Assembly: GCA_949825065.1 (NCBI GenBank)
Contig: OX463854.1
Coordinates: 11,197,112-11,261,111, forward strand
Length of the DNA stretch: 64,000 nucleotides
Direction: 5' to 3'
From: Odontocerum albicorne
Lineage: Eukaryota > Arthropoda > Insecta > Trichoptera > Odontoceridae
The notes beneath the pieces were generated by a model. It saw only the letters and a list, made by a program, of their open reading frames with translations, did no database searches and was not told the DNA's origin. Below, in pieces: positions 1 to 64,000 of this stretch (its first letter is position 1; each line of letters starts with the position of its first letter). A program made the position numbers and the translations under genes.

Positions 1-280
1 GACCTTCGTGCAGCGAGTCGCCGGTTCTAGCCCCAGGCTTCACTACTCCTTTCGAATGACACAGATATTTTTTTCCGCCTAGTATTTGGGGGTATAAGGA
101 TACATATGACTTCAGTCATATATATTTTTTTAAAAAGAGAAAATAAACATGCCGGCGTGCTCCATTTGCTGGTGTGTAAGTTATAAAAATTCATTAATAA
201 AAAAATAATAAACTCCACGGCACAACTTCGCTTTCTGCAAAGGGATCCTCGACTACGAGGCCCGGTTACTTGCAATTCGT
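1..280 (+). mobile_element. SINE-A copy (tRNA-derived), cut by window edge
   Basis: The copy matches those at 21268-21620, 41628-41950 and 51775-51945. It keeps the end of the tRNA-like head (box B-like ggttctagcc near 23-32), the middle module 'cgcctagtatttgggggtata' with the small inverted repeat tgacttcagtca (107-118), and a tail ending near 'gactacgaggcccgg'. A reading frame on the opposite strand here is only the complement of the SINE. Confidence 0.7.
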
Positions 281-814
281 TGTTATTAGCAATAATATAG
301 CACTCTAAATGGCACAATAACCTCTACAGTGGATATCGTAGAAACTCTTGACTAGACTGAAAGCTTTTTTACTACTATTATCAGCCTGTGTCCTATTAAT
401 TTTTATCGAACTCTTCTCAAATTCAAGTCAATAACGAACTAAATCGTCTTTTTTGTTCAATTTGAAGTCGTTTTTTTAGTTATTTTTATTCCATCTACTA
501 TATGGCGTTATTATGTTACTAAAATTTCAAGTTCTTTTTTTTAGCTATTCGTCAGGCTAAATATTATTTAAGAAGTAATATTTAATATATATTATTTAAG
601 TAGTAATACTTAATATATTTAACTTAAGAGGAATCTTGTGAAGATGCGAGATATTTGACATTTCTACATACCACACACATATCCTTTAAATTTTAAAGTT
701 TAAAACATCGCTAGGCGATATAGGTTATGTATTAAAATTAATATTTAATATGCTTGACGAAGAGCGTAGAGCTGGAAACTCGAGTCGTGAGCGTAACATC
801 GTATGAGGGAAAAT
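281..814. other. AT-rich stretch, no gene seen
   Basis: Both strands were read. A short local duplication of 'tatttaag.agtaatat.taatatat' lies near 565-620. No coding-like segment or recognised repeat was found. Confidence 0.5.
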
Positions 815-953
815 GGCGAAGTACTCGTAAGTGATGAGGGATTAGCAAGTATGTGTAAGGATATGGCAAAGTAAGTGATGAGGGATTAGCAAGTATGTGT
901 AAGGATATGGCAAAGTAAGTGATGAGGGATTAGCAAGTATGTGTAAGGATATG
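815..953. repeat. 44-bp tandem repeat, 3 units
   Basis: Three nearly identical units run in a row, each containing 'gtgatgagggattagcaag' and 'tatgtgtaaggatat'. The first unit reads gaagTACTCGTAagtg where the other two read aaagTAagtg, so it carries a clean 6-bp gain at a TA dinucleotide (see the octamer feature). Confidence 0.9.
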
Positions 954-1254
954 ATTGCAGTGTAAATGTTTCACATGAATGTTTTAGTATTAATGATACA
1001 TAAATGAAATTTGATATTAAAGGAATGAGACCACATTTTCTTAGGCAATGTGTAGAGATGTATAATAGTAATCTCTTCACAAATTGGTGAAGTTAACATT
1101 TTTTACTCTTCAATTCATATTTTAACTCAGAGGAAATCAATTTTCAATATTGTATTATGAGTAAAACATATAAAAACCTTATTTAACCATGTATATACCA
1201 TTGAATTTTGCAGAGAAGATAAAACGCCAAAATTTCGCCAAATCGAGTGTCAAA

Positions 1255-1500
1255 TATTCCTATCACGATATAATTCCTCTATATCCACACACCTTCTCAT
1301 AGGTATTTCTGGTATTCGTACTCTTCACTTTTACTTCTTTAAAAACTAGTCACTTGATCTTATCATACTTTTCTTAGTCATCCTTTACTACGCCTCTCAC
1401 TCAAATCTGCATTATATGATAAATATCTTTTGTTGCACAATCGTTCAACATGTACAAACAACCTCAATACGCTCTTTTTCATCCCATATAACATACCAGC
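1255..1500 (-). mobile_element. LINE-V 3' fragment (degenerate)
   Basis: On the minus strand this matches the C-terminal coding region and 3' end of the LINE repeated at 33470-34110 and elsewhere. Shared blocks are 'ccacacaccttctcata', 'cacttgatc..atactttcttagtc' and 'cgttcaacatgt..aaacaacctc'. It is strongly decayed, with no open frame. Confidence 0.5.
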
Positions 1501-1559
1501 TTTTAGCTGATTTAATTTTTTAATAATCAGTTATATTTTTAACGGAAGGCTTCTTATTG

Positions 1560-1985
1560 GAGAGATGATGATAGTAGTTGTTGGTAAATAAATAAAATAC
1601 GTTAAATCGCAATGCGGAAGGAGAGAGTGAATGAATGTTTTATTTATCAGTATGTGGGTATTAATACATTTCAGAATGGGCGCGGGAGTGCGCCCGCGAT
1701 ATATATTTATCTCGCTTCTGTGCGTGCAGAAATGGTCAATTGAAGTATTGTAGATATCGTAAATAGTATTGTGGGTAATAATCTATTTACGGAACCGGCG
1801 AGACAACGTGATGCGTTCTCTTTCTACTATGGAATGCGGCGCGATGTCCAGCCGCGTCAATGTTTTGGCATGTGACCTTCGGACTGTAAAATATAATTCG
1901 TCGAGGTGTCCAAAGGTCGTTTCGTCGGTCGTTGACCGTATGTGCTGACAATATTCAGCGACGACCGTGGTTCCCACATATTTTT
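1560..1985 (+). repeat. Repeat F copy 1 (unclassified, possibly LTR-like)
   Basis: Matches 21690-22020 in order: 'gtgaatgaatgttttattta', 'cgcgatatatatttatctcgc', 'gtgcgtgca', 'cggcgagacaa' and 'tcggtcgttgaccgtatgt'. It is GC-richer than its surroundings. An AATAAA-like motif and about 400 bp without an open frame would suit a solo LTR, but I found no matching TG/CA ends or target duplication. Confidence 0.5.
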
Positions 1986-2045
1986 AATTGTACGCTAACA
2001 AACTACATATTATTTTTTCTACATCTAAACATAGTTGAAATTATT

Positions 2046-2171
2046 TAATCTTAGCGGTATTTTCGATGAGACAAAGTAATCAACGATATTTTCGATGAGA
2101 CAAATTAATCAGCGGTATTTTCGATGAGACAAAGTACGAGTAATCAGCGGCATTTTCGATGAGACAAAGTA
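2046..2171. repeat. Tandem repeat, 4 units of about 29-36 bp
   Basis: The core 'tattttcgatgagacaaa' recurs four times (one copy reads 'cattttcg'). Between units 3 and 4 the junction reads caaagTACGAGTAatcag, while the unit 1/2 junction reads caaagTAatcaa. This is a clean 6-bp gain at TA. Confidence 0.85.
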
Positions 2172-2225
2172 AAAAATATGTATACCAAATAATCGACGAT
2201 TATTTGGTATACATATTTTTTACTT
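2167..2225. repeat. Near-perfect 59-bp palindrome
   Basis: Two 29-nt arms (2167-2195 and 2197-2225) are exact reverse complements around one base. The right arm belongs to the dispersed repeat that continues to 2330. The left arm looks like an inverted copy of it fused to the tandem array, as template switching during replication would produce. Confidence 0.9.
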
Positions 2226-2330
2226 CCCTTTAAAAATATTTTTATCTCTATACAATATACGAAAGGATATGGCCACATAATGACCCCCATCTGCCTGATT
2301 TGAATCAACGAGTGTGAGAAGATTCTTTTT
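2217..2330 (+). repeat. Dispersed repeat shared with 15215-15330
   Basis: Both places share 'ctatacaatat', 'ggttatgaccacataatgacc' (here ggatatggcc) and 'catctgcctgattcgaatc'. No coding capacity is visible and the class is unknown. Confidence 0.6.
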
Positions 2331-3170
2331 TCCAAGTCAAAACATTGTTTCCTTTTGAAATAAACTTGATAACCGCGTGAAATTCAATTTTTAATATGTC
2401 AGAATATAAGGAAATAACATATTTTCTATCAGCTCTAGTTAACATACTTCTGATGATATAGATATCAAATTTTAACTGTCAACATCTCCTAACCCTGCGG
2501 TAGACGTGGCTATTGTGGCATCTGTTCATACAAGCGTTAACTTATTCAGACAGGATTTTTTTGGACCATAGTGGTATCCCAATGGAATCGCACTCAAAAA
2601 CAACAACTAAGCCACTGTTTTCTGTCCAACATTTTGTTCGCTGTCTATTTCGATAGAAACACAACGATATTGTAATTGCCCGAGTATTTCGTAATAATTA
2701 TTTCTAAAAAGTACTCCGCTTTTCAGAGCTCGGGGTTACTACAATATTACAAACAATGGATACGATTTTGAAATCAACTTTTAGCCAGTATAATGAAGGT
2801 CCATGGGCATTGCACGCAACCGTAATTATATACTGTTTCATTTACTTTAATGTTACATTTCAGCGTATTAAAATTATTCTTTCGTATTAGCGAACGCGAT
2901 ATTTATTCCTTCTGAGTTGTCAGTTAAATTACATCGTGAAATTATATATACAAAGAAGAAAGACACTTCAATAGGACGATCATGGAATTGGGTATTGTTA
3001 GCGAACCTGGAATTTCGTGTGTTTTTTTCATTCTGGCGTCTAAGACATGTTACTTCCGTATAAATTTGGAAGTTGCATGCAAGATGAAATCTTTTAAATT
3101 ATTTAAATTTGGTAGAAAATAAACAAATTGTACTCGACACTTATAAAGAAACAAAATATAGTAGTAACAA
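2331..3170. other. No gene seen
   Basis: AT-rich with scattered stops in all frames. A segment at 2463-2500 resembles the arm of the hairpin at 27134-27236 ('tatcaaa.tttaac.gt.aacatctcct'), so it is probably the edge of a dispersed repeat. Confidence 0.4.
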
Positions 3171-3252
3171 GAATTTTAATCTGGTAATAAGATTTTAATC
3201 TGGTAATAAGATTTTAATCTGGTAATAAGATTTTAATCTGGTAATAAGATTT
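3171..3252. repeat. 19-bp tandem repeat, about 4 units
   Basis: The unit ggtaataagattttaatct is repeated about 4.3 times almost without change, which indicates a young local expansion. Confidence 0.9.
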
Positions 3253-3283
3253 GATATGCCAGGAAATGTCTTTCATTGAAATA

Positions 3284-3919
3284 AAAAACTAACCACGTAG
3301 AGTTTTTTTTTATTTCGGTTCGATTAACATTATTTAATATTCTTAATAATCAATTACGAGTATTATTTAGAATTTAAAAAAGGTTTGTAGGTTTTCGCGA
3401 TTAGAACTGTATTTTCGAAGCCTCGCACAATATTTTCGAAGCCTCGCACAATATTCTAGGATATTTAAAGTATATTTCTTGATTGGTGTCAATAATAAAA
3501 GGACAATAGACAGCGCCGTATAGAGAGCAAACTCTCCTCAAGGGCGCTCGAAAGTTTTTGTCGATAACAATATATTTCTCGTCATTCGAAAGTGTGTATG
3601 GTATTTCGTTATTGTAACAGCCCTAATGCAATTGAGTATTATTTAATAAATTGACTCTTTATTTTTCGTTAGTGTACAATTTTTCGATTAATATTTCAAT
3701 TGAATTGACCTTTATTTGCCCAAAATTATAAACTATATGGGATTTTAAATCTGTTCTAAAGTGAATAAAAGTGGGTTTGAATCCCGTGTTAGCGCCAAAA
3801 AACTAACCACGTAGAGTTTTTTTATTTCGGTTCGATTAACATTATTTAATATTCTTAATAATCAATTACGAGTATTATTTAGAATTTAAAATAGGTTTGT
3901 AGGCTTTCGTGATTAGAGC
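3284..3919. repeat. About 122-bp direct repeats (3284-3406 and 3797-3919)
   Basis: The two copies begin 'aaaaaactaaccacgtagag', are almost identical, and both carry TACGAGTA at the same place (3355 and 3867), so the octamer predates the duplication. The segment between holds a doubled 'ttcgaagcctcgcacaatat' (3414-3455), a block resembling 45385-45470 ('aataataaaaggacaat', 'ctcaagggcgctc' at 3489-3550) and a tRNA box-B-like 'ggtttgaatcccgtg' at 3775-3790. This could be a retroelement copied with its flank; the class is unclear. Confidence 0.6.
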
Positions 3920-4330
3920 GATACTGAAGTTGAAAACTAGCAAACACTGAAGATGAGAACTACAACTTTCTCGAAACGTCGACACTTACAACCACAAAAA
4001 CGCAGTTCAACCTCCGGAAGACCTTGTACTATTAAGTACTTCTTAATGTAAAGAAGCAATACTTTGACCTTGTTTTTAATTATTAAATTATGCAAATCAA
4101 AATGCATGTGTTTCCAATTTGTTTTTTAAATTGGTAGAATGGATGTAAATTTAAATAGGATCGGATGCAGAGTGGACCGCACTGTATATGATATATGCAA
4201 GTGGGGCCTAGCAGAGTTGCCTACCTTTGAGAGATTATGAGCATGGACTACATCACATGCAGCTTCCCAATGTATATATTTCTTCAACACTTGGAGGAAC
4301 TCCACAAACTAACATCTAACGATGCGACCT
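3920..4330. other. No gene seen
   Basis: Unique-looking sequence of somewhat higher GC near 4150-4330. No frame longer than a few dozen codons and no recognised element. Confidence 0.4.
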
Positions 4331-4608
4331 ACTTGAAGAAGGACAGCATGCAGAATAAGAAACCTAGTTGAAGAAGGACAGCATGCAGAATAAGAAACCT
4401 AGTTGAAGAAGGACAGCATGCAGAATAAGAAACCTAGTTGAAGAAGGACAGCATGCAGAATAAGAAACCTAGTTGAAGAAGGACAGCATGCAGAATAAGA
4501 AACCTAGTTGAAGAAGGACAGCATGCAGAATAAGAAACCTAGTTGAAGAAGGACAGCATGCAGAATAAGAAACGTAGTTGAAGAAGGACAGCATGCAGAA
4601 TAAGAAAG
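4331..4608. repeat. 35-bp satellite, about 8 units
   Basis: The unit contains 'gaagaaggacagcatgcag' and 'aataagaaacctagtt'. Copies start at 4335, 4370, 4405, 4440, 4475, 4510, 4545 and 4580. Only one substitution was seen (cctag to cgtag in unit 7), so the array is recent. A reading frame on the other strand across its end is not a gene. Confidence 0.95.
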
Positions 4609-5639
4609 AGATACAACCTTATTTTAACATACATCGACACGTCACACGTTATTCTCAATATAAGCATTAAAATTGCCTTATTGATAACTCGGTATCTTTT
4701 ATTGATTTTCCGTGTCCACGTTTCATTTATTTTCATCAATGTTGACACTACTACGCTATTATGGACCATATTAAAGATTTTAATTTGGCTCGGGTTCAGT
4801 GCATTAAAAATAATACTTATTATTTGACGTATACCTAAATATCTGTTAACTTTAACAACTTGACGTTTTTTTCACTTGTCTCGATTTTAACGTCCGTATC
4901 AATGTCCTTGATTTTACTAAATGAGGCTTCTCTAAGGCTTTTACTAGTTCCATAATTTTTAATAATCCTTAATATATACAAACTGTGGAATGAATTCAAC
5001 CCCATTAGCCATTGAATGGCTATATCATTCAACAGAGATAATGTTATTTTTTTATATCTGTAATATTGTTTGAAAAAAAATTGCTATATTAACACTGACT
5101 CCCTATTTTCGATATTTTATTTTTATAACCATATTACACGTATAACTCATATTTAATTCCCGATTTAATTTTATCTATGTCTTAACTTTCGTTTCCTTTT
5201 TTTTAAATAATATTTCATTTACTTAGTATAAAGACAATATAACGGATAACAATAATAATTATGAAACAAAAACGAGATGATTGAAAGTATTATAAATCCT
5301 TTAAAACAATAAATCCACCAGATGTATTTACATGAAATTAGTAAATATTATTAATAAATAAGGTCGAACAAAGGATCTTTTGAAATAGTAAATGGTAATT
5401 AAAACCAAACGAAAATCAAGTAAGAATCCAAAATAATGGACTCTCTCGCTACATTCGTATCCTCAAATTCAACACTTGTCAAAATAAATTACCTATAGAT
5501 AGTTCTGAAAGAGAAGAGCGTACTAAGACAGCTTATACAATTGTTCTGATTCACAGCCTGTGTATACAAAATACGGTATCTCTGAGAGTAGAGGAATTCC
5601 GCTAAGAACCTTTTCAAATGCAGAAAGCAGAACGATAGT
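4609..5639. other. No gene seen
   Basis: Very AT-rich. Short frames on the minus strand (4835-5032 and 4539-4769) have no recognisable motif. The first traces of the LINE pseudogene below may begin near 5490. Confidence 0.4.
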
Positions 5640-6715
5640 GTCCCCTGATCTGGCTGTTTGTTATATGTACTGTCACCTAATTTATTGAACATACTCGTAT
5701 ATGGAGTATAGATTATTAGAAAAATATTAGACTGATAGAAAGGTGGTTTTATCATAAGAGGTCGTAAAATCTTCAAAATAAGATCCGCAAATGATACATT
5801 AATTATAGCCAACTACGAAGGTGAGGTGGTCAAGCTCCTTCATAAGTTAAAATATAGAGCCACCAACAAGGACTAGACATATACAATAGTTCTCATCGTG
5901 GACCGATTTGACACTCCGATAAGAAGTGACTTGTTTAAGTGTTACGAAGAAGTCAACGAGTATGTCTACCTAGATGCTCTTATTTCGAGGAATCGAGGAT
6001 GTGAATCAAATAACCTAATATGAATTGAAATGATAAAATCAGTTACGACAAATCGGACAAAGGTACGGATTAACTTAAATCCTCGAGTTATGTCCCAAAT
6101 ATTCTCTATAACACTGTATGAAGTGGAAAAATGAACGGTGAGAAAGAAGGCAATGTACATTATCTTCAACATACGGTTTTGGATGCGGATGTATCGTATC
6201 CAAAAGACAGCAAGACACATCAACGTCTCTATCATTAAAAAAATGGAAGTTACCGAAAAACTTTCGAGAACCTGCGAAAAAAGAATCCTAGCATTATTTG
6301 ATTACTGAGAGAGTTGAGAAAAGGCGAGCAAGAGGAAAGTATCCTATGAGAGGAACGGTCCAAATAAAGAAGCTGGTGATTACTGGGACAATTAAGGGAA
6401 GGCAAGCAAGAGGAACATGATCTATGAGAGAGACGGACTAAATAAAGAAGTTGACGATTACTGGGACAGTTGCAGGAAGGCGAGCAAGAAGAACGCGACC
6501 TATTAGAGGGATGAACCAAATAAAGAAGTTGGTGATTACTGGGACAGTTGAGGGAAGGCGAGCAAGTGGAAAGTACCCTATGAGAGGGACGGACCAAATA
6601 AAGAAGTAAGCAGGATTCTTTTCAAACGCTGCATTCAGCGTGTCTGAGAAAGATGGAGACAGATGGAAAGCCGAGTCCGACAGTAGAAGACCACGACGTT
6701 CAGCATTGAGCATGC
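5640..6715 (+). pseudogene. LINE reverse transcriptase, 3' part, degenerate
   Basis: Joined across frameshifts, the plus strand reads as the second half of a non-LTR RT. First comes a remnant of the RQGC-LSP block near 5640. The active-site block is KIRSANDTLIIA near 5775, where YADD has decayed to SAND. EVNEYVYLDALIS follows near 5950, then the tail with TVRKK, WMRMYRIQK and KRILALF near 6125-6295. It ends in SVSEKDGDRWKAESDSRRP and RRSALSMR with a stop near 6715. The catalytic change and many stops show it is dead. After the stop comes 'gaagaagagc', an eroded GAA-type tail like that of the element at 61-62.5 kb. Two frames on the minus strand here are shadows. Confidence 0.8.
6300..6605 (+). 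repeat. 78-bp tandem amplification inside LINE C-terminus
   Basis: Units start at 6300, 6378, 6456 and 6534, an exact 78-bp (26-codon) period. Each encodes a version of ITGTVEGRRARGKYPMRGT plus DQIKKLV, the conserved basic segment found once in related LINE tails (compare 53783-53900). The period keeps frame, but at least two units contain stops, so selection for length is not shown. Confidence 0.9.
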
Positions 6716-7654
6716 GATGAAGAAGAGCAGATATTTGTCTAAAAGCACATATGATATTTATGATATATCGTAAAGAATGAAAAATTATTCATCCAACTAC
6801 GAGTATTATAACATTAAATTGTTACTTAACCGTACCAACCGCAATTAAAAGTGACTTTCACATTCAAAAGTTTATATTTAAAGGAATTAACGAGAGACAT
6901 TATGTATGTTAGTTTATATGTGCTGTATATACCTTAAATTTATTTTATTGCCATGGTTAAAATATACAGTTCTGGTCACGATTACATTTTTTGGACCATA
7001 TTTTTTTTGGTTAATCTAATTCATATATTTCCGTCAAACCATTTAAGAACAAAGTTTTTAATACGAAATTTCAATAGGAAAAAAATATTCGTCACGTTTT
7101 TAAAAAAAAATATATCTAAATGATGTTCACTTTAATGTGAAAGAAATCGACACGATAAACTAAGCATAAATGACAGACCTGTTTAGCTCTATGAAAACGT
7201 GTTCGATGTTCTATGTATTTCGTTTACCAAGACTGTATACTAATATTTATTTGAATACTTAAAGAATTTTTTATACTAAAACAGTTTATTGATTCAGACT
7301 AAAAAAATAACTTATATAAATGTTACACATCATCCTGATAATATGAAACTTGAAACCTTTTATTATTGGTGTTCTAAGTTTATTGATTTTTTTTAAATAT
7401 TTTGGTGCTTGTTATTTAATATGAATTGAAACTCAGCAATATTTTAATAAATAAAATGTCTTAAGTATAAAAAAATGGCTTTAAATATATGAAACTCTAT
7501 GCATTACGATGGTATTTACCCTCTTAATCTTATGGCTACTTTGAAACAAAGTAAGACCTGCAAATTACGCCAACATACAGAACTAAGCAATATTCAAGTA
7601 TAAATATTCTAGCCGAGATTATTCCGCCTGAAAACAACGTCTGGATATGAAATT
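6716..7654. other. No gene seen
   Basis: AT-rich, with homopolymer runs and stops in all frames. An octamer site lies at 6798. No recognisable element. Confidence 0.4.
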
Positions 7655-7900
7655 AAAACATGCGTCGGGATAATTAATATAAGAAGTGGAATAACAAAGT
7701 AATCAATTATAAAATATTATTATATAAAGTTCCACACAGTTAAAACTAAAACCGTTGATAAATGTTGTTTATAGATTAAAAAAAAAACAGTATTTATTGT
7801 GTGATATTTTAAACTTAAACGAGACCTCATGACGGGATGTAGAAATACGTGTCGTGGCGATTAAAATATGATAGCTAATGGAATAACGAAGCAATGTATT
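7655..7900. mobile_element. MITE family E, copy 1
   Basis: Terminal segments are inverted ('agtggaataacaaagtaat' near 7686 and 'ggaataacgaagcaatgta' near 7878). The interior includes 'gggatgtagaaatacgtgt', which reappears as its complement in the copy at 59640-59830. Non-coding foldback-type element; superfamily unknown. Confidence 0.55.
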
Positions 7901-8734
7901 AGTGGACCACTCATAAACGCCTCTGAATAGATTCAGAAGAAATTATATGGTTAAATTATTCTTAAGCAGGAATGCCAAAAAAATAACAAATCTATTTGCC
8001 AGTATATTGGCAGAGAAAATTCTGCCTGTGATATCTGGGTAGGAACCAAAAATATTGCTATATATTTATGTGTATTGTTGACACATGATGATAAATCCAA
8101 CGGTTTAGAACAATCCCTGCGATATTGTTGAAGACCGCTTCCAAATTTCGTTAAATACTCGAATTTCAAGTTATCGAATTTCATTGTCTGCAAACCACGC
8201 ACTTGAACTTTTGCATCACCAATGCCACGGACAAGTCGAGGCGTATGTTACAAATGAATGAAAAATTATATTTTCTTCGCCGAAAAAAATATTGCGCCGT
8301 TCACCCTACGTGCGTTAGTATCGTATGATACTCGCCCGCTCGTCACGTGCACTGAAATGAATATTACAAAACGTAATAAGAAATAATGCCTACAGATATG
8401 GGGATTTTTTTTTAAATACAAGTATTGTTGCTATGAAAATGTCACGTCCGTCGATAAATTTCTTTATGTAAACATATGGTCTACGTAATATGAACAAAAA
8501 CTTCGATATGTATCGCTTAAGGTGTAAGTAAGCACACCGCAAGTATGTGTTTTTTTTAACTACTATATGGTCCAGCGGAAGAGAAAATTGTTTTTAATTT
8601 TTAAATTTTAGTAATATCACGATTTTTTTGTATACGGTTCAACTTGGTGGGCTAATTACCACATGGAAATCTTTTCCGTACATACGTAAACGCATACCAT
8701 CACGCATTTTCCATGCTGGGGAAGGCAGGTAGGA
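7901..8734. other. No gene seen
   Basis: A minus-strand frame at 7951-8202 has no recognisable motif. The rest is AT-rich and unassigned. Confidence 0.4.
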
Positions 8735-9080
8735 AGTAGCGTCAGACTTTTTTATCTCGACATAAATAGTTTACTCTTCCACATCTATACAGCTCCTTCA
8801 ATTTATTTTCCTATTTACTTTTTCTTCTTTATAAATAACTTTCACTCAATACGACCATACTTTCCTTGAATTTCCTTTACTACACTTTGTGTTCACACTT
8901 GCACTGTGCACTTGTTTTGTAAGTATTTCATTATTCATTCGTTTCACGCGCTCAAACCATTTCAGAATGCTTATTTTCACCTTCCTCAACACACAAAACC
9001 TTAATTTCACATTCATCCCAAATGATCTTTGTGGACTTATGAGTATTGTTTTGTGTATAAAAATCAGTGAACGAACCTTA
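8735..9080 (-). mobile_element. LINE-V C-terminal and 3' fragment
   Basis: The minus-strand copy aligns with 33530-33800: 'ccacatctatacagct', 'gaccatactttccttg', 'gcacttgttttgtaag', 'cattcgtttcacgc.ctcaaaccat' and 'aatgctta'. The region encodes the LINE tail that elsewhere reads WFGHVERMNEE. The plus-strand frame at 8889-9089 is a shadow. Confidence 0.65.
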
Positions 9081-9289
9081 ATACAATAAATTGAATGTTT
9101 CTAATTTAAATACTTTTTTTGTATAATTCAATTATGGAGAGATTTAATTTGACTTTTGTTTAAGTTTAATTTTTATTCTTATACTCGTATACACATGTGT
9201 ATAAAAGTTTAAATAAATAAAAAAACAATCAAAATTGTACATTTATATTCCCCTGACCTTATTAAGTATCGAAAGATTGTCAAATAGAC

Positions 9290-9540
9290 AATTTAGGCAG
9301 TCGATCGGAGCGTGATTGTTATTGCGACAGGAGTTTGAATACTTGGGCTTGCTTATTTTTTCATGCTAAATATCCTCAGTGAGGTACCGGCAAAATCCTA
9401 GTTTACTGGGGACACGACAAATGAAAGGCAACAAACCCATATCCATTAAAATTGTGTGTCCAAATTAAAATACCTGTTGTTTTTTTCGCAAAAGATGTAT
9501 ATTTATTGTCATGTGTAAAATAAATAAATAAAAAAAAAAC
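9290..9540 (+). mobile_element. LINE-K 3' end, internally deleted
   Basis: Starts at 'cagtcgatcggagcgtgatt', equivalent to codons for QSIGAWLLLRQDFEYLG in the longer copy at 44720-45390. It then jumps to the 3' UTR ('catgctaaatatcctcag', 'gtttactggggacacgac', 'aacaaacccatatccatt') and ends in an AATA-type tail. About 250 bp present in the 45-kb copy is missing. Confidence 0.7.
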
Positions 9541-9599
9541 AAAATAATTCTTAAGAATGCTCTATACGTATTTCATTAATTTTTCGTTTTTTTTAATTT

Positions 9600-9830
9600 A
9601 CTTGTCCTCAGATAGGCATACGCCCTGTTAGGTAAAAGATGTTTATTTTATTGTAAGAACAAAAAATATAAATACATTTAAAAAAATATTATCTCCATAT
9701 ACATTGCCATTTATCGAAAGAATCAGGGCAACATCGCACTCACAAGACTTTACCACCTGACTTTGTCCTGCGCCAAGTCGGTCAATGTGTTCCATAGAAC
9801 AACTAACTTAATTTTTCACAATTTCTCTAT
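9600..9830 (-). pseudogene. LINE C-terminal remnant
   Basis: On the minus strand near 9740-9800 one frame reads TDLAQDKVRW, a stop, then SLVSAMLP. This matches the closing motif (LAQDRxRWRxLVxA) of many insect non-LTR retrotransposon proteins. The rest of the segment would be its 3' UTR. Short and decayed, so the call is tentative. Confidence 0.4.
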
Positions 9831-9919
9831 CCGCGTTGTTTATGTAAGTATAAGGCGACACGCATATTTATTCCGGTTTTTGAAGTACGAGTCCAAGAAA
9901 AAAAAATAGACTTCTGTAT

Positions 9920-10015
9920 AAATACCATTACACCGTTTTACTGTCAGGGTAGGTAAAGAGAACAGAGTTCTAGATTTTCCTACCACACTACACATATTTC
10001 TCCTCATCTACATAT
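9920..10015 (-). mobile_element. LINE-V 3' terminal fragment
   Basis: Contains 'ccattacaccgttttactgtcagggtaggtaaagagaacag', the complement of the LINE-V 3' end seen at 33495-33540 and 24515-24560. Confidence 0.6.
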
Positions 10016-10766
10016 ATCGTTGTTGGATCTCGTAGTCGAGGATCCCCTCGCCATTCCAGCGTCAACTCGTTTTGTTTCGTTCTATTTTTTTATCTTCTTT
10101 AGAAGAGTGAGCCATTGAACATCAGCATGTTCAGCAGCCACGCCGCTGTACTAGACGCACCTTTTTCCTTCTTTCTTTTTTTTTTTTGAAAGAAAATATT
10201 TTACTAAAGTCATATATAGTATATCTCCTTACCAGGCAAGAAAAAAATGCCTGTGTAATTCGAGGAGAGTATCACAGCGCGGATTTTGAACCGGTAACTT
10301 TCCGCACGGTAGTCCAGTGCGTAACGACGCGGCCATGCACCTCATACGACTCCAACGATTTCTCTGCCTTTTTTACATTTGCTTCTTTCAAAATACCATT
10401 AACTTGATCCAAAAAATATTGCGTTATTCTTCATCTACAAGGCATTATTTTCTTAGAATATCAATATGCTTATTCCTTCTTTTTTTTTTTGAAAGAAAAT
10501 ATTTTACTAAAGTCATATATATCTCTTTACCAGGCAGGAAAAAATGCCTGTGTAATTCGAGGGGAGTATCACAGCGCGGATTTTGAACCGGTAACCTTCC
10601 GCACGGTAGTCCAGTGCGTAACGACGCGGCCATGCACCTCATACGACTCCAACGATTTCTCTGCCTTTTTTACATTTGCTTCTTTCAAAATACCATTAAC
10701 TTGATCCAAAAAATATTGCCTTATTCTTCATCTATAAGACATTATTTTCTTAGAATATTAATATGG
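10016..10766 (-). mobile_element. SINE-A copy with partial tandem duplication (with LINE-V piece)
   Basis: A minus-oriented SINE-A runs from its 3' end ('gtagtcgaggatcc' complement, 10030) to its tRNA-like head near 10345, and is joined to a short LINE-V piece (10346-10445). A block of about 300 bp (about 10178-10469) is then repeated at about 10481-10766 with only a few differences, including a 6-bp gtatat indel. The paired reading frames on both strands here (for example 10186-10407 and 10489-10704) are artefacts of this duplication. Confidence 0.85.
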
Positions 10767-11284
10767 GATAACGGAGATCCAAAAATCGTGATGTGTATCT
10801 TCGATTAACAGCACTCGCTCATTTTTTGTTTATATTATCTTTCATAATTTTTATGACTGGCAATATTTTACGTTTTTTTTTTGTTTCGGTAACAAATTAT
10901 TAATAAATTATCATCGCCTTATACGTCGGTGTATTTTCGAATTTCTTACTAACAATGGTAAAATCTTGATTAAGTTTAAAAAAATCTACACACAATACGC
11001 CTTTCGAATCTATTTCTTTTTATTGTATAACTTGTGTTCCATATTATTATCTCTTCCTCGTTCTTGCTGCATGCTCTATTGACCTTTTACACTCTGTACA
11101 ATAACCGATCACCTGAAATATCGCTCCGTCGGTCAACTAAGTATAACAAATAAATTATAAAAGAAAAATATTTTTTAAACAACCTTCGCGGTAAAATAAA
11201 TCAGTTAAAAACTTACGGTATTCTTGTTAAAAGTACATATTGTTTGTCTTGTATAAAAAAATATCTATGTTTGAAGAATATCCA
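10767..11284. other. No gene seen
   Basis: AT-rich and unassigned. No open frame with recognisable motifs. Confidence 0.4.
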
Positions 11285-11585
11285 ATATGTGATAGTAACG
11301 ACCATCGTGGCCTTATTGATAGAACGATCAATTTCCACCTGAGGTTTTTAGGTTTGACTCCCAGTAAAAAAGGAGTCCCAATGTGCTAAAATAGTTTATC
11401 TGATAACAATATGTATACGTGTTAAACGTATATGGGTGTTTTTACCTAATCACGTGTGGTAGTATAGCTAACACGTGTAATTATGAACAACAAGTTCGGT
11501 GCCTTCTCCAGTGGTTCTAAAACAAAAGGCTCAATTAACGGAGGCAATAACAATGTTGTCTCCCGGCCACGCTTTTAAATGTATC
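11285..11585 (+). mobile_element. SINE-D copy (tRNA-derived)
   Basis: Head with box-A-like 'tggccttattgatagaacg' and box-B-like 'ggtttgactccc' (11350-11361). The body ends with 'tccagtggttctaaaacaaaaggctc' and 'acaatgttgtctcccggccacgc'. It parallels 30975-31215, which has the same order of blocks. Confidence 0.65.
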
Positions 11586-12439
11586 TGAATTACCTATTCT
11601 CATAAATTGATGGGTGAAACCAAGAAAAAAAATCCTTGTACGACTGGATAGAATTGTCAAAAAGGAGGGCATCAGGAGGCATAATATCGTGGTTTACTTG
11701 GAGAGTGCTGAATAAACTCCATGTAGAGGCGATTAGATGTAAGGTGAATATGCAGAAAGGGGATTTCTTGAATGAAAGAAGCATTCTATGTGATTGAAGG
11801 GCTATACAGTATTTAAAGCACATGTTTATTTCTACAAACATTGGGACTACATGCTCGGGCCAATACCTGATTGATGGGAATAATAAAGTGACCTCTGTCG
11901 CATCATACTGAAAACACGTACCATTATTAGCAATTGTAAATCTGGAGAAGAAAATGAATAACTACAAAGTTTGTAATATATTTTTCGAAATCGAAATAGT
12001 CGGCTGAATTGAAATTTGCGTTATTTAATCGGAAGCTCGTTTGGGGTGACTGGGTCTACAGAAAGAGATATGCAGACTTCTTCTGGAGCTTAGTAATGCT
12101 GATAAAATGGAAACCTTCAGAAGGCTTTTAAGGTACTCGTAACTCTTTTAGATACGTGTTATATGATGGCTGAAGTGCTCATGGTGGGATCTCGGTAACT
12201 AAATGGTTCTAGGAAAAAATTTGATAGCATCTTAAACGTGCGCCGGGCTTATTTTTTTACGAGATTTTCAATGTTTTTTTAATTTAATAAACAACACAAT
12301 AAAGCAATGTGATTTACAAAACTTGATTTTAAAATTCATAAAAATTGTCTGGTTTCATTTCCAAGTGACAATCTATTTCAATCAACCAGAAAAATGTTAC
12401 AGAGGTTTTTAGTGAAAATCAGACGGGAATTATTTAAAA
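11586..12439. other. No gene recognised
   Basis: A minus-strand frame of 83 codons (11590-11841) and short plus-strand stretches with moderate GC were inspected. Neither shows a family motif. Octamer site at 12134. Confidence 0.35.
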
Positions 12440-13205
12440 AAAATACGTACCAATTTTAATAAAAACCGCAACCCCGTGTCGAACAATATGCATCTTAGCA
12501 ACTAGACGACGATGCTCAGTCAAGTGTTCGTAGCAAGTTGTATGTACGTGTCAAAACCGAAATATGAATATTTAGACGAAGATTTGTTTGCACTGCCTTC
12601 CCTGATAACCTGGAAGCAGCGGTGGCTGGTCCCGAGGTGCGCTGAGCACCAACGCACCTCGAGACGCTGAGCGAATATGAAATATCACTGTCTCACGGTT
12701 TACTGTACGAGTATGTCTCTGTCTGCCCTATACGAATTTGAGTTTCCGTCCGGTGCGTATTAGAGATCGCTCCGGTAGTATTGGCAAACTTGGCCGGTCA
12801 ATCTGAAGGAATATTTTTTTTAATTTTTTTAAATTTTTTAAAATTTACACTTAAATAAAAATACTCGTACTTTTTGTTAGTATTCTTATATTATACATAT
12901 TTAATCTATACAAATATTTAACATTTTTAGAAGTCATGTTTGCGAATATATAATTTAATTATTACGAATTATTTCTCAGGTTCAGCGCACCAACGCACCT
13001 CCAGACCAGCCGCTGCTGCCCGGAAATTGTAGTTTTGATTCACGCTGGTACCCATTTAAAAAAAAAAAAGGATTTGAGTTTTTTTCTCACTTAAGGTGTT
13101 TTTAAAATAATTCTTGCTAAGTTCTTGTTAATTGCCACGTAGCAATCTACTCACCAGGCTGTACTGTTTTGAATTAATTGTATACAACAAAAGTGTAATA
13201 CTGAT
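12440..13205 (+). mobile_element. SINE-C copy split by a hAT-like MITE
   Basis: The tail at 13060-13205 ('ggatttgag', 'ctcacttaaggtg', 'ttgccacgtagcaatctac', 'caggctgtactg', 'aaagtgtaatac') is SINE-C. The head remnant with 'gttttgattcacgctgg' (13030-13047) is separated from the upstream part by the insertion at 12617-13015. Confidence 0.55.
12617..13015. mobile_element. hAT-like MITE with long GC-rich TIRs
   Basis: The left end CAGCGGTGGCTGGTC..GAGGTGCGCTGAG is the inverted counterpart of the right end (GCGCACC..CACCTCCAGACCAGCCGCTG). Ends of the CAGYGGYGGCTGG type fit non-autonomous hAT elements. I could not fix the target duplication; the flanks 'cctggaag' and 'cccggaaa' are only partly alike. 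Octamer sites at 12706 and 12862 lie inside it. Confidence 0.65.
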
Positions 13206-14409
13206 GATGATAGTTTTCTTACTCAGTTTATGATTTTGATACGTGTAACAAATACATATATGATAGAAAATGTTACATACATCTTCATCCAGATGGAATA
13301 CACTATAAAATCTTCAACATGGAGATAAAATTTATTAACATAAAATCTTTCTTTTCTCGCCTCGTTTGCATTAAATCATTGGATATGTCTCTATTTTTTA
13401 TAGCAGCTATAACTCTATTTCACACTCGGTGTGAAACAGCAGTAATAATAAGCTCTCCAGTAAGGCAAGACAATCGTTAGCAAAACAATTGCTTACGGTT
13501 TTTTCTTCCACTTTATGTATTCAAGAACAAATCATTTGTTACTTTTCTCATGTCGCATTTAATACGGACAATTTGGAATTGGATATTTATTATATAATTT
13601 TTCGGTACAGTAAAAAAAATAACCAAAAGAATGTTGCGTACTACTATACGAGTATATCTCTAAAGTTGGTCAAGATTTTTAATGAAAATTGAATATAATT
13701 TATTTTATAAAAAATATTTTCAAATTATGGACTTACAAATGTGTGATCATACAAAAAAAAGCGATTTGTTTTCTTTTAATTTTTTTTTTGTTGATAAATC
13801 AAGTATGACATATTGAATTAGGAAGGCGTTGTTTCAAAGTTTCGATAAACCAGCTTTCCGATTGCAGTTAACTAATCTATTCAAGTCCAAGACACGCAGA
13901 CTTCTTAGAATGGTTGGTTAATCAACAACAGTCAACAAAGTTTATCTTTCCGTTCCAAATCTTGTGTCATGTACAAAAAGTATTGCATATTTTCATTTGA
14001 TTTTGATCAGTCATACATACCACTTTTATTTATATGCATAAAAATATTAGCAAGCATTCCGCCTTAAGAGAGCCTCGATACAGAAAGGAAAACACGTGTC
14101 TTGATAAAGTGGATTAGTGGCAAAAAAATAAAGTATTTTTCTTTATCAAATAATCTAACATGAAGTTCCACAAAGTTAAAGTTGGAAACTTGTTTTTTTA
14201 GTGTTTGACAATTATTAACAGGCTTATTAGATTCGACATGAGCATTAAATATCTTAGAAGACTTTTCCTTAAGTACTTCATTAGAAGTAAAAAAATATGG
14301 TAAGGTTTTTTTTTTTATTTGATTTGTGTAACTTTTGTTGGATCCCTTTTTTTTTGGTGGTGCCATTTAGGAATCCATGGTAATCTATTAAGGAACCGAG
14401 CTTTCTGCC
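13206..14409. other. No gene seen
   Basis: AT-rich. Frames at 13489-13692 and 14064-14366 lack recognisable motifs. Octamer site at 13647. Confidence 0.4.
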
Positions 14410-14417
14410 ATCTATAC

Positions 14418-15117
14418 CAGTGTTCCCCAACCTTTTTAGACCTGTGGATCGGTAAAAAAAGGAATTTTTTTTCGCGGACCACTAATACTGAAATAAAAAT
14501 GGTTTTTTTATTTAATATTTTTTTAATCTTATATTGTGACAGATGGACATGCTCGTATGTAACTACAATATAATTAACAAATATACATATAACAGTTACA
14601 ATTTTAGTTGTAACATTGTCTGATACAATTAAAATTTAACAAAAACAATGGGGTTTTTTCAACAAACTAATGTGGAACCTGCTGTTGCATCTTTGCTAAT
14701 ATATTGGATATTCTTGGCTGCAGTGCTGTCTCTGACATTATTTTACTTGAATGTACGTTACTCTCACCGGCCCATTCCAAAATGAAAACAATTATATATT
14801 ATGGAATTCTTGGAAATATATTAAGGTAGGGGTTTGCATCCGAGTTCACTATCCAAGAGCAAATATTTCCGTTCTCCCTAAGTGTATCTGAGAAGATTTA
14901 TGACTGTCCATTCTGAGAAAACCAGCAATCATCGTGTCGCATTATCATACCAATTATATTTATTTAACAATTACTAAAAATACAAGTCAACGTACAAGTG
15001 AAAAAATCCTATATTTAATATTTTTGCATGGCGAATTTCTTGAAATTTGTTTTGCGGCCCGTCGGAAAGTCTCTGCGGCCCGGCAGCGGGCCGCGGATCA
15101 CCGGTTGGAGAACACTG
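14418..15117. mobile_element. hAT-superfamily non-autonomous element, 700 bp
   Basis: The 8-bp duplication ATCTATAC (14410-14417 and 15118-15125) brackets the element. Termini are CAGTGTTCCCCAACC on the left and the complement of CAGTGTTCTCCAACC on the right, 14 of 15 bases matching. Inside each end is a 'gcggaccac / gcgggccgcggatc' motif, common near ends of this kind. An 8-bp duplication and CAGTG-type TIRs are hallmarks of hAT. No transposase frame remains; the frames at 14319-14573 and 14934-15221 cross its borders and are chance. Confidence 0.92.
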
Positions 15118-15214
15118 ATCTATACCACCAAAGTTATTGTTTTATGGGCACATCTAAAAATATTATATTTTATTCGAAAAGAAGAAATAATGAATTGAAG
15201 ATTATTTTATATAT

Positions 15215-15330
15215 TTTTTAACTTCGTTTGAAAATCTGTTCATCGCTATACAATATGCTCTTGATGAAAGGTTATGACCACATAATGACCTCATCTGCCT
15301 GATTCGAATCTTTGAGCGAACGACTTTCAG
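15215..15330 (+). repeat. Dispersed repeat shared with 2217-2330
   Basis: Same block order as the copy near 2.2 kb ('ctatacaatatg', 'gttatgaccacataatgacc', 'catctgcctgattcgaatc'). Confidence 0.6.
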
Positions 15331-15720
15331 TGCTGCATTGATTCCAAATACTTCTTATCTCCTACTTATGAATATTTCATCTTCAAAACATACCTTAAAT
15401 ATGACCCTTTTTTCAACAGGCAACGTCGGCCACTATCAAAGTTAATGAACCTCAATTATTGAACAATTTGGGTACCTCCATGACTTAGCTGGTAAGAAGC
15501 TTGACTTTCAGCCGAGAGTTTGGGAGGAATTAGGTAAACCAAGGGCATTATATAAAATGGGAAATGTTACGTCAGTAATCGACTCTGTATCTAGGGTGAG
15601 GTGCAATCTGTGCGACACATGCTGAAGTATCCAAGGAACCTGGTGTGTTGCACCAAATACGACTTGATTCGTAGAACGCCGAATGCTGTTCAAGAGGCAA
15701 AATTCTGGGGGGAAATATTT
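15331..15720. other. No gene recognised
   Basis: The segment upstream of the RT relic has moderate GC, but neither strand gave a recognisable protein motif. A minus-strand frame at 15508-15693 is unassigned. Confidence 0.35.
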
Positions 15721-15722
15721 AA

Positions 15723-16555
15723 GTGGAATTTATCGCAAGATCTGGTATACTACAAGGATCAAATTTAGGTCCCCTACTATTCCTCATATTAATAGACGAC
15801 ATTCAAAATTCCATAAGTCACTCGACATGTTTATTGTTGGCTGACGACTTGTATCTTATGGTCGATCGTTTTCACCAATCCACCATCAGTATACTATACA
15901 AGAGTGGCTCTAAACAGAGTTTCTGAATTCAAAGATTTGGGCGTAACCTTTGATGTCGGACTCACGTTCGTTAACCATATCTCACGTTTGATATCGGACT
16001 GTTACAAACTACTCGGTTTTATAATGAGAATATCAAGAGAATTTAACAGCACCGATATCCTCCGAAACTTATATAATTATCTAATTAGAACCAAATTAGA
16101 ATATGCATATATGGTTTGTGCTCCTTATCAACTCAAATATAAAGACAATATAGAACAAATCCAAACAAAAATCCTCAGATATCTATGGTACAGAACAAAG
16201 GGCGATTACCCAAAATATGCTCACCATGCCGAACTTCTCACGGTGTGTAACTATAGAAGCCTCGAAACAAGAAGGCAAGAATCCATTGCGATATTCCTAA
16301 TAAAGGTTTTCCAAGGTTGCTTTAGCTGTCCCGCGATTCTAGAAGCACTAAGTTTATATGTACCCAATAAATATAGCCGTGCAAGGAATCACCCTCTGTT
16401 CTACATACCAACTTACAGGACGAATATCTTGGCTAAACACTCAGTAACGCGTGGTATAGATATATTGAACTAACTGAATGATACTGTTGATATATTCTCG
16501 GTACCGTCTAGCAGTATAAGAACAATCCTGGCTGATATTATTCCTAACGAATAAG
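15723..16555 (+). pseudogene. Non-LTR retrotransposon RT fragment (jockey/CR1-like)
   Basis: The first frame reads SGILQGSNLGPLLFLILIDDI followed by LLLADDLYLM, the RT palm motifs (QGSxLGPLLF and a decayed Y-ADD). After a deletion of roughly 60 codons and a frame change, it resumes at VSEFKDLGVTFDVGLTF, with the thumb region YKLLGFIMR, TKLEYAYMVCAPY and IQTKILRYL. An in-frame TAA at 16471-16473 interrupts it. The frame continues as LNDTVDIFSVPSSSIR to a natural-looking stop near 16554. The missing block and internal stop make it non-functional. Confidence 0.85.
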
Positions 16556-16689
16556 CTAACGCTAGAAGCAGACTTTATTTGTGTAACAGGAGAAATCCGT
16601 GCAAAGTGGATAAAAAAAAGTGCCTTTGATATGATGTACATTAAGGCATCGGGGCTATCAGTTCGATATTCCACTGACGCAGCATCCTT

Positions 16690-16990
16690 TCACCCACAAA
16701 TAAGCACCTCCTCTATGAAACCCTTATTCGTCCTATATTGATCAATGCTGCACCCGTTTGGGGTAGTGTGAGCAACGCGTATCACCTGAAACTTCAACGA
16801 GTGCAGAACAAGGCATTCAAGATGTCTTTCAACACCCATCCTGGAACAAACCTCTCCCGTCTTCACGCTGAAAAACGTAAAGAAACCCTCCAGCACATCC
16901 CCTCACTTGGACCGTGAAGTTCTATAAATGTCACCGCAATCCCTTAATCGCTGCCCTGGGGACTACGAGAGTAAATCCGACTTTCCCGTT
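16690..16990 (+). pseudogene. Second RT fragment, jockey-type C-terminus
   Basis: The frame from about 16700 reads LLYETLIRPILINAAPVWG, then LKLQRVQNKAFKM and GTNLSRLHAEK. This is the tail of jockey-clade RTs and belongs to a different lineage from the fragment just upstream. A stop at about 16915 and a +1 shift lead into VKFYKCHRNPLIAALG, again a jockey motif. It has no ATG, so a start-codon-based ORF search would miss it. Confidence 0.8.
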
Positions 16991-16999
16991 ATAAGCACA

Positions 17000-17355
17000 A
17001 GCTCCCGAAGCATTATCTGTTGCCTGACTAGTCCACCTTCAGTATTAGCTGGGACGACCAAGGTCTGAGTGAATGTGATGGAATACAAGTAGTCTGAAAT
17101 AGTGGACTTGTTCTTGCTAAATAATCAGTTGTAAGAATTGTTATCTAATTATAAGTCGTGTAAATGGTGTTGACTAATTCTAAGAAATCATATATTAAGA
17201 ATATAAAAAAAATTACGTGTAGGAAATTAAAATTAAGTTAGTTTATAATCGTATTAGATATAAATAAAATAAGTTAAGATATAAATTTGTATATAGTTAC
17301 AGCCTTTGGCTACTATTTGTACCATATATTACTTTGTTTAATAATAATAAAAAAT
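17000..17355 (+). mobile_element. LINE 3' UTR with TAA-type tail
   Basis: Non-coding AT-rich sequence follows the RT relics and ends 'tttgtttaataataataaaa' (17334-17353), a simple-repeat terminus as expected for a non-LTR element. Which of the two RT relics it belongs to is not settled. Confidence 0.5.
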
Positions 17356-17549
17356 CGATGTATGTTAATATAATTCGTCTTGTAAAACGAATGAAAACAT
17401 GCAAAAAGCATATGACGTATACCATTGTTCTCTTCGCGTACGCAATTTGTTTCCCCTCGAGGATTGTCCTTGAATTATTAGTTTTTAATTTAATTTTAAC
17501 GAATATTTTTTATTTATAATATATATCATGGATCAAAACAAGTAAATGT

Positions 17550-17645
17550 GTTCAACATGAGCTGGTTAGTTGGAAAAAAATGCTATATAATAATAAGACT
17601 GCCAGATGTAACATAAGACTGCCAGATGTAACATAGGAGTACTCG
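17550..17645 (+). mobile_element. SINE-C tail with 20-bp duplication
   Basis: Has 'gctggttagttgg' and a variant of the 'gcaataagcccgccagg' module. The 20-mer ataagactgccagatgtaac is present twice in direct order (17597-17637). Confidence 0.6.
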
Positions 17646-17839
17646 TATATAACCTTAAACACGAAATAATGAAAATAAAAACTTAACCTTTTCACTTATC
17701 CTCAAGTATTACGAGTATACATTTTGTATTCTTGAAAAAAGAACCAGTGAAACTTTTGATTACATCAGGACAATAGATAGTTAATAAATACACTATGAGT
17801 CGTTTATTCAGATACGACGTGATGGTATATATATCTATA

Positions 17840-17905
17840 TTCAGATTAGAAGTGCTGAAAATAAATCAATAGTCATTGATTTATTTTCAGCACTTCTAAT
17901 CTGAA
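17840..17905. repeat. Perfect palindrome, 31-bp arms, 4-nt loop
   Basis: Arms 17840-17870 and 17875-17905 are exact complements around agtc. No dispersed copy was found in the window. It is either a very young foldback element or an inverted duplication by template switching. Confidence 0.9.
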
Positions 17906-18060
17906 AAAGTATTGCACCTTAATTCGTTACCGTAACATTCTCATTTGTATAGAAGCCTGCAAGAAGGGTTGAGTTACGTACTCGTTAAAAGTTGGATTTG
18001 CAATTTTTTTTAACAATCTAGTACTCAGTAAGAGGTACTAATTAATACCATGTTCATAAA

Positions 18061-18200
18061 TTGAACGGTTGAATTAAAATAGGCACTAAGTACCAAAAAA
18101 AAAAATTATGCCGTTTCATTATATATGACAAATAGAACAAAACTGCATACTTAGTTTTTTTTTGGTACTTAGTGCCTATTTTAATTCAACCATTCAATTG
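18061..18200. mobile_element. Foldback MITE, about 45-bp arms
   Basis: Arms 18061-18105 and about 18156-18200 share 'ggttgaattaaaataggcac' and 'taagtaccaaaaaaaa' in inverted order, with about 50 bp between them. Non-coding; superfamily unknown. Confidence 0.8.
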
Positions 18201-18820
18201 TTCCCTTTATCCATTTTTCGAATATATTTTATTAAAAAAAGTCACCCTGTATATTCTTGAATGACACCTTGTGGCACGCTTACTCGTACATTGAATTGAT
18301 AACCCTTGATTTAAGCGATTGCTCAAAACCCTTGAGTGCACTCAATTCAAGAACCGCTAAGATTTATAAAGTACAATTCAGCATGACTCTTTTTCGAGTA
18401 TATTTGGGTCGAAAAAGGTCAGATATAATGTGCCTTCATAATTATATAATATCTGTTTGGAGCAGCGAATGGACCTCTAACGTCCACGAAGTACACTCTC
18501 TTCTTTTAAGGCTTCATTAAGACTCTTTTCCGAATTTAGAAATAAAAAAGAGAAACAGATGGGCTGATGCAATTGGCGATTGAATAGATTGGGAAACAAG
18601 GTAAGTGATCAAGATACATCGTTAGTTTTAAGAATACAACACGGTCCAATATGGCTGGCTTTAACGAGATGAGATGTATATTTAACAGAGAATGGATCGT
18701 TGAACTTAAGACGTCATTTGTTATTAAAGTCAAAATGATAACTGGGTGACAGTTCTTCATTATGAAATTTTTAAGTAAAACATTTATTTCGAATCGAATG
18801 TGCTTTACTATTACATATTA
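18201..18820. other. No gene seen
   Basis: The frame at 18257-18520 has no recognisable motif. Near 18547-18600 a plus-strand RWADAIGD-like trace resembles the RWADDI motif of LINE tails, but it is too short to call. Octamer site at 18281. Confidence 0.35.
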
Positions 18821-18825
18821 GAAGA

Positions 18826-18945
18826 TCTACATAGGTTTCTTTGTAGTTTGACTTCCATTTCTAAGTTTTCTGCGATTTTTTTACGAAATGTGTTTTTTAA
18901 ACATATGTATATGCGGGGAAGTACCCTATCTAATGGCCGAGGCTA
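18826..18945 (+). repeat. Repeat B (copies also at 20337-20400 and 55294-55430)
   Basis: The three copies share 'tttctttgtagtt', 'taagttttctgcg' and 'gcggggaagtaccc'. The 20.3-kb copy is inverted. Class unknown; no coding capacity. Confidence 0.6.
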
Positions 18946-19004
18946 TTTTCCTTTCCAATAATCTGGCACTGCAAACCAAATCCTGAAAGAGAGAACATAA
19001 AACG

Positions 19005-19105
19005 CATTATAAGATAGTATGCATGACAAGGTGTATGGACGTGGCAGATAAGATGAATGCCCACATGTGTCAAGTTGAGATCTGTTTTCTCTGACTACCT
19101 TAAAA
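19005..19105 (+). mobile_element. LINE-V 3' terminal fragment
   Basis: Contains 'gcatgacaaggtgtatggacgtgg', 'ttctctgactacctt' and a degenerate 'catggtatgatgatg' terminus, matching 47410-47515 and 44620-44660. Confidence 0.55.
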
Positions 19106-19960
19106 AGAACATGGTATGATGATGAAGTTGATAAAGGTATTTATATTGTAGAATTTCAATTTTGACTTAATAATTTTCAACCATTTTGAGTAAAAAAAAT
19201 CTTCACCATAAACTTGAAATAAGTGACAGGCGTGCGTCGATATATGAAGGAATTTATTAAATCGAAAATTACCATGTCGAGTTAAATAGTTTTTTTCCAC
19301 AATTTGGTTGAAAATCGTTTATTCAATTATAAGAAAGATGTTAAAAGGTTTTCTATGAAGACCCAACACAGGGACCCTTTTTTTGGGGGCTATAATGAAT
19401 CGATCCTGAAATCTCCGCGTCGAACACAAGTATTTTATAAATTGAGGCTTTGACGGTATGAAATTTTTTAAATATGAATTTCACTTCCACAACAGGATAT
19501 TTCCATTCATTTCGTGAATTGCATTCGGCACAAGCATGGATTAGGTTGCAGGCGACGGGGGCTTAATATCAATGCAAATATTGGATTTGAACAATGCACG
19601 ACATCCATTGAAATGGTGCCGTGCCGCGCACTGAAATGCCAACTGATCCGCGGTAAAACATACTCTAATTCCGCTGTTGACTAATCGATGACAGAGAATT
19701 AGCCCCTATTCAGCTCTAGACTGTCATCGCTGACTGCAATAAAATATAAATGAACAAATAAAGCAATAGTATATTAGATTGTTCATAGCAAATTATAGAT
19801 GGCTTTGGGAGCCAATAAGTGATTTACCAAATTTTATAACAGAAACCTGAAAATTAACTTTGAAATCTAATTAAATAAGATTTTTTTTCATGAAAGTCGT
19901 TATACTCGTATAGTCTGATAATAATTGTAACAAACAAAATGACTGTAGTTTCGTGTAATT
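19106..19960. other. No gene seen
   Basis: Slightly GC-richer near 19490-19740, without a family motif in any frame. Octamer site at 19903. Confidence 0.4.
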
Positions 19961-19964
19961 AGTG

Positions 19965-20310
19965 TAGTTCAGAGAACAGGCTGTCCTCAAGGGCGCTTAT
20001 TTCTCGAATGTATTTTTCTGCCATCTATTTCTTTTCTGTGTTTTTTTTTTCTTCTCTTCTTCTTATTCTACATGTACAAGGCTGTGGGCTGAAAAAACAT
20101 CTGGTGTACCCGTGGCTGGGCTCGCTCTATATTGGTGGGGTGTATATTGGCCGGGGGGATGTTATTAGATGAGCCAGACCTTTTGATAGCTTCTGTCTTT
20201 AATGTTTTATCTGCAATTTATGTGTTCTTGAAGTATATTTAAATGTTTTATGTACATACTATGTTGCTATCAATAAACCTATATTTATTTATTTATTTAT
20301 TATTTACATA
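19965..20310 (+). mobile_element. LINE-M 3' end
   Basis: Shared with 55013-55260 on the opposite strand: 'aatgtatttttctgccat', 'caaggctgtgggctgaaaa', 'accttttgatagcttctg' and 'gttgctatcaataaacct'. It ends in an ATTT/AATA simple repeat. The AATAAA and oligo tail mark it as the 3' UTR of a retroposon. No coding part was recovered. Confidence 0.7.
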
Positions 20311-20400
20311 AATTGTGTTTTATTATTATTGTTATGAAATACTTCCCCGCATCTGCATAGGTTTAGAAAAATATATTTGGTAAGGAAACAGCACCAAACT

Positions 20401-21079
20401 TACAAAGTGAAGACGAACAATAAAAATTCAGCTCAATGTTGTGTGTGGTACTCTATATTATATTTTTTTTAATAAACACACAGACAATGAAAATAGTTCC
20501 CGACTCTATGTAATGCCTTTATTTTATCTATATTAATTGAAGAAAAATATTTTTAAAACCAGTTGAGTTCGATCTCATCCCCACCCACGATGTCATGGGG
20601 AAAAAATAAGTTCCCATTTAGCGCGATCTGTAATGAAATAACAAACAAAATTATATAATTAAATTTTATAAAAAAAATACTTTCACTGTTAGTGTAGATA
20701 GAAAAAAATATTGACAGCCTCTAGTACTCGTAAATATTCCTCTGAAGTGGATATATGATATAAAAAAACTCATTGCACTATGAAATAGTAAGTGGAGCCC
20801 ATATAAAATGACCTATTATCGTAGTTAAATGTAACCCGGATGTAGTTAATGAATTCGTTTGCCTGTCAAATAAATATTCATTGTAAACCGGCTTTTAAGT
20901 GACACAAAATATAATTAATGTAGTATGCTCATCGAAAATTTTTAGACAAATACGTCATTTTTACTATCACTTCATAGAGAACAAAAAATTGGAACAGAGG
21001 CGTTTAAAATTAACTTTTTCCAGATATAGAAAAATTAACAAAATATATTTAATTTAATTGCTATGTAATGAATTCCGTA
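20401..21079. other. No gene seen
   Basis: AT-rich and unassigned, with an octamer site at 20725. Confidence 0.4.
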
Positions 21080-21267
21080 ACCTAGTTGATGAGATCTATT
21101 TTCCAATATAGCGGTGGCTGGTTCGATTTCCATTGGCAGCCAACATTTTTTTAAAAAGGGTTATAATTTTTTTTCATTTAATGTTTACTCAACACCATTC
21201 TGATTGGAAGGAAGAGATCTCCACACAACAATAAGCCTGCCAGGCTTTACTGTATATAACAAAAGTT
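21080..21267 (+). mobile_element. SINE-C copy
   Basis: tRNA-like head with 'ggctggttcgatttcc' (21116-21131), an A-rich linker, then the module 'acaataagcctgccaggctttactgtatataac'. SINE-A abuts it directly. Confidence 0.65.
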
Positions 21268-21620
21268 ACCGGACGGTAATGTGGCCGCACGGTAATGCAA
21301 TGGACTTCCGTGCGGAAGGTCTCTACCGGTTCGAACCACTCGGTAACAGAGGTATTTTTTGCGCCTAGTATTCGGGGGTATAAGCATACCTATGACTTTG
21401 GTCATATAACATACATTCTTTCAAAAAAAGAAATATACCGGTGTACTTCGATCGTCTCACTTCGGTGTGCCATCGTATCCAGTACAGTGATTTAGCTGAT
21501 GACTTTGCTGGTGTGCAACGGCTCGCCCACTAATAAAAAAAAAACAACCTCGACAGCACAGCTTCGCTTTACAATTGAATTGACGTTGCCATGGTAAAAA
21601 CATCCTCCACAGTATAGCTT
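21268..21620 (+). mobile_element. SINE-A copy, near full length
   Basis: tRNA-like head with a box-A region near 21285-21300 and box B GGTTCGAACC at 21328-21337. The middle is 'cgcctagtattcgggggtata' with the small inverted repeat gactttggtc, followed by 'gatcgtctcacttcggtgtg' and 'gtgtgcaacggctcg'. The head makes internal RNA polymerase III transcription likely for the family. Confidence 0.75.
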
Positions 21621-21689
21621 TGTAGCGAGTTGCTTATCTTGATACGTCGTGATGATTTTGATATGTATTTAAAATAAATATAAAACTCA

Positions 21690-22020
21690 GGAATGCGGAT
21701 AAAAGTGAAAGTGAATAGCGGGTAAATAATAACAAGTCTTGACAGTTGGATGAATAATAATGTTTATTTGTCTACAAGTAGGTGTTTTATAGTAGTGAGT
21801 GAATGTGCTCGCAATATATATTTTGTCTCACTCCTGCGCGTGCACTAGTGTAGCGGGTAGGATATTTATTTATGACGGCGGCGAGACAAAACGTAAATAC
21901 TATTTGTTAGTAAACATTGTTGACGTTTCTAGTATGTGACAATTGTAAATAATTCAGAGTTTGATTCATCGGTCGTTGACCCTGTATGTTTACAATTTTG
22001 ACAATAAATTATGTTTGACA
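21690..22020 (+). repeat. Repeat F copy 2
   Basis: Matches 1560-1985 ('gtgagtgaatg', 'cgcaatatatattttgtctc', 'gcgcgtgca', 'cggcggcgagacaa', 'tcggtcgttgaccctgtatg'). Moderately diverged. Confidence 0.55.
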
Positions 22021-22954
22021 ATTCAATTTTATTTAGTTATGGACGTAGGTATCCTACAGCTTCAACGAGTTTATTGAACCTTTATTCGAATGACACTTGA
22101 CATCAATACAATAATTCCAATAAGAAGGCGGAAGTCGTTTTTATTTTAAATTTTATATTTTAGATCATTTCCAATTTCAGACGAATCATTATTGTTGCTT
22201 AATTTATCAAATTTCGAAATAATGTACCAAGCATACATTATGTGAATTTGTTATCAAACAATATATTATCTGTTGTACTTAAGTTCGTGTGTAACAATAG
22301 GTATTGCCATAAGTTCTTAAAACTGGTTGAAAGAAAAATATATTCACTGTATACTGTGATTTAATTTAGTTTTTTTTTTTCTAAATTTAATCACGCCATT
22401 TCACAAATATATGATTCGGCAGAGCTCTTTTTAAAATATCAAAGTTGCCAGTACGAGTATGATAGTTATCTTAACAAATTGTAGGTATTTAAATTCAATG
22501 AAAAAAAGAGAACTGATCAATTCGCTATAATGTTTTATAATTTGAAAGAAGGTTTTTGGATAACGTAAGCGAAATTCAAAGACAATATTTTTGTATCTTT
22601 TTTTAAAAGTATGATTGAATTTTTTTTTAAATAATTTTGAGCTGTATTTGTACTTGCATACTTATGTGTTATGTGAAATGTTTAATTGTAATAATGTTTT
22701 TTTATATTTTATTATTGTTAATTTATTTTAGGAATCTAATGAATTAGACAATGTCTAACAAGTCTTTGTTATGAATTAGACACTCCCAACATAAATTTAT
22801 TTTAAATATTGTTGTAAGATATATTTTACCATTGATGAAATAAACAAATAAATAACAAATCTATTGATGTAATAATAAACAAGAACATGGACATTTGATA
22901 ATGGAAAATCCCTCAAAATCGAGAAAGATTTTCAATCTTTTTTTTAGATGGATG
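22021..22954. other. No gene; retroposon tail near 22700-22865
   Basis: AT-rich throughout. 'gatgaaataaacaaataaataac' at 22836-22858 looks like the simple-repeat 3' end of a retroposon. Octamer site at 22452. Confidence 0.4.
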
Positions 22955-23105
22955 TTTTGGATTACTATGTAGCGTAGCTGTAGCGTTTCAACGAGCACAC
23001 ATTCGGTAGCCATGTTAGCATTCATGCTATAAGCAAGCGGGCGTCCCAGGTTCAATAACTGCTGGATTTCCTAGGCTAGTTTTACCTTCAGGCTCGTTTT
23101 ACACG
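22955..23105 (+). mobile_element. tRNA-like SINE head (third type)
   Basis: Contains 'ggtagccatgttagcattca' and 'agcaagcgggcgtcccagg' with box-B-like 'aggttcaataactgctgg'. Related heads are at 31825-31910 and, on the minus strand, 50125-50190. It lacks the pairing needed for a real tRNA acceptor stem. Confidence 0.55.
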
Positions 23106-23921
23106 TTTATCTGAAATAGTTTTTGTTGTGTATAAAATATAAATTATATAAAAAAACTACCTAACGAAAACGTTTCTGCAGATTAGCCCCGCCGATTGTC
23201 TTGAAACTTCCCCTCCTCATCGTATCTTTGGTTGTGATTCGTCAAAACTATGTGCTTGCAGAAGTGCAATAGCTCACACTCTAAAGCAATACACGCACAG
23301 GCGTTTTCCATCCCCAAGATGGCTGACAAGCATAGTCAATCACGAGGGTTTGTTTATATACAGCCTCCACATATCAAACTCGACATACTGATGGCAAGGA
23401 GATTAAAGTTTCAAATGAATAGTTGGGTTTCATTCGTCATAATGTTTTTAGGACAAATTTTGATGTTACTTTAAAATCCCGTACACACTTTAAAGACCGC
23501 GGTCAAAAATGTTCACTTAAACACTAATTTACTATTGACTATTATGTTCTAATGGTATTATTTTTGCTAAACTAGATCATGTACTGGATTCGATTTAATT
23601 TTTATTTAGTTCTTATTTTATTTATTTATCTATTTACCTCAATCTAACATACTAATTTAGATAATGTTTGAAAGATTCAAATCAGATATTCAATTCGAAA
23701 GATTTACACCAGAGACTAGGAAACTACGTAAATAATGGGAAATATAGTATAATGCTTTTTGAGTCTATTATGCAGCTAGTATTTTGTACGTTTGCACTGA
23801 GTTGACTTTAAAGGTTTGGTTATTTATTTATAACAAATTTCATCCGATTGTGTAATTCAATAATAAATAATTAAAATATCGTCCCAAGAACGATATATCG
23901 AGATTTCACTGTGTTTAAAAG
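23106..23921. other. No gene recognised
   Basis: The frame at 23250-23474 has no recognisable motif. Remainder AT-rich. Confidence 0.35.
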
Positions 23922-24157
23922 CAGTGGCGTATCAGACCCCCTTTTGCGTAATAAGAGACTTTGATTGTTTTCCCAGGCAACGATATTAAAAGCAGGGGGT
24001 CGGTACAAATTTCACGGGCGTGAAAATGTTTTATTGCCCCCATACATCATCATCGTCCGCGAAGTGTTTTTATTAAAAACAATAAATTAAAAAGAGATGC
24101 TGCCGAGGAAATAAATTAACACAATCTGCCAGCCCCGCGGGCCCGGCCACGCCACTG
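23922..24157. mobile_element. hAT-like MITE
   Basis: Ends CAGTGGCGT (23922-23930) and ACGCCACTG (24149-24157) are exact complements. The interior is GC-rich and includes 'gcgggcccggccacgcc'. CAGTGGCG-type termini fit hAT elements, but no 8-bp duplication is visible, so the call is moderate. Confidence 0.55.
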
Positions 24158-24489
24158 CACACCGGGCAGTTCTTGACAAAAAAAACGAATAAAGATTTTA
24201 ATTATAAGTTTTTTTTATTTTTAAATGAATTAGACTTTTACGTCCAAAAAGTATAGAAATCACAAGATGCATTTTGTAGTACATTTTAATTTGCATTTTT
24301 TCAGTCATATGTTATTTGACGACTTTTATAGCATATTTCTAGCTAGTTACAAGATATTTCCGTTTGGCAACAAGCCGACAAGTTGTTTTGTATAAAAATG
24401 TAGAGCAATTATTATAGAATAAAATATTTGGAAAAACAATCATATTTATTTACTGATAGGGAAAAGTATTCTTAATCGAAAAAGATCTA

Positions 24490-24800
24490 TTACTTTCTCT
24501 AAATTTATATCTACATACATATCATCGAACCGTTTACCCTTTGGGGTAGGCAGAGAGAATAAATTTCCGTTCTTGATTTATTCAAGCACAAAAATTTCAC
24601 CTTCTCCATATGCATTCATCTCATTACGCATGATCTTATATTATTTGTACTTCTCACTTATCCTTCTTTCAACATTTGGTTCACTTGATTCAATCAAATT
24701 TCTCTTAGTTAACCTCTTTTACGTGCACCTTGCACTTCTAACTTATACACTCGCTTTTTATTCTTCCATCATTCATTCTTTCCACATGGCTTAGTTATAC
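24490..24800 (-). mobile_element. LINE-V C-terminal and 3' fragment
   Basis: In minus orientation it runs from the 3' terminus ('acatacatatcatcgaaccg', 'ttggggtaggcagagagaa') into the tail coding region. Blocks match 33480-33760. The plus-strand frame at 24573-24794 is a shadow. Confidence 0.65.
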
Positions 24801-24860
24801 AAACGAAGCTTTCTTTTTATTCATTTATTTTTTATTTATTTTACACATGACAAGAAATAT

Positions 24861-25376
24861 CCCGTATTGGCCTGACTATAAGGCGATCCTGATTATAAGG
24901 CGATCCACCTATTTTTTAAATCTGCTTTTTGGAGAAAAAAATATTTCCTTCACCATTATAATATTTTGAAAAATAAAATGCAAAATGTTTAACAAAAAAT
25001 ATTTATTAAAAAATAAAGTTCCCAGATAATAGTTAAGTACATGTTTAAACATGAAAAGAAGATATAAAAAAGTCCAACCACAGTAGCTAATCAGATCAGT
25101 CAGATTCACATATGGCTATAGCATCCTCAGCATACTCGTAAGTCCCATCTTCAGTGATGTTATCGTCTTCGGAATCCTCAATCATATTTTCCCACAAAAT
25201 ATCATTTTATTGGATATGCACCGTCCATTTTATTGGATATGCAACGTTATTTAAATCTATTGATGATGGTTTCATTGGAAATTTGATAACTTGTGACTCG
25301 AATATAAGGCGACCCCCCTATTTACGTGTCACCTTTTTAAATAAAAAAACCTCGCCTTATAGTCGGGCTAATACGG
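24861..25376 (-). mobile_element. Pogo/Tigger-like element, internally deleted
   Basis: TIRs are CCGTATTGGCCTGACTATAA on the left and the complement of CCGTATTAGCCCGACTATAA on the right (2 mismatches in 20), followed by 'ggcga'. Subterminal 'ataaggcgacc' motifs repeat inside. Comparison with the empty LINE-K copy places it at a TA, as expected for this superfamily. It retains only the 3' end of a transposase (next entry). Confidence 0.8.
25100..25243 (-). pseudogene. C-terminal remnant of pogo-like transposase
   Basis: On the minus strand one frame gives CISNKMDG (near 25227-25243). After a frame change it continues NDILWENMIEDSEDDNITED to a stop near 25103. A CGISNALDGTEDDxLW-like block with an acidic tail is typical of insect pogo/Tigger-type transposases (from memory). 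The frame change is due to a tandem duplication of 'gcatatccaataaaatg' (25202-25243). The octamer at 25133 lies inside the acidic tail and adds two codons in frame. Confidence 0.65.
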
Positions 25377-25754
25377 TACATTATTTGCGAAAAAACAACA
25401 GGTAACTTAATTTGGACACACAATTTTAATGAATCTGGGTTTGTTGCCTTTCATTGGTCTTGTCCCCAGTAAACTTGTATTTTACCTGTATCTTACAGAG
25501 GACATATAGCATGAAAAAATAAATCGATACTTCTTTCCGATTTTTGATTATATAAAACACCGTTGCACATTCTCATCAACCTGACAAACAGTGACACTCA
25601 ATTACATATGTACGAGTATATCATACATCAAGCGAAATCAAACTCCTCACACTTCATCACTCCAGACAGACCAAAACATTCATCCCACAATATACCGTAC
25701 ATCATCATAAAAATTAACTGTATCTTACTTAAAACTCTTTCTTATTTGCATTAA

Positions 25755-26224
25755 TTTCTGTTGTCTTCAATCCGCTGTCTTTTTTATGTTTGTCTCGTTG
25801 ATTTTTTTCTCATTTCAGGTAAAGTAAGAACAAAGATTATTTATTTTACCTAATTTAAATTCTTTGCTTTTCATGTTCACTTCCACGTAATGCCAATTCA
25901 CGTTTGATTGTCTTAATTTAACTGGGTAATTGACTATTGAATTTATGAACCTTAATTTGTTAGCAATAAAGTCTTTAAATTATATTACGAGTATATATCG
26001 CATTAATATCATTTACGAAAAATAAAGATACATTTTAAATTGCGTTATATTGCTTGAAGACATTTAAACAAGTATAATACCAGATTCAACACATTTCTGA
26101 CTGAACTGTAGTATTCATGTAAATTAAATATTTTTTTTTGTTAGATAAGATATTCATAATTGCATTTATAAGAAATAGCCTGAAATAAACGCATGTTGAA
26201 AAATGTACGCTTGGTTGACTGTCT
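25755..26224. other. No gene seen
   Basis: AT-rich and unassigned. Octamer site at 25986. Confidence 0.4.
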
Positions 26225-26345
26225 TTATCGTTAGTTTTGTAACTTGTCTTTTTTTTTAAGGATTTATTTGAGAAAAATATTTCTTAGTACATCTGACGGG
26301 TTTATGGCTATACAGCATTTTTTCAACTAACCAGCACAATGAAAT
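26225..26345 (-). mobile_element. SINE-C tail
   Basis: The minus strand reads 'gctggttagttgaaaaaa', 'gccataaacccgtcagatg', ending in an AAATAAAT-like tail; compare 36425-36545. Confidence 0.5.
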
Positions 26346-26674
26346 ATGCCTATGCCGATACAAAAGGTTACAATTTGAATATCAATTAACACCAATTACA
26401 AGTCTATTCTAAAAGTATGTTTGCAAAAACTCACAAAGAATATTTTTTTTGTAATATTTAAAATATCTCTTTGGCAAACAATTTCCTAACTTATCTCAGA
26501 ACAAGTGACATTACGTTTGAAATATTATTTCATACAAACCCATTTTACATGCCATTATGTCATCTCAAATATCCAAAAACAAGTAAAGTCCATGTTGGAT
26601 TCATTTTGCACATATCTGATCATTATTGGCGCGAGTAATGAGGTCCAGAGAGCTTTTAAAACTAAAAGAAATAA

Positions 26675-26885
26675 TAACATGTCACGTTACAGCAGTACAT
26701 AAGCGAATAAAAAATACTACATAAGTTATAGTATTTCAAAAGCGATGTTTTTTAATAATGAAAAAATACTATATCAGGTTACAATAGTTCATAAGCGACG
26801 CTTTTCATAAATTAAAAATACTATGTTACGTTAGAGCAGTTCATAAACGTTACCTTTCTTATATAAAAATACTATGCCAAGTAGA
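26675..26885. repeat. Degenerate tandem repeat, about 51-bp period
   Basis: Four diverged units share 'aaaatactat', 'gttacagcagttcataagcg' and 'tttcataa'. Older than the other arrays. The frame at 26505-26702 crosses it by chance. Confidence 0.65.
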
Positions 26886-27133
26886 ATGAGGTCTGAAAAT
26901 TCATTGACGATACGAACATACGAGTATTAAAGAGCGTCTTTGAGAGAAAACATTGTCTTCGACTCGAGCCTTCGGGCTTACAAGAAATCGGGTAGGCATG
27001 AAACTCGCAGTTTTTCATCACATCTATTGACAATACTACTGCATGTGAAGAAGCTATAAAACTTACACGAGTCTTGCGCGTGAGTTAAAACAAGAACTAG
27101 AACAGAATTTTACTGTTTTTTTTAAAGATACCA

Positions 27134-27236
27134 TACGACGATAGTGTTATCAAACTTTAACAGTAACATCTCCTGGCCACGCTAACTGCATGGCCAGGGG
27201 ATGTTACTGTTAAAGTTTGATACCCCTATCGTCTGT
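27134..27236. repeat. Long hairpin, about 46-bp arms
   Basis: Arms 27134-27179 and 27191-27236 contain 'tatcaaactttaacagtaac' and 'atctcctggcca' (one t/c difference) around an 11-nt loop. A diverged single arm is at 2463-2500, so the hairpin is two copies of a repeat edge placed head to head. Confidence 0.85.
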
Positions 27237-27419
27237 AATATGATAACAAGAGCTTATAGCAGACGCGTTTCATTATATCCTGAAATGTTAAAAATTGAAT
27301 ATCGCGAGGTTACCGATAAGTGTCATTGAAAAAATGGAAAAACCCGAGATAAATTTTAAAATGCTTAGATGCTGTTCGCAGAATATGTTTTCCTTTATAT
27401 TCCGTAATGAAAGATTGGG

Positions 27420-27865
27420 CTAAATAGTTCCACTTAGCTAGATATTAGATTGATGATGACCCTCGTCAAGGCAGACTAACAGAAGTACTAACTTTAGAAA
27501 CACTCGCATTAATGCAAGAGCACGTGTCATAAGATAGAAGACTTAAATACAAAGAAACAGTAAAAAGGTGTGCGCTTTCCAAAATCATAGTGTTTTGAAT
27601 TATGTACGATCTGCACGGTCCCAAAACTTTTAAGTGCTATCCAAAGGCAACGAATGAATGTTGCAAATAGCTCTCGATGTTTTGCGATGGGAAAGAAAAA
27701 AATAAATTTGAGTCAATTGTTATGAAGAATGAAAGTATGGCTTTGTACAAGGATCCTCTGTCAAAAAAACCTCGGTGGAGGTGCACCGTCCGAGATCACC
27801 ACGGACCAATAAAGTCAAGGTGTTACAAGCCCAAAAAAAAGATTATTCTAGCATTTTTTTGAAAT
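27420..27865 (+). pseudogene. Mariner transposase relic
   Basis: Across stops and frame changes the plus strand reads DDDPRQGR (27452), LETLALMQEHVS, ALSKIIVF, then KNESMALYKDPLSKKPRW (27725) and KPKKKIILAFF to a stop at 27860. These match the linker, second helix-turn-helix and catalytic domain start of insect mariner transposases (DDPRxGRP, ..ESMALYxDPLSKK.., KxKVM..FWD). The first catalytic Asp, expected in M-D-E, reads N here. The second half of the catalytic domain is missing and no TIRs were found. Confidence 0.75.
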
Positions 27866-28465
27866 TTTAGGAATTTCTACTAATTAACTTCAAAAAGTAT
27901 TACATGATTCTGAGAATAAAACTTCAGAATATTTTTTTTCAGTGGATTGAAAAATTAATTCATTGTTAAAAAAATAATCGAACCTCTAGGCAACTATACT
28001 GAAAAACACTTTTTTGTTTCATTCCATCACCTTTTTTATATTCTTAGTCTGGAAACTTTTGGATAGAAGGCCGGTAGACTAGACTGACTTTGAAAGTGTT
28101 TTAAAATTAAAAAACGAATTATAAAAAAATACTTTTTCTAATCACAGTTTTTCCTTTATCACGAAGAGAAATTGAAAAACTTTTGACTGAATATTGTTTT
28201 CACATTAGTTGTAAAAAAAAACAATGTCTTATGAAAATATTACGAAAATAACAATACAATACAAAATAAGCTTTTGTAAATGATATCACAAATCTGATCC
28301 CTAAAAATGAGTTTTATAACAATTTTGTGAAAAGGATTTCATTTATCCATAGGCGAAATTCATCATTCTCTAACAAGAATACTTTGTTGTCTTTAAGTTA
28401 TTAAATTTCAATTATGTTACGTTTCTGAAAAGGCATTGAACTATTCTTGACATCAATAGGATATA
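27866..28465. other. No gene seen
   Basis: AT-rich with many A/T runs; unassigned. Confidence 0.4.
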
Positions 28466-28717
28466 TTAACCTCTTTAGACCTGGCGTCCATTATAATGGA
28501 CACATAGTTCATTTGCACTATGTAAACAACGTTTTGGTATATTTCTGTTTCCAATTATTACAAATTTATAAGTGTAGAATACAGTATTATTGTCGTTGAA
28601 CCTTTTGGACGCCATCTATTTAAATTAATACGACATAATGTTGCATTTTATGTAAATAACACACAAGCAAAAATGTTTTTTTAAACCTTAAAATTATTTC
28701 AGGTCTGAAGGGCTAAA
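28466..28717. mobile_element. piggyBac-like MITE 1
   Basis: Left end TTAA-CCTCTTTAGACCTG (28466-28483), right end CAGGTCTGAAGGG followed by ctaa, an eroded TTAA. TIRs beginning CCYTT next to TTAA fit piggyBac. Subterminal 'gcgtccattataatggac' is itself palindromic. No transposase. Confidence 0.7.
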
Positions 28718-29029
28718 AATATTATATAAATGTGGTACTACAAGATGTAGAAAAAGGAAACAACCAACATTAACATTTTTTATCATACTTCATTCTTACA
28801 TAAATATGACATAGTTGAGTGAAATCTCTTATTTAATTGCACCCTCCTCCTTCAAATCTCGAGAAGTCAAAATACTACATCTCCTCAGCAACATGGATTT
28901 GAATCTCGATTTACGTACTTATTTGTTGTATTGAAGCATGGACACTTATTCTGGTCACGTTATTTTTCTACGGCATGGCCTGAATATATGTCCATATTTT
29001 TATTGACAGGGAAATTTGTTTAGCCTAAC
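28718..29029. other. No gene seen
   Basis: AT-rich, unassigned. Confidence 0.4.
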
Positions 29030-29469
29030 ACTTTTTATACCAATTCATATAACGGTGTAAACCGACCGGTTTCAAGGTTTTCATCTCATCATCAAGGGAG
29101 CAAAAACATGGCTGAATTATGTTCGACTGGTACCGATGTACACGCTTCTAAGAGTTATAATTCGGGTTGGGGATTGTGGGGGGAGGGAAGCAGGATACAA
29201 CTTCAGCAAGCAGTGATGAGATCTTGGGAATGTATGTATTTGCAGGATGTTCGTCCCAATGGCTATTTCTAGGGTATCTTCTTTGTTCGATTCAATTCGA
29301 ATTTTTACCATTAGAAGTGTGTACGTTGGTACCTGTCCAACATAATTAAATCTTATTTGTGCTCCCTTGATTATGAAATGAATACCTTGAAACCGGTAAG
29401 GTTATACCGTTATATAAAGTGGAATAAACAGTGTTTATTAAACATTGTTTATTCCACTTTATATAACGG
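29030..29469. mobile_element. Foldback element with extra head-to-head end
   Basis: Arms of about 115-120 bp (about 29046-29165 and 29298-29415) are inverted copies sharing 'accggtttcaagg', 'atcaagggagca', 'taattatgtt' and 'ggtacc..cgtacac'. Next to the right arm, 29407-29469 is a second palindrome (24-bp arms, 15-nt centre), so part of the terminus is duplicated outwards. The frames at 29117-29311 and 29167-29349 are by-products. Confidence 0.8.
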
Positions 29470-30054
29470 CATAACCCTAACAAATAACAACTGTTAGTTT
29501 ATTGGAATAAACAAATAACAGCATTTAGTGTATTTGAATCAACAACATGGATACTATAATTCTATTAAACTATTCTTAGAATTGTATTATAGCACAAAAA
29601 AACTTTTTCCTATACAAAAAAGTTGTATTTATCTTAACATGGTAAATTCTAGTTGACTAAGAAAATGTTTTAAATCGTCCAGCCAATAATTCTTCTGGTA
29701 GTTTTGTCCTCGGTGAATTTATGCAGCTATTTCCTCTGGTCATGTTTCCAGTCTCATGGGATGTTTACCCGTGACGTAATAAATAACCTTCAATATTTCC
29801 TAAACGACCATTGCTTCTTTACAGAACCATGTTACAAACATTCTTAATGACAAACTGTGTGATATATTACAATATTGAATAGAATCGAAGAAAATAACAC
29901 GTATATTTTTGGTCTCTGAGAAACTAATAATAATACTTATACATTTGATAAAATGTATAAGTATTATAGCAGTATAATGTATAAGTATTACTGTATAAGT
30001 TTTACTGCAATAGCAGTCAGTGTGTAAAATGGTCCAATGCAAAGCTATAGTATT
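29470..30054. other. No gene; small perfect hairpin at 29930-29967
   Basis: 17-bp arms 'ataatacttatacattt' around gata, with two further partial copies of 'aatgtataagtatta' just downstream. The rest is AT-rich and unassigned. Confidence 0.5.
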
Positions 30055-30062
30055 ACATAGTA

Positions 30063-30477
30063 AAGCGGTCGGCAACCTATTGTATATGCGCTGAAGTGCC
30101 TTTTTTGTTTTTTTTTCATTGTATTGGACACTCCGCGTGCCACTGATGAAACCAGGATTTTTTTCATGTGGGGGGATTTTCCATAGAAAAATCTAAGCGC
30201 GTGAGCAATAAGTAATTCAAATAACTTACATGGCCCCAAGCACAATATAAATTGGAGGCACCGTTCGAAATTAAAATGAGATTTTGCGAATACACTTTTT
30301 TTGATTTTCCCTTCAAAAACTGATAATTTCGTATAACATAAATTTGTTTAAGAAATTATACATGTAATTGATTAACGTACTGAAGAATTTCATTATTTGT
30401 CATTCTTTATGCCGTGCCACCAAAAAACCTCCTGCGTGCCACTTAGCGGCACGCGTGCCATAGATTTCCGACAGCTG
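30063..30477. mobile_element. hAT-like MITE, 415 bp
   Basis: Left AAGCGGTCGGCAACCTATTG and right complement CAGCTGTCGGAAATCTATGG form eroded TIRs of the CAGxGGTCGGCAACC type. Both ends carry 'gcgtgccac' motifs. The flanks acatagta (30055-30062) and acatagaa (30478-30485) match in 7 of 8 bases, as for an aged 8-bp duplication. Non-coding. Confidence 0.8.
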
Positions 30478-30513
30478 ACATAGAATATGCCAAAATATAA
30501 TATAACAGGTATA

Positions 30514-30761
30514 TTCACCCTTTTAATCCCACGGTGACGATCATCGACTCCAACTGGTTAATTGGAAAAATCCCACGGGGCCGATCATCGGCCTCAAAGT
30601 TGTTTTCATACAAGTTTTTATGTTGAATATATACGTTTTTAAGCTTTGAGAATCACTCACTTTTCAAATAATGTATTTAAAACTAAATATTTACTGAAAT
30701 AAAAATTTAAATATAAACTACTGTTTTTTTTGCCAAAATATGCTGGGATTAAAAGGGTTAA
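30514..30761. mobile_element. piggyBac-like MITE 2
   Basis: Left end ttca-CCCTTTTAATCCCA (TTAA eroded), right end TGGGATTAAAAGGG-TTAA (30745-30761). The TIR is perfect over 14 bp. Inside is a doubled, partly palindromic 'cccacgg..cgatcatcg' motif. Confidence 0.8.
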
Positions 30762-30974
30762 ATATTACACAGGAAAAATTATATTGATCATCATAAATAA
30801 CATACAGACATGAAAAAATATATTTGAGAAAAATATAACAATTTGGTTTCAATTAGATTTAACAAGGAAAGAGAAAAAGAGTACAAGGCCACTAAACGAA
30901 ACATTGACCGCATCTTGAAAATGATTTCATGAAGCGAATCGGGTCCGTCACTTGTTCAAATATTATAGTGTGTC

Positions 30975-31215
30975 CGACCTCCGTAGCCTAGTGGTAACAT
31001 TATCGACTTTCACCCGAAGGTTTCAGGCTCGATTCTCGAAGGTAGCTTAAAAAAATGTGTCAGTCTGGTAAAATAGTTCATTTGGTAACAATACTTGTAG
31101 TGTTGCCAAAACGTTAAATGACGAACCGCGAGTTCCATGGATACTCCAGAGGTTCTAAACCCAAAGGCTCGTTTACTGATCTCGTAGACAATATTGTTTT
31201 CCCGTCACGCTCTTC
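30975..31215 (+). mobile_element. SINE-D copy
   Basis: tRNA-like head: box A region 'tagcctagtggtaacattat' (30987-31006) and box-B-like 'aggctcgattctc' (31025-31037). Body with 'gttccatggatactccagag' and 'gacaatattgttttcccgtc'. Same architecture as 11285-11585. Confidence 0.7.
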
Positions 31216-31594
31216 AGTGGCATACGAAAAAAATTCAATTGTAAAATAAGTGGTATGCGTTTTTCATCGCTTCTTCCATCTCTCTGCTACCCTTCATACC
31301 ACCCACTTACGAAATAACTGTTTTAAAACATTTTTTAAAGGTTGCCACATCATAAATGTGCATTGCAAAACATTGTTTGAGAAACACTGAGAACCAAAAT
31401 ATTTTACATGGCGGAAGAAACGCCAGAACATCTCAGATTACATAATATTTATTAAGTCAATATTAACTTCCAACAACGCTCATCAACATGTCCGAAACAT
31501 AAATTCGGATATATTAATAGGAAAAAATATCGTAGATATGTACGATTACATTGTTTCCCTGTTGGCGTTGGCAGAGACGATAGATCGCCAGAAT
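31216..31594. other. No gene seen
   Basis: Unassigned sequence; no motif in any frame. Confidence 0.4.
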
Positions 31595-32135
31595 TTACTA
31601 TTCCGACACACATAATCCGCCTGTTCCACATACGTACAACTCTGATTTATCTGACTTTTTACATTTCCTTCAGACACTTGATCAAACTATGTTTTCCTTG
31701 GTCTTCCTCTACATCACCGTTCTCCTACATTTGCATTGCATATTTGTTTCTTTAATCTCTCTTTCTTCATTTGTTCTACATGCCTAAGCCTTTTTGGAGT
31801 CCTCTTCCTCATTTTACTTAAAACATCAGCCGTGGTCTAACAGTTAGCATCCACGCTTAGCAAGCGGGCGCTCGATTACTGGTGGATTCACTTCCGGGTT
31901 GTTTTAGACTATTTTACATAATTTATATTAATGTACTGTTAATATGTGATACTTATCAATTTTTTTAAAACGCTACTAATCAATATTTACATTCATCGGT
32001 AATTGCGTCGTCCCGTATTCTCTCAGACATATTCACCCCATGTATTCTTCTCAGTGTACTAATTTCTACACCATTTATTTGGTGCCTTTCAGTATTGTTC
32101 CACGTTTCACTTCCATACATTTAGATTGGTACTTG
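31595..32135 (-). mobile_element. LINE-V fragment split by a SINE head
   Basis: The minus-strand LINE-V is read in two parts: 31595-31828 (3' end and tail coding) and 31977-32135 ('cgtcccgtattctctcagac', 'ccccatgtattcttc', 'ttccacgtttcacttcc'). Between them lies a tRNA-headed SINE (31829-31975, 'gccgtggtctaacagttagc', 'agcaagcgggcgctcgatta'). The insertion is younger than the LINE. Confidence 0.65.
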
Positions 32136-32866
32136 GAAGTATTACTGTATTACAATTGTTAGTCAGGTGTAGCACACGTGTAAGTGTTAATTTAAAAATG
32201 TAAATCACGTCGATTGTCTGCCACAGTAGACAGGAATGAAAGCTGTATTAACAACAGGACGGATAACGAGCGATCTTTCACCAGACTATTTACATGCTCC
32301 AGCAGGTATTTAAAGTCTAGGGCCTTTTTGCTGAGGCAGAGTGATAAATTTTTATTTTTATTTGTTTTTCATCAAAGGTGTAATGTACAATACGTTAAAA
32401 ATATCAAATAAGTCTTATAATTAAAAAAAATGTTTCGAGTACAATGCAACAAAACCAAGTGAAAATACACATCAACAAATCAAAACAATTAAAATAAAAC
32501 ATAAGTAACATATTAATTTTTATATATTTTAAGTCAAAATGATTTAAAATATATAAAAAGTAATAATATACACAGTTGATTATGTGATAATAGATCATCT
32601 CGAGTAAGCTGCCCGCACTACACCATACCTATTGTCAGTCATGCGGAAAGGACAATACAATATAAATTCAACACTTTATAAATTCTGCAATCAGCCTTCT
32701 TCTATGGCTCAACAGATTATGGAATGGATATTAAGAAGTAATACACAACTGTGTTTTATCAAAAGTAGCAAAAATGACAATGCATAAAAGTGTATTGGTG
32801 CCCACCTTGACGTATTGGAATTGCCAGAAGAAAAATAAAAGCAGATGTGTGCACTAAGAAAATAAT
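32136..32866. other. No gene seen
   Basis: Very AT-rich in 32390-32600. The frames there are composition artefacts. Confidence 0.4.
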
Positions 32867-33215
32867 ATGGATTGTCGATGTATGAAAGAAGGCGTAACAA
32901 AAACAAACGAAATTAATGTTTTAAGTAAGATGAAAAGAGGAGCTTTAAGAATGTTAAGACGTTTGGAGAAAACGACTAATCGAGTATACAAATCAGAAAT
33001 ACAAGGTGTACGTGAAAGAGGCAGACTAAGGAAAACATGGTTGAACCAAATGATTCAGATTTTAAAAGATAGTGAAGTAAGAATATGAAGAGATGTATAA
33101 ATATGGAGGAGGTGACAGTTTTTTGATAGGATAAAATAGCTTGGAGATTTGTTATCTCTGTCTATCCAGCAAGAGACACGGTGCGATGATACGTAACATA
33201 TGTATGTAAGAAGTA
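32867..33215 (+). pseudogene. LINE-V C-terminal coding fragment
   Basis: An open stretch of 73 codons starts at 32867 with KEGVTKTNEINVLSKMKRG and includes VRERGRLRKTWLNQMIQILK, the R/G-rich R-P-R-K-T-W..QxxxIL motif before the end of LINE-V proteins. A 3' UTR follows to 'tgtctatccagcaagagacacggtgcgatgat' and an ATGT-rich terminus near 33205. 5' truncated with an altered middle; no RT domain. Confidence 0.65.
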
Positions 33216-33469
33216 TGTAGGTAATGATGGTAAAAAAAACATTTCAATGAGCACCATCGATTTCCCGTGGTCTACCTACGTGGCTAATAAGTAAGATTTT
33301 TTTTCTTCTACTTCGTAGAAGTCATATGTCTCAATAACTAGGCCGCAAAGGTTGCCAAGTCCACTGGGATAACAACCATGATATAATAAATAAATCAGGT
33401 GCTAAATCTTAGTAACAAATGTCGAACAATCACAGCTATGATACTATGTATAAGGAAAAAATAAGAATG

Positions 33470-34110
33470 TGATAAACAATATACGTACATACATAACATC
33501 GCACCGTTTCCCTACTGGGGTAGATAAAGAGAACAGAGCGTCAGAATTTCATGTTTTGAAACCCACATATTTTACTTCTTCCAGATCCATACAGCTTCAA
33601 CGATTTCTCTTACCTCTTAACTTTCCTTCTATCAAAATATCATTATCTTGATCCAACCATACTTTCCTTAGTCTTTCCTCGACCACATCTCCCACCCATA
33701 TTTGCACTTTGTATTTGTTTTGTAAATATTTCTTCATTAATTCGTTTCACGTTCTTAAACCATCTATCTCCGAATGCTCTTCTTCATTCCTCAACACATC
33801 AGCACATTCATCTTTAGTCACATTCATCTTTAGTCACATCATTCCGTATTCTGTCATGTATTGTCATCCGATATATGATTTCTAAGTATACACAGTTCTA
33901 CAGCATTAACTCAGCTATACTTAGCATTAACTCAGCTAAGTATACGCAATTCTACAGCATTAACTCAGCAACTCAGCTATTTTTCTATTTATCTATAGCA
34001 TTAATTCAGTGTTTTTTTCCAGTACATCCCAGTTTCTCTCCCATACATCGTTGGTACTACAATATTGTTCTGGACTATCATATTATCAGATTTTAATACT
34101 GTCCGGTTTA
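33470..34110 (-). mobile_element. LINE-V fragment, longest minus-strand copy
   Basis: From the 3' terminus ('cgtacatacataacatcgca', 'tttccctactggggtagata') the minus strand continues through the R-P-R-K-T tail ('ctttcctcgaccacatctcc'), the FGHVERM region ('tcattaattcgtttcacg', 'cttaaaccatc') and on to 'ccagtttctctcccatacat' and 'ttgttctggactatcatat' near 34080. An internal local repeat of 'agcattaactcagct' (33898-33975, 3-4 units) interrupts it. Confidence 0.7.
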
Positions 34111-34149
34111 TAGATATATTTGTAGTATTCCAATGACTTTATTTCTATC

Positions 34150-34178
34150 ACTACACACCGTTCAAAATCCCCCTCGTA
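34150..34178. mobile_element. Mariner-like terminus, TA-CGAGGG type
   Basis: On the minus strand 34178-34150 reads TACGAGGGGGATTTTGAACG, a TA followed by a CGAGGG...TTTTGAA inverted-repeat start as I recall for several insect mariners. Only one end is present. It is the best local candidate for the source of the TA-CGAG-TA scars. Confidence 0.4.
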
Positions 34179-34309
34179 TTTATTCCGCATTCTAAGAAAA
34201 TACTTCCTAAATGTCAGAATTGATAAACAATACCGAAAATAAATCCAAATCGAATAGATAAAAACGATATATCTTCAATATAACTTTAATAATAACTAAT
34301 ACCCAAGAA

Positions 34310-34577
34310 GAGAAATGGGAAGACATCGGTTAGTAAAAGCGCATCAGAGATCGCCATCAATTTCCCGGTTTGATGACGCTGCAGCATTTCAGCGATGAAA
34401 CAGTCCGCCGCTGTAACAAAAAAGGAACGAATCACGCGATCACCTCCATCAGAGCGCCCGTTTGAGCGGAAAGAGAGATCGTCTCGTTTGCCACGATTCA
34501 TTTCACTATTTTCAATAACACAGCGAGCGCTGTCGGGATGCGCGGGGCTTACCGTAACATCTCGATGGGTATATAAA
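34310..34577. promoter_or_regulatory. GC-rich island ending in a TATA-like box
   Basis: 34310-34560 is clearly GC-richer than the window and open on both strands (34286-34606 minus, 34395-34598 plus). TATATAAAA at 34568-34576 follows on the plus strand, about 180 bp before the kinase-like segment. It could be a promoter or an unrecognised exon. I see no motif that decides. Confidence 0.2.
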
Positions 34578-34744
34578 ATCAGATTGGAAAAATGTTGACA
34601 TTTCAACGTTTAGTTTATTCCTCTTATTTTGGTGTATATTTAAAGATGAATTTTTCTCATATTGTGCTTTTCGAATTTTTCTTTATGAAATTAATTCAGT
34701 TTTTATTGTATTGTATTATGTATTTGTTCATCACGATCTCGTTA

Positions 34745-35075
34745 GTTTACTAGCAGGTGCATCATTTGGAGGTAAGGTTGACTTTTGGTCTGTTGGGATG
34801 GTATTGCAACCCTTATTTTATGGTTCTCACTTGCCAAGCCTCTTAATGTCAAGAACTCTTTCTATCTCCAACGATCCATGCTACATGGATTTCCCACTTG
34901 TTAGCGTCAATTTAGATAGTTTTAAAATCTCCCTTACAGAAATCTTAAAAGCTGAGACGCTGACTTCCACAGTTCATTTTGTATCACAGATCTTCTCTTA
35001 CAGAACATCCTTTACAATCCGGCTCAGCAGAGGAAACGCTGTCTTCATTATTTGAGTATGGAAAATGCTAATTGC
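34745..35075 (+). pseudogene. Protein-kinase-like C-lobe fragment
   Basis: The frame at 34757-35000 reads GASFGGKVDFWSVGMVL followed by FYGSHLP. The D-x-W-S-x-G pattern is the kinase subdomain IX signature (after an expected A-P-E block, not seen). Further on, after a one-base frame change near 34995, the sequence reads LLLQNILYNPAQQRKRC and LHYLSMEN, like subdomain XI (N-P-A-x-R). An AG preceded by pyrimidines (ttagtttactagcag, 34742-34756) could be a splice acceptor. The frame change and lack of other exons suggest a retrocopy or exon remnant. Which kinase it came from is not known. Confidence 0.4.
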
Positions 35076-35114
35076 ATTTTAGTATGATTCAGGATGCTCT
35101 TTAATCGATCACCA

Positions 35115-35345
35115 TGTCCATCTAGAATTAATGAATATTGCAAACAGAATTGACGACATTCAGAATAGATTAAGTACAGCTTCTCGGGGGTCGTGAGTGT
35201 TTGCTCTTCTTGAGTGAGTATATAATCACGATCTTACGCTTAAATTCAAAATGTTGGTCTATACAGCTGTAGTAATACTATATCTGATATATGGGAGCGA
35301 ATCATGGGTTTCCTACAGACTAAACATTTGGACACTCGATAAATG
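35115..35345 (+). pseudogene. LINE RT tail fragment
   Basis: With two stops removed the frame reads DDIQNRLSTASRGS, NHDLTLKFKMLVYTAVVI and LYLIYGSESWVSY. The K-x-x-V-Y-x-A-V-V-x-x-x-L-L-Y-G-x-E-x-W block is a standard landmark downstream of the RT domain in several insect LINEs. It lies directly after the kinase-like fragment and is a different family from LINE-V. Confidence 0.65.
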
Positions 35346-35825
35346 CAGCAGAAATATCTGATGAAAATAATAAAGATTCGACTGTACTATAGAGTGTCAA
35401 ATAATGAACAAATTATAAAGGGCAAATCCTTGCAGCATCGAGATTCTGGAGTCGCGTGTTTCTCTGCGCTGGTATGAACACGTAGCTTGTATACTTGTGC
35501 CTTAATATAGCCTCACAAGAAATATCCTGGTGTTTAGTAGCTGTTAAACATGAATTATTTGAGCTAATGCTGCGAAATAACGCTAAATAAATTACTAGGT
35601 GAATTATTGTATAGGTTATTATTAATATCTTTACACTTAATAAATAAAAACATATATTATGCACAAGAGTTTTAGTGCCGACATTGATGAATAAGAGTGA
35701 AACATGAATGGACAAGTTAAGCAAAAGAATCTTATATATGCGTTAGAAATAATTGCGTCGATAAGAGTATACTGTGTATTGACGTATGACAGAAATATAA
35801 AAGAAGTAGATATAAAAAACAAATA
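35346..35825. other. No gene seen
   Basis: Frames on both strands (35413-35724, 35637-35822) have no recognisable motif. Confidence 0.35.
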
Positions 35826-36125
35826 TGAAGTTGTGGCCTTTGTGCTGAGTAGGGTGGAAAAGAGCGAACACAGGTGGTTTGGACATGTAGAAAGAATGAG
35901 TATTCATTGTTCAGATTGTATATTCGTTTAGTCCATATTGAGTTATCCATTCTTTCTAACAGAAAATGAATGAAAAAAGTAAAAAGAAGAAACTATAAAA
36001 CTAAAGGAACTGTTAAAAAATGAATGGATGTAGAGGGCACATTATTATTTATGTACTGACTGGAAATTTTGATGTTCTATACTTTCTACGTACCCCGACA
36101 GAGAAATTACGTGACTGTTTATATA
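35826..36125 (+). mobile_element. LINE-V fragments
   Basis: The open frame ending at 35931 contains EKSEHRWFGHVERM, the LINE-V landmark. Degenerate tail and 3' end sequence ('aaaaaatgaatggatgtagag', 'ctacgtaccccgacagagaa') follow to about 36125. Confidence 0.6.
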
Positions 36126-36424
36126 GGGGTTAACAGAATATTTTCGGTTTTAATTGGAGCATTTTGGCTTTGATCTGTTATCTAAAAATGTTACCAAGAG
36201 ATGGAAAAAAAATCGAGCTAGTCAGAGAAAACAGTAGATACATCTATTGGAAAAACTTGTACCCAGTACCGCGGATATTTGATGGAAGGACGATAGTACT
36301 TTGGGCATGTGTTTAATGTTTTTCTAGTAAATAACCATTAGAAACAATGTACTTTTCTTTTTAAAGAAAAAAAATATTATAAAATATAATGGAGTTCCAC
36401 CAAGAATTGACAGTCGATGATATT

Positions 36425-36545
36425 TATTTATTTCACTATTTTATGTACATAGATCATAACACATCCAGCGGGTTTATTGCTACACTGAGATTTCTTTCAA
36501 CCAACCAGATCATTTTGGATACATTTAACCGTTTTAATCCATGAC
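36425..36545 (-). mobile_element. SINE-C tail
   Basis: The minus strand reads 'gatctggttggttgaaagaa', 'gtagcaataaacccgctgg', ending 'gaaataaataaat'. Confidence 0.6.
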
Positions 36546-37290
36546 GAATTTTACAAACAATGTATATATCCATTCAAATTTAGGTAAAAAAAAAACAAGT
36601 AAATGTCTAATCTTTATCATAATGGTAGAACGAGAAGAAAGCAATCGTTCAAAGATAAGGAAGGGAATTATACGAAATTTAAGATGAAAGGATACTCTGA
36701 GTAATCTCATATTTTTTTCAATTCTCTCTCAACGTAAATAAGAATGGTGCACATCAGATAAATCTTGTAAGTTCATTCCAGTCACGCTGAGTAAACCGCA
36801 ATGCAAGATGTGGCATGATATATTAATATGCAAAGAAGACTCTAATCGCCTGATCGAAGAGAACATCTATGTTCTGAAAGAAGCTAAATTTTAATCGCAT
36901 TTAAGAGAAGAATTGAGATTGTAAAACAAATAAAATAATGTCGACAAAATGTGAAAGTTCTTGATGATATTCATGTAAAACGTAAAAATGTATTCTACCT
37001 TAGAACAAAAGCACCCAGTATACCATAAAGAGACAAAACGCATCTCACGATTTGAGAAAGTGCATCTCGCTACTGGCCATCCAAGCTAACTGCGCCGCCT
37101 AATGACAGCATTAGACACCCCTCGGTGCTCCCAGCGTGACGTGTCCTCACCCCAGTGTCCTTTGAACTCAATAGCTATAGAAACTCCAGATGCATTCAAC
37201 TACAATTTTTCAAACCTACCCTTTAAAAAGTTATTGTCATCTGTGGACAATATTTCTCCTTGGAAAAAAAGTGACTTTTTTTACGAGGAA
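36546..37290. other. Mostly empty; unassigned frame at 37102-37290
   Basis: 37102-37350 (+) is open with a GC-richer first half and reads CSQRDVSSPQCPLNSIAIET and FNYNFSNLPFKKLLSSVDNI. I do not recognise it. The end runs into LINE-V sequence, so at most the first 60 codons could be a real exon or transposon remnant. Confidence 0.25.
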
Positions 37291-37294
37291 CTTT

Positions 37295-37545
37295 ATATAC
37301 ATACATACCATTACACCATTTTCCTGTCTGAGTACACAGAGGGTAAATAGCGTCCATGGAATAAATAAATGAAGAAATACTAACTATGATAAAAAATATA
37401 CAGTGAAAATTTTGAGTGAAATACGTGGTAGAGGAAAACCAAGAAAAGAATCATAATTTGAAAGAAGGAAATACGAGGGTCGATATTTTGAAAATTGTAA
37501 AACATTTTTGAATACATACGTAAACTATAATACATCATACTCGTA
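37295..37545. mobile_element. Two LINE-V pieces head to head, plus a mariner-like end
   Basis: 37297-37340 is a minus-oriented 3' terminus ('acatacataccattacacca'). 37350-37470 is plus-oriented tail coding ('atggaataaataaatgaag', 'gtagaggaaaaccaag'). At 37472 the LINE gives way to TACGAGGGTCGATATTTTGA, a CGAGGG-type mariner-like end. A TACTCGTA octamer lies at 37538. Confidence 0.5.
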
Positions 37546-38599
37546 CATACCCTTAAAAATCCTGCAAATGGCATTAGACTACTCCAAGCTCACTTGTATT
37601 TTAATCCATCTAAGGAAATTCAGAATAAAACAACAATGGGTATTTTAAGCACCCGTCAATTTGTTAAAGCACCTTATAAGTGTTTTCAGTAATGAATGTG
37701 TTAATGATACATGAATATTTTTATACTTACAGTTAGAAATAAATATACACTTTTTACATCCCGGGCCCGGCTGGAAAGAAGGGGTGTGTAATTATTATGA
37801 ATAAACAAATTTAAATTAAAACCACACAAAAAAAAATCTAAACATATAATATTGTCGAAACATTTTTTAGATAATACAGCCCTAAATGGCTAGAATATAA
37901 AGTTGAGATTTTTCTAATAACTATAAACACAGCGTGTACTTGGTTTCTAAAGTTGTATTTTTACTCGCTTGAAAGTTCATCCATTGTCCAAGGATCTCGG
38001 CTCCCGGTATAACTACCGTGATTAATGATTCTTTAAGAAATCGCTTCCTTTCATCCTCTTACACAAATGTATCCTGAACATAAATGCTAGGAGATGAATA
38101 TAAAATCTTCCATGCGACGTTACTAACTACCTAGGAAATAAAAAAACATATTATAAATGCGACGGGTGATAGATAATGTTATAAAGTAATAACTTGTGAA
38201 TAAATATTTATTCTACATGTCTCATATAGTTTCTTTAACAGCCGGATGTTCAAAATACTCATCTGTGACAAATCCTCATGAGTACATAGACCGATGGATC
38301 ACATCCAGTCTTCATTGGTCATTCCTCAACGGTGTGTTTACAAGTCAGCATCGCTTCATTTTAACACGATGAATGTCAATTAAACACCATATGTTAAGTA
38401 AAGTTCACGCGGCGTAAGGAAAGAATCTGTCAATGTATTGTACTATAGCGTAGGTACACAGAGCGTGTGATTGTGTTAGTCAACTCCTGTGTGCTGATTG
38501 GTCAGTTTCTAGTATTAGTGTGTCATCGTGTCAAAAAAATAGTGTCACCATGATCGAATGGTATGTTGGTTCTAGAAATGTATAGTTTACATTGAATAC
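37546..38599. other. No gene seen
   Basis: AT-rich, unassigned. 38390-38560 is GC-richer but has no motif. Confidence 0.35.
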
Positions 38600-38795
38600 A
38601 GTGGATCAATTAGTAATAGAAAAAGTTTCTTTGATAAACTCTGAAGAGTGGAGCAGACTATGTAGCCACGTGAAAGATAGAGTCGGAATATTGGGAAAGA
38701 GAAATCATGTTTGACCGTGTAAGTTAAAACCGCAATTTCATAATAAGTTAAAGTGAAGCAAGTGATAGTGATTCATCATCAGACTGTGAATAATT
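38600..38795 (+). pseudogene. Possible DDE transposase C-terminus
   Basis: The frame from 38600 reads VDQLVIEKVSLINSEEWSR, LCSHVKDRV, GILGKRNHV and a stop. Another frame ends SDSDSSSDCE with TAA at about 38791. An (E/D)EW..C..HVK segment followed by a Ser/Asp-rich C-terminus is the usual end of a family of insect DDE-type transposases. No TIRs were found, so the family is open. Confidence 0.4.
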
Positions 38796-39139
38796 TAATT
38801 TGTGAAATAAAATTAGACTGTTTTTTTTCTAAATTTACTTATGTATAATAAATTAAGTTCTTTATGTATTTTTATGTTTATGGTAATAAAATTTATATAC
38901 TGTGTTTCTTAACCAATGCGTTTCTAAAAAAAACAAATAAACATTTATGTTTCTTTAAAATTTTAATAAAGCACGCGTTTTTTTTTAAATAGGCAATGCT
39001 CCCTAACTAGGATTATTCGTGCCACCAAATTAAAATCACTTTGCAATTATAGGAGTCAATATAGTAAAACTAATTAAAAAATATATAAATTCTAGACACT
39101 TGAAAATTTCAACTGAATAAGCTTCAAAATTTAAACTAC

Positions 39140-39245
39140 TTCTCTTTAATGGCAAATATATTTTACGCCTATATTTCGGGGGGTTTAAGAATAGCTATGA
39201 CTTTGATCATATTATATATATGTATATACGAGTATTATTTGAAAA
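39140..39245 (+). mobile_element. SINE-A middle/tail fragment
   Basis: 'tttacgcctatatttcgggggg' and 'gaatagctatgactttgatcata' match the SINE-A middle module. The octamer at 39227 interrupts its AT-rich part. Confidence 0.55.
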
Positions 39246-39749
39246 AAAAATTGATTATTTTATATAAAAATACTTCCATATTCTAAAGAACCCTTTTCTC
39301 AAAAGATAAGCTAAATTCCAATTTTTTTAAATAAAAATTGGCCAATATAATTTTAAAAGCATTACCAATTTCCCGTTTCTGCTTATGTAGGTATAATATG
39401 GAGGTGTACATTTTTTGTTCTCGTTTACTTTTTACCGATACGCGTGCAAATGTGAATGCATGCATTAAAATTGTACGTGTGTTGGAAATTGAAGAAGAGT
39501 ATGCGACTGATACTGATACGTAATTGAGGATTCAATATGCATAAAAATGCGGTTTTACGCATAAACGTAAAACAATAACGCACAACGAATTTTGATGAGA
39601 TTGGCACAGTAAATGTATAAATACAGGCAGTTAAAGGGACCTTTTTTTGTAATTCATTTAATATTTATCCTAAGAAAAAAATAAGCTCAAACAATGCGAT
39701 ATAAATGAGTGCTCTGAAAGGAATGAGAAATTGTATTATTAGAGTTGAA
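39246..39749. other. No gene seen
   Basis: Overlapping short frames on both strands at 39283-39607 show no motif. Confidence 0.35.
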
Positions 39750-40065
39750 TATAAACTAAAAAGATATGTGTGAAATAGGGTGGAAAAAAGCACGTACAAG
39801 TTGTTTGTACATGTCGAACGGATGGGTGACAAAAAACTGACAAAAGAAATTAACAATGCAAGTGTGCATGGTGTCGTGATAAAGGACCAGTTGTACCAAG
39901 TGGACAATATTTTGAAAGATAGAAAGAAGTAAGTGACAGAAATAACTGTATGAGAAGATGTATGGATGGGGAGGAGGCGAAGGAAGTATTTTGGGGTAGT
40001 GAAATTAAGTACTGTTTTCTTTTCGCCTACCCCAACAGAGAAATGGCGTGATGTAAATATGAATA
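39750..40065 (+). mobile_element. LINE-V tail and 3' end
   Basis: The plus strand reads, with shifts, LFVHVERMGDKKLTKEINN and R-rich continuation, then 'agaagatgtatggatgggga' (RRCMDGEEAKEV) and the 3' end 'cgcctaccccaacagagaaa', 'ggcgtgatgtaaatatg'. It ends near 40065. Confidence 0.7.
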
Positions 40066-40769
40066 AGTATCATTTTTTAGAATGTTTTTGTCTTCTTCCA
40101 GATATTACATTTTAGTATTTGAAATACATTTCTGCTACAAGGTTTGTAATCCCTTTTTTCATCCATGTTAACATTACTTAATTGTATTGGTTAATCGAGA
40201 AAAGGGAACATATTTACATGCTTCGTCGGGATGTTTGTAACTTTGTTGACGATAGAGCCTATTGACTTTATTGTAACTTTGTTGACGAAAGTGCCTTGTT
40301 GACGATTTAAGTGATTACTAGCCAAAAAGATATAAAATAAAAACTCGTGATAGAAGGAAAACAAAATAAACTTCTTACATTCTCAGAAAATATTCCATTT
40401 TTCTTTTAATTATTTCGTAGATAACCTGTCGTATTCCACAAGTTGCTGGATGATATGTATGTTATCATCGATGCACCGCGCAATCCGATGTATCTTCAGG
40501 CTGCAACATAATTTTTTATTTAACACTTTAAAATGTTTCGATCCTTCTGTTTTTTTTAAGTAATTTTGCTATCGCAGTTCTTCGTCTTTTATTTTACAGA
40601 ATTCGGGTTGATAAAAAAATAAAGAGAACTTGTAACTTTCCCATCTTTTTTCCTCACGTTTGTGACTCTGTATGTGAAATATATTTCAGTTTCCAGCCAT
40701 ATTGGATGGGCGGTTTGCGTTTGACAGGCATGTATTTACTATGCATTTTGGAACGTTTGAGATTTTATA
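40066..40769. other. No gene seen
   Basis: AT-rich. A local repeat of 'gtaactttgttgacga' (40238-40290) is the only structure noted. Confidence 0.4.
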
Positions 40770-41010
40770 ATTTAAAAAATGACTTATTATTGGTTCAAAC
40801 GTTCTCAAAAGGGTCATGAAGTCGTATAATATGACAAGATGGATGAGCGTCCTAGCATATCAACGGCCGATGAAAATATGAAGAACAAAAAGTAATATTG
40901 TGCTTAGTAATCGTCGGATGACTTTAAAGGATGCTGCTAAGGAAGTTGGTATCTCATACGCTTCATATTTTTCAACGAGATCTATTTTTACCAACGTTAT
41001 GGGCATGAAA
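40770..41010 (+). pseudogene. Mariner-type transposase relic (second HTH)
   Basis: Joined across shifts the plus strand gives YWFKRSQKGHEVV, DERPSISTADENM, then VLSNRRMTLKDAAKEVGISY and FTNVMGMKQV. This corresponds to the linker and second helix-turn-helix of mariner-like transposases (DxRPGRPSTS..ENI..V..VLxNRRxTxRExAEEVGIS..S..xILTDxLGMKR). The catalytic domain is absent. It is a different lineage from the relic at 27.4 kb. Confidence 0.7.
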
Positions 41011-41419
41011 CAAGTGGTGGAGTATATATATGTGATAAATAGTATCATTATATAGTATTTAAATCTATACATAAGTCCATATCCCATGAGCGTGATGCCA
41101 ATGTCCTGCACTTAGCTCCGGCTAGCAGTAATTTCCTGACTTTGGAAGTTGAGGCTATAGCCGGTGAAATTTTGCATAATTTATGAGTCTCGGCTACGGA
41201 CAAGCATCGCCGGCTTTTGCTTTGATGCAATGAATGTAATCACATGTCGTATTAATTAATGTTTAAATCATTGTCATGACAACTTTCCAATATAAAACTA
41301 TTTTCTACCATTTAATAATTACAGTTAACTCATTCAATAGTTAAAATAATTTATGACGTTACGTCTCGACCCACGAAAGCCTAGTTTCGGCCCACGAAAA
41401 TTATAAATGTAGAAAAGTG
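41011..41419. other. No gene seen
   Basis: Short frames without motif. A tandem-like 'cgacccacgaaagcctagttt / cggcccacgaaaatta' pair lies at 41368-41402. Confidence 0.35.
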
Positions 41420-42190
41420 ACTTTCTTGTCTCGAACATCCTTCGACTCTTCTACATCATGGTACATTCTCATATAACTTCTACGACTTATATGACATTCA
41501 ATGTTTTCTTCTTTTAAAATATAATTTACTTGATCCAACCATACCTTCCTTGGTCTTTCTCTACCACGCCTTCCACTTACATTGTTAGTCTTTCTTTATT
41601 TACTCATTATACATAATAAGGTGCACGAACATGCGGTAACGTAATGGGCTTCCGTGTGGAAGGTCGCTGGTTCGATCCCCGCGCTGTACTGTTCCCCTCG
41701 AATTGCACAGGCATTTTTTTCCGCCATCCGTCATATCTGTTCTTCCAAAAGGGAGAAAAAGGAAACATACAGATGTGCTCCGATCGTCTCACTTCGGCGT
41801 GCCATCAGATCCAGTGCAGCGCTGTAGCCGTGAATTTTCTAGTGTGCAACGGCTCACTCCCTTAGAGAAAATAAAGAGAGAAAAAAACTCTACACCACGG
41901 GTTTGCTTTGCAACTGAATATACGTCTTGACAACGAGGCCCAACAATGATGACGATGACTCGTTTCACGTATCTACACCATCTTAAATTACTCTTTTTCA
42001 TATTAAGTTCTCATTCATCCCTAATAACTTCATTCCGTATTATGTCATTAATTGTCCCCCCATATATTCTTCCAGGTTCACACGTTCGTTCAGAATTCAT
42101 TCCGCATCCACGTTTCACTCCCATACTTTCTTATCGGTACTTAAATACTATTGTGGACTATCATATAGGTAGATTTTGATACTGCCCGGT
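41420..42190 (-). mobile_element. LINE-V copy interrupted by SINE-A
   Basis: Minus-strand LINE-V at 41420-41625 ('cttgatccaaccataccttc', 'cttggtctttctctaccacg') resumes at 41955-42190 ('gactcgtttcacgtatctac', 'tcattccgtattatgtcatt', 'cacgtttcactcccatac', 'ctattgtggactatcatat'). The SINE in between is therefore younger. Confidence 0.75.
41628..41950 (+). mobile_element. SINE-A copy, near full length, nested in LINE-V
   Basis: Box B GGTTCGATCC at 41669-41678 is a perfect match to the tRNA B-box consensus in this family. The body is 'gatcgtctcacttcggcgtg', 'gtgtgcaacggctcac', and the 3' end 'cttgacaacgaggccc'. It is the best-preserved head of the family. Three frames on both strands here are shadows of the SINE. 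Confidence 0.8.
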
Positions 42191-43089
42191 TCGAGTGTGT
42201 AGGTTTTTGTGCCCAATTTACTTAGTTTCTACTACTTAAAGTCGAAATGAAATTAAAACATGAAATAATGTCATATGCTTGCAAATATAACATAAAACTT
42301 TTTAATCTCTGCAGGTTATATTATGTACAACGGAAGTTTAATATACTAAAAACTAATTTAACATTCATATGTTTGCATATAGCTTTATGTATATGGTAAT
42401 TCCAAAGTATCTACGGTTACCATGACTTAAAATATAATCATTACAAATAATGAAAAAGAGAAAATTCTCTTTGAAAATTGAAACTATCTTCATGGTTCAT
42501 ATACGCCATTTTCCTAGATTGCCGTCATATAAAATAGCGGATATTAAATTAAAAGCCAGGATAATGACATTTTTTATGCACCACTCAGTGCCTTGATGTT
42601 CCTTCAAATTAGCTGGATGCGCATTTTAAAGTGGAATTAATTTTTCACTTTTATGACCATAAGGCTTGGAGCCGGTAGTTTTATTGAATGGAGCGTGGAA
42701 CATTTGTGGAAATGGAAAATGCAGCCAACGCTAGTGCTGGTAACAAACTGTTGGATTTGTAGAAAAGCAAAGGGCAATTTTGTTGAAATAACGCATTTGA
42801 AAACAAAAATTTGCAGTGAAAAATTCAAGTGAGATATTTTTATTCGTTTTTCGTATTCGAATAAACTATCGCCAGATTTTTTTGTACAACAATATAAAAA
42901 TACTAATAAAGACAAACAAATATATTAAATAAAAAACATATTTTAGTAAGAAGGCATACATGCGGTTCCCTAACCGGTTTTACTTAGATGCGTTTTCATC
43001 TGAATTTGTTGTTATCCAGGCGTTTATTCGTTGTCTATTTGACTTATGTTGGGGAAATAGATGATATGAAACAGCGCTATATCAATGAC
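42191..43089. other. No gene recognised
   Basis: A 92-codon minus-strand frame (42637-42915) has no recognisable motif. Remainder AT-rich. Confidence 0.35.
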
Positions 43090-43312
43090 TAGTTCAATTA
43101 TTAAGGTTTTTTTTTATTGTATTTAACTTTATTGTAAACAGACTGGGGTTACTATTGGCACATCCATATGGTAAACTTTTTCAAACAAGTAGAAATATAT
43201 TAAATAAGTCTAAAGTAAAAAAACAGGCTTAAAACATTTATTTTTAAATTAGGCACTAACAAAAATCGAACCCGTTGCCCTCGGGTTTGAAGAGAGGTGG
43301 CATGGAGGTCGT
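43090..43312 (-). mobile_element. SINE-C-like copy, minus strand
   Basis: The minus strand shows a tRNA-like head ('acgacctccatgccacctct', box B GGGTTCGATTT near 43267-43277), an A-rich linker and a diverged tail ('gccaatagtaaccccagtct', 'tttacaataaag'). Confidence 0.6.
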
Positions 43313-44189
43313 GTATGTTATACATTATCGTAACTTAATTACGTTGTACATCGTTAAACATGCTTACGTTGTACATCGTTAAACCACCCTACTACCAAAT
43401 CTATCCTAAACCCGACCAGCCTCAAGTGTCATGACTAACCCTCAGGAGCACGATCTGTAGACTGTCCGTTGAACACATCCCGGTAGACGAAACGCTAGAC
43501 AAGTAGTAATCAAAATAGCTTCCGCAGCGGAACAAAAACAAAATCATCCACAAAACATCTAACATGAATTTTCACAGTGCTTGAAGGAACGAACGGGAAG
43601 GAAATTCAAAAGAAGCATTAAAACCTGAAAACCTGAAAAGTAATATCTTGCACATACCATACACCACTTTAAAAAATACAAAAGATCACATTAAATAATT
43701 TGTGGAAAATTGTAAGGCCCCGGAAGAAGACATATCAACAAAAATTTGCTTGAGACACGGTACGGCACGATGAATGTAAATAATTCTCAGCTCAATACTT
43801 TTTCAAAAACAAACTTAATATTTATTTAACAGTTCATTGTGTGTAACCAGTAAAGATGAGTAAAGGAGGCTACTTGGGTGCACTATTTATTCATAATATA
43901 TGTATATTTTTTTTGAAATTCAAGAAAAAGAGAAGAATAGTTGAAGAGAGAGAAAAAATCGAGGTTGAAACATGTAATATTACTTACTTGAAATGAAGCG
44001 TTTAATCAATTCATTTTTAAAACATACCCATAACTATGCGAGTCTAACATTAGTTAGTAACTGGTCCTAGAATCTCACAAATATGCTACGAGTATTGATT
44101 TGAAATTTACATGTTAAGAGTTTTGAACGGGTTTAACTGAAAACAACAATTTCAGAAATTACGAGTATTAAAAAGCAATTGCAAATATA
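43313..44189. other. No gene seen
   Basis: A short direct repeat 'cttacgttgtacatcgttaaa' is near 43340-43385. Octamers at 44087 and 44160. No coding-like frame. Confidence 0.4.
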
Positions 44190-44670
44190 ACGCATAATAT
44201 AGTTGTATACAAGAAAGGATCCGAATAAATTATGTATGTTTGCGTGCACCGAGAATACATGAGCTGACAATGTATGACAGAATGTGAAATTAATTGATTA
44301 AGAATTAGTGTGAACTTAAGGTGTTGAGAAATATGAAGACGAGCACTCTGAGATGGTTGGGGCACGTGGAATAAATGAATGAAGAAAAACTAACAAAATT
44401 AATATATAATGCACATCTGAATGCAAGGCATGATAGAGGAAGATCAAAAAAATTATCGTTGAATTTAGTGGATCAAGTGTATATTTTGAAAAAAAAAAAA
44501 CGTTGAAAGTCTGCGAAATCGTAGGAGATATGTGAGAAAGTGTATGGGCGTCGTGGAAGGATGTGTGTCTAGCTAGAAAAGTGTCTAAATATACAAGTTT
44601 GGCACTTCGTCCTCTCTGCCTACCCATATAGGTAGAGAAATTACATGATGGTATGCATGTATGCACTAAC
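44190..44670 (+). mobile_element. LINE-V copy (tail and 3' end)
   Basis: The plus strand reads, with shifts, TLRWLGHVE, EEKLTKLIYNA, GRSKKLSLNLVDQVYIL, RNRRRYVRKCMGV, then 'cctctctgcctacccatata' and a 'ggtatgcatgtatgcac' terminus near 44665. Minus-strand frames here are shadows. Confidence 0.7.
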
Positions 44671-44719
44671 AATTGTATGTCAAAATTAACAGATTTTTTT
44701 TACATTAATAATTTTTATT

Positions 44720-45390
44720 TATTTATTTATTATTACACATGACAAGAAATATACACAATTTGCGAAAAAACAACAGGTAATTTGATTTGGACATACAATT
44801 TTAATGGATCTGGGTTTGTTGCCTTTCATTTGTCGTATCCCCAGTAAACTAGGTTTTTGCCTGTATCTCACTGAGGATATTTAGCATGAAAAAATAAATC
44901 GATACTTCTTTCCGATTTTTGATTACACAAAAACAAAACCCCATTGCACGCTCTCATCAACCTGACAAACTCAACTACAACTGGAAACATCTTGCGAAAT
45001 TCAACTCCTCACACATCATCCCTCCAGAAGGACCAAAAATATTCATCCCACAATATACCGCACACAATCATAAGAATAAAAATTAAAATTAAAACACAAA
45101 ATACACAGAAACACAAAAACAACCAAAATTAAAACAACAAGAAGAAACCTACACTCACGATTCAAACAAATCCTTTCCACTTGTCATTCATCCTGAAAGC
45201 CCAAGTACTCAAAATCCTGTCGCAATAACAACCAGGCTCCGATCGACTGTCGAAATGGTTTTCCTACCTTTGCCTGTATTGAAGTCGGCACGCCATTGTA
45301 TGTAATGGGAGCCAAATAAGCATATTGCCTTTGGGCAAAAGAGGTTTTAACTCTAGGGATGGTGAACATTTCATTAGTTGATAATAAAAG
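44720..45390 (-). mobile_element. LINE-K 3' end with C-terminal coding
   Basis: On the minus strand from 45369 the frame reads FTIPRVKTSFAQRQYAYLAP, ITYNGVPTSIQ and FRQSIGAWLLLRQDFEYLG, ending in TAG at 45184. The (I/V)PRV..xxGQxxFxYxAPxxYNxLP..FK..xxxWLL pattern closes many CR1/jockey-group ORF2 proteins. A UTR of about 460 bp follows to an AATAAATAAATA tail near 44712-44728. It gives the reference for the copies at 9.3 and 24.8-25.7 kb. Confidence 0.8.
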
Positions 45391-46487
45391 GACAATTTAT
45401 CATATATAGTGTTCTGTTGAGAACAAACCATCTTAAAGGGCGCTCTAACTCGGGACTCGAGCCCGCCATTATTGAAGAAGAAAGAAAATATTAAAGTTTT
45501 AATGGATAGCGAATATAACACATAACTCAAAAGAAATAGTAAACAAGATAGCCTTTTAAAACATTCCAATGACGGAGCGAATCAGACATAAGTTGGATAT
45601 TAGTATAATATATAATAATCAGAAAAAAATTCATACATCAAGAATGAAAAAATAATTCTATTCTCAAGATTTATGGAGGAAAATGTAAGAATTAATATTT
45701 TAACAGGGCTTAATACAAGATAAAATAGGTAAGTATTAGTTATTCGAGGCACCGTCCAAATCCCGGAGGAGGCGGTGTGATTTATCTGAAAAAGTTAGAT
45801 TGCGTGTAAGCTCTCAGTACTGAATTATAACCAAGAGACAATTTCGTAATTCCTTTCTCTCTGGTTTACATTTACCTTGGCAAATATCTTCATTTTTACT
45901 TTTGCATAGGCATATCTTGAATGCCTTACTAAGGTATTTTTCTTACTAACCTGAATATAATTTTTATTTATTTGTCGTTGTGTGATAATCTCTGATTAAA
46001 TTACGCTAAACGAAATAAATAAGGGTGTACACTCTGTATTGGCAGGAAGACAAAACACTAAATTAGCGTGTCTATCGAATCTAATTGAAGAAATGTGTTG
46101 TATGTTAATTATTCTAGCAAATGTAGCAAAATATCATTATTTATCTGGTTATTGAGGTGAATCCCATAGTCATTTCAAGAAGGGTCATTTAATGAGAAAA
46201 ACTCAACATTTGCAGTTTCATGAATTATATTTTCAAATTTCCTACTGGCTTATATCTGCAATGACCGCCAACATGTCACAGCTATGACAATCCTTGAGAG
46301 ATGTTGTAATTTCGAATATGTTTTCGATTACTGTCCAAAAATATACATTTTAAACATCTCAATAATATTTATGCATTTAAATTACGATACTCAAATATAT
46401 ATTCAAATTGAAATACTTAAATTGCTTACTTTATCATAAATCTGTTACAAAAAAAATATTGTGGGTTAAGATTGTTTATTTTTATGT
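45391..46487. other. No gene; Repeat G trace at 45385-45470
   Basis: 'gataataaaaggacaat' and 'cttaaagggcgctc' recur near 3489-3550 and, in part, 19973-20000. The remainder is AT-rich and unassigned. Confidence 0.4.
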
Positions 46488-47138
46488 TTAACCCTTCCTG
46501 TCCTGTGATGTGTAACCAGTACACATTGCTTCTAAAAACTTTAATATCTCTATAAATATAATAAACACTGGGTTCAGATTTTAGATATTCCTCTGTAATA
46601 CATTTACGCATTGAGTTAAAAAATAATATTAATAATAATTAGCACTTATCGGTCATATCAGAGATATTTTGTGAAAATCGGGAATAAATTCACCAATACA
46701 ATCAAACGTGTGCCAGCGTGTGACGTAGTATATTCATTCTAAAAACCGCTATGAATGAGGAAGCGACACTATTCACGTCTCACTCTCACTTTACTTCGGT
46801 ATATGGGAACGAAGAAATAGAATCTCAGTTCGCAGTTGTTTCTTCCTTCGAGCTATAACATACACAGTGTTAGTGTTCCGAGTTCCATCTCAGTAGCTAG
46901 TGGGCTTTCATACGAGGTGGTTTTTGCGTCCGTTTTGTGAACGTCGGCGAATGTTTTTTCATGTTTTCAGCAATTAAATTTCAATTATTATCACTTCTGA
47001 CTTCAAATTTAATTAATTTAAGCGATTGGATATGAATATTTTTATTTTTCCCATTTTAAATCGCTCATTTTTACATGTGTATTGAATACACAACACCGGA
47101 ACGCGTGAATTTTTTTAGCACCGGAAGGGAAAGGTTAA
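46488..47138. mobile_element. piggyBac-like MITE 3, 651 bp
   Basis: TTAA on both sides (46488-46491 and 47135-47138). The left end CCCTTCCTGTCC is answered by GGAAGGGAAAGG on the right, an imperfect TIR. Subterminal 'gtgtaaccagtacac' is palindromic. No transposase frame. It is GC-richer than its flanks. Confidence 0.7.
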
Positions 47139-47394
47139 CTAAGGAGACCAATCAACAATCTGTTTGAGCGAAGCGCAAGTTCATGATCGGAAAGACGGCG
47201 AATATTTTCGACGAGATAAGAGGGGGCGACGGGACAGTTAAGTATATTATACAATAGATATATTATGTGAACTTGTCATCTATTTCTCACGTTCAACCAG
47301 TTCAGCTCCTTCTGGCGAAGTGATGTGATTGTGCTTTATTAAGTTCATTATATCTTTATGAAAGACGGGAGGATAGAATACCTATATACTCGTA

Positions 47395-47520
47395 TATAAG
47401 GAAATTCTTTATGACAAGGTGTATGAACGTAACAATGACGAAAGATGTTTGTCAAGATAAAACGAAAAGAAGGTCTGTTCTCTCTCCCTACCTCAAAAAT
47501 GACGTGGTAATAATTGTGCC
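47395..47520 (+). mobile_element. LINE-V 3' terminal fragment
   Basis: 'tttatgacaaggtgtatgaacg', 'ctgttctctctccctacctc' and 'gacgtggtaataattgtgcc' match the ends at 19005-19105. Confidence 0.5.
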
Positions 47521-47819
47521 ACAGATTACAGAATATATGCCACAATTTACATACATGACAACCGTTGGAATCTTTGACTAAGCTTAAAGAAGATCGAGTA
47601 AAAACTAAAGTATTGTAGGTTATCTGTATGGTCATTATTAAGTGGAATATTTAACTTCAAGGTTTCCCGGCAAGGAGAATGGCATGGACTTCTGCTTGCA
47701 GAAATATTCCTTTATAATTATTGTTCGACTTTTCCAAGAGAGGCATTTGACATTACTTAAGAATCGAAAAAAATATGGATGGCTAGTCTATAAGTTTTAT
47801 TTATACCCTCAAATGCTAG

Positions 47820-48215
47820 GTAGACAAAAGTATCAACTTTGATATATGGGAGGGAAACGTGGACGTGGAACAATACTGAAAAGCGCTGAATAAATGCTGT
47901 AATACACGGGGGACAATGTATGACAGAATACAGAATCAAGTGATAAGATATGAGTAACTTAAGACTGGTGTGATGACTAAGATAAAGAAGAACTCTCAGA
48001 GATGGTTTGGACACGTGGAACGAATGAATGAAGAAAGATTAACAAAACAGATATATGCAGTGCAAATGTGAGTGGAAGGCGTTGTAGGGGAAAAACAAAT
48101 AAAATATGATTGGATTAAAAGTATGATGTTTTGAAAGAAGGAAACATAAGAAGGAAGAGAAGTTTTTGGAGTTGTATGAGAAGGAGTACGGATGTTGAAG
48201 AAGCCGTATTTCAAG
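47820..48215 (+). mobile_element. LINE-V copy including RT-downstream region
   Basis: The plus strand gives STLIYGRETWTWN (a decayed LLYGxExW landmark, 47837-47870), then 'agatggtttggacacgtggaacgaatgaatg' encoding RWFGHVERMNEE (48000-48030), LTKQIYAVQM, and a degenerate R-rich tail. Several stops; not functional. Confidence 0.75.
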
Positions 48216-48229
48216 TGTCGCTCAGGTCC

Positions 48230-48480
48230 TTCAGGAAAAATCTCTTGAATTTAGTGTAGTACTTGAAATAATTTAATATTTTTATATTATCTTACAGGCT
48301 ACATTTTGTTATAGTGTTTTAGTGTAACATATACATTTTTACAATTGTTTTTATAAGTCTTAAAACATTGAACTGTTTTGTACTGGTTTTTTTTTGTACT
48401 TGTTATGTTTGGTCCTTGTACGAATTAGGAAAATCTGTAATGTACAAAGGACCTGAAAAAAATAATTAATAAATGGAGTT
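48230..48480 (+). mobile_element. Retroposon 3' end with terminal hairpin
   Basis: 'ggtccttgtac' (48411) and 'gtacaaaggacc' (48439) can pair just before a 'taattaataaatgg' tail. A stem upstream of a short simple-repeat tail is typical of a LINE 3' end recognised by its RT. A similar stem/tail is at 53515-53560. Confidence 0.5.
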
Positions 48481-48574
48481 AAATGAAGAAAAAAAGCGAA
48501 ATATGTGTTTTAATATAGAACATTCTTGGTCTTTGTTCTCTCCGACTATCTCAGTACAGCATGGAACTCGCTGT

Positions 48575-48823
48575 ACTATATTGTATTACACTTATATTAC
48601 ATACCGTACAATCTGGTGTGTTTATTGACATGTTGCATTCTCTTCCAACCAAGCAAAAAGGTATTAAACAAGCCTTAAGTGAAAACTAGAGAAGAATCCT
48701 TTTTAAAAGAAATCTGGGTACCAACGGGATTCCAACTGGCTACCCTCGGATTTGTAGATTAGTTACCTAACGACCTCTATTATCAAGTTGATCTTATCAG
48801 GTCAACTTGATAATAGAGATCGT
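48575..48823 (-). mobile_element. SINE-C copy ending in a hairpin
   Basis: The minus strand shows the tail ('ctggtgtgtttattg' complement region), 'ctcttccaaccaagc', 'gaagaatcctttttaaaa' and the head 'gggtagccagttggaatccc'. At the head end, arms 48770-48791 and 48802-48823 are inverted copies (one mismatch) around 10 nt, so the 5' end of the SINE has been copied back on itself. Confidence 0.65.
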
Positions 48824-48829
48824 CAAATA

Positions 48830-49499
48830 AATGACCCCGAGAAAAAGAAAAAGAAAGAACAAAATCACTTAATCGAACCGTCTATTCATTAAGCGCATCT
48901 TTCTTCAACAAATCATCGGTTCAGAGATTGATCGGTGCACCATTGTAAATAGCGAAATCAGCGTTCTCCTCATTAGGGTCGGCATCTCTACTACATTTCT
49001 TGAAGCATACAAGAAAAATAGCGAAAAACAAAAATAATTAGCCTATACGCTAATCAACTGCCGAGTGGTTTTGTTTGCGAGGTGGAGCATGCCACGTGAC
49101 AGCAAGATGGCCGACCGATCTCCTAATTACATTTTCACGTTTCACGTAATTAAGCTCAGAATCAAAATGATATTCCGCTCCGATCAGATAAGGCCTTAAT
49201 GAAAAATTATCACCACGCACTACGAGAACACGGCCGACATCAGGGGTGGACGAAATCAGTTATTTATTGTGATGTTCAAAAAATCAATTTTCATTCTTTT
49301 TTAATTGAATGAAATTATCACGACTAATGCGTTTCATGATTAGCTATGTTATACATATACATATTAATGTTAATGCTGTGATGAAAATAAACATTACAAA
49401 AAGAAAGAAATTATGGGAGTAAAATACTTATTGTTAAGAATAACATTGTATTTTTTAATTGAAACTTGTGAAAATTGTTTCAAATTAGATGAAATGCAT
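48830..49499. other. No gene seen
   Basis: 48900-49260 is GC-richer and single copy in the window, but no frame shows a motif. Confidence 0.35.
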
Positions 49500-49685
49500 T
49501 GTATTCTAAATCGGAAGTATATTCCGCTGGAACCCAGATTTTTTTCAAAAGGATTCCAGTCTGGTTTTCACTAAAAGCTTCTTTAACATCTTCCTAGTTA
49601 GTAGGAAGAAATTGCCACATAGCAATAAGCCCGCCAGGTTGTACTACATACAACGAAAGTGTAATACGAAACATATAATGAGTGA
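49500..49685 (+). mobile_element. SINE-C copy
   Basis: 'aaaggattccagtctggtttt', 'agcaataagcccgccaggtt' and 'gaaagtgtaatacg' define the family body. The head is eroded. Confidence 0.7.
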
Positions 49686-50124
49686 AAACATTAATCCGAA
49701 GATGCCCAATAACACACGGGCAATTGCCTAGTTTTTTTGACCCTGGATACAAAACATCTTATATGTAATATTTTGTTTCACATTATTACACGATAGGCCA
49801 TCTGAGGCTCTGTCGTACTGAGTACTTTTGTGAATCATCTTGTGGATGAAAAAGCGCATGTGCATTTATTAGTTTAAAGTGTGTATACTGTTGAACTTCA
49901 GCAAACGCAAAGTAATGACAGATAACACGAAAACTATCGATGGCATGGATATCAAAATTCCAAAACAACTGGCAAGTTTAATCTATTGCAGTCTTTTATT
50001 TTATACAAATTTTATAAAACGTTGTTTTTACACTGCTTTGTAGCACTTTAAGAATTTATTAATAGCATATAATCTACAGAAATAATTTAGATATACGAGT
50101 ATAACGGTCTTAGAGAAAACCGCA

Positions 50125-50190
50125 AAGAATCAATCATTGGGCTCCCGCTTGCTTAGAGAGAGTCTTAACCATTAAACCACGGTCACTTAC
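50125..50190 (-). mobile_element. tRNA-like SINE head
   Basis: The minus strand reads 'gaccgtggtttaatggttaa', 'ctaagcaagcgggagcccaat', the same head as 22955 and 31829. No tail recognised. Confidence 0.5.
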
Positions 50191-50719
50191 ATGATTTTCT
50201 TACGTTTGTACATTTACGAGTATATCTTGTATATTAATTAAATCAATAGAAACACCGAGGAAATCCTCTTCAGACTATTTTCAGAGATTTTAATAATTCT
50301 ATGACTGATATGTTTTATTTTAAAAGACAATTCTTTATTTATTATCAGAATTTATATTACAAGAAAATATTACAATGAAATTGTAACGAAAATTCACAAA
50401 TTATGGCAGCCCTGTTATAAAAGCAGAATACAAGTGAATGATCTAACAAATGTGACAATTATTATGGGCAAAACAACGTGAAATTAAAAATCGCGTAATT
50501 ATCCTTTCGCTTCGCTTAATATTCAAAACGAATGCTTTTCATTTATTAAAATACATTTCTTCTAAGTTTTCAATTTGGCCCGCTCCATTTTTAAGTTTAC
50601 CAAATGACTATTACCGAAGCGAAATTCATTCATCGTGGATGGCACGTGTACGAGTATAACGTGATTCGTTTTTTTATTATAATTTCAAAATTATATTATT
50701 TAAAAAAATATATGATTAT
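50191..50719. other. No gene seen
   Basis: AT-rich. Octamers at 50215 and 50649 (and one at 50094 just before). Confidence 0.4.
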
Positions 50720-50870
50720 ATACCGAGCAAAGAATGAAAGAAATAATGTTCGATAGGAGTATTTTACGAGATGTATGAATGTGAAAGAGACAAAGACTAT
50801 GTGAAAAGCATATATACACATAAACATGTCCTCTCTGCCATACCGCAAAAGAATAGATTTAATAGTATTT
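50720..50870 (+). mobile_element. LINE-V 3' terminal fragment
   Basis: 'cgagatgtatgaatgtgaaag' (R-C-M-N-V-K equivalent) and 'cctctctgccataccgcaaaag' match LINE-V ends. Confidence 0.45.
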
Positions 50871-50929
50871 TTGTAACCTCAAAATAAATAAAAGCATTAA
50901 TTTGCTTAAAAAGTTCTAAAATATTGATG

Positions 50930-51157
50930 ACTATAGTTCGGAAATTCTAGGATGAGTCCTGTGACAGCTCACAAATTTGCCCCAATACAACCTTATGTAA
51001 TGTACGAGTATTTACCTAAATAACTTGCTATTTATTAGAATTGAGGCCTATATTAAAGTTGATAAAATAATAAAAATTACTGAACATCGTTACATGGTTG
51101 TATTGGGGCAAATTTGTGAGCTGTCTCAGGACTCTTCCTAAAATTTCCAAACTATAA
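50930..51157. mobile_element. MITE with about 61-bp TIRs
   Basis: Left 50932-50992 and right 51096-51156 are inverted copies, sharing 'gacagctcacaaatttgccc' and 'caatacaacc', and starting TATAGTTYGGAAAT at a probable TA. The interior of about 100 bp is non-coding. An octamer (51003) lies next to the left TIR. Confidence 0.85.
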
Positions 51158-51395
51158 TCCATTTTATGGACTAGAAACAATAATATTTTAGAGCTCGATT
51201 TACATATCGAAAGTCAGTAAAATCGAACGCGGCTACACACAATCTCATCATCCATAGATTGACTATGTCACGGTATGGCAAAACAGCTGTCACTATGTAA
51301 ATTCGGGTTCGATAAAAAAATATGCAAAACTATAAAAAATGTTCAATTTACATTAAAACATAGCATCACGCTATTTTCCTTTCAGTGTGGAAACA

Positions 51396-51670
51396 AAACT
51401 GAGTCAGACTTTCCCAACTCAATATACATCATAATTCTCTTCTACATCCACACACCTTCTAATACAATCCTTGGAATTCTCTGACTTCCAATGTATCCTT
51501 CCTTTAAATTATCATTCACTTGATCCAACCACACTTTTATTGATTTTCCTCAACCATGCCTACCCCTCACATTTGCGATGACGTTTATTTTGTTAGTCTT
51601 TCTTCATTCATTCGTTCTGCTTTATCCATTCGCCCAAATCATTTCAAAGTACTCTTCGTCCTCTTACATT
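51396..51670 (-). mobile_element. LINE-V fragment
   Basis: The minus strand matches 'ctacatccacacaccttcta', 'cacttgatccaaccacactt', 'ttgattttcctcaaccatgc' and 'cattcattcgttctgc' of the LINE-V series. Confidence 0.6.
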
Positions 51671-51774
51671 ATACATTATCACCCCATTAATGTTTAATTT
51701 GATTTTCGTAAAAAAAAAAGTTTTATGAATTGAATATCATCAGCACCAATAATAAAAAAAAAGTTAATTTAAAG

Positions 51775-51945
51775 AGGTGCATGGCTAGCGGTAACGCGCT
51801 GGACTTCAGTGCGAAAGGTCGCCAATTCAAACCCCCACGCTGTGTTACTCCCCTCGAATGACACGGGCATTTTTTCCATCTAGTATTCGGGGGTATAAAG
51901 ATATCTATGACTTCGGTCATATATATTATTTAAAATAAAAAAAGA
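51775..51945 (+). mobile_element. SINE-A head and middle
   Basis: Box A-like TGGCTAGCGG (51782-51791), box B-like aattcaaacc (51824-51833), then 'cccctcgaatgacacgggca', 'ctagtattcgggggtataaa' and 'gacttcggtc'. It shows most clearly that the SINE-A head derives from a tRNA. The tail is missing. Confidence 0.75.
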
Positions 51946-52445
51946 TCGAAAAGGCAAAAATCTACAGACTGTCTTATTTTCTACAGTTTTCTTATCAAAT
52001 ATATTTTAACAATACACGGTATGTAGAATGACAAAGGTGACTAATTGTATTTTCGCGTAACCACCAGCGCCACCTGTGGATGAATAAATGAGTTAACTAG
52101 CGACACATTTCGACTATCTCCCGTAAAAGTTTCAAAGCGCTGGCATCGCTGGTTCATTCGTAATGACGTTACAATTGACAGTCTCTTCCGAGTCTGAGTA
52201 GAAGTGCCACATAAACTTTTGAAATAATTCAAACTGTTTATGGTAGAGAATCAATTAGTCGTAAGAACGTTTTTAAGTGGTATGCAAGATTCATGCATTA
52301 GCATATAATAGTGTATATACTTGTACTAATGCAGGAATATATCAACTAGCTGTATAATGCTTGAGTCAATTTGGTACCTCCGAAATACACATACAAATCG
52401 AGTTTATTTTAAGTGATCATTAACTTTTTGTTGAAATAAATAATT
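51946..52445. other. No gene seen
   Basis: Single-copy-looking sequence. 52040-52210 is GC-richer without a recognisable motif. It directly precedes the candidate exon. Confidence 0.35.
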
Positions 52446-52451
52446 ATTTAC

Positions 52452-52684
52452 TTAATAAGATTTTCTTCTTCCATGACGTCGGTCCTTAAATCCGTCGACG
52501 CTGCTATTCTTTTCCCGCTCTGGTGTGTCACCGCCAAGGAGTTCTTTTGGGCAGTTCCTTCATGGTCACTAGATGACGTCGGGCCCATAATAAATAAAGA
52601 AGATTTCGATCTTTTAGAGTTGATCACGCTGTTATGGAGACTTATTCTGTTCCCCTTAACAGCGTGGGCGGGGGTGGAATCGAA
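52452..52684 (-). CDS. Candidate internal exon of an unrecognised host gene
   Basis: This GC-rich block (roughly half G+C against about one third around it) is open on the minus strand: FDSTPAHAVKGNRISLHNSV, then SKRSKSSLFIMGPTSSSDHEG, AQKNSLAVTHQSGKR and AASTDLRTDVMEEENLI. It is bounded by an acceptor-like catcag (52685-52690 complement) and a donor-like AA|GTAAAT (52446-52451 complement), phase 0 to 2. The peptide is hydrophilic and rich in Ser, Lys and Arg, like a cytoplasmic linker with phosphorylation-type sites. I do not recognise the family. The acceptor has a poor pyrimidine tract. The plus-strand frame at 52473-52688 is the likely shadow, though the reverse cannot be excluded. Confidence 0.35.
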
Positions 52685-52989
52685 CTGATGTTTAGTTGAA
52701 TTTTTTTAACTCGAAACTAATTAAAATGAGATGTTTCTAAAATACAAAGCTTTGTTTAGATTAGGCTATACACAAAATGGTTATGTTTTATTTTATTATT
52801 ATTGCCTTATATAAACTACGTGGACATATTTTAAATGAATATTAAATAGTAATTTTAACGAATATTATTTGGCTTTTATATAATTATTTGGTATTCTCGT
52901 GGCCTTGAGACAGATTTTATTATTTTCTTCTCAAGCTTTGTATTGTAGATTGAATTTAATTAACAGTATTTGATTTGTGTTCTTCTTTC

Positions 52990-53430
52990 CGTTGATTATA
53001 TACATTGATGTATCAAACATCGTTAAATATACATTGATGTATCAAACATCGTTAAATATACATTACTGTATCAAACATCGTTGAATATACATTGATGTAT
53101 CAAACATCGTTGAATATACATTGATGTATCGAACATCGTTGAATAAACATTGATGTATCGAACATCGTTGAATATACTCGTACATTGATGTATCAAACAT
53201 CGTTGGTTATACGAGTATATTGATGTATCAAACATCGTTGACTATACATTGATGTATCAAACATCGTTGGTTATATATTGATGTATGAAACATCGTTGAC
53301 TATACATTGATGTATCAAACATCGTTGGTTATATATTGATATATCAAACATCGTTGACTATACATTTATGTATCAAACATCGTTCAAACATCGTTGACTA
53401 TACTCGTACATTGATGTATCAAACATCATA
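52990..53430. repeat. 29-bp satellite, about 14 units
   Basis: The unit is 'tacattgatgtatcaaacat' plus 'cgttgaata' or the variants cgttggtta/cgttgacta. Two sub-variants alternate near the 3' side, suggesting higher-order doubling. At 53175, 53210 and 53401 the same TA of the unit is replaced by TACTCGTA or TACGAGTA, while the neighbouring units are intact. This is the clearest proof that the octamer is inserted. Confidence 0.95.
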
Positions 53431-53489
53431 TTTTGGCAAATATATATCCCCTGAATTGTTTATTTTTTAAGGTGTTGATGCGTCATCTT

Positions 53490-53575
53490 TTGTTACATAA
53501 TTTTTATTATAATAGCAAAGGACACTTATGTGTCCTTTACTTTATCAATAAATAAATAAATATAACACCATAAGT
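53490..53575 (+). mobile_element. Retroposon 3' end (hairpin plus AATA tail)
   Basis: 'aaaggacac' ttat 'gtgtccttt' forms a stem at 53517-53538, followed by 'caataaataaataaat'. It is the 3' end of a LINE or SINE without recognisable body. Confidence 0.5.
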
Positions 53576-53689
53576 CATCGAAATATTCCTTTGATTGATG
53601 GTATATTACTTTTTTTTTTTATGTATTGTATATTGGTCATGAATTTTGTAAAAATAAATAATTATGTTAACAGTTTATGCGATCATGTA

Positions 53690-54050
53690 ACTTCCTTCTA
53701 TGGACAGCATGGTGAACTTATGTCTCCATTCTCGAAGAACTGACAATCACCAACAGATTGTCGAAAATATGGCGAAATTTGACGAGTCTTCCGATTCTTT
53801 GGGCACATTGCTCGTGGCCAAGAAGAAAGTTTGGAGAAGTTTGTGGTTACTGGAGGCGTGGAAGGACGACGCACAAGAGATAAAATCCCAATGCGTTGAA
53901 CTAACCAAGTCAGAGTCGCAACTGGACTACTCATAACAACTGCCCTTCAAGCCGCGGAGTGCAGAGATGGATGGAGAGGAGCAGAGAGGATGCAGAGATG
54001 GATGGGAGTCACGATGCTCAGTCATGAGCTACACAACATGATAGATGGTA
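53690..54050 (+). pseudogene. LINE C-terminal coding fragment
   Basis: The frame from about 53783 reads FGHIARGQEESLEKFVVTGG, VEGRRTRDKIPMR, a stop where Trp is expected (TGG to TGA), then TNQVRVATGLLITTALQAAE and RDGWRGAE. This is the FGHI.R...LEKLVVTGxVEGxRxRGRSPxRWTDQV..A..DR..WR tail of an insect LINE, the same motif as the amplified unit at 6300-6605. The longest frames on either strand (53700-53936, 53698-53934) are out of frame with it. A 'tgcagagatggatgg' duplication lies at 53959-53996. Confidence 0.75.
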
Positions 54051-54064
54051 ACTTTCTTCATTTA

Positions 54065-54145
54065 CTTTTGTCTGACTGGTTTGAAGAGTTTTACCCCCTG
54101 GCAATAAGCCTACCAAATTGGTATACAAAGAAATGTTAAAATAAA
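54065..54145 (+). mobile_element. SINE-C tail
   Basis: 'gactggtttgaagag', 'ggcaataagcctaccaaatt' and an AAATAAATAAAG end. Confidence 0.5.
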
Positions 54146-55004
54146 TAAAGATCTCGGCCTATCGGATACAACTCTCCCTATCTAGATCTACGCTCAAACC
54201 AAAGTAGAGATCTTGGAATATCTCAAATGTTTTTCAGATTTCATTTGAACAATTGCAATGTATGACTTATTTTTCGTGTGAATTTGATCTTTATAGTATA
54301 ACCTAAATATTTCAACCAACTAGAATGAATTTAATGGAATAAAACAAAAGATGTTCAGTTATTTACATTCAAGTTAACATTTTTTGCTACTGGTATATCT
54401 TGTCATAAATATCCTGCAAAACTTTTCATTCTTCTTTCTACATTTATTGATTTGACCATGTCATATGTATTGGATTTGTTTGAACTTCTTGTACCCTCTT
54501 TACAACTCATAAAGATTTTTGTCTAAATATTTAACTGTCCATTGTTAATGCCCCCTCTTTTCTCTAAATAGCTAAATATTTTTAAATTCAGTCATTCCTT
54601 AAGCTATCCAATTTAATTTAAAACAATTCAAAACAGGTATGACTTACAAATGTTTTTGTTTGTTTTGCACTGGACTAAAAATTAAGCAATTCATTTACTA
54701 ACAAGTCGTATAAATACTTCCTTGAATAATCAAACGTAGAAAACTCACTTTTGATTTTATATTATATATACTTTTCTCGATTATTATAATACCTTGAACT
54801 GGTGTATTTTACGAGACAGTGCTGAACAAGTTGTGTAAGATTATTTTGATGTATTTATCAACACAAAAGAAGAATGAAAGTTATTATTATCTCAATACTT
54901 CGATGTTTGTTTTCCTTTTTGGGATGTCAAAACAAAATTTAGAATAACACTTAAGTCCACCTCACGGCAAAAGTGTTAATATCACATATCGAAAGATATA
55001 CAAA
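54146..55004. other. No gene seen
   Basis: AT-rich, unassigned. Confidence 0.4.
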
Positions 55005-55012
55005 TACTCGTA

Positions 55013-55260
55013 TTTAAATAAAGGTTTATTGATAGCAACAGAGTATGTACATTTATAAATACATTCCGAAATTGTATATATACCTCAAGATAAATGGCAG
55101 AAAATACATTTAAGAGAGAAGTTATCAAAAGGTCTGGGCTCATCTCATAACATCCTCCCGGTCGAGATACACCCCACCAATGTATAACGAGCCCGGCAGT
55201 GATGACATCAGCCGTTTTAGTTTTCAGCCCACACCCTTGTATATGTTAATTAAGAAAAAA
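55013..55260 (-). mobile_element. LINE-M 3' end
   Basis: Minus-strand counterpart of 19965-20310 ('aaggtttattgatagcaac', 'aaaggtctgggctcatctc', 'cagcccacacccttgta'). An octamer (55005) sits exactly at the tail boundary. Confidence 0.7.
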
Positions 55261-55293
55261 AATTATAAAGTGAAACCACGAATACTAGCTTAA

Positions 55294-55430
55294 ATTTCTT
55301 TGTAGTTCATCTTCCCTTGGTAAGTTTTCTGCGGTGTTCTTACCAAATATTTTTTTTTCTAAACTCACGAAGATGCAGGTAAGTACCCCAACTAATAAAG
55401 CAGTAGTCACCATCTTTCTATCCTAACACT
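55294..55430 (+). repeat. Repeat B copy
   Basis: Same blocks as 18826-18945 ('tttctttgtagtt', 'taagttttctgcgg', 'gatgcaggtaagtacccc'). Confidence 0.55.
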
Positions 55431-56310
55431 CAATTTATATTTATAATTTTGTAATATTTTTAAGCTGTCAATAATAGTGGATTCAAAACCCAAGTAACAG
55501 CCTCCTTGAGGAGAGTCAGCTCAATATAAATTGTTATTTTATAATAATATTATTATTATTATGTTGTGCCCATTAGACGTTGTCATTCCAAGTCTCATAC
55601 TAAAGATATAATCATTTTTTTTTTCCGAATCGTTCCCGATTCCTCACCAAATGGAAACTTCAACAATTTCAATACTAGCTCGCACATAAATATTTTTACT
55701 TCTTCAAAATCACTCAGGCTTGGACATATGCTTGTTTTGGTTTATCATTCAATCCCCTTTGCATAGTTTTTCATTATATTTCATTCCGAGTGACCTTGTG
55801 ATTCTAGATAATAATTTTAATATTTATCAAAGCTTTGAGCTTGAATTTCGTGGAAATCAGTTAATTCTATTCGAAATATAATTTACTTGTGGAATTATAA
55901 GTATTGAAATTACATTGAGAAACATAAATACCTACAATAGAAACATGAACGTAATTGCTGTCTATCAAGTAACAACTTCACGGAATTCATGATCTATTAT
56001 ATATTTATTTGAACGATTTATTATTAGAAGTTTTATACCGGTTTTCAGTCAAATAATCATTTAAATAATGAACTGTAATGAGATCTAACCACTCCTTTCT
56101 GCAAGAGTAGGATATAAAAGTGTAATTGCTGGCGATCTGCCTTCAGCGTGTTTGAACTTCTTTTTGCAGACAATTTAGAAAGACAAATAGTTCTAGACTA
56201 CTGTTCTACGGAGGAGAGTCAAGAGCAGCCCTTGAAGTTGATGGAGTGACCAACTGAACAACGTGATGCGCAATTCTTTATTTACTCGTACGATCTTGCA
56301 GAAGGCAAAA
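55431..56310. other. No gene recognised
   Basis: The frame at 55566-55766 has no motif. Octamer at 56283. Confidence 0.4.
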
Positions 56311-56312
56311 TA

Positions 56313-56862
56313 AAGGGTCAGTCAAATTTAGCGGTTTTTTTAATTCATTTTTTTTAATTCTTGAATAAAATACACAATTTGCTTTAATTTCAAAAAACTT
56401 TTTATTGGTCATTGAAGTATAATATATGACATTTAAACACAAAAAACAATATTCGCCAAATGTCCACCTCTTGCAGCTCCACAGACGTCCACTCTGTTGT
56501 CAAAAATTTCGATCACATTTTGGCATAATTGCAGTTCTAACTCACCAATAACGCGAATAATTTCGCCCTTCAGCTCAGGAATTAATTGGGGGTCATTCTT
56601 ATAGACCTGGCTTTTCACGTATTCCCAGAGAAAATAGTCCAACGGTGTCAGATCTTGGTGGCCAATTAACATTACCGTTTCCGGAGATTACAATACATAA
56701 AATAATTCAACAAATTTAACGCGTTGTTGTATTGTATACGACTCCATTTTTATAAATGTCATACATTACACTTCTCAAATGTCACAAGACCCAGGCAAAT
56801 TTGCGACGCCATCTGTGTTTTATCCAAGAATAAAAAAAAAACGCTCAATTTGAAAGACCCTT
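56313..56862 (-). mobile_element. Tc1/mariner-type element, internally deleted, 550 bp
   Basis: TIRs AAGGGTCAGTCAAATTTAGC and (complement of the right end) AAGGGTCTTTCAAATTGAGC are flanked by TA on both sides (56311-56312, 56863-56864), the target duplication of this superfamily. Inside, the two ends of a transposase gene are fused (next entry). It is a typical non-autonomous deletion derivative. Confidence 0.88.
56433..56747 (-). pseudogene. Transposase deletion derivative (N- and C-terminus fused)
   Basis: ATG at 56747 starts MESYTIQQRVKFVELFY, the beginning of the N-terminal helix-turn-helix. After VL and a TAA the same frame runs to LIGHQDLTPLDYFLWEYVKS, QLIPELKGEII, VIENFD-like VIEIFDNRVDVC and AARGGHLANIVF, ending 56433. 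The SPDLTPLDFFLWGYVKS..I..L...I..AI..I....L..V......R...C....GGH block is the C-terminal catalytic region of insect Tc1/mariner-group transposases. About 250 central residues, including most catalytic Asp/Glu positions, are missing. Confidence 0.88.
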
Positions 56863-57079
56863 TATATCTAGTAGCAGAGCGATAATAGTAAAAAATAACC
56901 TAGAAATGTAAAAAATGTCATCACTTTTAATATTTCCTTTTGATATAAGCTAGATATTATGTATGAATTATATCACCTAATATAACTGAGCAATTATCTC
57001 GTAAATTACCAAGATCAGTACGCCTGAACAGTCTCGGGACAGGGTTCTAGAACAATAGACGCATTTAATACTCGTAAGT

Positions 57080-57830
57080 GTAAATAATGCGAGACACCAT
57101 TACACCGTGTTTTTTTTTGGGATCGCAGAGATGGTAGATCTCAATAACTTTCGATTCCGACACGCTTTTTCGTTTTTTCCATATTCATTCATCTTATTAT
57201 ATTATACATTTATTTTATTGACGCTTCTTACATTACATTCTTTCAAAATCGTTGAAACCCTTTGAAAAATTCACGTTTTTTCTCGGTTCGTAGCGTTAAG
57301 TTTGAGTTGTATATTCATTTAGTAATGATTTCTTCATTTATTTTTTCCACATGTTCAAACAATCTCTATGCACTTTTTCCATATGTTTAACACCCCACAC
57401 TTTTCGCCATGCGTTCAACGCTAATGTCTCGTTTTTTTTAAATATTGACACTAATCTCCACAATATTAACCTGACGACCTCCGTGACCTAATTGATAAGA
57501 CGCTTGTCTCCCGACACGGAGGTTGCGGGTTCAATTCCCGTTAGAACCTAGATATTAAAAAAAAGGATTCCAGTCTGGTTTTCACTTAATAATGCTTCAT
57601 TAACATTTTTCTGGTTGGTCGAAAGATATTGCAATATGACAATAAGTCCGCCAGGTTGCACTGTAAACAATAAAAGTTTGTACAATACAACTAATCTCAC
57701 TGTCATTCTCTTCACATATCCAACCATATTAAGGCTCGTTTCTTTGTCTTACTGTCAACATCCACTTTCTTAATGTATTAATTTCTGATATATTTTTTAT
57801 TACACTTTCGTTGTACTAAATTTGAGGAAT
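57080..57830 (-). mobile_element. LINE-V copy interrupted by SINE-C
   Basis: The minus-strand LINE-V starts at the 3' terminus ('gagacaccattacaccgtg', 57090) and runs through 'catttagtaatgatttcttc', 'catgttcaaacaatctctat' to 57449, then continues after the SINE ('catatccaaccatattaagg'). Confidence 0.55.
57459..57689 (+). mobile_element. SINE-C copy with 9-bp target duplication
   Basis: ACTAATCTC is present at 57450-57458 and 57690-57698. Between them is a near-complete SINE. The head is 'gacctccgtgacctaattga' with box B GGTTCAATTCC at 57528-57538, the linker is A-rich, and the body has 'ggattccagtctggttttca', 'ttctggttggtcgaaag' and 'gacaataagtccgccaggtt'. It is the best reference copy of SINE-C here. 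Confidence 0.85.
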
Positions 57831-57885
57831 TTATTGTCATGTGGCAATCACTTATTTAGCTCTTAGGTGAAGCCAGACTATAACC

Positions 57886-58110
57886 CTGTTTAGTAAAATT
57901 GGGCACCAACAGTAATCGAATTAGTCATCTCCGGGTCGGGAGACACACATTTTGCCAAGTAGATCATGGAAGTAGTTTCACCTTGTTTCATGCGTTGAAA
58001 CTGCACAATTTTCCATAGTGCATGCATCTCCAAAGCATGAATCTTACTTTGATCCCTCTTCTGGCAAATACAAGCTTCACTTCCATATCTCAAGATGGGC
58101 ACTAATATTC
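57886..58110 (-). pseudogene. LINE RT tail fragment joined to a SINE head
   Basis: Minus-strand frame 58102-57980 reads ILRYGSEACICQKRDQSKIH, ALEMHALWKIVQFQRM. It matches the LLYGSEAW...KxxxSKIQAxEMRxLRKI.G..R.D landmark of LINE tails. It then runs into a minus-strand tRNA-like head (57886-57975, 'gtctcccgacccggagatga'), so the last codons of the open frame are SINE. Confidence 0.75.
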
Positions 58111-59179
58111 TATCATGTAATTACCATTTTTGCTACTTGTGATATTTGCATACGATTGTAATCAACTTTTATCACAATTATTTTATGCCAAATTATCTGG
58201 CAACAATAAACATATTACTTAATGAATGGTCGTTTAATTTACTTATATCCTACATATAAATCAAACTAAAATTTGGATCGTACTGTTTCGAATATCAGCG
58301 GAACAATTCCACCCAATCTATCCAGTATTAATGCATAAACAATAAATAATTTAGTCGAATGATGGCTGGAAATATTTGAACCATGATATTACTCTATGCT
58401 CGGTAACAATTGATGGAGATTACATCAGATTATAAATGAACGCGTTTTAACAAAGTCCAACCAACCCAACAAGCAGCTAAAGTCTAAAATACCTTGAATT
58501 CTTCCCCTATTTTAAAGCTTTTGACATTGAAAATGTTGTGGGAATGCATGCGAAATTTAACAATTTTGACGTTTAGTGTATGATACTTTTCTATGAAATC
58601 GATATAAATAAACTAACAAACACATCTATGGATCCGGAAACAGCGGTGATTATTGGCATGGCAGCACTTGTTGTTCTATGGAAAAGTGTTCTTAATTTGA
58701 AAATTTGAATTAATTCTCCCGCCGTTATCACATTTTTTTGTTTACTCGTCCAATTTAAATATTCAAATAGTGCACGCACATAGATGTACAGTCATGGAAA
58801 CAGAATGTAAAAAATATTAATTTGTATATTTACAAATTCGAATTTTAAACTACTCCCAACCAACATACGCTATAACTACTTTTAAGGCGCTATTTCGTAA
58901 TATTAATCACCTCAAGACCATTTATAAGCGCTGCTCATCACACATTCTGCTTTGCCTATACGAATTTACTGTGGGTGTGATGATTAGTTATTGAATATGA
59001 TTTTGACGTTATTGAGATTATGATGCGGTTGGAATTGTGTGTGTGTGATAGCTGGGGATTGAAGTGAGTATAAGGACGTGAGTATATAGTGTGACTAATT
59101 CAACTGAGTATTTTAGTATTTAGAATAAATACATGAAAATTATGATTAAGTAATTAGATCACTTTGGAAATATGTTCAA
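58111..59179. other. No gene seen
   Basis: A minus-strand frame at 58591-58779 has no recognisable motif. Remainder AT-rich. Confidence 0.4.
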
Positions 59180-59365
59180 TCAAACACTGATAATGGTTCT
59201 CTATATTCAAAAAACTGATAATGGTTCTATATTCAAACACTAATAATGGTTTTCTATGTTCAAAAAATTATAATGGTTCCATATTCAAACACTGATAATT
59301 GTTCTCTATATTCAAAAACTAATAATGGTTCTATATTCAAACACTGATAGTGGTTTTCTATATAA
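59180..59365. repeat. Tandem repeat, about 28-bp unit in 56-bp dimers
   Basis: 'attcaaacactgataatggtt' alternates with 'attcaaaaaactgataatgg' about 3.5 times, moderately diverged. Confidence 0.75.
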
Positions 59366-59639
59366 AAAAATGTGTTTTTTTTGCATCGTTATGTACTTGT
59401 ACCTTTTTTACAGTTTATCTTTTAGTCTAAACGACGTACATCTTAAATAAAAAGTTATGGATAATAAATTTAAAAAAATCAGGTGCAATAATATTTGAAA
59501 GTTTGTTTGAAACCAGGATGCCAAAAAATAATAGCAATGGTACTATATTTACTATTGGGACCGTAAAAGGATTGTTTTTACTATTTTTATTGTTTTATGA
59601 TATCTTTGGATTTCTGTATCACTTCCCCATTTCTTACTC

Positions 59640-59830
59640 ATATTAGAATATTTAACAGTAAATTACTTTGTCATTCCACTAATCACATTAATCCCCGCTA
59701 CACGTGTTTCTACCTTCTGTTCCGAGGCTTACTTTACTTTGAGGTAGAAAATCAGGCAGTGAAAATTAATTTAAACAGTGGAATTACAAAGTAATTTATT
59801 GTTGAATATTATAATGTGAAGTGACACAAA
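59640..59830. mobile_element. MITE family E, copy 2
   Basis: Inverted ends 'gtaaattactttgtcattccact' (59659-59680) and 'agtggaattacaaagtaattta' (59777-59799). Interior 'cgctacacgtgtttctacc' matches the 7.8-kb copy in complement. Confidence 0.65.
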
Positions 59831-60304
59831 GTTTAGGCCGAAAGTTTTGATAAATTTCTTACACAATTGATCCAGCGTATATGAAAGATTTTTTTGGCCT
59901 AAATTTCAAAATTATCATAGTTCAACCAACCAACTTATCAGAATTAGTGATTCAGACATATTAAATAGTGTGGATGGGAGACAATATTGTCTTTGGTCAA
60001 ATTAATCAAATTTTCTAGTTTAGAATCACTGTAGAAGTCACAGAAATCATCGTTCCTAATCTTTCGTATTTACAATACTACAGCTCGTACATGGACAAAA
60101 ATACTCTCATACGTCTAGTGCACGTGAATATTAACAGAAGAACTTTCTTATTAGAATGGATTACTTTTTTTTTTAGAAAATCCCCAAGGTGAATGTTTGG
60201 CCTGTTACCATTTAGGTCACGTTGGTTGTAATTGAATATACTTTGACACCATATTATATAACATAAAAAATCATGATACCTCTCTATTATCATCCAATAA
60301 ACAA
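59831..60304. other. No gene seen
   Basis: AT-rich, unassigned. Confidence 0.4.
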
Positions 60305-60640
60305 GATAAAATATCATCAAGGAAGATAGAAACTGTGAAAAATGAAAGATGCTCCAAATTTATTGGGTGTACTGTTATGGATATCCACTCTGTTCTCAAG
60401 GTTGTCATGATGGCAAACTTCAAGTATTCTGTCAAAAACGTTGACGAAAGTCCCATATTCACTGTACTTTTTAGCAAAATGCTCCTTGGCATCCTCTTCA
60501 TTCCGTTGCTGTTGTCGAAAACTTCGCCTTTGCTGATAATATGCAGCACGACTTTAATTGGCTTCCTCTGCTATTTAGCTCAGAAACTTACCTCTGATAG
60601 TTCCGCATATATTCAGCTTAATTCTTCTTTCGTTTGAATC
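60305..60640 (-). pseudogene. Unassigned coding-like relic, possibly Helitron-related
   Basis: A stop-free stretch of about 78 codons on the minus strand (60573 to about 60330) lacks an ATG. It reads SRAAYYQQRRSFRQQQRNEE, DAKEHFAKKYSEYGTFVNVF, DRILEVCHHDNLENR and ends FYLP-stop. Just upstream, another frame gives FKRKKN, a stop, then AEYMRNYQR. The basic AEYMRNY and EYGTxxNVCDR patterns recall the N-terminal region of insect Helitron-like proteins, but I cannot confirm this. The plus-strand frame 60335-60637 and minus frame 60271-60549 are probably shadows. Confidence 0.35.
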
Positions 60641-61100
60641 CGTTCCTATTGATTGACTCTAAACCGTATATGACAATAGTCTACTTATTTGAAGACAATA
60701 TTAAGAACACTAAACTATAACTATAACATTGTATTAATAAAATGAAACATAAATAATTAAACCGTAACTATGACAACACATAATCTAACGGACATAAGTA
60801 CAACCGATTTTATATATTATACAATAGGTTAAATACTAATTTAAAGTATATTAAAAAAAAATTACAACATAACTATATGTATTTACTGATCTTGGATGGA
60901 ACTAGAATTACATTAATTTAAAAATCCTAGGTACTATGTTATTTCCACATTCAACGCCTGTATTCGGCCACTATAAACGAGTAACCTTAGTTTGTGACGA
61001 GAATTCGTATTTGAAATTCTTAGAGCAAAAAAATTCAAATGCCACAAATTTAAATCTCCCAAATCACTTAACTTTTATTGTTATGAAGATAAAAGTTTGT
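60641..61100. other. No gene seen
   Basis: AT-rich flank of the LINE insertion. Confidence 0.4.
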
Positions 61101-62528
61101 ATGCCTTAATTGGACTGTTTAATGGAATATATGACACAGGGACCATCCCCCAAGATTGGTTAAAATCTGTATTTATTACACTGCCCAAAAAACAACACCC
61201 AAAAAAATGTAATGATTATCGCCTCATAAGTCTTATGAGTCATATTCTGAAATTGTTTCTTAAAATAATACATGCCAGAATAAGACTGAAATGCGAGCGA
61301 GATTTGGATGACACTCAGTTTGGGTTCAGGAATGGTTTTGGTACCCGTGAAGCGCTGACAACAATAAACATATTATTACAAAAATGTTACGACCAAAGAA
61401 AAGACATCTATGCTTGTTTTATTGATTATGAAAAAGCATTTGACAGGGTTAAACACACATATTTAATTGAGATGCTGTTGAGATGTGGTATAGATGAAAA
61501 GGATGTGAGAATAATCAAGAATCTGTACTGGGACCAAAACGCTATCATTAAATTGGAAAACGGAAACACCTCGCAAGGTATTCCCATTCAGCGAGGAGTC
61601 CGTCAGGGGTGTGTTCTCTCACCAACTTTATTCAATCTATACTCTGACTTGGTCTTTAAGGAAGCGCTGACTGAGACAAATCTCGGTGTGAAGGTCAATG
61701 GGGTGGTCATCAATAATATCAGATATGCGGATGACACCGTTCTAATTGCGGACAGTTTAAAAGGCCTTCAAGAACTGCTTGATAAAGTTGACTCCGTTGG
61801 TGAACGTTTTGGTATGAACATTAATGTGAGCAAAACTAAAATGATGGTTTTTAGCCGAGAATGTCATCCAAATGTCCACCTTACGCTGAGGGGTGTTGTT
61901 GTCGAGAGGGTGAAACAGTTCAGGTACCTGGGAAGCATGATTACTGAGAAACTGGATCCTGACATTGAGATAAAATGCAGAATAGAAGCGGCACGAACGG
62001 CTTTTAATAAAATGAAAAACCTTCTTTGTGACGATAATATAAACTTAAAGCTGAGACAAAGAATGGTCAAATGTTACGTATGGTCTGTCTTACTTTACGG
62101 CGTAGAGGCGTGGACTCTTAAAGTTAACATAATAAACCGCCTTGAAGCGTTTGAAATGTGGATCCACCGTAGAATGTTAAGAATATCTTGGACCGATATG
62201 ATAACAAACACTGATGTACTACGTAGAGCCAATGCAAATAGAGAACTATTCACCACTGTTAAGCTCCGTAAAACATCATATTTTGGCCATGTAATGAGAG
62301 GTGACAAATACACCGTACTTCAGCTCGTCATGAAGGGGAAGATCGAGGGCCGCAGAGGGGTCGGCAGAAGACAGCTCTCCTGGCTTCGAAACATCCGACA
62401 ATGGACCGGCGTCAGAACTGTGGGGGAGCTGTTTCGCGCCGCCCAGGACAGGGAAGCTTTCTCTCAGATGGTCGTCAACGTCGGGGGGACCCGGCAGGAC
62501 ACGTGAAGAAGAAGAAGATGCCTTAATT
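61101..62528 (+). mobile_element. 5'-truncated LINE insertion with 11-bp target duplication
   Basis: ATGCCTTAATT occurs at 61101-61111 and 62518-62528. Everything between (61112-62517, 1406 bp) is the insertion. It starts inside the RT domain (5' truncation) and ends six GAA-type triplets after the stop codon, without poly(A). The empty site would read tttgtATGCCTTAATTaagagg. Intact coding and a perfect duplication point to recent insertion. Confidence 0.93.
61112..62506 (+). CDS. Reverse transcriptase C-terminal portion of a non-LTR retrotransposon
   Basis: 469 codons are open from a TTG at 61097. The first five codons are target DNA, so the element's own frame begins at about Gly6 (GLFNGIYDTG). 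Domains in order: RT fingers with IPQDWLKSVFITLPKK (17-32) and NDYRLISL (39-46); FIDYEKAFDRV with catalytic Asp near 110; RGVRQGCVLSPTLFN (166-180); YADD at 210-213 with the catalytic pair intact; thumb; then the LLYGVEAWTL landmark, HRRMLRISWTD, YFGHVMRGDKY, KIEGRRGVGRRQLSWL and a final QDREAFSQMV before TGA at 62504. The endonuclease domain and start of ORF2 are missing, so it cannot be autonomous. Clade not assigned with certainty. Confidence 0.93.
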   Translation, partial: GLFNGIYDTGTIPQDWLKSVFITLPKKQHPKKCNDYRLISLMSHILKLFLKIIHARIRLKCERDLDDTQFGFRNGFGTREALTTINILLQKCYDQRKDIYACFIDYEKAFDRVKHTYLIEMLLRCGIDEKDVRIIKNLYWDQNAIIKLENGNTSQGIPIQRGVRQGCVLSPTLFNLYSDLVFKEALTETNLGVKVNGVVINNIRYADDTVLIADSLKGLQELLDKVDSVGERFGMNINVSKTKMMVFSRECHPNVHLTLRGVVVERVKQFRYLGSMITEKLDPDIEIKCRIEAARTAFNKMKNLLCDDNINLKLRQRMVKCYVWSVLLYGVEAWTLKVNIINRLEAFEMWIHRRMLRISWTDMITNTDVLRRANANRELFTTVKLRKTSYFGHVMRGDKYTVLQLVMKGKIEGRRGVGRRQLSWLRNIRQWTGVRTVGELFRAAQDREAFSQMVVNVGGTRQDT

Positions 62529-62583
62529 AAGAGGTTTAAAATATATCATCTCAATAAACTTAAGGAAAAATCATTTCACCAAT

Positions 62584-62755
62584 GGACTGTGTTTAAACTT
62601 CGTGGACTGCATGTTATAATATTGAATAATAGCTTACTTTATCGTTTAAACTTCGTGGACTTGCATGTTATAATATTGAATAACAGCTTACTTTATTGTT
62701 TAAACTTCGTGGAATGCATGTTATAATATTGAATAACAGCTTACTTAATTGTTCC
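62584..62755. repeat. About 59-bp tandem repeat, 3 units
   Basis: 'gtttaaacttcgtgga' plus 'gcatgttataatattgaata' plus 'cagcttactttatt' repeated three times with few changes. Adjacent to the LINE insertion but outside its target duplication. Confidence 0.9.
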
Positions 62756-63671
62756 ACTACTTACATTATTCTAAGTGATCTTCATTCACATACAAAAAAA
62801 AAATTTCTTATCGGAATATTTTTGTTTGAATGTGTTCATTTATTTAATTACGTATATTTTTCTCTCTTATAAAATATTAAAAAGAAAACAAAATATTTAG
62901 ACTAACAATTTGTCTATTTGTTACAATGTACGATCTGTTTGACCATTAAAAATAATCACAATAATAAGCACGTACATACATAGTACAGGTTATGCAAAAA
63001 CGTGACAGGCCAAGGCGAAGGAGATCCAAAGCCCTAACATACAAAAATAAATAATAATTATTTTTGGAAAAAATGTAAAAAACTTATATTCGTGTAATTC
63101 ATCCACTCCAATGCATATACTCGTAAAAACGCATATTAGAACATTTGCATATTTTCAGAGATATCAAAAAGATTCAAAGTAAAAAAGTACATTTTTTGTG
63201 ACAATTTAAAGCGATTAAGTGTTGAGTTGCTTAAGTCGAGATAATACATTTTGCACTTTGGACGACGATATTAATGAATACACAATTTAAAGGTATTATG
63301 AAAGCAGCTCAGTTTTGGCACATACCATCCTATGGATGCACTAAATGTTATATGGCATATGCCCTAAATTCAGAAACTAATTAATTCACCCTTCCTGATT
63401 AATCTTGCACCTTTCAGGCGAGAGGGTGCGGGAATGGTAGCAAACAATGTGCATATCTCGGCTTTCAATTAGGTTTACCTTAATTATATTGAAAATTACA
63501 AATTTACCACAAGGTATTTTAGTATATTTAGAAAATTTCTAATTCTCTCATTATTTTACTATATCATTTTTGGGTAAGTCTGTTTTCAAAGTCTATTCTG
63601 CAAGTAACATATGACCTACACGTGGCAAGTGATTGAAATAGAAAACTGATATAACTGAGTGAATTTACTTT
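62756..63671. other. No gene seen
   Basis: AT-rich, unassigned. Octamer at 63118. Confidence 0.4.
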
Positions 63672-63798
63672 TGAGATATAAGGATGTATATTTCTTCTTC
63701 ATTAATTCTTCATTAATACTTCATTGTATAAGTATAAGGATGAATATTTCTTCTTCATTAAATCTTCATTAATTTTTCATTAATACTTCATTGTATAA
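63672..63798. repeat. Imperfect local duplication
   Basis: 'aaggatg.atatttcttcttc', 'ttcattaatacttcattgta' occur twice (63679-63730, 63737-63798) with an insertion in the second copy. Confidence 0.7.
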
Positions 63799-63879
63799 CA
63801 ATCTGATGAGCTGATTTGATTGTGGTGGCAGACTAGACAAAAGCAAGTAAAACTAGTTAGGTACATATGTGTATATAGT

Positions 63880-64000
63880 ATACCATACATAATACCAACA
63901 TGCTGTTTCCCTGTTATGGTTGATAAAAAGGAAACAGCACCACACTTTTCTACCTCGACACAACTATTTCACCTCTACCACATCCATACACCTTCTCATA
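63880..64000 (-). mobile_element. LINE-V 3' end, cut by window edge
   Basis: 'taccatacataataccaaca', 'tttccctgttatggttgata', 'ccacatccatacaccttctc' match the minus-strand LINE-V 3' end. The element continues beyond the window. Confidence 0.6.

What the first reader, a model, noticed from the sequence alone, without database searches (positions are those of the whole stretch)
822..63125. A dispersed 6-bp gain at TA (TA to TACTCGTA or TACGAGTA), 37 sites in 64 kb
Seen: 37 exact octamers by eye, 18 in one orientation and 19 in the other, against an expected 2-3 from base composition. In tandem arrays at 822, 2135, 53175, 53210 and 53401, neighbouring units give the pre-insertion state, always plain TA. 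The site at 25133 lies inside a transposase remnant and adds two codons in frame. Known: Tc1/mariner elements duplicate TA and leave a few terminal bases when excised. Inference: these are footprints of a TA-targeting transposon with ends CGAG..CTCG or CTCG..CGAG, where repair keeps four bases from either end. The density would mean a very large excision burst, or an unknown process that inserts CTCG with TA duplication. I know of no description of such a scar at this density.
Basis: partly seen in the sequence, partly recalled or inferred. Interest (0 to 1): 0.92.

Follow-up and report, generated by a model that had tools for sequence, protein, structure and literature searches.

The report
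Jumping-gene excision scars, hundreds of thousands
The short word TACTCGTA, scattered through this animal genome about 350,000 times more often than expected, is best read as the scar left each time a mariner jumping gene was cut out, so the genome seems to carry a written record of one transposon's past moves.

Summary
The window holds 37 exact TACTCGTA/TACGAGTA octamers (18/19; 1.5 expected). The whole 1.287 Gb assembly holds 381,502, against 30,151 for the reversed word. Single-substitution neighbours are hardly enriched, so the word is exact and young. Repeat copies without the octamer have plain TA, giving a 6-bp gain. Flanks share an A-x-A-TA-T-x-T preference. This is what excision predicts for a TA-inserting transposon with ends CGAG...CTCG, if four terminal bases are kept and the GA/TC mismatch is resolved. 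Such an element exists here: a 1,336-bp DD34D mariner, TIRs starting CGAGG, 20,293 TIR matches genome-wide, about 2% divergence among 8 copies, and many open 354-aa transposase frames. A second CGAG-ended mariner has 3,747 matches. The scar type is not new in kind: Minos leaves a six-bp footprint. New are the scale (about 17 octamers per surviving TIR match) and the length: reviewed mariners cut three bases in, these scars keep four. That this mariner made the scars is inferred from ends, flanks, abundance and age; no single excision was observed, and a Minos-like source is not excluded.

The parts
822..829 (+). scar octamer TACTCGTA at the edge of a 44-bp tandem array
   Evidence: array
2135..2142 (-). 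scar octamer in tandem repeat; neighbouring unit has plain TA
3355..3362 (-). scar octamer shared with the repeat copy at 3867
3867..3874 (-). scar octamer shared with the repeat copy at 3355
5692..5699 (+). scar octamer
6798..6805 (-). scar octamer
9182..9189 (+). scar octamer
12134..12141 (+). scar octamer
12706..12713 (-). scar octamer
12862..12869 (+). scar octamer
13647..13654 (-). scar octamer
17640..17647 (+). scar octamer
17710..17717 (-). scar octamer
18281..18288 (+). scar octamer
19903..19910 (+). scar octamer
20725..20732 (+). scar octamer
22452..22459 (-). scar octamer
25133..25140 (+). scar octamer inside an open minus-strand frame, two codons added in frame
25611..25618 (-). scar octamer
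25986..25993 (-). scar octamer
26919..26926 (-). scar octamer
37538..37545 (+). scar octamer
39227..39234 (-). scar octamer
44087..44094 (-). scar octamer
44160..44167 (-). scar octamer
47387..47394 (+). scar octamer
50094..50101 (-). scar octamer
50215..50222 (-). scar octamer
50649..50656 (-). scar octamer
51003..51010 (-). scar octamer; unscarred interspersed copy in L012 has plain TA (95% over 173 bp)
53175..53182 (+). scar octamer in 29-bp tandem array; best-matching other units plain TA
53210..53217 (-). scar octamer in the same array, opposite orientation; best-matching other units plain TA
53401..53408 (+). scar octamer just past the same array; best-matching units plain TA, one unit AA
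55005..55012 (+). scar octamer
56283..56290 (+). scar octamer
57069..57076 (+). scar octamer
63118..63125 (+). scar octamer

Best explanation
The octamers are excision footprints of cut-and-paste transposons that insert at TA, duplicate it, and have ends TA-CGAG...CTCG-TA; chiefly a recently amplified 1,336-bp DD34D mariner ('mariner A' here), perhaps helped by a second CGAG-ended mariner ('B'). Steps: (1) insertion at a TA within A-x-A-TA-T-x-T (shown for A's ends and for scars); (2) transposase cuts one strand at the tip and the other four bases inside, so each flank keeps a 3' overhang CGAG (inferred from scar length); (3) the two overhangs pair by their outer C:G and G:C, leaving a GA/TC mismatch (inferred); (4) host repair resolves it to TACGAGTA or TACTCGTA (both words are seen, but since elements insert in either orientation the equal strand counts do not show how the mismatch is resolved); (5) the element reinserts elsewhere. 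Later duplication of scarred repeats and satellites multiplied some octamers (shown for one array). Sub-probabilities: Tc1/mariner-type excision scars 0.9; mariner A the main source, given that, about 0.8.
For: Genome-wide excess of one exact word, 381,502 against 30,151 reversed. Plain TA in the best paralogue at 12 of 12 sites whose best paralogue is at least 79% identical. Scar flanks prefer A at -3 and -1 and T at +1 and +3: mean score 2.08 against 1.47 for all TAs, 0 of 10,000 resamplings reach it; a flank profile learned only from mariner A ends (44 left, 52 right) separates 102 de-duplicated scars from 21,300 TAs with AUC 0.71, 0 of 20,000 resamplings. Mariner A: 20,293 matches to its 31-base end with up to 3 mismatches, control 0; of 10 full-length loci fetched, 7 have TA-CGAG at both ends, 1 an altered left end, 2 gave only one end by my criterion; 8 of 8 measured are 1,336 bp with mean pairwise difference 2.1%; the transposase of one copy has Mos1 HTH and Transposase_1 domains and Mos1 as best solved relative; DD34D with all three D in the 6 of 10 copies where both motifs matched my pattern, N at the second place in a seventh. 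52 of the 150 scored N-terminal matches (of 55,325 first-look candidates) have frames of 354-366 aa, three of these 52 also listing a stop inside the match (hand count). Young scars: 24 neighbours 153 against 141. Other scar lengths show no clear excess: TACGATA 28 against 25, TACGAGGTA 1 against 0.
Against: Mos1 and Sleeping Beauty/mariner transposases are described as cutting three bases in (passages of PMC5481204; PMC7827188), which by analogy predicts TACGATA, not seen in excess. No excision was observed directly, and no allele pair with element and scar at one site. The window has no match to the ends of A or B at up to 6 mismatches. Among A copies chosen for an exact right end, plus four earlier loci, many left ends are CTAT (18 of 34) or CTAG (4 of 34), yet TACTATTA (13 against 16) and TACTAGTA (1 against 1) are not enriched. 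Scar flanks are asymmetric (T at -1 in 8 of 102, the matching base on the other side in 21 of 102; counts, Fisher p 0.015, not corrected for the several positions looked at); one side fits A's flanks well, the other less. Octamers outnumber A's TIR matches about 17 to 1. The flank preference is shared by many Tc1/mariner elements (recalled), so it does not single out A.
Confidence: 0.74

Rival explanations
1. The scars come from a Minos-like Tc1 element, whose documented footprint is six bp and whose ends also begin CGAG, now rare or lost here; the CGAG mariners are bystanders.
For: Minos footprint size (PMC3386967 passage) and end primer TACGAGCCCC... (PMC3680223 passage) fit the scar exactly; reviewed mariners cut three bases in.
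Against: The D. hydei Minos 25-base end has 0 matches at up to 3 mismatches in the assembly. Of 14 DDE_3 loci fetched (150 scored, 17,761 first-look candidates), 8 gave some inverted end pair and none of these began CGAG; 6 gave no pair, so their ends are untested. A diverged Minos end would be missed.
Confidence: 0.15
2. The octamer is part of a repeat consensus or satellite and was multiplied by repeat amplification rather than by separate excisions.
For: A 57-bp satellite in L013 holds 28 of the listed octamer sites, and 3355/3867 are copies of one repeat.
Against: After removing sites with identical 8-base flanks 110 of 134 sampled sites remain, and 102 of 104 once two arrays are masked; flanks differ and share only a weak palindromic preference; empty copies with plain TA exist.
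Confidence: 0.04
3. A sequencing, base-calling or assembly artefact inserts CTCGTA at TA.
For: No reads could be inspected.
Against: Target preference of the same kind as that of real element ends; octamers inside satellites shared by many units; a slight surplus of CpG-decay forms (window: TACTTGTA 6, TACTCATA 5; 224 kb: 19 against 12 and 13 against 9), too weak to count for much. I recall no artefact of this form.
Confidence: 0.02
4. An unknown process inserts CTCG with TA duplication directly, without a transposon having been there.
For: No occupied/scarred allele pair has been seen.
Against: The inserted bases equal the ends of elements abundant in the same genome.
Confidence: 0.03

Closest known systems
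Minos excision footprint (Tc1/mariner, Drosophila)
   Same: Six bp gained (passage); a primer at the element's end begins TACGAG (passage). The heteroduplex model of Arca et al. 1997 is known to me by title and recall only; the paper is not held.
   Different: Minos's own end sequence is absent at up to 3 mismatches; the CGAG-ended elements found here are mariners with Mos1-type HTH, not shown to be Minos.
Mos1-type mariner footprints
   Same: Candidate source element A is a mariner by domains, spacing, length, TIRs and TA target.
   Different: Mos1 cuts three bases inside (passage); the scars here keep four.
Sleeping Beauty footprint C(A/T)GTA
   Same: Same logic (my reading): overhangs pair by outer C:G and G:C, the centre is a mismatch resolved either way (footprint from a table row in PMC3878927; three-base overhangs from a passage in PMC7827188).
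   Different: One mismatched centre base there, two here; CGAG instead of CAG.
Transposon excision survey in rice (PMC4423477)
   Same: Genome-wide look at DNA-transposon excisions including Mariner (passages, one from the abstract).
   Different: There excisions almost always went with deletions or filler DNA; here one uniform scar is seen (deletions were not looked for).

Membership tests
Tc1/mariner excision footprint | Pre-insertion state is a single TA | tested here: met
   12 of 12 sites with a paralogue at least 79% identical have plain TA in the best match (window 2135, 51003, 53175, 53210, 53401; L011:218, L017:5559, L018:673, L018:4770, L020:9669, L021:4968, L023:827); 6 sites with only 67-75% paralogues are mixed
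Tc1/mariner excision footprint | Retained bases equal the element's terminal bases | tested here: met
   CGAG/CTCG in the octamer; elements with TA-CGAG...CTCG-TA
Tc1/mariner excision footprint | Target preference around TA like that of real insertions | tested here: met
   good on one side of the scar, weaker on the other
Tc1/mariner excision footprint | Element seen at the site in another allele or relative | not testable with these tools
   one assembly, no relatives held (note), no reads
Mariner (DD34D), for element A | Mos1-type HTH and Transposase_1 domains, DD34D spacing | tested here: met
   domains in one copy, Mos1 best solved relative, 34 residues between second and third position in 7 of 10 copies, one of these 7 with N at the second
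Mariner (DD34D), for element A | About 1.3 kb, short TIRs, TA on both sides | tested here: met
   1,336 bp in 8 of 8, TIR about 30 bp in the one compared
Mariner (DD34D), for the scar | Three-base footprint | tested here: not met
   TACGATA 28 against 25 control, TACGAGTA 135 against 8 (arrays not masked)
Minos | Minos terminal sequence | tested here: not met
   0 matches at up to 3 mismatches to the 25-base end
Minos | Six-bp footprint | tested here: met
   Minos value from PMC3386967

The most novel reading that the evidence does not exclude
A DD34D mariner that cuts four bases inside its ends, unlike the three-base cut described for mariners, has written a uniform, countable scar at some 350,000 places of one genome, so that scars outnumber surviving TIR ends by more than ten to one and record almost its whole cut-and-paste history.
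Probability: 0.55. Interest if true: 0.78.

Novelty: new variant of a known kind. Interest (0 to 1): 0.68.

Why it matters
Excision of DNA transposons is usually hard to see because footprints are short and varied. Here one exact eight-base word marks excision sites across a genome, next to thousands of young candidate source elements. That would allow excision rate, repair choice, target preference and age to be counted from an assembly, would show how far cut-and-paste elements turn over compared with surviving copies, and would warn that six-base in-frame gains in genes can be transposon scars. If the source is the mariner, its stagger differs from that of Mos1.

Tried and rejected
Canonical Minos as source: no end match. 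DDE_3 loci as source: 14 of 150 scored hits fetched; 8 with an end pair, none CGAG; 6 without. Other scar lengths: TACGATA 28 against 25, TACGTA 52 against 82, TACGAGGTA 1 against 0 (the last too few to judge). Scars of the CTAT and CTAG left ends: not enriched. Nested scars (TACTCGTACTCGTA and the two mixed forms): 0 in the 224 kb sample, although two octamers six bases apart are listed at C1:25700/25706; not counted genome-wide. Flank asymmetry genome-wide: T before TACTCGTA 36,730 against control 10,090; the matching count for A after it did not complete, so the asymmetry rests on 102 sites. Rfam (gathering threshold) and tRNA scans of the window gave nothing. In one search three of the printed joined targets (L011, L026, L027) use one flank twice; not used. 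Papers: ten searches listed no paper that I could see to describe this octamer or a scar census of this kind; one search found no paper with either octamer as a whole word. The library is open-access only and I judged from listings.
Full report
Observation. The window contains 37 exact octamers TACTCGTA/TACGAGTA, 18 and 19, where shuffles give 1.5. The word stands alone in sequence space: its 24 one-substitution neighbours occur 0 to 6 times each in the window, the highest being the CpG-decay forms TACTTGTA (6) and TACTCATA (5). The window lies in contig C22 of an assembly of 1,287,057,991 bases in 1,241 contigs; the whole assembly holds 381,502 octamers, the reversed control word 30,151, an excess of about 351,000, or one per 3.7 kb.

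Sampling. Sixteen further 10-kb stretches of the assembly (4 of the 20 asked for lay beyond short contigs) and the window were scored together. With two tandem arrays masked the octamer counts 104 against 8 reversed, and its neighbours 153 against 141. If the surplus of 12 neighbours were all decay, mean divergence would be about 1.6% (12 over 96 times 8); the counting error allows anything from zero to some 6% (my arithmetic). The scars are young. Not every octamer is an event: a 57-bp satellite in L013 holds 28 of the listed sites.

Empty sites. Flanks joined at a single TA were searched against the held sequence. 48 of 135 sites gave some ungapped paralogue across the junction. 28 of these are the L013 satellite, whose units share the octamer; 2 are the copies at 3355 and 3867, which share it with each other. 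Of the other 18, the 12 whose best paralogue is at least 79% identical have plain TA there: 2135, 51003, 53175, 53210 and 53401 in the window, and L011:218, L017:5559, L018:673, L018:4770, L020:9669, L021:4968 and L023:827 outside. One further unit in the 53-kb array has AA. The 6 sites with only weak paralogues (67-75%: L009:5626, L011:8410, L013:6482, L015:1792, L019:6421, L024:4914) are mixed. The gain is therefore six bases with TA duplicated.

Target preference. Around the collapsed TA the scars prefer A at -1 and -3 and T at +1 and +3; none of 10,000 resamplings reaches the score. Such a palindromic preference is of the kind known for Tc1/mariner insertion (recalled; the passages of PMC3878927 that I saw speak of bendability).

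Source. Sampled stretches held elements starting TACGAGGCATATCCAGAAAGTAAGTGTACTG. The assembly has 20,293 matches at up to three mismatches, with 0 for the control. The copies met first are shorter: L011 is 935 bp, L025 and L026 about 960, the latter two with 255-aa frames that lack the N-terminal DNA-binding part. Full-length relatives exist in databases (P0001, 354 aa, 94% identical over 213 shared residues). Searching the assembly with the N-terminal 141 residues of P0001 gave 150 scored matches (of 55,325 first-look candidates) at 95-97% identity; 52 have frames of 354-366 aa, three of them also listing a stop inside the match (hand count). Of ten such loci fetched, seven show TA-CGAG ends on both sides, one an altered left end, two only one end by my criterion. 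The eight that could be measured are all 1,336 bp including both TAs and differ pairwise by 1.4-2.8%. The protein of one copy has Mos1 HTH and Transposase_1 domains and Mos1 as best solved relative; the second and third catalytic positions are 34 residues apart in the 7 of 10 copies where both motifs matched, six of them with D and one with N at the second. A second mariner, TACGAGGGTTGCTACTTAAGTTTTGAG, has 3,747 matches.

Link between scars and element. Four points tie them together: the terminal four bases, TA duplication, youth, and flanks. A profile made from mariner A flanks alone separates scars from random TAs with AUC 0.71. At -1, A's right ends have A 31, G 11, C 6, T 4 of 52 and left ends A 22, G 13, C 8, T 1 of 44; scars have A 65, G 20, C 9, T 8 on one side and A 44, G 27, T 21, C 10 on the other, of 102. 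The fit is good on one side and weaker on the other. Many Tc1/mariner elements share such a preference (recalled), so it supports the class more than the individual family. The window itself has no match to the ends of A or B.

Mechanism. With 3' overhangs CGAG on both flanks, the outer C and G pair and the middle GA faces a mismatch; resolving it gives TACGAGTA or TACTCGTA. Equal counts on the two strands do not test this, because elements insert in both orientations. Sleeping Beauty follows the same scheme with three bases (table row and passage). The three-base product that Mos1-like cutting would give, TACGATA, is not enriched (28 against 25), so four bases must be retained. Minos, with an end primer beginning TACGAG, leaves six bp (passages). 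Whether mariner A really cuts four bases in, or whether an unseen Minos-like element did the work, is the main open point.

Loose ends. Left ends were read for 30 of 40 fetched partner stretches of A copies chosen for an exact right end, plus four earlier loci: 18 begin CTAT, 10 CGAG (4 of these the earlier loci), 4 CTAG and 2 other. The scars that CTAT or CTAG ends would leave are not enriched. A possible reason (inference) is that CTAT pairs with the right overhang only at its first two bases, so that its own 3' end is the one trimmed and only TACTCGTA results; this would also orient the flanks, in line with the asymmetry seen, but the genome-wide count was only half answered. Right ends were selected by their CGAG, so their variation is not known.

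Host. The assembly carries no name here. I saw the length of 16 contigs of 43.5 to 63.5 Mb. LINE and mariner content and named database relatives of the transposase in a psyllid, an aphid, ants, spiders and others suggest an arthropod, though mariners move between hosts; I go no further.

Verdict. Real, strong, and explained in kind: transposon excision scars. The scale and the four-base retention next to what looks like the source mariner are what a specialist would find surprising.

Noticed in passing
window 60998-62506 (+): Open frame of 502 aa with a reverse transcriptase domain (RVT_1, E 6.9e-42), probably a LINE fragment.
   Followed up: partly
window 4327-4607 and 6299-6607: Tandem arrays of a 35-bp unit (8 copies, 99% matches) and a 78-bp unit (4 copies).
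   Followed up: no
L013:2514-4238: 57-bp satellite with 28 listed TACGAGTA sites: a scar, or a chance octamer, that was amplified with its monomer.
   Followed up: partly
L081-L120, left ends of mariner A copies: The terminal bases of the left end vary as CTAT, CGAG or CTAG while the rest of the TIR is well conserved; the variation falls in the stretch that would be the overhang.
   Followed up: partly
L037: A mariner A copy lies about 13 bases from an ACGAGTA word, perhaps an octamer, in its flank.
   Followed up: no
assembly G000, protein search: Copies of the 255-residue N-terminally deleted mariner A frame are strikingly uniform in the 149 scored of 81,642 first-look candidates (95-97% identity apart from the query itself, most without a stop), a large young non-autonomous family.
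   Followed up: partly
L067-L080: Other Tc1/mariner families in the same genome: Tc1-like with CAGT ends (L068, L079), mariners with CTAGGTTAGTC (L076) and ACACATCGATC (L074) ends, several with long transposase frames.
   Followed up: partly
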